From the IMG/VR virus record IMGVR_UViG_3300047564_003388, positions 1 to 33,481 of that record: a DNA stretch of 33,481 bases. One strand, written 5' to 3'. Source of the stretch: a virus. The position numbers and the translations under genes are program-made. Below, in pieces: positions 1 through 33,481 of the stretch (position 1 is the first letter of the stretch; each line of letters opens with the position of its first letter). The notes below the pieces were generated by a model. That model had not been told where the DNA came from, ran no database searches, and saw nothing but the letters and a program-made list of their open reading frames with translations.

Positions 1-356
1 CGTTGAACGCGTCGTTCGTCGATCTCGGCTACCTTTCCGAGGACGGGATCTCCCTCTCGTCCGGCGCCGACATCACCGACATCGCGGCGTTCCAGTCGCT
101 GCTGCCGGTCCGCAAGGTCGTCACCGCTCGGTCCTTCGATCTCTCGTTCACGGTTCGCGAGTGGTCCGAGGCTGCGGTCGTGTTCGCCTTCGGTGGTGGT
201 GAAGTCACCGAGTCCGGCGGCATCTACACCTACACCCCGCCCGCTGCGGCCGACGAACTTTACGAGCGCGCGCTCGTCGCAGTCTGGTCCGACGGCGACA
301 AGGACTACCGTCTCGTCATCCCGCGTTGCGTGGTGACCGAGTCAGTCGAGACAACC
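1..356. repeat. terminal overlap, copy A
   Basis: This stretch repeats at 33126-33481 at a constant offset of 33125. I count seven substitutions (positions 128, 167, 194, 305, 311, 314, 317) and no indel. All seven fall on third codon positions of the tail tube gene and none changes the protein. The simplest reading is a circular or circularly permuted genome whose contig overlaps itself, with the two ends derived from slightly different genomes in a population. Confidence 0.9.
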
Positions 357-476
357 ATCGCCCGCACCGCTGCGGCCGACTTGCCGCTCACCGTTTCGGT
401 TCTCGCAACCGACGAGGCGACGCCCGGCTACTACCTAATCACGAACGACCCGGCCCTCGAACCGGCAGGTAGTTGA
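1..476 (+). CDS. major tail tube protein, C-terminal part (5' partial)
   Basis: The reading frame is open from the first bases of the window to a TGA at 474-476. It is the continuation of the gene that starts at 33032; together they give a 189-aa protein. The role as the subunit of the tail tube of a long flexible tail is inferred from size and position: it follows the tail terminator and precedes the tail assembly chaperones and tape measure. The sequence is rich in beta-prone and small residues, with no signal peptide or membrane segment. The TTG at position 3 is an internal codon, not a start. The stop overlaps the region of the next start, as is usual in this tightly packed operon. Confidence 0.8.
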   Translation, partial: LNASFVDLGYLSEDGISLSSGADITDIAAFQSLLPVRKVVTARSFDLSFTVREWSEAAVVFAFGGGEVTESGGIYTYTPPAAADELYERALVAVWSDGDKDYRLVIPRCVVTESVETTIARTAAADLPLTVSVLATDEATPGYYLITNDPALEPAGS

Positions 477-478
477 TC

Positions 479-766
479 GTGGGGCGCGTCATCGACCTGG
501 ACGCAGCCCGAGCAGCAAGAGCAGAGGCGCAAAGCGAAGCCCCGGTCCTTCGGTTCGCCGACAAGGACTGGACCCTTCCGGTGGAACTTCCCTGGGAGAT
601 CGCCGAAGCCGCAGCCGCTGGCGACGCCGCCGCTGCGCTCACCGCGATCAAACTTCTCCTCGGCGATCAGTGGGAAGAGTTCAAGTCTCACCGCCCGAGT
701 CTCGCCGACGTGCTCGTCATCGTCGAAGGGATCGGCGAACTCTACGGGGTCGCGGCGGGAAAATAG
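479..766 (+). CDS. tail assembly chaperone, short form (gpG-like)
   Basis: This 95-aa protein lies directly before the tape measure, the classic position of lambda gpG-type chaperones that coat the tape measure during tail assembly. The core around 'FADKDWTLPVELPWEIAEAA' followed by 'LLLGDQWEEFKS' resembles actinophage tail chaperones. I chose GTG at 479 because AGGTAG at 467-472 is well spaced; TTG at 473, overlapping the previous stop, is the alternative and adds two residues. The gene ends in GGA-AAA-TAG, and the slippery heptamer GGGAAAA (757-763) abuts the stop, so a fraction of ribosomes should shift into the next frame. Confidence 0.8.
   Translation: MGRVIDLDAARAARAEAQSEAPVLRFADKDWTLPVELPWEIAEAAAAGDAAAALTAIKLLLGDQWEEFKSHRPSLADVLVIVEGIGELYGVAAGK
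757..763 (+). other. programmed -1 ribosomal frameshift site GGGAAAA
   Basis: The heptamer fits X-XXY-YYZ in the frame of the short chaperone (G-GGA-AAA) and is followed immediately by its TAG stop at 764-766. Shifting -1 continues into the long downstream frame. This is the conserved expression strategy of the two tail assembly chaperones in long-tailed phages. Confidence 0.85.
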
Positions 767-1176
767 CCGGGACGGTGCACACCGTCCGCGAGCACTTCCC
801 GGCGATCGAAGCGGACTGGCAGCGTTTCTACGGCCGAGACCTCGGCGCTGATCTCTACGGCCCGGGCGCCCTGGGGTTCCGCCGGTTCTCTTCTCTTCTC
901 GAATGGCTGCCGCCGGAGGCCGCCCTCTGGCGTTCCACGAAGACGTCGTGGTCGGAGGAGCGGGAACTTCTCGCGTTGCAGGTCGAAATGGTCGACAGTC
1001 TCCGCCGGGCGTTCATCCTGGCGAACTCGAAAAAGGGCGCCCGCCAACCTGACCCGGTCCGCATCCCTCGGCCGTGGGACAAATCGGCGAAGCGTGAGCG
1101 CCGCGGCACTCGTCTGAACGACTTGATCCGCGAGATGAAACTCCCGGTGCGACACGACGTAGGAAAGGACGGCTGA
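763..1176 (+). CDS. tail assembly chaperone frameshift extension (gpGT-like)
   Basis: The frame is open to a TGA at 1174-1176 and has no convincing ribosome-binding site of its own. It is entered by a -1 shift at GGGAAAA (757-763): after GGA-AAA the last A is re-read as ATA, giving a fusion of about 232 aa with the preceding gene (137 residues from this frame). Conserved-looking content is 'ADWQRFYGRDL' then 'SLLEWLPPEAALWRST' and a basic C-terminus with 'RPWDKSAKRERR', typical of the T-domain of siphovirus chaperones. A minor independent start at GTG 775 is possible but has no clear Shine-Dalgarno. Confidence 0.8.
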   Translation: MAGTVHTVREHFPAIEADWQRFYGRDLGADLYGPGALGFRRFSSLLEWLPPEAALWRSTKTSWSEERELLALQVEMVDSLRRAFILANSKKGARQPDPVRIPRPWDKSAKRERRGTRLNDLIREMKLPVRHDVGKDG

Positions 1177-1180
1177 CAAA

Positions 1181-3442
1181 ATGGCACTCGACATTGGCCT
1201 CCTGAACGTTCTCGTCTCCCTGGGTCTCGCGAGTGACGCCGGAGAGAAACTCGCCGACGACATCGGCAAGGCGGTCGGCCCGGCCGCGGAAAAGGTCGGG
1301 CAGAGTCTTTCGGACAAGATCTCGGGAGGGATGACGAAGGCCGGGAAGGGTCTCTCCGTCGGACTGACTGCGCCGATTCTTGCGGTCGGTGGTGCGGCGC
1401 TGACTGCCGGTATGGAGGTCGACGGGGCGCTCGACACGATCCGAGTCAAGACCGGCGCGACTGGTGCTGAACTCGAACAACTCGGCAAAGACTTCGAAGC
1501 GGTCGCGTCAACAGGGACGGCGTCGTTCGAACGGACGGGCGAGATCATTGCCGATCTGAACACGCGTCTCGGCCTGACCGGGGAACCGTTGCAGACCCTC
1601 GCCGGACAACTCGTCGATCTCGAACAGATCACCGGGAACGCTGCGAACCTTGACGCGGTGACCCGCGTCCTCGGCGCGTTCAACATCCCCGCAGACCAGG
1701 CGTCGGAGACCCTTGACAAACTCTTCCGTGCGTCGCAGTCGTCCGGCGTGGAGTTCAACAAACTCACCGAGCAACTCGTCAGTCAATCTGCGGCCTTCGC
1801 GGAACTCGGGTTCGGTCTCGACGAGACCGCGGCCCTCCTCGCGCAGTTCGAAGCCTCCGGCGTCAACACCTCAACGGTGCTCGCCGGTCTGCGTGTCAGC
1901 ATCGTCAAGGCAGCAAAGGAAGGCAAGGACGCATCGACGTTCTTCCGGGACGGCGTCAAAGAGATCGAAGGGTTCGTCAAGGCCGGCGACAACGCCGCAG
2001 CACAGGCCGCCGCGAAGGAACTCTTCGGCGCTCGCACCTTCCTCGACGCCCTCGACGCGATCCGCCGCGGCCAGTTCGACATCGAGGGAACGTTCGACGC
2101 TATCACCAACGGGCAGGACAGCATCGCCGGACTTGCGGACGCGACCGAAGACTTCCCGGAGAAGTTCGCCAAACTGAAAAAGCAGGCCGGGCTCGCCCTC
2201 CTACCGATCGCGGAGCAACTCATCCCGGCAATCGCGTCGGCACTCGAAGCAGTCACCCCGATCATCACAAAACTTTCGGAGGCCTTCGGGAACCTTTCAC
2301 CGGAGACGCAGAAGGTCATCGTCGTCGTCGGCGGCGTTCTCGCGACCCTCGGGCCCCTGCTGATCATCGGCGCGAAGGTGGTCAGCGCTATCAGCACGAT
2401 CACGAAGGCGTTCGGTGCGTTGAAACTCGCACTCGTGGGGAACCCGTGGATCCTCGTCGCGGTCGCCGCCGTCGCTGCGGTAGTTCTCATCATCAAGAAC
2501 TGGGACACGATCGCCGCGTTCTTCTCTGACCTCTGGGAAGGGATCAAGGACGGCGCGAAAGTCGTCTGGGACGCAATAGTCGCGGCGGTCGGGTTCGCGA
2601 AGGACGTCATCGTCGGCTACTTCCAGGCGGTGCTGACGTTCTGGAAAACAGTCCTCGACGGGATCCTTACTGCGGCGAAAACGGTCTGGGAACTTATCCG
2701 GGCCGCGGTGAGTTTCGTCATCGACCTCATCGTTGGCTACTTCCGACTTCACCTCGCAATCTGGGAGACCATCATCAACGGTATCCTCACGGCCGCCCGG
2801 GTCGTCTGGGACGGCGTTCGTGCTGCGGCGCAACTCGTCATCGATCTCGTCGTCGGCTACTTCCAACGTCTCTTCGACATCGCGAGCGGGATCTTCACCG
2901 CCATCCGCGACGCCGCGACCGGGGCGTGGAACCTGATCAGCGTCGGAGCGCAGACCCTCTACTCGAAGGTCTCCGGGTTCTTCGGTCAGATACGCGACAC
3001 CGTCACCGACGTCGCGAACCGGATCAAAGAGATCTTCAACTCGGCCTGGGAAACGTTGAAAGGTGGGGTCCAGGGCGTCTACGACTTCTTCGTCGGTATC
3101 TTCACAAAGATCCGCGACCTGATCAACGGGGTCGTCGAACGGATCAAGAACCTCCCGGGTGACATTCTCGGAGGGTTCGGCAGTATCGCGAAGGCAGTCA
3201 TCCCTGGCCTCGCGTCGGGCGGCACCGCAGTCGGCGGTCAGCCGTATCTCGTCGGGGAACTCGGACCTGAACTCGTGATCCCACGCCGCACCTCGACAGT
3301 CATCCCGAACAACCAACTCGGCAATCTTGGCGCCGGCAACGGTCTCTCCTACGACATCACGATCGTCAACCCGGCACCCGAGGCGCCTTCCGTATCGATC
3401 CCGGCGGCCCTGCGCCGCGCGTCCTACCTGCGAGGAGACTAA
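1181..3442 (+). CDS. tail tape measure protein
   Basis: At 753 aa this is among the longest genes, in the usual place after the chaperones. It sets tail length and takes part in DNA ejection; at the usual 0.15 nm per residue a tail near 110 nm would be expected (inference). An N-terminal hydrophobic stretch (about 60-77) precedes a TP901-1-like minor tail domain (about 80-310), then two strong hydrophobic segments (about 379-398 and 423-441), then three 40-residue repeats (461-580) with W, VGYF and ILTAA landmarks. The C-terminus has GG-rich 'YLVGELGPELVIP' (about 688-700), common in tape measures. The ATG is preceded by AGGAAAGGA. Confidence 0.93.
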   Translation: MALDIGLLNVLVSLGLASDAGEKLADDIGKAVGPAAEKVGQSLSDKISGGMTKAGKGLSVGLTAPILAVGGAALTAGMEVDGALDTIRVKTGATGAELEQLGKDFEAVASTGTASFERTGEIIADLNTRLGLTGEPLQTLAGQLVDLEQITGNAANLDAVTRVLGAFNIPADQASETLDKLFRASQSSGVEFNKLTEQLVSQSAAFAELGFGLDETAALLAQFEASGVNTSTVLAGLRVSIVKAAKEGKDASTFFRDGVKEIEGFVKAGDNAAAQAAAKELFGARTFLDALDAIRRGQFDIEGTFDAITNGQDSIAGLADATEDFPEKFAKLKKQAGLALLPIAEQLIPAIASALEAVTPIITKLSEAFGNLSPETQKVIVVVGGVLATLGPLLIIGAKVVSAISTITKAFGALKLALVGNPWILVAVAAVAAVVLIIKNWDTIAAFFSDLWEGIKDGAKVVWDAIVAAVGFAKDVIVGYFQAVLTFWKTVLDGILTAAKTVWELIRAAVSFVIDLIVGYFRLHLAIWETIINGILTAARVVWDGVRAAAQLVIDLVVGYFQRLFDIASGIFTAIRDAATGAWNLISVGAQTLYSKVSGFFGQIRDTVTDVANRIKEIFNSAWETLKGGVQGVYDFFVGIFTKIRDLINGVVERIKNLPGDILGGFGSIAKAVIPGLASGGTAVGGQPYLVGELGPELVIPRRTSTVIPNNQLGNLGAGNGLSYDITIVNPAPEAPSVSIPAALRRASYLRGD
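2561..2920 (+). repeat. three tandem 120-bp repeats inside the tape measure gene
   Basis: Units begin at 2561, 2681 and 2801, each starting with a Val-Trp codon pair and carrying a GYF about 20 codons later. They encode three diverged 40-aa units (residues 461-500, 501-540, 541-580). Exact spacing with diverged sequence suggests old in-frame duplication, a known way to change tail length. Confidence 0.85.
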
Positions 3443-4311
3443 TGCCGACCGCGAACTTCGCCGAGTATCTCGAAATCGACGGCATCCCTCTCTCGACCGC
3501 TGCCTGGCACACCGAGGACATCGCGACCGTGCTGCAAGGCCCGGGGACCCGTGGCTCGGACATCCTCCTGCCGGTGCGTGCCGGTGAGACCCCTCGCCGC
3601 CGAATCCTGACAGGGCGGACCGTGACGGTCCCGCTGACCGTGAACGGGTTCTACGATTCCGACGGAGACGCTCACGCCGACCCGCGCGCCGGTCTGATCG
3701 CAAACCTGAACGAACTGAAAGTCGTCCTCGCCCCGAACTACCGGACCCTCACCGGCACCCGGACGCTCGAATGGGTGAACACCGACACCGGCGTCACGAA
3801 GACCGCGGAGGTTCACGTCTCTCCGGCGATCCAGGTGAGCAGTCTCGGACCGTTCACCGCCCGGGTGATCGTCGAGTTCGTCCTTCCCGGGGGCGTCTGG
3901 CGTTCGGCGTCAAACACGACGCACACCTTCACAGTCAATACACCGACGACCTCGCAGGTTCTTTCGATCACGAACCCGGGCACCGGCCAGGTCGAGGACG
4001 CGACGATCACCGTCACCGGTCCGAGTGGCGGAAGTGGCGCTGCGTCATTCACCATCTACAACCGGGACCACGGACCGACCGCCGGCGCCGTCTACCTGGA
4101 CTATCCGAACGCACTCTCGGCGACGCTGACGATCAACTGCGGGACGTTCACCGCAACGCACGGCGCGACCCCGGTCGGCGGATCGGTCCTCAACGGCGGC
4201 ACCCCTCTCTGGCTGCCGATCCTTCCGGGTGAACAGGAACTCGAAGTGATTCTCGCGAGCAACGCCGCGAACTGCACCGTCACCGTTTCCTACAAGGCGG
4301 TCTGGCTCTAA
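3442..4311 (+). CDS. distal tail (Dit-like) minor tail protein
   Basis: This 289-aa protein starts at an ATG that shares one base with the tape measure stop and has GAGGAG just upstream. Position directly after the tape measure, and an N-terminal half with 'TGRTVTVPLTVNGFYDSDG' and 'TARVIVEFVLPGGVWRSAS', fit the siphovirus Dit family that forms the hub between tail tube and tip. The C-terminal half (about 155-289) is Thr/Ser/Gly-rich and beta-like, consistent with an added galectin-type or carbohydrate-binding domain. No membrane segment is seen. Family membership comes from position and weak sequence resemblance. Confidence 0.75.
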   Translation: MPTANFAEYLEIDGIPLSTAAWHTEDIATVLQGPGTRGSDILLPVRAGETPRRRILTGRTVTVPLTVNGFYDSDGDAHADPRAGLIANLNELKVVLAPNYRTLTGTRTLEWVNTDTGVTKTAEVHVSPAIQVSSLGPFTARVIVEFVLPGGVWRSASNTTHTFTVNTPTTSQVLSITNPGTGQVEDATITVTGPSGGSGAASFTIYNRDHGPTAGAVYLDYPNALSATLTINCGTFTATHGATPVGGSVLNGGTPLWLPILPGEQELEVILASNAANCTVTVSYKAVWL

Positions 4312-6128
4312 TGGCCGGCGACAATCTCTTCGTCGCCGTCTCCGCGTTCGAACCGGACGCAGCCGAGCGCACCTACTACCTCGGCACCGCCTCGAACGTT
4401 TCCTGGGTCGACGACATTGACGGCCCCGGGTCTTTCTCTTTCGCACTCCCGGTCGAAGATGCCGGCGATCTCGCGATCGGCTGGCACATCCAGTTCTCAC
4501 TCGGCACGCAGTCCGACGACTACGTCTTCGGTGGGTTCGTCGAGAAACTCGAACTGCAAGAGGTCGGAGCGGCGAACGCAGGAACGAACCGGGTCTACGT
4601 TATCACGGGCCGCGGGTGGAACTCCCTGCTCGACCAGGCGATCATCTACGAGGCCGCAGGTTCGCCCGGATCGGTTCGTTCGGTCACCGCACAGAACGCC
4701 GGCGAGGTCTTCGACACTCTCGTCAGTGAGGCGATCACCCGGGGCGCGATCGACACCCTCGGCCTGGACTTCACGACGACCCTCGACTCGAACGGGGATG
4801 CCTACGCCGAAGACCTCACTCTTGACCTGCGGGTTGGTGACAGTCTCGGCGACGTTGCCGGGCAGGTTCGAGAACTCGCCGCTGACGTCTGGGTGACTGC
4901 GACCGGTCCGTGGGGATGGGATCTTCACTTGGCGAACGAACGTGGCACCGATCGCACTACCGGCACTAACCCGATGGTGCTGCGCGCCGGGTATCACCTG
5001 GGCGAGTTCGTCGAGGTCTCCGAAGCGCCAATCAAGAACGCGATCCTCGTCGGCTACGGTCCGAACGGTGCGACCTTCACAACGAAAACGGACGCGACCA
5101 GCATCGCAACCTACGGACGTCAGGAGGGGTTTCTCTCGCTGACAAACACAGAAGACACGACGCAGGTCGATCTGGCCGCGGATCAACTGCTCGCACAGAT
5201 GAAAGACCCGGCCCGGTCGGTGACCGTTGCGATGAACTCGCTCGACCTCGTTCCGTATCTTGACTTCGAACTTGGCGATCGTGTTCTGATCGCTGACACG
5301 ACCGGAGACCAGGTCGCGTATCGTCTCCGGGCGATCACCGTCACAGTCGGGACGACCGGTCAGCCGGTCTTCGTTCCGGAGTTCGGCACCGTTCGCGCTG
5401 ACCTCGATCGACGTCTCGCCCGGGCGCTCGCCCGCATCGAACGCGGCGATCTCACCAGCGAAAGCGTCGTCGCGACAAACCCTTCGGACTACTCCTACAC
5501 CGGAGGCAGCAGCGGGGCGGGAACTTCTCTCGGCAAGATGGCCGGTGGGTATCTTTACGGCACCGAGCACTACAACAACACGTTCACGAACAGTTTCTCG
5601 CACGGTATCGGCTACGCCGTCCCGATGACCGTCTGGCAAACATCGGTCATTGACGCGATCATCCTTCACGTTCGCGACGGTTCGTCCGGTGACGCGAACG
5701 CCTACCGTGCCCGAATCGGAATCTACTCCGAGACGAACGGCGAACCGAAGGACAAAGTCTGCGAGACGGCCGAGTTCAACTACGGCAACGGCACCTATGC
5801 CTCGCCGAGTCTTGCGACGCTGACACTCTCCCCGAACATTACGCTGACTGCTGGCCGGTATTGGATCGTCTTTCGGCGCTACAACACAACGAACGCGGCA
5901 AACCCAGCGAACCCTCGTTGGCGTGGAACCGTCGGCACCCGCGGACCGATGAAGGACACTCTCGTTCTCTCCGGTGCGCCCGGCGTTGACTCCCCCGCAT
6001 CGTCTTCGTGGGAACTTACCGGCACCGGGTTCGGTGCCAACTCGACGACACTTCCTGCGACGATGGGGTTCGCGAACCTTGCGAATCTCTCGTCCTGGAT
6101 GCCCGAGATCTGGCTGCGGGGCGTGTGA
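4311..6128 (+). CDS. ReqiPepy6 Gp37-like tail tip protein with C-terminal binding domain
   Basis: This 605-aa protein starts one base inside the previous stop. Residues about 1-385 resemble the siphovirus ReqiPepy6 Gp37-like/Tal family found after Dit in actinophages, a tail-tip component. The conserved-looking part ends with 'LDFELGDRVLIAD' and an Arg-rich helix 'RADLDRRLARALARIERGD'. A Ser/Gly hinge (about 395-410) leads to a separate beta-rich domain (about 440-605) with 'YRARIGIYSETNGEPKD' and 'LTAGRYWIVFRRY', which looks like a carbohydrate-binding sandwich and is the best receptor-binding candidate in this operon. A similar fold seems present at the C-terminus of the gene at 24837. Confidence 0.78.
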   Translation: MAGDNLFVAVSAFEPDAAERTYYLGTASNVSWVDDIDGPGSFSFALPVEDAGDLAIGWHIQFSLGTQSDDYVFGGFVEKLELQEVGAANAGTNRVYVITGRGWNSLLDQAIIYEAAGSPGSVRSVTAQNAGEVFDTLVSEAITRGAIDTLGLDFTTTLDSNGDAYAEDLTLDLRVGDSLGDVAGQVRELAADVWVTATGPWGWDLHLANERGTDRTTGTNPMVLRAGYHLGEFVEVSEAPIKNAILVGYGPNGATFTTKTDATSIATYGRQEGFLSLTNTEDTTQVDLAADQLLAQMKDPARSVTVAMNSLDLVPYLDFELGDRVLIADTTGDQVAYRLRAITVTVGTTGQPVFVPEFGTVRADLDRRLARALARIERGDLTSESVVATNPSDYSYTGGSSGAGTSLGKMAGGYLYGTEHYNNTFTNSFSHGIGYAVPMTVWQTSVIDAIILHVRDGSSGDANAYRARIGIYSETNGEPKDKVCETAEFNYGNGTYASPSLATLTLSPNITLTAGRYWIVFRRYNTTNAANPANPRWRGTVGTRGPMKDTLVLSGAPGVDSPASSSWELTGTGFGANSTTLPATMGFANLANLSSWMPEIWLRGV

Positions 6129-6382
6129 TGAGTGATACAGTCCTCGTCGCGATCATCGCAGCGGTCCCGCCGACCCTTGCCGCGTTCGCTGCACTCTGGC
6201 AGGCCCGGCGTCTCGCCCGACCGCTCGACGAAGTGAACGCTGCGGTCAACCATCGCAAGCCCGGAGAACGTCGTCTCGTCGAACTCGTCGAGGACATCCG
6301 CGACGAGGTCCAACAGGTCCGCGACGAACTCGCGCAGCACCGCGCGTATCACCGCCAAATCGAAGAGGAGAACGGCGAATGA
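6128..6382 (+). CDS. small membrane protein, candidate holin
   Basis: This 84-aa protein starts at ATG 6128, overlapping the previous TGA by one base. It has one N-terminal membrane helix (about 4-24, 'VLVAIIAAVPPTLAAFAALW') followed by an Arg-rich patch and a charged coiled-coil-like tail (about 45-84). This layout matches small DUF2746-like proteins next to endolysins in actinophages. Directly upstream of the endolysin and overlapping it by four bases, it is probably a holin or lysis-timing protein. A single helix would make it an atypical or class III-like holin. Another holin-like gene lies at 16587 on the other strand. Confidence 0.6.
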   Translation: MSDTVLVAIIAAVPPTLAAFAALWQARRLARPLDEVNAAVNHRKPGERRLVELVEDIRDEVQQVRDELAQHRAYHRQIEEENGE

Positions 6383-7164
6383 AACTGCCCGTCGAGAAAA
6401 TGAACCTCCCGGCCGAACTCAAAGGCCACAAGAACGGCGAACTCCCCGCGTCGCTGCTCGTCCCGTGCGGGATCGGAAACTTCAAAATGACACCTCGCGC
6501 CGCCGCCGCAATGCGCGCCCTCGTCGCCGCTGCGACCGCCGCCGGATTCCAGGTTCGGGCGACCGGCACCTATCGCGACTACGACGGCCAGGAGAGACTG
6601 TTCCGGTCGCGCTACACCCGGGAATACCTGCCGGGACGTCCGTCGAAACTCTGGAACGGCGAGACCTGGCACCAACTACCGGGAACGAGTATGGCGGCGG
6701 TGCCCTCCACCTCGAACCACGGTCTCGGCGTCGCGATCGATTTCGCCGAGGAACGTGACGGCGACCCGCAGGTCGAAAGCGTCTCGACTGCGTTCGTCAC
6801 CTGGCTCGTCGGAAACGCTCACCGGTTCGGGTTCTCCGCCGAAGCGCAATCCGAGCCGTGGCACTGGCGCTACGTCGCCGGGGACAAGGTGCCCGCAGAG
6901 GTCGCCGCGTTCAACGGGACATCTCCCTCTACACCGCCCGCACCGCCGCCGGCCGCACCAACACGACCGACCCTGCGTCGAGGCTCGAAAGGCGTCGACG
7001 TCAAGTTGGCGCAGCAGGCGCTGACCGCGAAGGGATTCCCGACCGCCCCGGATGGCGACTTCGGACCGAAAACCGAGGCTGCGGTCCGTGCCTTCCAGCG
7101 GTCCCGGAAACTCGCCGCTGACGGCGTGATCGGCCCGCGCACGTGGGCTGCCCTCCTGGGCTGA
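6379..7164 (+). CDS. endolysin, M15 peptidase with C-terminal peptidoglycan-binding domain
   Basis: The 261-aa protein cuts peptide cross-bridges in host peptidoglycan at the end of infection. Residues about 25-175 form a VanY-like M15 D-Ala-D-Ala peptidase: Ser112 and His114 with Asp121 in the SxHxxGxAxD motif, and His162 in 'EPWHWRY', give the zinc ligands. A Pro/Ala linker (about 182-195) leads to a PG_binding_1 domain (about 198-260, 'GSKGVDVKLAQQAL' ... 'VIGPRTWAALLG'). There is no signal peptide, so export depends on a holin. ATG 6379 overlaps the previous stop as ATGA. Confidence 0.93.
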   Translation: MKLPVEKMNLPAELKGHKNGELPASLLVPCGIGNFKMTPRAAAAMRALVAAATAAGFQVRATGTYRDYDGQERLFRSRYTREYLPGRPSKLWNGETWHQLPGTSMAAVPSTSNHGLGVAIDFAEERDGDPQVESVSTAFVTWLVGNAHRFGFSAEAQSEPWHWRYVAGDKVPAEVAAFNGTSPSTPPAPPPAAPTRPTLRRGSKGVDVKLAQQALTAKGFPTAPDGDFGPKTEAAVRAFQRSRKLAADGVIGPRTWAALLG

Positions 7165-7180
7165 CGGTCCCCCCGGTTCC

Positions 7181-7198
7181 GCACTCCTCCCCGGTATG
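7181..7198 (+). promoter_or_regulatory. start-associated element at the WhiB-like gene
   Basis: GCACTCCTCCCCGGTATG, with the ATG 15 bases after the first G. CTGACG lies exactly 14 bases upstream (7161-7166), so this copy may combine the TTGACG-type and GCAC-type arrangements. Confidence 0.5.
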
Positions 7199-7417
7199 AG
7201 TTGGAGACGCCGCGCAGCCTGCCGGAACTATGGGGTCGAGGTCTTCTTCGCGAAACGAACCAGCCCGGAAGGACGCCAAGCCGTCAATCTCTGCGCCGAT
7301 TGCCCCGTCCGTGAGGAATGCCTCGCCGACTGTCTCGCGGTGGAGAAGATCCGTCTCGGAATCCGCGGCGGTCTCGGACCCTACGAACGCGATGAACTGG
7401 CGAAAGGCGCCCGGTGA
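7196..7417 (+). CDS. whiB: WhiB-like transcription factor
   Basis: A 73-aa Wbl protein, a family restricted to actinobacteria and their phages. Cys9, Cys33, Cys36 and Cys42 give the C-x23-C-x2-C-x5-C iron-sulphur cluster pattern, within 'CADCPVREECLADC'; Cys46 is extra. The G[VI]WGG turn reads G-I-R-G-G (55-59), followed by 'LGPYERDEL', so the usual Trp that contacts sigma factor is Arg. Wbl proteins bind sigma region 4 and redirect transcription. It is first in the early block and may act with the phage sigma factor at 11309 or the host one. The start carries the GCAC...GGTATG element and no Shine-Dalgarno. Confidence 0.92.
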   Translation: MSWRRRAACRNYGVEVFFAKRTSPEGRQAVNLCADCPVREECLADCLAVEKIRLGIRGGLGPYERDELAKGAR

Positions 7418-7995
7418 ACATTGACGACCTGAAACGAAACGCCGGGGTGCTACCGATCACCGAAACCGGTCTGCGCTCTATCATCGAGGACCTCGAAGCC
7501 AACCGCGACCTCGACCCGGAAGGGTTCGTCGACGCGGTCCGTTTCTCCCTGCGAGCACTCGGCGCGCTAATGCCGCCGGAACGGTTCGACCTGCTAACAA
7601 TCGCCGAAGTCGCCGGCGTCGACCCTTCGGTCACTCTTGGCGACCTGCTCGAAGTCTTGAACGCGACCGGTGACTACATCGGCGAAACCCCGGTGAACGT
7701 CGTGCGAACCTTTATCGGTCTCGTCGACGACGCGATCCGCCCTGACATCGCGGGTCGGTATCTCGGCATCGACGAGGACGAGGCGGTCTTCTTCGAAGAG
7801 TTCCTGGATCTGCGGACCCATTGGGCGGGCCGCCTTCTCGACAAGGTCCACATCATCCTCCTTGACGGGGGAGGGACCAGGGAAGTGGCGTCGCAACTCA
7901 ACTGCACCCGGTTCATGGCCTGGCGTCTTGCCCGCTACGGACGTAGAAACCTCGCCGAAATGGGGATCTCGCTGACCCCTTCGACAGACTCTTGA
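7414..7995 (+). CDS. unknown protein with C-terminal helix-turn-helix
   Basis: I do not recognise this 193-aa protein. It starts at GTG 7414 (GTGA overlap with the WhiB-like stop), so it is co-translated with it. Residues 1-140 are acidic and helical. The C-terminus (about 148-188, 'LLDGGGTREVASQLNCTRF' then 'MAWRLARYGRRNLAEMGI') looks like a helix-turn-helix with a basic recognition helix, similar in style to sigma region 4 or small phage activators. An early regulatory role is inferred from position between WhiB-like and recombination genes. Confidence 0.65.
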   Translation: MNIDDLKRNAGVLPITETGLRSIIEDLEANRDLDPEGFVDAVRFSLRALGALMPPERFDLLTIAEVAGVDPSVTLGDLLEVLNATGDYIGETPVNVVRTFIGLVDDAIRPDIAGRYLGIDEDEAVFFEEFLDLRTHWAGRLLDKVHIILLDGGGTREVASQLNCTRFMAWRLARYGRRNLAEMGISLTPSTDS

Positions 7996-8026
7996 CGCCC
8001 TGACAAACCCCGGACGGTTCCCGGGT
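7992..8026 (+). promoter_or_regulatory. TTGACG-N14-GGAC start element of the recombination genes
   Basis: TTGACG (7992-7997), 14 bases, GGAC (8012-8015), GGTTCCCGGGT, then ATG 8027. The geometry equals that at 11275 and 17432 (minus). It lies at the end of the preceding gene and includes the short gap before 8027. No Shine-Dalgarno is present, so a leaderless transcript is suspected. Confidence 0.5.
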
Positions 8027-8683
8027 ATGAACACACAAAACAACGGGTTCGCCCGAGACTACATCGACGTCGCCACTCGCATCGCAGAGTTCCGCCGTCT
8101 CTACCCGACTGGGTCGCTGCGCCCGGTGAACCCAACCGAACCGATCAAGGTCGTCACGATCGGCGAGAAGACGTTCCTCGAATACGTCGCCGCCGCCTAT
8201 CGCACCCCCGACGATCCGTGCCCCGGAATCGGCATCTGCTGGGAACTCTTCCCGGGGAAGACACCGTTCACCCGCGACAGTGAGGCCGCGAACGCGGAGA
8301 CGTCGGCGTGGGGTCGTGCGATCGTCGCAGCACTCGCCGCTGACACCAAGCACGGCGTCGCGTCTCTCGAAGAGATCGAGAACGCGAAAGCCCGTCAGTC
8401 GGCACCGGCGCCCCGTCCGAAGTCCGCGATCCGCCGCGCCGTCGAGGAGTCTCCCGATGACGGCGAACCGGTGATCATCGCAACCGCGGACGCACCGAAG
8501 GCAACCGAAGCGCAGGTCAAAAAGATCGCGATCCTTCGCAAGGAACTCGCACTCGACGACAGCGCCTACCGCGATCGTCTCGGCCGTCTCTACGGGGTGC
8601 CGTCCGCGACGGAACTCTCGAAGACGCAGGCCGCCGACCTGATCGACAAGTTGCAGACCGCCCTCGACCGCCGCGAGTCGTGA
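8027..8683 (+). CDS. putative ssDNA-annealing recombination protein
   Basis: A 218-aa protein resembling actinophage proteins often grouped with ERF/Rad52-like single-strand annealing functions. The core (about 8-125) includes 'DYIDVATRIAEFRRLYPTG', 'EKTFLEYVAAAYRTPDD' and 'NAETSAWGRAIVAALAADT'. A disordered linker precedes a C-terminal helical module (about 165-215, 'ATEAQVKKIAILRKEL' ... 'ELSKTQAADLIDKL') seen on several phage recombination proteins. It sits upstream of RusA and a helicase, which fits recombination-dependent replication. The ATG has a TTGACG-N14-GGAC element upstream and no Shine-Dalgarno. The exact family is not proven. Confidence 0.6.
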   Translation: MNTQNNGFARDYIDVATRIAEFRRLYPTGSLRPVNPTEPIKVVTIGEKTFLEYVAAAYRTPDDPCPGIGICWELFPGKTPFTRDSEAANAETSAWGRAIVAALAADTKHGVASLEEIENAKARQSAPAPRPKSAIRRAVEESPDDGEPVIIATADAPKATEAQVKKIAILRKELALDDSAYRDRLGRLYGVPSATELSKTQAADLIDKLQTALDRRES

Positions 8684-8892
8684 TGCTTACCGCCCGCCAG
8701 ATCTTGGAGGCGTCCGGTCTGCCGTTCGCCCGTTTCCGTGAAACCGTCCGCGCTAACACCGCGACGGTGAACCGCTACCTCGACCAACCGATGCCGATCC
8801 TTCTCGCCGACGCCTGGTGCGTCCGGATCGGTCGTCACCCGGCCGAGGTATTCGGATTCGAACTCTGGTCGGAGGAGGCAAACCGTGCGTAG
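8683..8892 (+). CDS. small XRE-like helix-turn-helix protein
   Basis: A 69-aa protein; ATG 8683 shares a base with the previous TGA (TGATG), and GTG at 8680 would add one residue. 'ARQILEASGLPFARFRETV' followed by 'TVNRYLDQPMPILLADAWCV' and 'GRHPAEVFGFELW' matches compact Cro/XRE-type HTH proteins common in actinobacteria and their phages, where 'lG.hP.e.wg' ends the domain. It could be a Cro-like repressor or a recombination directionality factor. No nearby operator singles out either role. Confidence 0.65.
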   Translation: MLTARQILEASGLPFARFRETVRANTATVNRYLDQPMPILLADAWCVRIGRHPAEVFGFELWSEEANRA

Positions 8893-9268
8893 CCTCTGGG
8901 CGGTCGTTCAACTCGCCCGCCGCATCCAGGAACTGAAAAAGGCGCTCGTCTACAACAGCGACGCCCCGTTCTACGTCGAAGCGTCGTTTATCCCGTTCCT
9001 CGCTGATACTCGCAACAATGAGCCGACCGACCTGCTGCGTCGCCGTCGAATCGTCGAGGCTTACTTCGCGTGGAAGGGTCTGCACGTCATCCCGGTCTAC
9101 GGGTTCCAAACCGGCGACGAAGCGATTGCCCTGATCGGCCATGAGGGCTGCGTTTATCCGATCCGGGATGTCGGCGTTTCGTTCGAGCACTACGAGGTCG
9201 CAGTCACGTTCATCCGGGACGGGATGGCGATCCTCGACGCGTTCGAAACGGCAGCGGCGCTGACGTGA
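8885..9268 (+). CDS. hypothetical protein in recombination operon
   Basis: I do not recognise this 127-aa protein. It starts at GTG 8885, overlapping the previous gene by 8 bases. The N-terminal third is basic and helical ('VVQLARRIQELKKALVY', 'DLLRRRRIVEAYFAWKG'); the rest is hydrophobic and beta-like. No membrane helix, signal peptide or cysteine cluster is visible. Its place between a small HTH gene and RusA suggests a replication or recombination accessory role. Confidence 0.6.
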   Translation: MRSLWAVVQLARRIQELKKALVYNSDAPFYVEASFIPFLADTRNNEPTDLLRRRRIVEAYFAWKGLHVIPVYGFQTGDEAIALIGHEGCVYPIRDVGVSFEHYEVAVTFIRDGMAILDAFETAAALT

Positions 9269-9639
9269 TCAGGCTCACCTTTCCACAACCGAACCGACCC
9301 CTCTCGATCAACGAGGGGAACAAACTGCACTGGGCGGCACGTCGCCGGCGTCTCGAACCGTGGCGCGATGAGACGCTGCTCGCCCTGCGTGGCATCCAGA
9401 CCGAAGAGGGCATCGAATACCCGGCCCGGATCTCCGTCCAGGTGACGTTGACGTTCCCCCGGGCTGCTCGCCGCGACCCTCACAACTACACCGGCACCGT
9501 CGTCAAGACGATCTGCGACGCGATCGTCGCGTCCTCCCTGGTCCCTGACGACACCGCCGAATGGGTCGTCGTTCTCGACCCGATCATCCGCATCGCATCC
9601 GACGACACCTGCACCGTCACTATCGAAAGGACAAAATGA
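9265..9639 (+). CDS. rusA: RusA-like Holliday junction resolvase
   Basis: A 124-aa endonuclease of the RusA family, which cuts four-way DNA junctions made during recombination and replication. The signature is 'RRDPHNYTG' (69-77) followed by 'ICDAIVASSLVPDD' (83-96). Candidate catalytic acids are Asp71, Asp85 and Asp95/96. The second acid of the E. coli 'RDxDN' motif is His73 here, a variant that I believe is common in actinophage RusA proteins. The GTG start overlaps the previous stop as GTGA, and the end overlaps the helicase start as ATGA. Confidence 0.88.
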   Translation: MIRLTFPQPNRPLSINEGNKLHWAARRRRLEPWRDETLLALRGIQTEEGIEYPARISVQVTLTFPRAARRDPHNYTGTVVKTICDAIVASSLVPDDTAEWVVVLDPIIRIASDDTCTVTIERTK

Positions 9640-11240
9640 AACCCCTCGCGAACTCCGCAGCCGAGCAACTCGTCATCGGTTCCGTGATCTCAAACCCGGA
9701 GGCGATCGACCTGGTCGCCGAGAAACTCGGACCGGGTGACTTCTACGAGCCGCGTATCGGCACAATCTACGCCGCGGCCGCGCGTCTCGCGCTCGCCGGG
9801 AAAAGTGGCGCCCCAGCCCTCGTCGAGGAACTACGTGCTGCGGGTGAACTCCAAAGCGTTGGAGGCGACAAGGCCGTCGCGTTCCTCGCCGGGAAAGGCG
9901 TCAAGAGTCTCGACGAAGTGAAAGAGGCGATGCTGATCGTCCGCGATCTTGCGGGCAAGCGTGAGAAGGCGGCGAAAGCCTATCGGGTCGCGTCCGCACT
10001 CGCCTCCGGTGGTGAGGCCTCCGGTGAACTTGAAGAACTTCTCGCCGACACCGACACCGACGGCGAAGGCTGGACGGATCTCGGTGGGGTCGTCTCCGCG
10101 ATCGTGACCGGCACGCACCGTCGTCTCGAACCGACGCTGCTGCGACGCAAAGACGGCGCCGCGCTGCTCTACCAGAACCGGCTCAACTGGATCAGTGCCC
10201 CGCCGGAATCGATGAAGTCCTGGCTCGCGAAACTTGCGTGCGTTCAACTAATGGAGGAGGGCAATCCGGCCGTCTACGTCGACTTCGAAGAGTCCGACGG
10301 AACTTCCTGCGCCGAACGTATCGTCTCGATCGCGCTCGGTCGTGGTCACAGTATCGGAACGGTTCGCGACTGGGTCGAAGGCCCGGAGGAGAACGGTCAA
10401 CGCAACTCCGCCGGTCGTCTCTTCTACTACCGCGCAGCAACAACCGGTCTCGACACCGCCGCCCGCGCACAGATCATCCGCGTCGTCCGGTCCCGGAACG
10501 TTTCTCTCGTCGTTCTCGACGGCGTTGCCGCCGCGATGAGTTCGCACATCCCGGCCCTCGAAGAGGACAAGGCCCGCGACGTCAACCTCTGGCTCTCCGG
10601 GTTCGCGTGGCCCCTCGTCGCACTCGGCGCCGGCGTTCTCTGCGTCGACCACGTCACCAAAAACGCGCAACAGGCACCAGGGTCGTTCGCGGCCCGTTCG
10701 CCTCGTGGATCCGGTGCGAAACTCGCAGCGGTCTCTGGCACCGCGCTCACCTCACAAGTGCGAGAACCGGGCAGCGCCTGGACGATCGGCCGGGTAGACA
10801 TTGACGTCGTCAAGGACCGCCCGGGACGCGTGAAGGTGACCACCCGACAGAACCGTCGCTGCGTCGCGATGCTCGTCTCGACCCCGAAATCCGAAGGTGC
10901 GATCGAGTCGACCGCCCTCGAACTTCTCTCCCCGGAGGAAGCCGCCGAGATCCAGGCCGAGAAACGCTGGGACCTCATCTGCGCCGAACTCGCGTCGAAA
11001 CTTCTCGCCGACGCGGGCGAACCTCTCTCGAAGACCGAGATCCGCGACACCCTCAACGAACGCCGGAAGGCGAAAGGCGGGGCCGGCTGGCGGAGTCAGA
11101 CCTTGACCGATGCCATCGACTTCCTCGTCACGAAAGGCTGGGCGACCGTCGAAAAGGACGGCAAGACTCAACTACTCGGTCACGTGAAAACCTACCTCGC
11201 CGAGTATGGGGACCAGCACATCGACGACAACCCGTTCTGA
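9636..11240 (+). CDS. DnaB-N / RepA-like replicative ATPase (helicase)
   Basis: A 534-aa protein. Residues 1-100 look like a DnaB N-terminal domain ('SAAEQLVIGSVISNPEAID', 'GDFYEPRIGTIYAAA'). Residues about 165-430 are a RecA/RepA-type ATPase: a degenerate Walker A 'APPESMKSWLAK' (188-199) with Lys194, and a Walker B strand ending at Asp295 in 'VSLVVLDGV'. The last 90 residues look like a winged helix ('LSKTEIRDTLNERRKAKG' ... 'FLVTKGWATVEKDGK'). It is probably the phage replication initiator or helicase; no polymerase or primase gene is present, so host enzymes would be used. ATG 9636 follows GAAAGGA. Confidence 0.8.
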   Translation: MKPLANSAAEQLVIGSVISNPEAIDLVAEKLGPGDFYEPRIGTIYAAAARLALAGKSGAPALVEELRAAGELQSVGGDKAVAFLAGKGVKSLDEVKEAMLIVRDLAGKREKAAKAYRVASALASGGEASGELEELLADTDTDGEGWTDLGGVVSAIVTGTHRRLEPTLLRRKDGAALLYQNRLNWISAPPESMKSWLAKLACVQLMEEGNPAVYVDFEESDGTSCAERIVSIALGRGHSIGTVRDWVEGPEENGQRNSAGRLFYYRAATTGLDTAARAQIIRVVRSRNVSLVVLDGVAAAMSSHIPALEEDKARDVNLWLSGFAWPLVALGAGVLCVDHVTKNAQQAPGSFAARSPRGSGAKLAAVSGTALTSQVREPGSAWTIGRVDIDVVKDRPGRVKVTTRQNRRCVAMLVSTPKSEGAIESTALELLSPEEAAEIQAEKRWDLICAELASKLLADAGEPLSKTEIRDTLNERRKAKGGAGWRSQTLTDAIDFLVTKGWATVEKDGKTQLLGHVKTYLAEYGDQHIDDNPF

Positions 11241-11250
11241 CCTCGGGAAG

Positions 11251-11269
11251 TGCGTGCCCCCAGCGCGCG
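11251..11269. promoter_or_regulatory. TGCG dyad before the sigma gene promoter
   Basis: TGCGTGCC-CCC-AGCGCGCG, one of six intergenic copies of a 19-bp dyad. It lies directly upstream of the TTGACG element, a typical activator or repressor position. Confidence 0.55.
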
Positions 11270-11274
11270 AACAC

Positions 11275-11308
11275 TTGACGGTTCCACGGTTCGCGGACCA
11301 TCTTCGGT
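11275..11308 (+). promoter_or_regulatory. TTGACG-N14-GGAC promoter of the sigma gene
   Basis: TTGACG (11275-11280), 14 bases, GGAC (11295-11298), CATCTTCGGT, ATG 11309. TTGACGGTTCC is shared with the leftward promoter at 17432. CATCTT at 18 bp from TTGACG is an acceptable -10. Transcription would then start at or next to the ATG. A TGCG dyad (11251-11269) ends six bases upstream of TTGACG. Confidence 0.55.
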
Positions 11309-12157
11309 ATGGCACACACAGGGGAGAACCCCCTCTCTCGACAACTATCCGAAGACCGGTTCGCACCGTTGACAAGTGACGACCAGACGCGAATCATCCG
11401 TGACCTCGCACAGGCAATCGCCGATTGTGACAACAAGGCCGAACAACGCATACGGCACGAACTCATCGAACGACATCTTCGTCTCGTCCTCTCCCTGACG
11501 AAAGGCTACGAGAAACGTCTCGACCAGGAGGAAGCGTTCGCCGTCGGCGTGCTCGCCCTCTCGGAAGCGATGCAGCGTTGGAACCCTGCCCCGGGCGGGA
11601 TGAGTCCGTATCAGTGGGCGAAGCGCTGGATCACGACGGCGCTGAACAAGGCGGTCGACGCGGCCCGCACGATCCGGATCCCGTCGCAGGTCGCCTACTC
11701 CGCGGCGCTGAACACCCGGACCGTGAAAGAGACCGAGGCCCGGCTGGGGCGTCGTCTCTCCGCCGAGGAGATCGAGACCCTCACCAATGGCGAACGCCGG
11801 CTGGAAGACCTCCCGCTCGCTGACGTTTCCCTGGACGCCCCGCCGCCCGGGTATGCCAAAGAGGACGACGCCGCAACTCTCGCCGAGGTGACCGCGTCAA
11901 CCGACCGCCCGATCGAGGATGAGATAACTCGCGACGACCTGCACGCCCGGGTTCGCCGGTCGCTGCGGGCGCTGACCGATCAGGAACGTCTCGTGATCGA
12001 GCACCGGTTCGGTCTCAATGGCGCCGAAGGCCGCACCCTCGCCGAACTCGGAAAGATGCTCGGCACCTCCGGCGAAGCGATCCGACGTCTCGAAGCGTCC
12101 GCCCTCGCCAAACTCACACACCCAGCAAACCCCGACGACCTCGGCGGGATGCTCTAA
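11309..12157 (+). CDS. sigma-70 family RNA polymerase sigma factor
   Basis: A 282-aa protein with recognisable sigma regions: region 2 about 45-110 ('RHLRLVLSLTKGYEKRLDQE', 'SPYQWAKRWITTALNKAVDA'), region 3 about 120-155 ('RIPSQVAYSAALNTRTVKET'), a poorly conserved acidic linker, and region 4 about 208-272 ('LTDQERLVIEHRFGLNG', 'RTLAELGKMLGTSGEAIRRL'). It lacks region 1.1 and resembles group 2 factors. It should direct RNA polymerase to phage promoters. Its own start has TTGACG, N14, GGAC, N10, ATG and no Shine-Dalgarno, with a TGCG dyad just upstream, so it may be regulated by phage factors. Confidence 0.92.
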   Translation: MAHTGENPLSRQLSEDRFAPLTSDDQTRIIRDLAQAIADCDNKAEQRIRHELIERHLRLVLSLTKGYEKRLDQEEAFAVGVLALSEAMQRWNPAPGGMSPYQWAKRWITTALNKAVDAARTIRIPSQVAYSAALNTRTVKETEARLGRRLSAEEIETLTNGERRLEDLPLADVSLDAPPPGYAKEDDAATLAEVTASTDRPIEDEITRDDLHARVRRSLRALTDQERLVIEHRFGLNGAEGRTLAELGKMLGTSGEAIRRLEASALAKLTHPANPDDLGGML

Positions 12158-12174
12158 CCCGAAAGGACCCGACC

Positions 12175-12837
12175 GTGACCGACCCTCACGTGATCACCAT
12201 CAACCCCGACCTCGCCGAGGTCACCTTCGACGTCGAACGGATGAAAGCGTTCTACGCAAACTGGGGGATCGACCTGCGGACCACCGACGCGGTGAAGTTT
12301 CGAGAGGTCCGAGAAGGCGGCCGCAAACTCGTCGAGAAGGCCTGCGTCCGTTGCGAGGAGTTGCGACCCGGCGACCAGTTCCGGCAGGTCATCCAACGCA
12401 TGCCCGACGGGACGGTTCGTTCCGGGCAACGCGTCCGGGTCTGTATGGACTGCGAAGCGGTCAACGAGTCAAAAAAGAACCAGGCCAAAACGAAACGCGC
12501 CTACACCCGCCGCCAACCGAAGGCGCAAGTCTGCAAGACCTGCGGCGTCAAAAAGGACCCGGAGAACTTCGTCCCGGCCGACCCAGCGCATCCCGCCTAC
12601 GGGTTCACCGAGCACTGCCTCGACTGCCGGCGTGACCTCCGCAAACCGCCCTACGGGGTGAAGACCTGCCCGGGCTGCGATCAGGAAAAGCACCAGCAGG
12701 AGTTCCGGACGAAGGCCGATGGCACCCGGTCAGTCGGACGACCATTCGTGGACTGCCTTGACTGCCGGGCCGAGGCCGAGACGGTGAAGGATGCCCGCTG
12801 CACCGTCTGCGCCGGGACGGGCCGCCGGAAACGCTGA
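12175..12837 (+). CDS. tandem zinc-ribbon protein
   Basis: A 220-aa basic protein with seven CxxC pairs: Cys57/60, 90/93, 120/123, 148/151, 165/168, 194/197 and 209/212. The first six make three ribbons of the type 'CxxCG..K....F' ... 'CxDCR', each about 30-40 residues, plus a terminal half-ribbon. Such modules occur in phage proteins related to recombination endonuclease VII and in nucleic-acid-binding regulators; no nuclease motif is obvious here. It starts at GTG 12175 with GAAAGGA upstream. It follows the sigma gene by 17 bases and is probably co-transcribed, but its role is unknown. Confidence 0.7.
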   Translation: MTDPHVITINPDLAEVTFDVERMKAFYANWGIDLRTTDAVKFREVREGGRKLVEKACVRCEELRPGDQFRQVIQRMPDGTVRSGQRVRVCMDCEAVNESKKNQAKTKRAYTRRQPKAQVCKTCGVKKDPENFVPADPAHPAYGFTEHCLDCRRDLRKPPYGVKTCPGCDQEKHQQEFRTKADGTRSVGRPFVDCLDCRAEAETVKDARCTVCAGTGRRKR

Positions 12838-12989
12838 CCCGGCAAGGGTTCCAGGAACCCGCACGGTTCGCGAAAATAGCGGGAACTCGCGACGGGAGCA
12901 CCCGGTCCGTGACTTACCTACTTGCCGATTTCTCCGCTGCGCGCACGGTTCCCCTTGCCGGATAACGACCCCCGGCGAGGAGAACAACA
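12838..12989 (+). promoter_or_regulatory. recombinase leader region
   Basis: This 152-base gap holds the GGTTCC palindrome (12846-12860), two copies of GCACGGTT (12861 and 12943), a GCACCCGGTCC-GTG start-like element (12898-12911) opening an 18-codon frame to TAA 12963-12965, and the strong Shine-Dalgarno GAGGAG (12977-12982) of the recombinase. I see no clear -35/-10 pair. An attP site could lie here or in 15828-16057, but none can be identified without the host sequence. Confidence 0.45.
12846..12860. promoter_or_regulatory. perfect palindrome GGGTTCC-A-GGAACCC, candidate operator
   Basis: A 15-bp perfect dyad lies 130 bases upstream of the recombinase start. A matching dyad (GGTTCC-n-GGAACC) overlaps the promoter region at 17415-17427, and GGTTCC half-sites occur near the starts at 8027 and 11309. 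It is absent from the coding regions I compared. A shared repressor or activator is the natural inference. Confidence 0.5.
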
Positions 12990-15827
12990 ATGAAGAGCAA
13001 CTTCTACCCCCGGGAAGCACCGAAGGCCGCTACCGGAACCGCACTGCCGCAGAACCGCAAAACCACCTCTCACCGCGAGGCGGAGCGCCGGGCGAGCCGG
13101 CTCGCCGCACGCATCGGAACCGGGAAGCACTTCCCGCGCGCCTTCGCCCTGCGCGAGTCGGACGAGAACGCCCTCTCCGAGTTGGAGAACCTGATGGACT
13201 ACGCGTGCCGCCCCTACGCCGATGACGACGACGTCGCGGAGTTCCTCGGACACGGGATCGCGTTCGCACATAAGACCCGCGAAGGTGAGGAACTCCGGGC
13301 GCGCTACAACGCCCGCACCCTGACCGGCGGACAGTCAGGCCGCAAGACGATCGGCTGGGTGATCGAGGTCGGCCGGACCCTCTTCGTGATCTCCCTCTAC
13401 TCGGCGGCGAAGACGAACGAGACCGAGACGAACGACTTCACCGACGCCCTCTCCGATCTCGTCGAGCGGCACTCGGTCGAGCACGTGATCACCGGACCGT
13501 TCACCCGTCTCGTCCGTTCGAAGAAGCACGGGATGACATTCGGCGATGCGTGCGAGCGTGCCCGAACCACGGTCCACGCCTACGGTCGCATCCCGGCAGA
13601 GGTCTACACCCCACGCGGCCGGGAACTCTTCGACCGGATGGTCGAGGAGGCCGTCTACGACTACAACCTCACCGTCGACCGACTCACCCGGGGCGCGCAC
13701 GCGAAACTAATGAACGGAGAATGGGCGAAAGCCGAGGATACTCTGCCGTCCCTCGGCTGCTACAAGTTCGAAGAGACCGCGCCGGGAGCACGCAAACCGT
13801 CCGCCCGGGTGATCCCCGACCTTTCGAAGATCGACCTCGTCCGCGACTTCCTCAACTGGGGAGCGTCCGACCTGACCGAATACCAGATCGCCGAGAAACT
13901 CGCGACGAAATACCAGTGGGGTTCCGAGGTTCTTCGCAGACTTCTCAACGACCCGAAGGCGACCGTCCTCGACGCCCGAAACCCTGATCTCGTCGTCCGT
14001 CACCTCTGGCGTCACCTCGACCTCTTCGAGACCGGCGTCTATCTCTACGAGCAGCGGATCCCGGGACCGGAGGAGAACGTCCGCACCGACGTCCAGGAAA
14101 CCTGGCGTGAGATCGGCCGCGTGAAGTTCCTCTCGACCGAACTCGACTTCGGTCACCACCTGCTGCCCGAAGGTCGCTGGGTCGAACCAGAGTTGATCGC
14201 GAAGGTCCGCGAGAAGCGTCTCGGCTCGAACCGCAAGACACTCGGCACCGGCCGCGCTGCATCTCGCCACGTCGAGCGCAAACCACTCACCGGGTTCGAT
14301 TCGTGGAGCGACGAAACGTTCGAGTGGCGTCTTCTCTCGTTCTCGCACGACCCCTACCAACTTGCGCGCCGGGAGCACGCAAAAACACGCGACAAGCGCA
14401 CAGGCCGGCGACTCGGCTGGAAGAAAGAGGAGGCCGAGGTCGTCGCCGCAATGGATCCTACCACCCTGCACAGCACTCTCGCCGACGCGATCGTGACCGC
14501 CCTGGGGTCGTCCGGTATCAACTGGCAGCGCGAACTTTCGAGCAAGCCCCGGAAGCGCACCGTCGACGTCGCGACCGTCGAAGCAGAACTCGCCACAGTC
14601 CGCAAGGCCGCCAAGCGTGCGCAGACTCTTTACGGTCTCGCCGCTGAAATCTACGCCGAAGACGAGACCGAGGCGAACCGCATCGCGCTCAAAGAGGCGA
14701 CGAAAGAGAAGGCCCGCGCCGAGCACGAGATCCGCGAACTCGAAGCGCAACTCGCCGCCGCCGCGATCTCAATCGACGTCCCGGGACTGACCGAAGAGGC
14801 GCAGGTCCAGGTCAACGGCATCCTCGCCGCCCTCTCACTGCTCACCAGGACAGAGACGAAGGCGCCGGCCGCGCTGAACCTCGCACTCCGCGACCACCTG
14901 ATCGACCTACGCGCGAGCGTGGTCGACGGCGGATCGCACGTCGAAATCTCCGTCTACGTTTCCGTCTCAACCGACGAAGGTCCGGCGCTGCTCGGCCCGG
15001 TCACCTGCAAGGTGCTCAACACTCGCCGCACCGACAAGATCCGCGCCCGGCGTGAAGGCGTTCTCGAACGCCGGTTCCGTGACGGACAGACCCTCGAAGA
15101 GATCCGAACCGAACTCGGGTTCACCACCATCGCGAAGGTCTCCCGAGCAATCCACGACGAGTTTCGCAAACTCGGAATCGTTCCGTCGCAAGGTCTTCGC
15201 GTCGCGGCGATCGACTGCCCGATCCCGGAGACCCGCGCAGTCATCTTCGCAATGATCGAAGCGGCACAGAACGACGAACCCTTCCGGGTTCCCGCCGGGA
15301 TCGACCCGGCGTTCGCGTCGCAGGTCCGGGCGACCTACTCTTCGGAGAACGGCTGGGTCTATTCCTGGGCGCTCGACTCGCAGGAAACGCAACGTGGCGC
15401 AATCGCAGCGGCCGCGGCCGCCGGGGACGACGGTCTCGACTGGAACCTCTTCTACCGGGACGTCCTGCCGAAGATCACCGACGGCAACGCGAAACTCGTC
15501 GCCGAAGACCTCGTCCGCGGCAAGCGTTCACGTGCCAAGAACGGCGCGCACCTCGCCCCGATCTTCGAACGGTCCGACACCTGGCACGGTAAGGCGACCG
15601 ACCGGCGAGTCTGGGTCCGGTCCTGCCCGTTCTGCGGCACCCGCACCCTCGACCACCCGATCCGCGTTCCGGAGGTTCCGGGGGGTCTGATCTGCTCGAC
15701 CTGCCGACGTGCGCCGGAACTTCCGACCGTCGTCTACCCGGAAGGCTACGCCGAGGAATGGGTCGGTCCGCGTGGGGTCTTGAAACAGACCGGCGAAAGC
15801 GCATCGGGAACCGTCCGACGCATCTGA
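12990..15827 (+). CDS. very large serine-recombinase-like integrase
   Basis: A 945-aa protein, far longer than usual large serine integrases (about 450-700). Evidence for the family: 'FTRLVRSKKHG' (Arg173/Arg176) resembles the RLxR helix of the catalytic domain; 'EEAVYDYNLTVDRLTRGAHAKL' matches the long E helix; about 235-360 resembles the Recombinase domain ('PSLGCYKF', 'YQIAEKLATKYQWGSEVLRRL'); about 525-590 is a coiled coil. Unusual additions are an HTH (about 690-730) and a C-terminal ribbon Cys879/882 and Cys902/905. I cannot place the catalytic serine with confidence. It would integrate the phage at attB. ATG 12990 has GAGGAG seven bases upstream. Confidence 0.72.
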   Translation: MKSNFYPREAPKAATGTALPQNRKTTSHREAERRASRLAARIGTGKHFPRAFALRESDENALSELENLMDYACRPYADDDDVAEFLGHGIAFAHKTREGEELRARYNARTLTGGQSGRKTIGWVIEVGRTLFVISLYSAAKTNETETNDFTDALSDLVERHSVEHVITGPFTRLVRSKKHGMTFGDACERARTTVHAYGRIPAEVYTPRGRELFDRMVEEAVYDYNLTVDRLTRGAHAKLMNGEWAKAEDTLPSLGCYKFEETAPGARKPSARVIPDLSKIDLVRDFLNWGASDLTEYQIAEKLATKYQWGSEVLRRLLNDPKATVLDARNPDLVVRHLWRHLDLFETGVYLYEQRIPGPEENVRTDVQETWREIGRVKFLSTELDFGHHLLPEGRWVEPELIAKVREKRLGSNRKTLGTGRAASRHVERKPLTGFDSWSDETFEWRLLSFSHDPYQLARREHAKTRDKRTGRRLGWKKEEAEVVAAMDPTTLHSTLADAIVTALGSSGINWQRELSSKPRKRTVDVATVEAELATVRKAAKRAQTLYGLAAEIYAEDETEANRIALKEATKEKARAEHEIRELEAQLAAAAISIDVPGLTEEAQVQVNGILAALSLLTRTETKAPAALNLALRDHLIDLRASVVDGGSHVEISVYVSVSTDEGPALLGPVTCKVLNTRRTDKIRARREGVLERRFRDGQTLEEIRTELGFTTIAKVSRAIHDEFRKLGIVPSQGLRVAAIDCPIPETRAVIFAMIEAAQNDEPFRVPAGIDPAFASQVRATYSSENGWVYSWALDSQETQRGAIAAAAAAGDDGLDWNLFYRDVLPKITDGNAKLVAEDLVRGKRSRAKNGAHLAPIFERSDTWHGKATDRRVWVRSCPFCGTRTLDHPIRVPEVPGGLICSTCRRAPELPTVVYPEGYAEEWVGPRGVLKQTGESASGTVRRI

Positions 15828-15855
15828 ACAGACCGACAGAACGGAAAACGGACCG

Positions 15856-15904
15856 AAAGAGAGCGGAAAACGGGCACCAGCGGCCCAGAAACCGCTCTCT
15901 TTTT
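15856..15904 (+). terminator. Rho-independent terminator after the recombinase
   Basis: AAAGAGAGCGG (15856-15866) pairs with CCGCTCTCTTT (15892-15902), eleven base pairs around a 25-base loop, and the stem runs into TTTTT (15900-15904). It is 29 bases past the recombinase stop. It is the only hairpin in the window with a proper T-run. Confidence 0.7.
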
Positions 15905-16027
15905 GCGTCTGCTGCGCGACGAGGGCGTTTATGGGGTCCAGGTCACAAAACGGTCCTGCGGCCAGCACAGGCGTTCCTGGCGCGTCTGGTGAGGAGTTGA
16001 GAAAAACCCCGGGCGACAACCTTGCGC

Positions 16028-16046
16028 TGCGTGCCCCCGGCGCGCA
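16028..16046. promoter_or_regulatory. TGCG dyad, best copy (before 16058)
   Basis: TGCGTGCC-CCC-GGCGCGCA: 8-bp arms around CCC, with one T-C mismatch between arms. It ends 12 bases before the start of the microprotein gene. Five further copies are found, all between genes. Confidence 0.6.
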
Positions 16047-16057
16047 GAGTATGGAGT

Positions 16058-16216
16058 ATGAAAAACCTCGACCTACTTCCCCTCGACCGTCCGATCATCC
16101 TCACCGGGTTCGCTGAACTCTTCGCCGAGTTCTCTGCCTACTCGACCGAAGACCTTCTCCTCGAACTACGCGACCCGGACGAGGACCCGATCTTCCTGCC
16201 GGTCAATGCGATCTGA
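16058..16216 (+). CDS. acidic microprotein A
   Basis: A 52-aa acidic protein with no recognised family. The ATG at 16058 is preceded by GGAG and lies just after a TGCG dyad. Its core, 'RPIILTGFAELFAEFSAY' then 'LLELRDPDEDPIFLP', aligns with the next gene's 'DTLVGMPGIAALFELYRT' then 'LLDIATDPTMPLLP', so the two look like diverged tandem duplicates. Small acidic phage proteins in such positions often bind host proteins, but no function can be assigned. Confidence 0.6.
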   Translation: MKNLDLLPLDRPIILTGFAELFAEFSAYSTEDLLLELRDPDEDPIFLPVNAI

Positions 16217-16219
16217 ACC

Positions 16220-16435
16220 GTGACTGACACAGTGACGCAGATGGAAAACGACAAGCCTACAATCGACCGCGACACCCTCGTCGGGATGCCAGGGATCGCC
16301 GCCCTCTTCGAACTCTACCGGACCCGTCCGATCGCCGAACTACTCGACATCGCGACCGATCCGACGATGCCCCTTCTACCGATCGCAAGTGACCGCGCCG
16401 GGATGCCAACCGACGCGCAAACGAAGACGGAGTGA
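16220..16435 (+). CDS. acidic microprotein B
   Basis: A 71-aa protein starting at GTG 16220, three bases after microprotein A ends; an ATG at 16241 is an alternative. Residues about 15-58 resemble microprotein A (G-x-x-x-LF-E core, then LL-x-x-x-x-DP and a LLP motif). No transmembrane segment or cysteine motif is present. It is followed by 100 bases and a strong hairpin at 16537. Confidence 0.6.
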   Translation: MTDTVTQMENDKPTIDRDTLVGMPGIAALFELYRTRPIAELLDIATDPTMPLLPIASDRAGMPTDAQTKTE

Positions 16436-16474
16436 CTCTCGGCGGAACTATCAGTCCGAGCACCCGTCCCCGGC

Positions 16475-16528
16475 GTGATCCACGACCCTGGCACGCTGGG
16501 TCGAGCGTGCCGGCGTGTTCGCTGCTGA
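16475..16528 (+). CDS. possible 17-codon micro-ORF with start-associated element
   Basis: GCACCCGTCCCCGGC precedes a GTG at the same 15-base distance seen at proven gene starts. The frame runs 17 codons to TGA 16526-16528, eight bases before the terminator hairpin. The peptide is short and Arg/Cys-rich at its end. It could equally be a non-coding transcript start. Support comes only from the motif and layout. Confidence 0.25.
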   Translation: MIHDPGTLGRACRRVRC

Positions 16529-16536
16529 AAGCGCGA

Positions 16537-16561
16537 GACCCCCGGGCACTGCCCGGGGGTC
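16537..16561. terminator. bidirectional terminator hairpin between convergent genes
   Basis: GACCCCCGGGCA and TGCCCGGGGGTC form a perfect 12-bp inverted repeat around one base (the real loop will be larger). It sits between the rightward microprotein genes and the leftward genes ending at 16587. T-runs are weak on both sides. The 25-base element differs by only the central base from the one after the capsid gene at 30991. Confidence 0.8.
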
Positions 16562-16586
16562 GATCCGTTTCTGGGATACTTTCGCG

Positions 16587-16799
16587 TCAGTGTTTCACGC
16601 CGTAGCGGTGATCGCTCGGGTTCAACCAGTTCGCCGCAGCCAACGCGACCGCAGCGACACCGGCCGACACGATCGTTCGCAGACCGTCGCCGTCAACGGC
16701 GAACACGTCCGCGCCGCCGGCGATGAACTGGGCGAGGACGGCCGCGAGAAAAACGCGGACGACCGTGCCGAGCACTGCCTTCGTTTCGGTGGGTTCCAT
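16587..16799 (-). CDS. holin-like small membrane protein
   Basis: A 70-aa protein read leftward. It has two hydrophobic segments (about 8-28 'AVLGTVVRVFLAAVLAQFIAG' and 41-58 'TIVSAGVAAVALAAANWL') separated by a short polar turn, the plan of small two-helix phage holins. The ATG at 16799 has a near-perfect Shine-Dalgarno, GGAGGAGGTGA, so it is a real start. The frame is open further upstream through the HNH protein with no stop codon between, so a longer fusion may also be made. It could serve lysis or act as a prophage membrane protein. Confidence 0.65.
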   Translation of the reverse strand: MEPTETKAVLGTVVRVFLAAVLAQFIAGGADVFAVDGDGLRTIVSAGVAAVALAAANWLNPSDHRYGVKH

Positions 16800-17135
16800 C
16801 TTCACCTCCTCCCGTTCCGTCTCGTGAGGACAACGACCGTCGCGAGAAACGCGACGACCGTGATTACAAGTCGCGCAGAGGATCTGAAAGAGGTCCGTCG
16901 GCCAGACGCCGTTCGTCTTGTGAAGTGAGCGGACGATCCGAACCGTTGGAGATCCACCGTTCTCGGCCCGGTGCTGCGTCCCGCCGCCGTGACGGTGGTC
17001 GAAGGTGAGGGACCACACACGTTCTTCGCCGCAGCAAACACAGATCGGAAGGTCGCTACCGGCGATCCCGCAGAGGGCCTCGAATCGTTGACGTTCACGC
17101 TGGATACGTCGAAGTTCCGGGTCCCTGCTCGCCAT
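16587..17135 (-). CDS. HNH-type nuclease domain, in frame with the membrane protein
   Basis: Read leftward from ATG 17135. Residues about 1-112 contain an HNH-like zinc fold: 'CVCCGEE' then 'LTFDHRHGGG' and 'ILCATCNHGRR', the usual CxxC...DH...CxxCN order. The start has GCACTCCTCCCAACG immediately before ATG, the start-associated element, and no Shine-Dalgarno. No stop codon separates it from the membrane protein at 16799, so the complete frame encodes 182 aa. Either a true fusion or loss of the HNH stop explains this. It overlaps the upstream HTH gene by 41 bases. Confidence 0.65.
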   Translation of the reverse strand: MASRDPELRRIQRERQRFEALCGIAGSDLPICVCCGEERVWSLTFDHRHGGGTQHRAENGGSPTVRIVRSLHKTNGVWPTDLFQILCATCNHGRRVSRDGRCPHETEREEVKMEPTETKAVLGTVVRVFLAAVLAQFIAGGADVFAVDGDGLRTIVSAGVAAVALAAANWLNPSDHRYGVKH

Positions 17136-17397
17136 CGTTGGGAGGAGTGCCAGCACCCGGGGACGCGGATCGGCGAGCTCGACGCCGCGTCGCACCCTCC
17201 GGGCGGAGAAGGTCCCGGAGGGCGCCTTCGGTGATTCCGAGTTTCTCGGCACACCGGCGCAGCGAATGCCCGGACGCCTTCCATTCGGCGACTGCCTCCG
17301 CGACTTCGCGGCGATAGTCGGCGGATGCAGCGTCGGCGAGGCGTCGCGCCTCGATCTCGCGCTGCTTGGCTGCGGCGACACGGGTAGATGGGTTCAT
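17095..17397 (-). CDS. helix-turn-helix protein, candidate phage regulator
   Basis: A 100-aa leftward protein. Residues about 30-75 hold a clear HTH, 'EWKASGHSLRRCAEKLGIT' followed by 'EGALRDLLRPEGATRRRARR', with a basic tail that could contact DNA. The last 25 residues look disordered. It is first in the only leftward block and its start region has TTGACG, N14, GGAC, N11, ATG overlapping the perfect palindrome GGTTCC-n-GGAACC. A self-regulating immunity or lysogeny regulator is a reasonable inference; a role tied to the neighbouring HNH gene is the alternative. Confidence 0.7.
   Translation of the reverse strand: MNPSTRVAAAKQREIEARRLADAASADYRREVAEAVAEWKASGHSLRRCAEKLGITEGALRDLLRPEGATRRRARRSASPGAGTPPNDGEQGPGTSTYPA
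17133..17150 (-). promoter_or_regulatory. start-associated element at the leftward HNH gene
   Basis: On the minus strand GCACTCCTCCCAACGATG ends with the start codon. It lies inside the upstream HTH gene. Its presence on the opposite strand shows that the element follows gene orientation. Confidence 0.45.
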
Positions 17398-17432
17398 GCC
17401 TTCCGATCGTCCTGGGTTCCGGGAACCGTCAA
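17398..17432 (-). promoter_or_regulatory. leftward promoter with GGTTCC-n-GGAACC palindrome
   Basis: On the minus strand TTGACG (17432-17427) is followed by 14 bases, GGAC (17412-17409), 11 bases and the ATG at 17397. The 13-bp palindrome GGTTCC-C-GGAACC (17427-17415) begins inside the TTGACG element. Identical geometry occurs at 7992-8026 and 11275-11308. The -10 region is weak by host consensus. Confidence 0.55.
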
Positions 17433-17462
17433 GGGTCCCCGGTCACGGTCACTCTTTACGCA

Positions 17463-18644
17463 ATGGCGAAAGGCGCAAAAACCAGGAAATACGCGACCGG
17501 GAAGATCCTCGTCGGGTCGTGTCTTGACCGGCTGAAAGAACTCGGCGACGGGACGGTCGACTCGATCGTGACCGACCCGCCCTACGAACTCGGGTTTATG
17601 GGGAAGGCCTGGGACGCGTCCGGGATCGCCTACAACGTCGATCTCTGGCGCGAGTGCCTGCGAGTCTTGAAACCGGGTGGGCATCTTCTCGCGTTCGGTG
17701 GAACACGAACGTATCACCGGATGGCGGTCGCGATCGAGGATGCCGGGTTCGAGATCCGTGACAGCGTCCACTGGATCTACGGTTCGGGGTTCCCGAAGTC
17801 CCTCGATGTCAGCAAAGCGATCGACAAGGCGGCCGGAGCCGAGCGTGAAGTTATCGGAACTAAGCGAGGAACTACAGCTGACCCTTCTACTGGTCGGACC
17901 GACATGCCCGGCAAAGCAACTGGGGTGAAACAGGTAGGCATTGACCTCGACATCACCGCCCCTGCCACCGACGCCGTGAAGCGCTGGCAAGGCTGGGGAA
18001 CCGCGCTCAAACCGGCGCACGAGCCGATCGTCGTCGCCCGCAAACCTCTCGACGGGACAGTAGCCTCGAACGTCCTCGCGCACGGCACCGGCGCGATCAA
18101 CGTCGACGCGTGTCGCGTTGGTGAAGAGGTTATGCCAGTCACAAAGTCCACAGGCGAAATCATAGGAAGAAGCAATAGTCTCATGGCTCCATTGACAAAA
18201 ACTGAGGTCATTGGAAGCGCGGTCGGTCGCTGGCCTGCGAACGTGATCTTCGACGAAACCGCCGGAACGGAACTCGGAGAGACCGCCAGGTTCTTCTACT
18301 GCCCCAAGCCGTCACGCAGCGAACGCAACGCGGGAACCGAGCACCTGCCCGCAAAATCCTGGAAAGCCAACAAGCCGACACCAGACAGCGCAAAACACGG
18401 CGACAGTGACGGACGGCCGAACGGCAACAACCACCCGACCGTCAAGCCGGTCGCGCTGATCCGCTACCTCGTCCGTCTCGTCACCCCGCCGGGCGGCGTC
18501 GTCCTTGACCCGTTCCTCGGTTCCGGCACGACCGCCGTCGCCGCGATCGAGGAAGGGTTCACCTGGGTCGGCTGCGAACTCACTGCCGACTACCTGCCGA
18601 TCATCTCCGGCCGGGTTCGCAACGCACAGAGAAAGCACTCGTGA
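17463..18644 (+). CDS. DNA adenine-N6 methyltransferase (beta-type)
   Basis: A 393-aa methyltransferase. The catalytic 'DPPY' (38-41) comes first and the SAM-binding 'DPFLGSGTT' (349-357) last, the order of beta-class amino-methyltransferases; DPPY favours adenine N6. The middle (about 130-300) should be the target recognition domain. Two stretches there (about 17850-17910 and 18118-18222) are clearly richer in A/T than the surroundings and use codons rare elsewhere, suggesting domain exchange. No restriction enzyme is adjacent, so it is probably an orphan protecting phage DNA. ATG 17463 is the first start that fits the family. Confidence 0.88.
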   Translation: MAKGAKTRKYATGKILVGSCLDRLKELGDGTVDSIVTDPPYELGFMGKAWDASGIAYNVDLWRECLRVLKPGGHLLAFGGTRTYHRMAVAIEDAGFEIRDSVHWIYGSGFPKSLDVSKAIDKAAGAEREVIGTKRGTTADPSTGRTDMPGKATGVKQVGIDLDITAPATDAVKRWQGWGTALKPAHEPIVVARKPLDGTVASNVLAHGTGAINVDACRVGEEVMPVTKSTGEIIGRSNSLMAPLTKTEVIGSAVGRWPANVIFDETAGTELGETARFFYCPKPSRSERNAGTEHLPAKSWKANKPTPDSAKHGDSDGRPNGNNHPTVKPVALIRYLVRLVTPPGGVVLDPFLGSGTTAVAAIEEGFTWVGCELTADYLPIISGRVRNAQRKHS

Positions 18645-18651
18645 CGGTATG
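18635..18651 (+). promoter_or_regulatory. start-associated element at the SAM methyltransferase
   Basis: GCACTCGTGACGGTATG, one base shorter than the copy at 31029. It overlaps the last codons and stop of the DNA methyltransferase gene. Confidence 0.5.
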
Positions 18652-19167
18652 CCTTCCGGAGTTCTCCTCGTCGCTGAACGGACCGTCACCCTCGCCGGGA
18701 CGATCCAACCCAACCCGCAACGGATCCTCGACGTCGGCGCCGGCTACGGCAAACATGGCGTCCTCCTCCGCGAATACCTCGACCCGACCCCGGTCGTTCA
18801 CGGCGTCGAAGCGTGGGAGCCTTACGTCGAAGCGCACCGTCTTCGCGGCATCTACGACCACCTTTACACCCGGGATGCGCTCACGTTCACCGCTGCCGAC
18901 CTGCTGACCTATGACCTGATCGTTATGGGCGACGTGATCGAACACTTCGAAAAAGAGGACGCGTTCGAGTTTCTCAACCGGGCCGCTAACTCCTGGATGG
19001 TGATCGCGACCCCGGTCGTTCACTTCCACACCGACCCGGATCTCCCGCCGACCGAACGACACCTCTCACACTGGACGCGACGAGACTTCGAACAGACCGG
19101 TCGTCTCGACCATTACGAGGAATGCTACGGCGCGATCATCGTCCGACTCCGGCCGGTGACCCGATGA
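18649..19167 (+). CDS. small class I SAM-dependent methyltransferase
   Basis: A 172-aa protein with motif I 'ILDVGAGYGKHG' (26-37), an acidic end of strand 2 in 'VHGVEAWEPYVEAH', and 'YDLIVMGDVIEHF' (about 88-100), all typical of Rossmann methyltransferases acting on small molecules, sugars or proteins. ATG 18649 is preceded by GCACTCGTGACGGT, the start-associated element, which overlaps the end of the DNA methyltransferase gene. It is followed by two glycosyltransferase-like genes with overlapping ends, so it may methylate a sugar added by them. Confidence 0.82.
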   Translation: MPSGVLLVAERTVTLAGTIQPNPQRILDVGAGYGKHGVLLREYLDPTPVVHGVEAWEPYVEAHRLRGIYDHLYTRDALTFTAADLLTYDLIVMGDVIEHFEKEDAFEFLNRAANSWMVIATPVVHFHTDPDLPPTERHLSHWTRRDFEQTGRLDHYEECYGAIIVRLRPVTR

Positions 19168-20099
19168 AAATCCTCGCCTGGGTCCACCTCTATCCGCCCG
19201 ACCACTGCGCCGGGGCGGAAATGATGCTGCACGAAATCCTCGTCAAACTCGCCGCACGCGGCCACGACTGCGCCGTCTACCTCGACCGGTCCAGCATCTC
19301 CGACTGGGAAGGGATCAAGGTCCACACAGAGAAGACCGCCGACCCGAACGCCCTAATCGACGACGCCGACATCGTGATCACACACCTCGACCGGACCCGG
19401 GCGGTCATCCGTGCGAACGCCGGCCGAAAACACCTCGTCCACCTGATCCACAACGACCAGCAACTCCGCTACCACCGCGTCCGGCCCCGGGAGTCTTCGC
19501 TCGTCGTCGCGAACTCGAAATGGATCGAGAAGGCGATCCGTTGGCCCGGCGAGACGATCGTCGTTCCGCCGCCGGTCGACGCTGCACGCTACCGCACGAC
19601 ACCCGGCGACGCGATCACTCTGATCAACCTCAACGAATCGAAAGGCGCCTGGACGTTCTGGCAACTCGCCCGCATTCTCCCGGAACGCCGGTTCGTCGGC
19701 GTGATCGGCGGCTACGGCGAACAAGTCATCCCGGACGTCATCCCCGGCAACGTCGAACTCGTCGAACACACCCCGAACATTCGCGACGTCTACGTCCGCA
19801 CCCGCATCCTACTAATGCCTTCGGCCTACGAATCCTGGGGACGTGTCGGGATCGAAGCGGCCGCATCCGGCATTCCGACGATCGCACACCCGACGCCTGG
19901 ACTGCTCGAAAGTCTCGCCGCGTCCGGCACCTTCGTCGACCGTCTCGACGTCGCCGGATGGGTCGAAGCGATCCGCAGGTTCGACAACCATGACATCTAC
20001 GCCGAGAAGTCCGCCGCAGCGCAGGCCCGGTCCGCAGAACTTGACCCGGACCCGACGATCGACCGTCTCGAAAAGCGTCTCGCCGCACTGCTCACGTGA
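19164..20099 (+). CDS. GT4-like glycosyltransferase
   Basis: A 311-aa GT-B fold protein. The N-terminus 'MKILAWVHLYPPDHCAGAEM' is the donor-fold signature common to actinophage glycosyltransferases. The C-terminal half has 'RFVGVIGGYGEQV' and 'LLMPSAYESWGRVGIEAAAS' (about 213-232) with the ExxxxxxxE-type pair that binds the nucleotide sugar. It has no signal peptide and acts in the cytoplasm. ATG 19164 overlaps the previous TGA (ATGA). Candidate targets are virion proteins, modified DNA bases or host wall precursors; nothing in the sequence decides between them. Confidence 0.85.
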   Translation: MKILAWVHLYPPDHCAGAEMMLHEILVKLAARGHDCAVYLDRSSISDWEGIKVHTEKTADPNALIDDADIVITHLDRTRAVIRANAGRKHLVHLIHNDQQLRYHRVRPRESSLVVANSKWIEKAIRWPGETIVVPPPVDAARYRTTPGDAITLINLNESKGAWTFWQLARILPERRFVGVIGGYGEQVIPDVIPGNVELVEHTPNIRDVYVRTRILLMPSAYESWGRVGIEAAASGIPTIAHPTPGLLESLAASGTFVDRLDVAGWVEAIRRFDNHDIYAEKSAAAQARSAELDPDPTIDRLEKRLAALLT

Positions 20100-20986
20100 T
20101 CCGGTTCATCGCGTCCGAACCGCACTACCGCGACCACCTATACCCGGTCGCCTTGGAAGTGAGTCAACGCGGGATCACCGTCGAAGTCACCGAACGAAAC
20201 CTCGTCCGCCCGGCCGCGCTCACCGTCGTCGCATCGTGGAAAGACTACCAGGACTCGACCGGGCCGGTCGTGTTCTTCGAGCACGGCGCCGGTTTCACCT
20301 ATCAAACCCGCAACCACTCCTACGCCGGAGGTCCCGGCCGTGATCGCGTCGTCGCGTTCGCCTGCGTGAACGAACGGGTCGCCGCAGCGAACCGCGCCGC
20401 CTACCCGGACGTCCCGTCGATCGTCGTCGGCTCGCCGGTCCTCGACCGCTACCTGCAACAACCGAAACCGGTCGGCCCGCCCGTCGTCGCGTTCTCCTGG
20501 CACTGGGACTGCCGTGTCGCACCGGAAACCCGGTCGGCGTTCCCGCACTACCGGCGACACCTCAAAGACCTCGCCGGGGACTGGACGCCGCTCGGCCACG
20601 CTCACCCGCGCGCCTGGTCAATGGTCCGCGGCACCTACCTCGGTCTCGGCTGGGAGATCGCGGAAACGTTCGCCGAGGTCGTCGCCCGGGCGTCCGTCTA
20701 CGTCTGCGACACCTCGTCGACGATCTACGAGTTCGCGGCGCTCGATCGGCCGGTGATCGTTCTCAACTCGCCGGACTACCGGCGCGACGTCGAACACGGT
20801 CTCAGGTTCTGGCAGGACATCCCGGGAATCCAGGTCGACGAACCCGGAGACCTCACGAGAGCCATCCAGGAGGCCCTCACACGCGACGAATGGGCAGATC
20901 GGCGTCGAGACACCATCGGCCGCGTTTATCCGCACCTGGGGGCTGCTACGGCCCTCTCCGCGGACGTGGTGATCGCACAACTCTAA
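20096..20986 (+). CDS. CDP-glycerol glycerophosphotransferase / GT-B-like protein
   Basis: A 296-aa protein starting at GTG 20096, overlapping the glycosyltransferase. 'VVFFEHGAGFTYQTR' and 'VYVCDTSSTIYEFAALDRPV' (about 201-220) with 'NSPDYRRD' match the TagB/TagF family that transfers glycerol-phosphate or sugar-phosphate units in teichoic acid synthesis; Asp205 and Ser207/208 align with the conserved D-x-S-S. It lacks the long acceptor-binding N-terminus of TagF. With the two preceding genes it forms a modification cassette. Confidence 0.75.
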   Translation: MIRFIASEPHYRDHLYPVALEVSQRGITVEVTERNLVRPAALTVVASWKDYQDSTGPVVFFEHGAGFTYQTRNHSYAGGPGRDRVVAFACVNERVAAANRAAYPDVPSIVVGSPVLDRYLQQPKPVGPPVVAFSWHWDCRVAPETRSAFPHYRRHLKDLAGDWTPLGHAHPRAWSMVRGTYLGLGWEIAETFAEVVARASVYVCDTSSTIYEFAALDRPVIVLNSPDYRRDVEHGLRFWQDIPGIQVDEPGDLTRAIQEALTRDEWADRRRDTIGRVYPHLGAATALSADVVIAQL

Positions 20987-20996
20987 CCCGGTGGCC

Positions 20997-21015
20997 TGCG
21001 TGCCCCGGGCGCGCA
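20997..21015. promoter_or_regulatory. TGCG dyad before the lipoprotein gene
   Basis: TGCGTGCC-CCG-GGCGCGCA, an almost perfect copy of the 19-bp dyad, ten bases after the end of the glycosyltransferase cassette and 48 bases before ATG 21064. Confidence 0.6.
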
Positions 21016-21063
21016 CAGTGGAACCCGCCGGAGATCCGACCCCCTCCGGCAGGAGAAACCACA

Positions 21064-21414
21064 ATGAAGCGAACCCGGACCGCGATCGCGATCCTCGCAA
21101 CCCTGACCGTTGCTGCGTGCAGCGCACCGGCCCCGGAACTCAACCTCACCCCGGCAGACGCCGCGGCGTGCCGAATGCTCGACGGGATCATCCCCGACTT
21201 CGAAGCTGGCTACAATGCGACCGAAGCGTTCGAACGCAACGTCACCACCTGGGGCGACCAGATGCCGAGCGACAACGTCCGAGGAGCGGTCAACGCGTTC
21301 CGCCGCTGGGTCGCAACTGAACGAGACGAAGCCGCCGGGTTCGCGTCCTACGACGACTCCGTCGACGCCCTCGCTGCGGCGCTGCGTGAACGAAAGGTTG
21401 CGTGCGGAGGATGA
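21064..21414 (+). CDS. small lipoprotein
   Basis: A 116-aa exported protein. The N-terminus has KRTR, a hydrophobic stretch (7-16) and the lipobox Val-Ala-Ala-Cys with Cys19 as lipid anchor. The mature part is mostly helical and acidic, with a second Cys near residue 36 and one near the C-terminus that could form a disulphide. ATG 21064 has AGGAGA upstream. In temperate phages, short lipoproteins of this sort can block DNA entry of related phages (superinfection exclusion); that function is inferred. One of only three AGCT sites in the window lies inside it. Confidence 0.78.
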   Translation: MKRTRTAIAILATLTVAACSAPAPELNLTPADAAACRMLDGIIPDFEAGYNATEAFERNVTTWGDQMPSDNVRGAVNAFRRWVATERDEAAGFASYDDSVDALAAALRERKVACGG

Positions 21415-21752
21415 AACGAACTCTCGCCCTCTTCGCGTTCCTCTTCGCGGCGTTCCTAACTCTCGCCCCGACACCCGTGTCAGCGGTCCAATGCCGCGAC
21501 GGATCGTTCTCAACGTCGAGCGGCCCGGGCACGTGCTCGTGGCACGGCGGTATCGACGACGGCACCCCGAGTTGGGGCGGCGGTGGAGGAACCGGAAGCG
21601 ACTCCGACGTCTCCGGGATCTATTGGGCACCGAGCACGTCCAGCGACGACGACAACGACGAAGTCGGTCTCGGGTTCTGGATCTTCATCGGCGGCGTGAT
21701 CTGGTTCTGGATCGCCGTCGGCCGCTGGTGCGGCGGACTCTTCGGACGCTGA
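21411..21752 (+). CDS. exported, membrane-anchored DUF3761-like protein
   Basis: A 113-aa protein overlapping the lipoprotein gene (ATGA). A signal peptide (1-25) ends in VSA. The next segment, 'CRDGSFSTSSGPGTCSWHGG' (28-47), matches the short DUF3761 motif with two Cys. A Gly/Ser/Asp-rich linker then leads to a membrane helix (about 84-103, 'LGFWIFIGGVIWFWIAVG') and a basic end. It is expected to sit in the cell envelope beside the lipoprotein. GTG 21402 is an alternative start. Confidence 0.72.
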   Translation: MKRTLALFAFLFAAFLTLAPTPVSAVQCRDGSFSTSSGPGTCSWHGGIDDGTPSWGGGGGTGSDSDVSGIYWAPSTSSDDDNDEVGLGFWIFIGGVIWFWIAVGRWCGGLFGR

Positions 21753-21754
21753 CC

Positions 21755-21773
21755 TGCGTGCCCCCGGCTCGGA
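21755..21773. promoter_or_regulatory. TGCG dyad, structured region copy 1
   Basis: TGCGTGCC-CCC-GGCTCGGA; the right arm is degenerate. It is followed directly by AAAGTGA (21773-21779), a word that recurs in both orientations through this gap. Confidence 0.5.
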
Positions 21774-21776
21774 AAG

Positions 21777-21795
21777 TGAGCGCCCCCGGCACGCA
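21777..21795. promoter_or_regulatory. TGCG dyad, structured region copy 2
   Basis: TGAGCGCC-CCC-GGCACGCA; here the right arm is intact and the left arm has changed at two positions. It starts four bases after copy 1. Confidence 0.5.
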
Positions 21796-21801
21796 CCCCG
21801 T

Positions 21802-21830
21802 TTCACTTGCCCGAACACCCGGAAAGTGAA
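21802..21830. repeat. inverted repeat TTCACTT / AAGTGAA
   Basis: Seven-base arms (21802-21808 and 21824-21830) enclose a 15-base GC-rich loop that lies between two TGCG dyads. The same word is used in the larger hairpin at 21895. Confidence 0.55.
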
Positions 21831-21836
21831 GGACAC

Positions 21837-21855
21837 TGCGCGCCCCCAGCACGCG
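21837..21855. promoter_or_regulatory. TGCG dyad, structured region copy 3
   Basis: TGCGCGCC-CCC-AGCACGCG. The segment GGAAAGTGA plus dyad forms a direct repeat with copy 2, about 55-60 bases apart. Confidence 0.5.
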
Positions 21856-21894
21856 GCCAAAAGGTCAAGCCTGGCAAGGGCGGGCGAGGAGTTC

Positions 21895-21947
21895 TTCACT
21901 TTCCTTCCCGCCCCTCCCTCTAAGGAGGGCGGAAGGAGGAAAGTGAA
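21895..21947. terminator. long hairpin, possible terminator or structured RNA
   Basis: TTCACTTTCC (21895-21904) pairs with GGAAAGTGAA-type sequence ending at 21947, and the inner part CGCCCCTCC pairs with GGAGGGCG around CTCTAA, giving a 53-base imperfect stem-loop. No T-run follows, so Rho-independent termination is uncertain. It lies between the exported-protein genes and the head genes, where an end of transcription would make sense. Confidence 0.5.
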
Positions 21948-21997
21948 AACGACCCCCGCCTTGCAGGTGACCCCGGGGAAGGTAAGCCACAGACCGA

Positions 21998-22014
21998 GCA
22001 CCCGTCCACGTATG
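21998..22014 (+). promoter_or_regulatory. start-associated element at the HNH gene
   Basis: GCACCCGTCCACGTATG; the ATG is 14 bases after the first G. It follows the structured intergenic region. Confidence 0.5.
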
Positions 22015-22407
22015 CCGTGGAAACCTGAACGCTACTGCCTGACGCCTGGCTGCGGAGAACTCACCCCCCGGGGGAGATGCCCACGCCACGCCGCCGAGAT
22101 CGAGAAGGCACGCAAAGAACGTGAGACGTGGCGCGACTACAACTCCCCACAGTGGCGAGCGATCCGACGCAAGGTCCTGCAACTCGAACCTCTCTGCCGG
22201 TTCTGCGGAGAGAAGGCGACCGTCGTCGACCACATCCAACCACTCAAAGACGGAGGGACGCACGACCCGGCCAACCTGCGGCCACTCTGCAAGCGTTGCC
22301 ACGACCGGCGCACCTGGGAGGACACGCTCGGACGCCGACGTCAGAAGGACACCAACGAAGGCACAGAGAACGCGAAACAAACCGAAACGCACTCGAAAGA
22401 GGGGTAG
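22012..22407 (+). CDS. HNH endonuclease (terminase-associated)
   Basis: A 131-aa nuclease. The N-terminal zinc knuckle uses Cys9, Cys14, Cys23 and His26. The HNH core has Cys62/Cys65 ('CRFCGEK'), Asp73-His74 ('VVDHIQPLKDGG'), Asn near 'PANLRPLC', and Cys93/Cys96-His97. HNH proteins beside terminase genes take part in DNA packaging in several phages. ATG 22012 carries GCACCCGTCCACGT just upstream and no Shine-Dalgarno; the upstream part of the frame does not look like protein. Confidence 0.88.
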   Translation: MPWKPERYCLTPGCGELTPRGRCPRHAAEIEKARKERETWRDYNSPQWRAIRRKVLQLEPLCRFCGEKATVVDHIQPLKDGGTHDPANLRPLCKRCHDRRTWEDTLGRRRQKDTNEGTENAKQTETHSKEG

Positions 22408-22500
22408 GGGCGTCGCGAAAACGCGGAGATCGAGCCGGAACACCGCGCCCGGAACTCCGCATGCATGCCGACAGGTTCGGCGGAAAATGTCACCCCCCGG

Positions 22501-22518
22501 GCACTCGTCGAGGGTATG
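22501..22518 (+). promoter_or_regulatory. start-associated element at terS
   Basis: GCACTCGTCGAGGGTATG. The P27 family N-terminus fixes the start codon, so the 15-base distance is firm here. It opens the head operon. Confidence 0.55.
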
Positions 22519-22968
22519 ACCCGCCCCGGCCCGAAACCGACCCCTACGCACCTTCGCGTTCTACGCGGCGATCGCAAGGACCGAATCAACGTCGCCGAAC
22601 CGAAACCGAAGAAACAGAAACCGCGCTGCCCGGACTGGCTGAACCCGGAAGCGAAGGTGGTCTGGAAGCGGGTCGCGAAGCAACTCGACGCGATGGGTCT
22701 TCTCTTCTCCGCTGACGCGGACATCATCGTCGCCTACTCGCACGCGGTCGTGAACTACCAAAAGGCAACCCGCCTCGTCGAGGAGCACGGCCTCTTGGTA
22801 GAGGGTCGCCGCGATGGGATGGTGACCAACCCGGCGGTCCGGATCCAGCGAGACTCGGCGCAGTTGATCCGACAGTTCGCCTCGGAACTCGGGCTGACCC
22901 CGTCGTCGCGTTCGCGTCTCTCGGTCGAGGAGGCCGCCGCCGATGCCGGTGACGACATTCTGGACTAA
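22516..22968 (+). CDS. terS: terminase small subunit (P27 family)
   Basis: A 150-aa DNA-recognition subunit. The N-terminus 'RPGPKPTPTHLRVLRGDR' is the hallmark of P27-type small terminases and fixes the start at ATG 22516, right after GCACTCGTCGAGGGT. 'CPDWLNPEAKVVWKRVAKQL' and 'YSHAVVNYQKATRLVEEHG' are the usual helical core, and the C-terminus ends in acidic residues. It overlaps TerL by 26 bases. Confidence 0.9.
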   Translation: MTRPGPKPTPTHLRVLRGDRKDRINVAEPKPKKQKPRCPDWLNPEAKVVWKRVAKQLDAMGLLFSADADIIVAYSHAVVNYQKATRLVEEHGLLVEGRRDGMVTNPAVRIQRDSAQLIRQFASELGLTPSSRSRLSVEEAAADAGDDILD

Positions 22969-24553
22969 ACCCAAAGTCTCGACCGCTGGCCTCAATCTTC
23001 CCGACGGTGCCTACTTCGACGAAGAGGCCGCAGAGAAGGCCGTCCGGTTCTTCTCCCTGCTGAACCTCGTCGAGGGCAAGGGTGCCGGGGAACCGTGGCA
23101 ACTTCTCCCCTGGATGGAGTTCGAGATCGTCCGTCCCCTCTTCGGCTATAAGCGCGCCGACGGATCGCGTCTCTACAGGACCGCATGGATCGAGGTCGGC
23201 CGCAAGAACGCGAAGACGACACTCGCCGCCGGGATCGCCCTCTACGGTCTCGCCGCTGACGGCGAAGCGGCGCCGCAGGTGATCATCGGTGCCCGCGACC
23301 GAAACCAGGCTCGATTGTGTTTCGAACTCTGCCGGAAGATGGTGAACGCGTCGCCGCCCCTTTCGAAACGGTGCCGGGCGGTCCGGTCCTACATCGAGCA
23401 CCCGGGTTCCGGCGGCATCCTGCGCGCCGTCTCCGCGGACGCCGCAGGTCAGCACGGTCTCAACTGCCACATCGCGATCATCGACGAGGTCCACGCGCAC
23501 CGCGACCGGGAACTCTGGGACGTTCTCGCAACGTCGACCGGCGCCCGGGCGCAGCCCCTGGTGATCGGGATCACGACCGCCGGCGTTTACGACCCGCACT
23601 CGATCGCCTGGGAGCAGCACACCTACGCCGAACGCGTCGCGTCCGGTGACGTCGTCGACCCTTACTTCCTCGGCGTGATCTACGGCGCCGAACCGGAAGA
23701 CGACTGGCAGGACCCGGAGGTCTGGCGAAAAGCGAACCCGTCGATCGGCGCGACGATCTCCGAAGACTACCTGCGAGAAGAGGTCACCCGGGCGACGGTC
23801 TCCCCGGCCCGCCAGACGACGTTCCGACAACTGCACCTGAACGTCTGGACGAGTGAGGTCTCCCGGTGGATCGACCCGGCGGCGTGGGACCGCAACGGAG
23901 ACCAGGTCCGCGAGCACGTGCCCGGGGCGCGCGTCTTCGCCGGTCTCGACCTTTCCTCGACGACGGACGTCTCCGCCCTGGTGCTGCTCACCGCGAACGA
24001 CGACGACACTTTCGACGTGCGCCCGTTCTTCTGGCTGCCGGAGGCCGAGATCGCCGACCGTGAATCCCGGGACCGGGTCCCGTATCGCGACTGGGCGTCT
24101 CGCGGTCTCCTGCAACTCACGCCGGGCAACATCATCGACTACGGCGCGATCCGAAACCAGATCCTCGACCTCGCCGACGAGTTCGGCGGGTTCGTCCTCG
24201 GCTACGACCCGTGGAACGCGACCGGTCTGATCACGGAACTTATGCAGGCCGGACTGACCTGCGTCCCGATCCGTCAGGGGTTCGCGACCCTTTCCGCACC
24301 GACGAAGGAACTCGAACGTCTCGTCCTCGGTGACAAACTCCGCCACGGCGGAAACCCGGTCCTGAAAAGTCACGTGGAGGCGGCACTCGTCCAGACTGAC
24401 CCGGCCGGCAACGTCAAACCCGACAAGTCGAAAAGCAGCGCCCGGATCGACGGGCTGATCGCCCTGATCATGGCGCTGCACTCTTCGATGCTTGCGGGAA
24501 CGGCAAACACCGGTCGGAGCGTTTACGAGGAAAGAGGGATCGAGATTCTATGA
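22943..24553 (+). CDS. terL: terminase large subunit
   Basis: A 536-aa packaging motor and nuclease. The ATPase has Walker A 'GRKNAKTT' (86-93) and Walker B 'IAIIDEVH' with Asp181-Glu182. The RNase H-like nuclease has Asp336 ('GLDLSSTTD'), Asp422 ('YDPWNA') and Asp503 ('RIDGLIAL'). Length and order are normal for Terminase_1 family proteins. ATG 22943 lies inside the terS end. The sequence is the best one here for phage classification. Confidence 0.96.
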   Translation: MPVTTFWTKPKVSTAGLNLPDGAYFDEEAAEKAVRFFSLLNLVEGKGAGEPWQLLPWMEFEIVRPLFGYKRADGSRLYRTAWIEVGRKNAKTTLAAGIALYGLAADGEAAPQVIIGARDRNQARLCFELCRKMVNASPPLSKRCRAVRSYIEHPGSGGILRAVSADAAGQHGLNCHIAIIDEVHAHRDRELWDVLATSTGARAQPLVIGITTAGVYDPHSIAWEQHTYAERVASGDVVDPYFLGVIYGAEPEDDWQDPEVWRKANPSIGATISEDYLREEVTRATVSPARQTTFRQLHLNVWTSEVSRWIDPAAWDRNGDQVREHVPGARVFAGLDLSSTTDVSALVLLTANDDDTFDVRPFFWLPEAEIADRESRDRVPYRDWASRGLLQLTPGNIIDYGAIRNQILDLADEFGGFVLGYDPWNATGLITELMQAGLTCVPIRQGFATLSAPTKELERLVLGDKLRHGGNPVLKSHVEAALVQTDPAGNVKPDKSKSSARIDGLIALIMALHSSMLAGTANTGRSVYEERGIEIL

Positions 24554-24840
24554 GCGTCAACCCGAGCACCAGCGCCGTTTCCGTGGGGAGCACCGCGACC
24601 GCCGTCATCAATGACGCGACGACCGCCGTCGGCGCTCACGAGGACGGTCGGATCACCTACGAACTCTTCAACACCGGACCGAACACCTGCTACCTGGGCG
24701 CGTCCGGCGTGACAACCTCGACCGGGATCCCTCTCCCGTTGAACTCGTCACGTTCGATCTCGGTTCGTCACGGGGCGGAACTTTACGCGATCTGCGCGTC
24801 AGCGGAGTCCGCATCGGTTCGGGTCCTGGTGGTGCCGTGA
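24550..24840 (+). CDS. small virion-associated protein (hypothetical)
   Basis: A 96-aa protein overlapping TerL by four bases. It is a compact beta-rich chain, 'YELFNTGPNTCYLGASGVTT' followed by 'ISVRHGAELYAICAS', of a kind that recurs in phage structural operons next to head or fibre genes. It may be a small decoration or fibre-accessory protein. No nuclease, membrane or DNA-binding motif is present. Confidence 0.65.
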   Translation: MSVNPSTSAVSVGSTATAVINDATTAVGAHEDGRITYELFNTGPNTCYLGASGVTTSTGIPLPLNSSRSISVRHGAELYAICASAESASVRVLVVP

Positions 24841-26012
24841 GCCCCGACAGTATCTTCAACGCTGCGCCTGGTCCTGACGAACTCGAAGAACTCACCGATG
24901 TCAACCTGACGAACCCGGTCGAGTTCGACACGTTGGAATACAACGGAACCGAATGGGTGAACAAGCATTCGAGTCTCGTCTCCTGGGTCCGCAACGCCGA
25001 AGCGACGACGCTGAACGTCGGCGAGGTCGTTTACCTCTTCGGCGCGACTGGCGATCACGCGACGGTCAAACGTGCCGACAACGACAGCGACGCAACGTCG
25101 TCGAAGACCGTCGGTCTCGTCGCCACTTCGATAGCATCCGGGGCGAACGGCACCGTCGTCACGCGAGGCTACGTCGACGGGATCAACCTCTCGGTCGGCT
25201 ACACCGCCGGCGACATTCTCTGGTTGGGTGAGAACGGCGGGTTCACGAAAACGAAGCCGACATCCCCGGAGCATCTCGTCTTCGTCGGCGTCGTCGTTCG
25301 CGCAACGAACAACGGCATCGTCTACGTCGCGACGCAGAACGGCTACGAACTCGACGAACTGCACGACGTGTCGATCGACGAGGGCGCCCTCGCTGACGGT
25401 CAGGTGCTGACTTACAACTCGACGAGCGGTCTCTGGGAAAACGAAGCGGCGGCGGCCAACGGCCCGACCCTCTACTCGACCGAGCAGAACTTCTCCTCGG
25501 GAAGTGCCGAGACCTTCGACCGTATCACGGCCGCCGGTGGTGCTGCTCGAACCCATACCAGCGGCGTTCTTTACCTGACCGCGCTCACACCAAACGAGCC
25601 GGTCACGGCAGATCAGATCACAGTCTTCGGAGTGGCGACCGGGTCCAGTCTCACCCTGGTCAAACTCGCCCTCTTCACTTTCGACGGCACAACCTACACC
25701 AGAGTCGCAGTCACGGCCGACGTGAAAGCGCAGTTCAACGTCAACACCTCGCTGATCCCCTGCAACTTCACCGGGTCCTACGCACTCTCCGCCGACACGA
25801 CTTACTACGTCGGCATCCTCCAAATCGGAACTACCCCGGAGACCTTGCTCGGCCCGGCGACCCCGACATCCGCCGCCGGCTACGCGTCGTTCCTGAACGC
25901 CAAGTCGCCGAAACTCTGCCGCTCGATCGCCGGTCAAACTGACATCTCGTCAACGTATCTCGAATCGGCAATGAGTGACTCGACCATTACCGCGTGGGCG
26001 AGGCTGGACTAA
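24837..26012 (+). CDS. fibre-like structural protein with C-terminal binding domain
   Basis: A 391-aa protein starting at GTG 24837 (GTGA overlap). Two copies of a fibre-type motif appear: 'ELEELTDVNL...YNGTEWVN' (about 15-42) and 'ELDELHDVSI...LTYNSTSGLWEN' (about 175-205), typical of phage fibres that form trimers. The last 170 residues are a Thr/Ser-rich beta domain ('LVKLALFTFDGTTYTRVAV', 'LSADTTYYVGILQIG') like the C-terminal domain of the tail-tip protein at 4311. A fibre between terminase and portal genes is unusual; it could be a head fibre. Confidence 0.65.
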   Translation: MSPDSIFNAAPGPDELEELTDVNLTNPVEFDTLEYNGTEWVNKHSSLVSWVRNAEATTLNVGEVVYLFGATGDHATVKRADNDSDATSSKTVGLVATSIASGANGTVVTRGYVDGINLSVGYTAGDILWLGENGGFTKTKPTSPEHLVFVGVVVRATNNGIVYVATQNGYELDELHDVSIDEGALADGQVLTYNSTSGLWENEAAAANGPTLYSTEQNFSSGSAETFDRITAAGGAARTHTSGVLYLTALTPNEPVTADQITVFGVATGSSLTLVKLALFTFDGTTYTRVAVTADVKAQFNVNTSLIPCNFTGSYALSADTTYYVGILQIGTTPETLLGPATPTSAAGYASFLNAKSPKLCRSIAGQTDISSTYLESAMSDSTITAWARLD

Positions 26013-26031
26013 TGAAGAGGAAGGGAACCGC

Positions 26032-26241
26032 ATGCGCGCATACAGAAACGTCGCCCTGCATCGGAGGGTAATCGTCGCCCTTTCTACCGGCAGGTCGTTC
26101 CGTGGCATCCTCTTCGAGGTTCGCGGTCCACTGCTCGTCCTCAAAGACGCCGAGTTGATCGACGGCCGTGACGTGATCCCGGTCGACGGTTCTGTCGTCA
26201 TCGAACGCGAACGCGTCGAGTTCGTCCAGGTGGTCGCGTAG
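26032..26241 (+). CDS. small LSm/SH3-like protein
   Basis: A 69-aa protein. ATG 26032 has AGGAAGG upstream. The pattern 'RRVIVALSTGRSFRGILFEV' then 'GPLLVLKDAELI' and 'VPVDGS'-like 'IPVDGSVVIERERVEFVQVV' suggests five short strands, as in an Sm or SH3 barrel. Proteins of this size and motif are found between terL and portal in other actinophages as far as I recall, with unknown function. RNA or DNA binding is possible but unproven. Confidence 0.65.
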   Translation: MRAYRNVALHRRVIVALSTGRSFRGILFEVRGPLLVLKDAELIDGRDVIPVDGSVVIERERVEFVQVVA

Positions 26242-28199
26242 TGAGCGTCGTCCAATCTTCGAACGGTCTCGTCTCCGTCTCCCGTTCGCCCCTCGGTCTT
26301 GTAGAAGCGTCGATCGCGTTCTATGAGAACACCCGGCAGGACTACGAGGACATCTACCGCACGCAACCGGAACTCCGATCCGCGGTCGACTTCCTCGCCC
26401 GCAACGTGAGCCAACTGCCCCTGCACGCCTTCGTCCGGATCTCCGATCTGGAACGTCAGCGTGTCACCGGCGTCCCGCTCACCGACACCCTCGAACGTCC
26501 CGACAAGACCGTCACCCGGTCCCGCTGGCTCGACGCCCTGGTCAAGGACCTCGCGATCTTCGACTCCGCCTACTTCGTCAAGGTTCGCGGCGAGGACGGA
26601 CGTCTCGCCCTGGTGCGCATCCCGCCCGGGTCGATCGAACTGCTCGGCGAGAACTGGCTCATCCCGGATGGCTACCGCGTCCGCGGCACGCACGGGACCG
26701 TGGACTTCACCCGTGACCAGGTTATCGACATTCACGGCTACAACCCATCGGATCCTCGTCGCGGTCTCTCACCGATCGAGACGCTGCGTCGTCTTCTCGC
26801 CGAGCAGGACGCCGCCGGCCGCTATCGCGAAAAGTTCTGGGAGAACTCCGCCCGAATGGGTGGCGTGATCGAACGTCCGGCCGCCGCGCCGAACTGGTCA
26901 CCGGAGGCCCGGTCACGTTTCCGTGCTGACTTCGAAGCGTCCTACACCGGCGCCGCCGCGTCCGGTCGCACGCTCGTTCTCGAAGAGGGTATGACCTACC
27001 GTCCGGTCTCCTACTCGGCTCGCGACTCGCAATACCTCGAAGCGTTCCAACTTTCCCGGGAGGTCGTCGCGACCGCTTACGGGATCCCGGTCGGACTGCT
27101 CGGTCTCGGCGCGACCAACTACGCGTCGCTCACCGAACAGCACCGGCAACTCTACGCCGACTGCCTCGCGCCCTGGCTGACCCGCATCCAGGAGGAACTC
27201 GAAGCGCAACTCCTGCCAGAGTTCGCCGACCTTCCTGACGGCGTCTACTTGGAGTTCAACCTCGCCGCGAAACTCGCCGGGTCGTTCACCGAGCAGGCCG
27301 CCGTCCTGCAAGCGTCGGTCGGCGCGCCGTATCTGACCCGGAACGAAGCGCGTGCCCGTCTCAACCTTTCACCGATCGAAGGTGGCGACGAACTCGTCAC
27401 ACCGCTCAACGTTCTCATCGGCGGTCAAGCATCCCCGCAGGACTCCGTCTCTGACGATCGCGTCGTCGGCGGTGCCCTCTCCGAAGAACCGCAGGCGAAA
27501 AGCATCGAGGCCGCAGCAGCGGTCCCTGACCAGGCGAAGGCCCTACGCCGTCAGCGCATCCTCCGGGAACGTCGCGCTGCTGCTGACGAGTTCGCCGCGT
27601 CTCTGGTCGACGCCCTGGAACGTCAGCGCCGATCCGTGATCGCGAAACTCGGCGCGAAGTCGAAGACCGGCGTCAAGGCTACCGTCGAAGAGGTCTACAA
27701 CGTGGAACGATTCACGACTGAACTCGCCCGCGATCTGCGCCCGCCGGTCCGCAAACTTGCCCGCCGGATGGCGAACACCGTCGGCGAGTGGGATCCCGAC
27801 AACGCCGCCGACTACCTGGACGCGTTCGCTGACGGGACCGCCGAAGCGTTCAACGCGTCGACCGCGGAGCGTCTCGCCCGCGCCCTCGAAGAGGGTGACA
27901 TCGAGGACATCGACGGTCTCTTCGACGAGATCTCGGCCGGGACTGCGTTGACGATGGCGGCGTCGGTCGCTACTGCGATCGGTGAGTTCGCCCGGTCAGA
28001 GGCCGCCGCCGCTGCTGACATCGCCGAGAAGACCTGGGTCGTGACGTCCGGGAACCCGCGCAGCGCACACGCAACGCTCGACGGCGAAACCGTCCCTCGC
28101 AGCGAAACTTTCTCGAACGGTGCAGCCTTCCCCGGTGATCCAGTCCTCGACGCATCCGAGAAGGCGAACTGCCAATGCCTCGTCGACTGGGGCGTCTGA
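26241..28199 (+). CDS. portal protein fused to MuF-like minor head protein
   Basis: A 652-aa protein starting at GTG 26241 on the previous TAG. Residues about 1-400 are an HK97-type portal ('YRTQPELRSAVDFLARNVSQ', 'PSDPRRGLSPIETLRRLL', 'TAYGIPVGLLGLG', 'SLTEQHRQLY'). After a linker (about 400-440) the C-terminal part is helical and ends with the MuF signature 'SGNPRSAHATLDGE' (about 602-615), 'FSNGAAFPGDP' and 'NCQCLVDW'. The portal forms the dodecameric DNA entry ring; MuF proteins sit inside the head and may be ejected. The fusion replaces two usual genes. Confidence 0.92.
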   Translation: MSVVQSSNGLVSVSRSPLGLVEASIAFYENTRQDYEDIYRTQPELRSAVDFLARNVSQLPLHAFVRISDLERQRVTGVPLTDTLERPDKTVTRSRWLDALVKDLAIFDSAYFVKVRGEDGRLALVRIPPGSIELLGENWLIPDGYRVRGTHGTVDFTRDQVIDIHGYNPSDPRRGLSPIETLRRLLAEQDAAGRYREKFWENSARMGGVIERPAAAPNWSPEARSRFRADFEASYTGAAASGRTLVLEEGMTYRPVSYSARDSQYLEAFQLSREVVATAYGIPVGLLGLGATNYASLTEQHRQLYADCLAPWLTRIQEELEAQLLPEFADLPDGVYLEFNLAAKLAGSFTEQAAVLQASVGAPYLTRNEARARLNLSPIEGGDELVTPLNVLIGGQASPQDSVSDDRVVGGALSEEPQAKSIEAAAAVPDQAKALRRQRILRERRAAADEFAASLVDALERQRRSVIAKLGAKSKTGVKATVEEVYNVERFTTELARDLRPPVRKLARRMANTVGEWDPDNAADYLDAFADGTAEAFNASTAERLARALEEGDIEDIDGLFDEISAGTALTMAASVATAIGEFARSEAAAAADIAEKTWVVTSGNPRSAHATLDGETVPRSETFSNGAAFPGDPVLDASEKANCQCLVDWGV

Positions 28200-28200
28200 C

Positions 28201-29724
28201 GTGCCTTACTTCATCTCGAACGAGAACCCTGACTGCGACGGATGGGCGGTAGAGAAAGACGACGGCGAGGTCATCGGCTGCCACAGAACACGCCGCGAAG
28301 CGATCGATCAGATGGTCGCGGTCAGTCTCGCCGAGGAGATTGAACCCGGCGGCGAGCGAAACGCGAAGGCGATCCCGGAAGACCGAGTCGCGCCGGAAGC
28401 CGCCCGGGAAGAGGCGCAACGTGGTCTCGACTGGCGTCGCGAATACAACCGCGGAGGAACCGAGGTCGGCGTCGCGCGTGCCCGGGACATCGTGAACGGT
28501 CGCAACCTCTCGATCGACACGATCCAGCGGATGGCGTCCTACTTCGCCCGGCACGAGGTCGACAAGCAAGGCCAGGGATGGAATCGCGACGAGGAAGGGT
28601 ATCCGTCCGCCGGTCGGATTGCCTGGGCACTCTGGGGCGGCGATCCGGCGCGCACGTGGGCAGAGAACATCCTCGAAGCCGTCGAAGCGTCCGAAGGTGA
28701 GAAGGCCGAGAGGTCGGGCACTCGTCCACGGGTGAGTATGCAGCAGAAGTCCGCCGCGGCAACCTTCCAGGTCAAGGCCGCCAGCAAGAACGCCCCGAAC
28801 GGCGAAGTCGAGGCCCTCGTTTCCGTCTTCGGCAACGTCGACCTCGTCGGCGACCGGGTAATGCCAGGTGCGTTCGAGAAGTCCCTCGCCGCGATCAAGA
28901 ACGCCGGGCGTTCGATCCCGTTCGTCTGGTCGCACCAGTGGTCGGACCCGAACGCCTACATCGGCGTCGTGCGTGACGCGAAGGAAACGCCGGAAGGTCT
29001 TCTCGTCCGGGCGGAACTCTTCGACACTCCGACCGCGCAGCACATCCGGACCCTTCTCGCGTCCGGCGTCGTCTCGGAGTTCTCGTTCGCCTACGATGTG
29101 ATCAACTCCGCCGAAGGAAAAGACGGCGTGACCGAGTTGACCGAACTGCACGTTCTCGAAGTCGGACCGACGCTCAAAGGCGCGAACCCAGCGACACAAC
29201 TCGTTGGGGTCCGTTCTCTCGACGCCGCTCGTGCGAAGGCCGAGGCCGGTGAACTCGCCGAAGGTGACTTCGTCACGTGGGGCGAGGAAGGCTACGGCCG
29301 GGTCGAATACGTAATGACCGAAGGAACATTCGGCGTCGAAGGGGATCCTCTCTCGCTCGAAGCGTCACCGGAGGACCCGCTGGCGATGGTCCGGGTCTAC
29401 GAGGACGAAACCGGCGAATACCTCCCGACCGAAGACTTCCAGGGTTTCCGGTTCTCTGAACTGACCGTCAGCGAAGAGAAGGCCGTGACCGTTGTGAAGT
29501 CCCAACCCGGGCGCACTCTTCACAAGGTCGGACGAGCACTTTCGACAAAGAACGAAGAGAAACTCCGCACCGCGAAGGATCTCCTCGGCGAGGTGCTCGC
29601 AACGATAGACACCGTAGGCGAACCAGCCAAGTCCGAGGAACCCGCAGAGGTCAAGGATGAGGAGCGGGGGCTGCCGGGCGAGGTCGCCGCGCTACTGATC
29701 GAACTCGAAGAGATCGACGAGTAG
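28201..29724 (+). CDS. capsid maturation protease with N-terminal extension
   Basis: A 507-aa frame starting at GTG 28201, one base after the portal stop. Residues 1-50 ('CDGWAVEKDDGEVIGCHRTR') and 75-165 ('YNRGGTEVGVARARDIVNGR', 'ARHEVDKQGQGW', 'SAGRIAWALWGGDP') are two modules found ahead of or beside phage prohead proteases. The HK97-type U35 protease spans about 190-340, with candidate catalytic His245 ('VWSHQW') and Ser292/Ser295 ('VVSEFSFAYD'). The rest is acidic, with a small barrel-like domain (about 360-420), and may act as internal scaffold. Confidence 0.85.
   Translation: MPYFISNENPDCDGWAVEKDDGEVIGCHRTRREAIDQMVAVSLAEEIEPGGERNAKAIPEDRVAPEAAREEAQRGLDWRREYNRGGTEVGVARARDIVNGRNLSIDTIQRMASYFARHEVDKQGQGWNRDEEGYPSAGRIAWALWGGDPARTWAENILEAVEASEGEKAERSGTRPRVSMQQKSAAATFQVKAASKNAPNGEVEALVSVFGNVDLVGDRVMPGAFEKSLAAIKNAGRSIPFVWSHQWSDPNAYIGVVRDAKETPEGLLVRAELFDTPTAQHIRTLLASGVVSEFSFAYDVINSAEGKDGVTELTELHVLEVGPTLKGANPATQLVGVRSLDAARAKAEAGELAEGDFVTWGEEGYGRVEYVMTEGTFGVEGDPLSLEASPEDPLAMVRVYEDETGEYLPTEDFQGFRFSELTVSEEKAVTVVKSQPGRTLHKVGRALSTKNEEKLRTAKDLLGEVLATIDTVGEPAKSEEPAEVKDEERGLPGEVAALLIELEEIDE
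28732..29724 (+). CDS. internal-start form of the capsid protease
   Basis: GCACTCGTCCACGG (28718-28731) precedes GTG 28732, and ATG 28738 follows in the same frame. This is the element found at other gene starts, with the same 14-base distance, and it lies exactly at the junction between the N-terminal modules and the protease domain. A 330-aa product containing only protease and scaffold-like parts is predicted in addition to the full-length form. The alternative is that the element marks a former separate gene. Confidence 0.5.
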   Translation: MSMQQKSAAATFQVKAASKNAPNGEVEALVSVFGNVDLVGDRVMPGAFEKSLAAIKNAGRSIPFVWSHQWSDPNAYIGVVRDAKETPEGLLVRAELFDTPTAQHIRTLLASGVVSEFSFAYDVINSAEGKDGVTELTELHVLEVGPTLKGANPATQLVGVRSLDAARAKAEAGELAEGDFVTWGEEGYGRVEYVMTEGTFGVEGDPLSLEASPEDPLAMVRVYEDETGEYLPTEDFQGFRFSELTVSEEKAVTVVKSQPGRTLHKVGRALSTKNEEKLRTAKDLLGEVLATIDTVGEPAKSEEPAEVKDEERGLPGEVAALLIELEEIDE

Positions 29725-29769
29725 CAAACCAACCAACCCGAAATCCCAAACCCCCGAAAGGAAAACCCC

Positions 29770-30969
29770 ATGAAGAACCTGATCGAAGAGGCGAAGAACA
29801 TCGCCGCAACCGCAGCAAGCGAAGGCCGCGCATTGACCTCCGAAGAGCGTGAGACCGTCGAGTCCGCGATCGCCGGTGCGAAGGCAGTGAAGGCCGACCG
29901 CGAACTCGCGTCCGCAGTGGAGGCGCTCGGCGCCGAACTCGGCAACGTCAAGCCGGAGACCTCGGCACCTGCGAAGGGCCGCACCGCTGGCGAGCGTTTC
30001 GTCCAGGACGGCGCATTCAAGTCCTGGCTCGACGCCGCAACCGTGAACGGCACCGCTGACGTGAAGTCAATGCCGAACTCGCCTTCCGTCCTCGTTGGCG
30101 GTATGAAGGCCACGATCACCGGCGCGTCTGACGACTACGCCGGCGCCCTGGTGGTCAACGACCGCTACGCACCGGTCGAGGCTGCTTACGCTCGCGAGTT
30201 GAACGTCCTCAACTTGATCACGATGGCCCGCACCGGGTCCGACCTGGTCGAGTTCGCTCGGGTGCTCAACTACGCCGCAGGCCAGTCGGTGAACTCCGCT
30301 GCGCCGAAAGCCGAAGGCATCGCGTCCGACGAGTCGACAATGAAGTTCGCGAAACTTACCGCCGCCGTGCGTGACGTTCGCACCTTCATCCCGGCATCGG
30401 TTCGCGCCCTCAACGACGTCCAGCAGTTGCAGAGTCTCGTCGACGCCTTCATCCGTTCGAGCATCCTCGACGAAGTCGCCGATCAGATCATCAACGGTGA
30501 CGGCACCGGGGAGAACATGGAAGGCATCTTGAACGTCAGCGGCACGCAGTCGCAGGCGTTCGACACCGACGCGGTGACCACCATCCGCAAGGCGATCCGC
30601 AAGGTTCGCCACACCGGAAACGGTCGCGCGAACGCGGTCTTGCTCAACCCAGAGGACGACGAAATGATCGACCTCCTCATCAACACCGGCGGGGATTACA
30701 TCTTCGGCGGTCCGGTGAGCGCAGCGACTCCTACCCTCTGGGGTCTCCCTCGCGTGGTCGACGCAGCCGTGCCGCAAGGTCAGGCAATCGTCGGTGACTT
30801 CCGCAAGGCAGTCCTCTGGGAGCGCAGCCCGGTCAGCGTTGCGGTCTACCCGCAGCATAGCGACTACGCCGTCAAGGGTCTCGTCGCCGTCGCCGGAACC
30901 GCTCGCGCCGCGTTCGGCGTGGTGAACCCATCGCAGTTCGTGATCTGCGACATCGAGTCCGGTTCCTAA
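29770..30969 (+). CDS. major capsid protein (HK97 fold)
   Basis: A 399-aa protein. Residues 1-100 are a helical, charged delta-domain-like scaffold ('SEERETVESAIAGAKAVKAD'), probably removed by the protease. The mature part has HK97 landmarks: 'FIPASVRALNDVQQLQSLVD', 'ILDEVADQIINGDGTGENMEGIL', 'AVLLNPEDDEMIDLL', 'TLWGLPRVV' and the terminal 'NPSQFVICDI'. ATG 29770 has GAAAGGA upstream. A strong terminator follows 22 bases after the stop, so the most abundant protein has its own transcript end. Confidence 0.95.
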   Translation: MKNLIEEAKNIAATAASEGRALTSEERETVESAIAGAKAVKADRELASAVEALGAELGNVKPETSAPAKGRTAGERFVQDGAFKSWLDAATVNGTADVKSMPNSPSVLVGGMKATITGASDDYAGALVVNDRYAPVEAAYARELNVLNLITMARTGSDLVEFARVLNYAAGQSVNSAAPKAEGIASDESTMKFAKLTAAVRDVRTFIPASVRALNDVQQLQSLVDAFIRSSILDEVADQIINGDGTGENMEGILNVSGTQSQAFDTDAVTTIRKAIRKVRHTGNGRANAVLLNPEDDEMIDLLINTGGDYIFGGPVSAATPTLWGLPRVVDAAVPQGQAIVGDFRKAVLWERSPVSVAVYPQHSDYAVKGLVAVAGTARAAFGVVNPSQFVICDIESGS

Positions 30970-30990
30970 CCTTTACAGGTTCCGCAGAGA

Positions 30991-31015
30991 GACCCCCGGG
31001 CATTGCCCGGGGGTC
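30991..31015 (+). terminator. terminator after the capsid gene
   Basis: GACCCCCGGGCA and TGCCCGGGGGTC form a 12-bp perfect stem around a single T, followed by TTCTCGTTT. It differs from the hairpin at 16537-16561 only at the central base. It separates the capsid gene from the connector genes, whose first start (31044) is only 28 bases further on. Confidence 0.85.
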
Positions 31016-31028
31016 TTCTCGTTTCCGG

Positions 31029-31046
31029 GCACTCGTCGACGGTATG
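31029..31046 (+). promoter_or_regulatory. start-associated element GCACTCGTCGACGGTATG
   Basis: This copy lies 13 bases after a strong terminator and ends with the start codon of the next gene. Because only 28 bases separate the terminator from the ATG, any new transcript must begin at or very close to this element. It is the clearest case for a promoter or leaderless start function. Confidence 0.6.
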
Positions 31047-31241
31047 GAAATGCAGGTGATCGAAGTTCGTCCGGGCGTGTTTCTCCGGATCCGTCCGGAG
31101 GACGTGAAACGGTTCGGCCTGGGCGCTACGCCACAGGAGCACAAGGCCGTCGCACCGGCGGCAGTGAAGAAAGCCGCGAAGAAAGCAAAGCCGGCGGAGC
31201 CGGTGATCGAAGAAGGGGAAGCCGATGCTGGCGACAACTGA
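31044..31241 (+). CDS. small head-region protein (hypothetical)
   Basis: A 65-aa protein right after the capsid gene terminator. 'VIEVRPGVFLRIRPEDVKRF' is a short beta-beta-helix segment of a type seen in small proteins that follow capsid genes in actinophages; the second half is a Lys/Ala-rich, low-complexity tail ending in acidic residues. It overlaps the connector gene by 17 bases. A head-associated role is inferred from position only. Confidence 0.6.
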   Translation: MEMQVIEVRPGVFLRIRPEDVKRFGLGATPQEHKAVAPAAVKKAAKKAKPAEPVIEEGEADAGDN

Positions 31242-31758
31242 CGACCTGGGCGCCCTGCTACGGCGTGAGATTGACGAGGAGGACGCGTCAGCGATCGCCG
31301 CGTTGGATACCGCGTCGGCATTCGTCGAAGCGTATCTCGGACAACCGGTCGAACTCGTCGAGGACGACGAACTGATCCTGGACGGTTCCGGGACCCGAGT
31401 GATTCTTCTCCCGGCGTGGCCGGTCACAGAGGTCTCGTCGGTCACCGTTGACGAAGAAGCCCTCGTCGAGGGTGAGGACTTCTCCTGGTCACGGACCGGG
31501 GAACTTCGCAGTCTTCGCGGATCGTGGCCTTCAACGCTGCGGTCGGTGGAGGTCGTCTACTCTCACGGGTGGGTGACGATTCCGACGGCGATCGTTGGCG
31601 TGGTCGCCGCGGTCGCTGGGCGTCTCTACGACTCGCCGCTCGCCGTGCGTCAAGAGACAATGGGTTCCTACTCGGTCACGTATGCGGCGTCCGGGGGCCT
31701 CGTCATCCAGGCCGCCGAGCAGATGGTCCTGGACACCTTCAAGCGGGGACGGCCGTGA
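31225..31758 (+). CDS. head-tail connector (adaptor) protein
   Basis: A 177-aa protein. 'EEDASAIAALDTASAFVEAY' followed by 'LPAWPVTEVSSVTVDEEAL' and 'VYSHGWVTIPTAIVGVVAAV' matches the gp6/gp15-type adaptor family that forms the ring below the portal. It sits first in a run of four overlapping neck genes. ATG 31225 is preceded by GAAGGGGAAG. Confidence 0.82.
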   Translation: MLATTDDLGALLRREIDEEDASAIAALDTASAFVEAYLGQPVELVEDDELILDGSGTRVILLPAWPVTEVSSVTVDEEALVEGEDFSWSRTGELRSLRGSWPSTLRSVEVVYSHGWVTIPTAIVGVVAAVAGRLYDSPLAVRQETMGSYSVTYAASGGLVIQAAEQMVLDTFKRGRP

Positions 31759-32090
31759 CGTTTCGGTCGCTGCTCATCTCGACGGCGACCGTGACCCGGG
31801 AGACCGAGGACGGGTTCGACGACTACGGGAATGTCGTGAAAGAGTGGGACGAGATCTATGCCGCGATGCCGTGCCGACTCGATGAACGTCAGGGGTCCGA
31901 GACGATCGAGAACCGCAACACCGTCGAACGGGTCGGCACTCTCTTCGCCGAGGGTTCTTATGTTCTTTCCGCGCTGGATCGGATCGAGATCGACGGCGAC
32001 ACTTGGGAGGTGACCGGCCCGCCGGTGCCCCGTCAGAACTCCGTCAGCGTTCACCATCTCGAAGTGCCGGTCCGTCGGGTGGTCGTCTAA
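31755..32090 (+). CDS. head-tail stopper protein
   Basis: A 111-aa protein starting at GTG 31755 (GTGA overlap). The pattern 'TATVTRETEDGFDDYGN', 'PCRLDERQGSE', then 'DRIEIDGDTWEVTGPP' is typical of the small beta-barrel stopper (SPP1 gp16-like, Hc1) that closes the portal channel after packaging. Earlier starts in the same frame run through the adaptor gene and are not likely. Confidence 0.75.
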   Translation: MTFRSLLISTATVTRETEDGFDDYGNVVKEWDEIYAAMPCRLDERQGSETIENRNTVERVGTLFAEGSYVLSALDRIEIDGDTWEVTGPPVPRQNSVSVHHLEVPVRRVVV

Positions 32091-32620
32091 TGGCGGAGAA
32101 GCACGAACTCACGCTCGACGCGAAGCGTCTCTGGCAGGCCCTTTCCCGTTCGACGCAGATCCGTGACCGTCTCGCCGAAGTCGCGAAAGAGGTCCGCGAC
32201 GAGGCCGCTCGGATCGCCCGGTCGGAGGCATTCGACGAAGGTGACTACGAGGCTGGTCTCGAAGTGGTCACCGCATCGGCCCGCCAGGTGAAAGAGAAAC
32301 TGCGCACGAACCGCAGCCGCACCGTCGGCACCCGGTTCGACAACCCTCTGCTCTCGGCGAAGTTCGAAGGCGACCCGTCCGGGCGTGACTATGACGGCAC
32401 CGTCGGAATCGTCACCGCGAAAGACTGGAAGAGTTCCCTGATCGAGTTCGGGTCGCTCGCGAGGAACCCGACGTTCACGCTGACCCGGGCCGCCGCGAAG
32501 GTCGGCAACCAGCCGGGGATCGAATACATCGTCCTCTTCGAAAGCAACAAGCAGACCACGCAGAACCTCGAAGAGTTCGGCCGCGTCATCGCGGAAAAGC
32601 GAAAAGGTGGTGAAGGGTGA
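32090..32620 (+). CDS. neck protein (HK97 gp10-like)
   Basis: A 176-aa protein starting at ATG 32090 on the previous TAA. The N-terminal helix 'RDRLAEVAKEVRDEAARIAR' and the later 'SLIEFGSLARNPTFTLTRAA' (start of the conserved 'vEfGt....P.f..pA') match the HK97 gp10-like family of head-tail joining or tail completion proteins. It lies between stopper and tail terminator, the usual place. Confidence 0.8.
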   Translation: MAEKHELTLDAKRLWQALSRSTQIRDRLAEVAKEVRDEAARIARSEAFDEGDYEAGLEVVTASARQVKEKLRTNRSRTVGTRFDNPLLSAKFEGDPSGRDYDGTVGIVTAKDWKSSLIEFGSLARNPTFTLTRAAAKVGNQPGIEYIVLFESNKQTTQNLEEFGRVIAEKRKGGEG

Positions 32621-33015
32621 TCCCGAACGTAGAAAAGATCGTCGTCCAGCACCTGCTCGCCGACGGTGACCTGACAGACCTCTTGGGGGCGAATCGGGTC
32701 TCGACGGAGGTCCCGGCGAACGCGACCCTACCCCGGGTTCGTGTCACCCTGATCGGCGGGACCGTTCTCGTCCGGTCCTGGCTCTACCGGACCCGGGTCT
32801 CGATCGAGGCGTGGGGAACCGGCAAAGACGAAGCCTGGGAGGTTCTGACGACCGCGGTCGCGTCGTTGGAACAGTCCCTGGACGGAGCACTCGTCGAGGG
32901 CGGAGTAGTCACCGCCGTCGATCAAGAGACCGGGGCGACCTGGGTTCCTGACCCGGAGTCAAACACCCCTCGGTATCTCGCGACCGTGGTCGTGACCGTC
33001 CACCCTGAACCGTAA
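32617..33015 (+). CDS. tail terminator protein
   Basis: A 132-aa protein starting at GTG 32617 (GTGA overlap). Its mixed alpha/beta pattern, 'PNVEKIVVQHLLADGDLTDL' then 'PRVRVTLIGGT', 'RVSIEAWGTGKDEAWEVLTT' and a final 'YLATVVVTVHP', fits lambda gpU/SPP1 gp17-like terminators that cap the finished tail. It is directly followed by the tail tube gene. Confidence 0.8.
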   Translation: MIPNVEKIVVQHLLADGDLTDLLGANRVSTEVPANATLPRVRVTLIGGTVLVRSWLYRTRVSIEAWGTGKDEAWEVLTTAVASLEQSLDGALVEGGVVTAVDQETGATWVPDPESNTPRYLATVVVTVHPEP

Positions 33016-33031
33016 AGAGGAGCACCAGCGA

Positions 33032-33481
33032 ATGGCAACAAATCCCGAAAACATCGTCGTCGGATCTGGCGGTAGCGTTCACATCGCACCCGTCGGAACG
33101 ACACTGCCGACCAACATCGCCGGCGCGTTGAACGCGTCGTTCGTCGATCTCGGCTACCTTTCCGAGGACGGGATCTCCCTCTCGTCCGGCGCCGACATCA
33201 CCGACATCGCGGCGTTCCAGTCGCTGCTGCCGGTCCGCAAGGTCGTCACCGCCCGGTCCTTCGATCTCTCGTTCACGGTTCGCGAGTGGTCAGAGGCTGC
33301 GGTCGTGTTCGCCTTCGGCGGTGGTGAAGTCACCGAGTCCGGCGGCATCTACACCTACACCCCGCCCGCTGCGGCCGACGAACTTTACGAGCGCGCGCTC
33401 GTCGCAGTCTGGTCCGACGGCGACAAGGATTACCGCCTTGTGATCCCGCGTTGCGTGGTGACCGAGTCAGTCGAGACAACC
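33032..33481 (+). CDS. major tail tube protein, N-terminal part (3' partial)
   Basis: The gene starts at ATG 33032 with AAAGAGGAG upstream and stays open to the last base (150 codons). Residues 33-150 are identical in protein to the frame at the left end of the window. The N-terminal 32 residues, which the left-end copy lacks, include 'NPENIVVGSGGSVHIAPVGT', typical of actinophage tail tube proteins. Joined across the ends, the protein is 189 aa. Confidence 0.88.
   Translation, partial: MATNPENIVVGSGGSVHIAPVGTTLPTNIAGALNASFVDLGYLSEDGISLSSGADITDIAAFQSLLPVRKVVTARSFDLSFTVREWSEAAVVFAFGGGEVTESGGIYTYTPPAAADELYERALVAVWSDGDKDYRLVIPRCVVTESVETT
33126..33481. repeat. terminal overlap, copy B
   Basis: This is the second copy of the end overlap described at 1-356. 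It lies inside the tail tube gene that starts at 33032. Joining the two ends gives one uninterrupted 189-codon gene and a continuous order from capsid through connectors to tail, which supports closure rather than a tandem gene duplication. Confidence 0.9.

Follow-up and report, generated by a model that had tools for sequence, protein, structure and literature searches.

A start-associated GCAC element as the probable core of a leaderless promoter in phages carrying sigma factor and WhiB genes

Genes and start-associated sites in the window

The window, the whole stretch of 33,481 nt of viral DNA analysed here, encodes a WhiB-like protein, a sigma-70 family factor and several other genes whose starts are preceded by a common short element (Table 1). 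The preliminary description had placed G(C/G)AC 14-15 nt before eleven start codons, and direct reading of each site confirmed it at all eleven. GCAC is at -15 for 7196, 22516, 31044, 17135 (minus strand) and the weak case 16475, and at -14 for 18649, 22012 and 28732; GGAC is at -15 for 8027 and 17397 (minus strand) and at -14 for 11309. A further site, that of 17463, was absent from this list and was found by a PWM scan; its gene matches N6_N4_Mtase. The site of 16475 does have the GCAC, but it opens only a 17-aa ORF; it may drive a short or antisense RNA or be a chance match. Similarly, the GCAC of 28732 is present, but as a gene start this codon lies inside a longer open frame.

Table 1. 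Putative promoter sites (classes A and B, see text) and the two candidate regulator genes of the window
Feature	Position	Strand	Elements	Gene or remark
Class A promoter of whiB	7167..7198	+	GTCCCC 7167-7172, N8, GCACTCCT, ATG 7196	
WhiB-like protein, 73 aa	7196..7417	+	PF02467	Candidate co-activator; orthologues in relatives
Class B promoter	7992..8029	+	TTGACG 7992-7997, GGAC 8012, ATG 8027	GemA-like gene heading DnaB operon
Class B promoter of sigma gene	11275..11311	+	TTGACG 11275-11280, GGAC 11295, ATG 11309	
Phage sigma-70 family factor, 282 aa	11309..12157	+	Sigma70_r2, Sigma70_r4	Proposed reader of the core element
Weak site	16460..16477	+	GCACCCGTCCCCGGC-GTG	17-aa ORF only
Class A promoter	17133..17164	-	GTCCCC 17164-17159, N8, GCACTCCT, ATG 17135	HNH nuclease
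Class B promoter	17395..17432	-	TTGACG 17432-17427, GGAC 17412-17409, ATG 17397	HTH protein
Class A-like promoter, divergent, overlapping	17435..17465	+	GTCCCC ... TCACTCTT, ATG 17463	DNA methylase
Core	18635..18651	+	GCACTCGTGACGGT-ATG	Methyltransferase-like gene; no clear upstream box
Core	21998..22014	+	GCACCCGTCCACGT-ATG	HNH endonuclease
Core	22501..22518	+	GCACTCGTCGAGGGT-ATG	Terminase small subunit; TGTCACC upstream
Core	28718..28734	+	GCACTCGTCCACGG-GTG	Internal prohead protease start within frame 28201-29724
Best core	31029..31046	+	GCACTCGTCGACGGT-ATG	Small gene 3' of major capsid gene

G[CG]AC at -14/-15 was found at 11 of 43 curated window starts, whereas 0.92 was expected and every other offset gave two or fewer. 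One of these eleven, the start at 1181, has the SD-like AAAGGA upstream (SD, Shine-Dalgarno), and its motif match is probably due to chance. With up to three mismatches, GCACTCGTCNACGGTATG matched the window three times against 0.14 expected, a number reached in none of 100 shuffles. The choice of the pattern was controlled for by allowing any degenerate 4-mer at any offset pair in 200 random sets of ATG/GTG positions. Since 3 of the 200 sets equalled the real starts, the window taken alone gives only moderate significance (p about 0.015). Comparison with random positions, by which the preliminary description wished its motif to be judged, did not refute the motif. Comparative data from relatives, beyond the window, settle the reality of the signal as a feature of the sequence.

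Recurrence of the motif in related phages

The family to which the window belongs consists of phages of ~30-33 kb with 34-67% GC. It was recovered with portal, sigma alignment and DnaB alignment queries; a search with sigma alone found one relative, and a TerL query gave mostly distant phages, which were retained as controls. When viral contigs were scanned for the exact DNA motif, only four single matches came up, none from the family; lineages differ in the letters other than GCAC and T(-7), which explains this result. The DnaB alignment search of bacterial genomes gave no matches, so no host or prophage was found.

The motif search in related genomes that had been proposed as a check showed a peak at the same start distance across the family: GCAC lies at exactly -14 for 35 of 570 starts, against about 2.6 per other offset. 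In independent contigs fetched via DnaB, a set in which one phage is partly present three times, there were 10 at -14 and 7 at -15 against 0.92 per other offset. The 20 TerL-relative control contigs showed no peak (3 at -14, mean 3.3). Contigs spanning the region contain both the sigma factor and the WhiB protein, whereas neither was matched in these 20 contigs or in phage Leona. Compared with 21 controls without the sigma gene, the motif was present only in family contigs. Its bipartite form, described below, occurs 33 times in 376 kb of the family, 25 times with the start codon correctly placed, and once in 343 kb of controls. In G001, 7 of the 8 genome-wide copies of GCACTG[GC]T are 6 nt before an ATG. 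Two in-gene copies, at 1106 and 32887, are shared with G005 but missing from the patterns listed for G001; they are probably kept through conservation of the encoded proteins. A GTGCCC...GCACTACT copy in G006, G008 and L143 has no start codon and looks protein-coding.

The earlier remark that the listed starts lack a good SD holds family-wide: an SD was found at 0 of 59 motif starts and at 235 of 393 others (60%). The start codon is ATG at 55 of the 59 (GTG at the other four) against 299 of 426 elsewhere; TTG starts were barred from the motif set, and their lack there is by construction. Orthologous starts exchange SD for motif between phages. The terminase small subunit has the same motif in L098 and G001 and an SD-type start in L094 and L080. 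The internal protease start has the motif in the window, G005 and G001/L079, and a GGAGG-type SD in G008, L094 and L080. For 31044 the GCAC core is found in G005 and G001/L079, and an SD in G006/G008. The G005 orthologue of the 18649 start has GGCACTCGTTACCGT-ATG, and the 22012 site has GCAC at -14 in nine relatives.

Upstream boxes and promoter-like geometry

The full signal is larger than first described: GTCCCC(-28) N8 GCAC(-14) N3 T(-7) N6 ATG. GTCCCC was found 14 nt before GCAC at 20 sites and at any other spacing once at most; the box is present at 21 of the 59 motif sites, against 0.5 expected. T is at -7 in 40 of the 59 (background, 20%). Together, GCAC(-14) and T(-7), with a sharp peak at one offset, make up a -10-like element whose distance to the start codon is fixed at about 7 nt.

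The preliminary description spoke of one start-associated sequence; its core is indeed common to the eleven sites, but these fall into two or three promoter classes. Class A, with GTCCCC at -28 to -23, includes HNH genes, whiB and others. Among all genes, whiB bears the motif most consistently, with box and core kept before it in nearly all lineages. Class B has TTGACG or GTGTGC near -35 and includes the GemA-like/DnaB operon, the HTH gene and, in two phages, the sigma gene, whose promoter is kept in G005 only. A TTGAC(A) -35 is found in window class B (8027, 11309 and 17397) and at one G005 site, and is absent from class A. In relatives, GTGTGC replaces the TTGACG; several orthologues of the 8027 site have it near -35, with G/A-CAC near -14. 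Neither box is present at 22 of the 59 sites, and 18649, 22012, 28732 and 31044 in the window have the core with no clear upstream box, which counts against reading the element as a promoter.

Several known promoter types were rejected. The SigA TANNNT hexamer does not fit, as A-12/C-11 replace T-A and only T-7 is kept; a scan for host SigA promoters gave background level only. For an ECF sigma promoter (GGAAC -35, CGTC -10), CGTC is found mainly in the window and is not kept beyond the closest lineage, GGAAC is found only at the weak site 16475, and the phage sigma matches primary SigA proteins. For a WhiA/WhiB site GACAC (GTGTC), the upstream box is GTCCCC-like and GTGTC is just occasional.

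In leaderless SigA promoters of actinobacteria the -10 precedes the start codon by about 7 nt and there is no SD; here, A(-12)C(-11)nnnT(-7) takes the place of TANNNT. T4 gp55, acting at late promoters, and SPO1 gp28 are phage sigmas that redirect host RNA polymerase to phage-only promoters, as is proposed here; T4 gp55 reads the -10-only TATAAATA. To our knowledge, these promoters have neither leaderless geometry nor a WhiB partner. The middle and late promoters of Thermus phage P23-45 are leaderless. They rely on an extended -10, with a -35 contributing little (review PMC7403470), but they use host sigma A under phage gp39 with no phage sigma or WhiB, unlike the present family with its sigma and WhiB genes. 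WhiB7, bound to sigma region 4, activates its own gene. Its motif is AT-rich and lies farther upstream than the -35, and that of WhiA is GACAC (PMC3905903; PMC3781837); GTCCCC-N8-GCAC equals neither. The preliminary description was also correct in separating the motif from the start-associated sequences (SAS) of cluster K, which are GGGATAGGAGCCC, typically 3-7 bp from the start (PMC3203893), include an SD-like GGAG and are presumed to be translational (PMC3203893; PMC11373665). In the present family the sequence and the distance are different, with GCAC at -14, no SD and boxes at -28 or -35. In both systems, one phage group has a short asymmetric motif near many starts, with ATG strongly preferred and a subset carrying an extended upstream element (ESAS in cluster K), and at least one SAS phage, Adephagia, also encodes WhiB (PMC3203893; PMC11373665).

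Proposed reading and its alternatives

The element is probably the core of a phage-specific leaderless promoter, at which host RNA polymerase would act together with the phage sigma, WhiB being the likely co-activator. A phage-specific promoter is most likely because the signal recurs across a family carrying its own sigma and WhiB. The early suggestion of such a promoter or leaderless signal, possibly read by the phage sigma or WhiB, is thereby strengthened: the motif is family-specific, has rigid start spacing, boxes at -28/-35 and no SD, is accompanied by sigma and WhiB genes, and is absent from the related phages without the sigma. Its geometry fits a promoter whose transcript would start at the start codon. 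With this codon as +1, T(-7) and the -12/-11 bases would sit at the place of the sigma-70 -10 hexamer, with A-C for T-A, which suggests that host RNA polymerase may recognise the core through the phage sigma. The residues of this sigma aligned to R-Q-A-I-T of SigA region 2.4 are T-T-A-L-N, and the T-T is invariant among seven aligned sigmas.

Class B might work through a -35 contact; TTGACG in the window could also be read by host sigma A, which counts against a reading by the phage sigma. Since -28 to -23 is not the usual place of sigma region 4, class A needs another reader. Lacking a -35, this class would depend on a second factor, of which the phage WhiB attached to sigma region 4 is the likeliest. 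H516, F31 and F32 are required for the WhiB3-SigA region 4 contact (PMC10245118). Their equivalents are H271 of the phage sigma, where H271-P272 is invariant among the aligned sigmas, and the FF pair of the phage WhiB, kept in all lineages but one. On the other side, the window, G005, G001 and L004 have arginine in place of the tryptophan of the GIWGG turn (W76, essential in WhiB3). In the window's lineage the core has probably spread to packaging and head genes, including the internal protease start, where sister phages use SD. The more specific idea of a two-protein switch is tentative: the sigma would read A(-12)C(-11)nnnT(-7) instead of TANNNT, WhiB would enable GTCCCC(-28) to serve for the -35, transcripts would be leaderless, and the core would have spread to replace SD starts, even inside an open frame.

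Alternatively, the promoters would be leaderless but served by host sigma A, which WhiB or the HTH protein would redirect as a phage activator, and the phage sigma would act at other promoters. The sigma A-like TTGACG at -35 in class B of the window and G005, the binding of WhiB7 to sigma A region 4 (PMC3905903) and the position of whiB as the most consistently marked gene agree with this, but it is unlikely: the core has no TAnnnT, is absent from controls without the sigma factor, and is kept over 34-67% GC, therefore probably over different hosts, beside a phage sigma with altered -10-reading residues. It seems quite improbable that GTCCCC-N8-GCAC serves a phage DNA-binding protein as an operator overlapping otherwise weak promoters. 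The HTH protein, whose own gene has a site, would be one such protein, and the two-box spacing is rigid; however, the boxes form neither an inverted nor a direct repeat, and more than half of the sites have the core without GTCCCC at the same start distance, which an operator does not need. Still less probable is a translational signal in the mRNA replacing the SD, as presumed for cluster K SAS, which would explain the fixed start distance, the lack of SD and the exchange at orthologous starts, but not the conserved boxes at -28 and -35, outside the usual ribosome contact range, the promoter-like T(-7) and rigid 14-nt box spacing, or the frequent location of sites at the head of gene clusters and at one divergent gene pair.

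WhiB is common among actinophages, and its action on phage genes is little understood. On the phage-specific promoter reading, the family has promoters that form a defined and conserved set alongside both a phage sigma and a phage WhiB, and the sigma/WhiB pairing is therefore directly testable. Furthermore, the family records starts that differ between the SD form and the promoter-linked leaderless form, and such differences are useful for the evolution of leaderless expression and for start calling in actinophages.

Core motif in the window

The core G(C/G)AC, 14–15 nt before the start codon, was confirmed at all of the starts for which the preliminary description had claimed it (see the table). 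G[CG]AC at −14/−15 precedes 11 of the 43 window starts, compared with 0.92 expected. A null with free choice of degenerate 4-mer and offset pair reached 11 in 3 of 200 trials; therefore, the evidence from the window by itself is suggestive, not conclusive. Two of the proposed gene starts held only in part. The motif is present at both, but the frame opened at 16475 runs for just 17 codons, and 28732 sits within a longer frame, that of the prohead protease (28201–29724). At four window sites, the core is accompanied by no clear upstream box.

The window is a 33,481-base viral contig with a 356-base repeat common to both ends, and so represents a nearly complete circular map of a siphophage of ~33.1 kb. 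The gene content includes terminase, portal, prohead protease, capsid, tail, endolysin, DnaB, WhiB, sigma factor, HNH nucleases, and methylases, and the closest portal matches among phage records are from Arthrobacter phages (~42% identity). To our knowledge, WhiB proteins are confined to actinobacteria and their phages, and we therefore infer an actinobacterial host.

Features of the window
Feature	Position	Remark
Starts preceded by the core	7196, 8027, 11309, 16475, 18649, 22012, 22516, 28732, 31044, 17135 (−), 17397 (−)	
Terminal repeat	1–356 and 33126–33481	349/356 bases identical; circular assembly, or true terminal redundancy with variants
GCACTCGT inside genes	1106 and 32887	positions shared with relative G005, no start codon after; may be promoters (of the major tail and tape measure genes) or reflect conserved protein sequence
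Tape measure gene repeats	2564–2881	~78-base stretch three times, period 120 bases (40-residue repeats)
whiB	7196–7417	turn motif GIRGG
Putative promoters, divergent and overlapping	17397–17463	HTH gene (−) and DNA methylase (+); comparable pair in G005 at 4874 and 4943
Prohead protease frame	28201–29724	extended N-terminally by 177 aa (phrog_2859-like); no such extension seen in Arthrobacter phage Leona

Occurrence in the phage family

A portal protein search found fragments and five close relatives (G005, G001, G006, G008, and G004), which have most genes in common with the window at roughly 30–80% identity. The sigma factor (42–65% identity) and WhiB (44–76%) are present in 5/5 of these. 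The top k-mers of de novo 8-mer counts, run blind to the motif described earlier, included GCACTCGT (window), GCACTGGT (G001), and GGGCACTC (G005) beside Shine-Dalgarno words. GCAC was the most offset-specific of all 4-mers in 14 non-redundant contigs: 35 starts had it at −14, and the other offsets averaged 2.6. A DnaB search added previously unused contigs (L134, L135, L138, L142, and L143; 35–67% GC), where GCAC occurred 10 times at −14 and 7 times at −15 versus 0.92 elsewhere, fragments L145 and L146 of the L143 phage being included in the count. The GCAC profile of 20 TerL-related contigs without sigma was flat (3 at −14 versus a mean of 3.3). In the TerL-related controls plus Leona, GCAC stood at −14 in 5 of 944 starts, and no sigma or WhiB match was found.

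Upstream boxes and start codons

Of the 59 motif sites, 40 have T at +7 from GCAC (−7 from the start codon); the rate for other GCACs is 20%. At 20 sites, GTCCCC (one mismatch allowed) precedes GCAC by exactly 14 nt, and any other spacing occurs at most once. The family sequences (376 kb) hold 33 copies of the full pattern GTCCCC-N8-GCAC-N3-T, 25 of them with the start codon in place; the controls (343 kb) hold one. In orthologue footprints, where for a few orthologues with several possible in-frame starts the motif-bearing one was chosen, the GTCCCC box precedes homologous start codons of whiB and both HNH genes. These sites are termed class A. In class B, GTGTGC near −35 precedes the GemA-like and HTH genes, with TTGACG instead in the window and G005.

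The reported lack of a good Shine-Dalgarno sequence was borne out: an SD-like word occurs in 0 of 59 motif starts versus 235 of 393 others. ATG is used at 55 of 59 motif starts versus 299 of 426 others, TTG having been excluded from the motif set beforehand. At the terminase small subunit, internal protease, and 31044 starts, the core is present in the window, G005, and G001 (or fragments L098 and L079); several sister phages carry a Shine-Dalgarno at the same codon. Since the internal protease start (28732) is served in these two ways, two protein products are suggested for the protease frame.

The conserved, rigidly spaced boxes reach up to 36 nt upstream, farther than would be expected of a ribosome signal. 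Together with T at −7, they suggest a promoter whose transcription would start at the start codon. Extended −10 phage promoters have a precedent in Thermus phage P23-45. The start-associated sequences of cluster K are similar in kind but, as had been noted, differ in sequence, and also in spacing and presumed level of action; the motifs of WhiB7 and WhiA/WhiB promoters are unlike those of this family. No description of the motif or the phage family was found in the literature searched, most subscription journals being outside its coverage.

Sigma factor and WhiB as candidate readers

In its regions 2 and 4, the phage sigma factor is similar to primary sigma factors. In alignment with a SigA chain, W-I-R-Q-A-I-T-R of region 2.4 is replaced by W-I-T-T-A-L-N-K in the window sigma, and T-T is invariant across seven aligned family sigmas. 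Base −12 is read in sigma 70 by the Q and T positions of this region, which is consistent with A(−12)C(−11) replacing T(−12)A(−11). The core is probably read by the phage sigma.

WhiB proteins use an FF pair and a tryptophan to bind region 4 of sigma, where H516 takes part in the contact (PMC10245118). H271, invariant in the family alignment of the phage sigma, is likely the equivalent of H516. The FF pair is conserved in all WhiB sequences except that of the relative G014 (WF). Four contigs have arginine in place of the tryptophan, so that GIWGG reads GIRGG: L004 and the three members (window, G005, and G001) of the lineage in which the core has spread to late genes. WhiB is a plausible candidate partner of sigma at the putative class A promoters.
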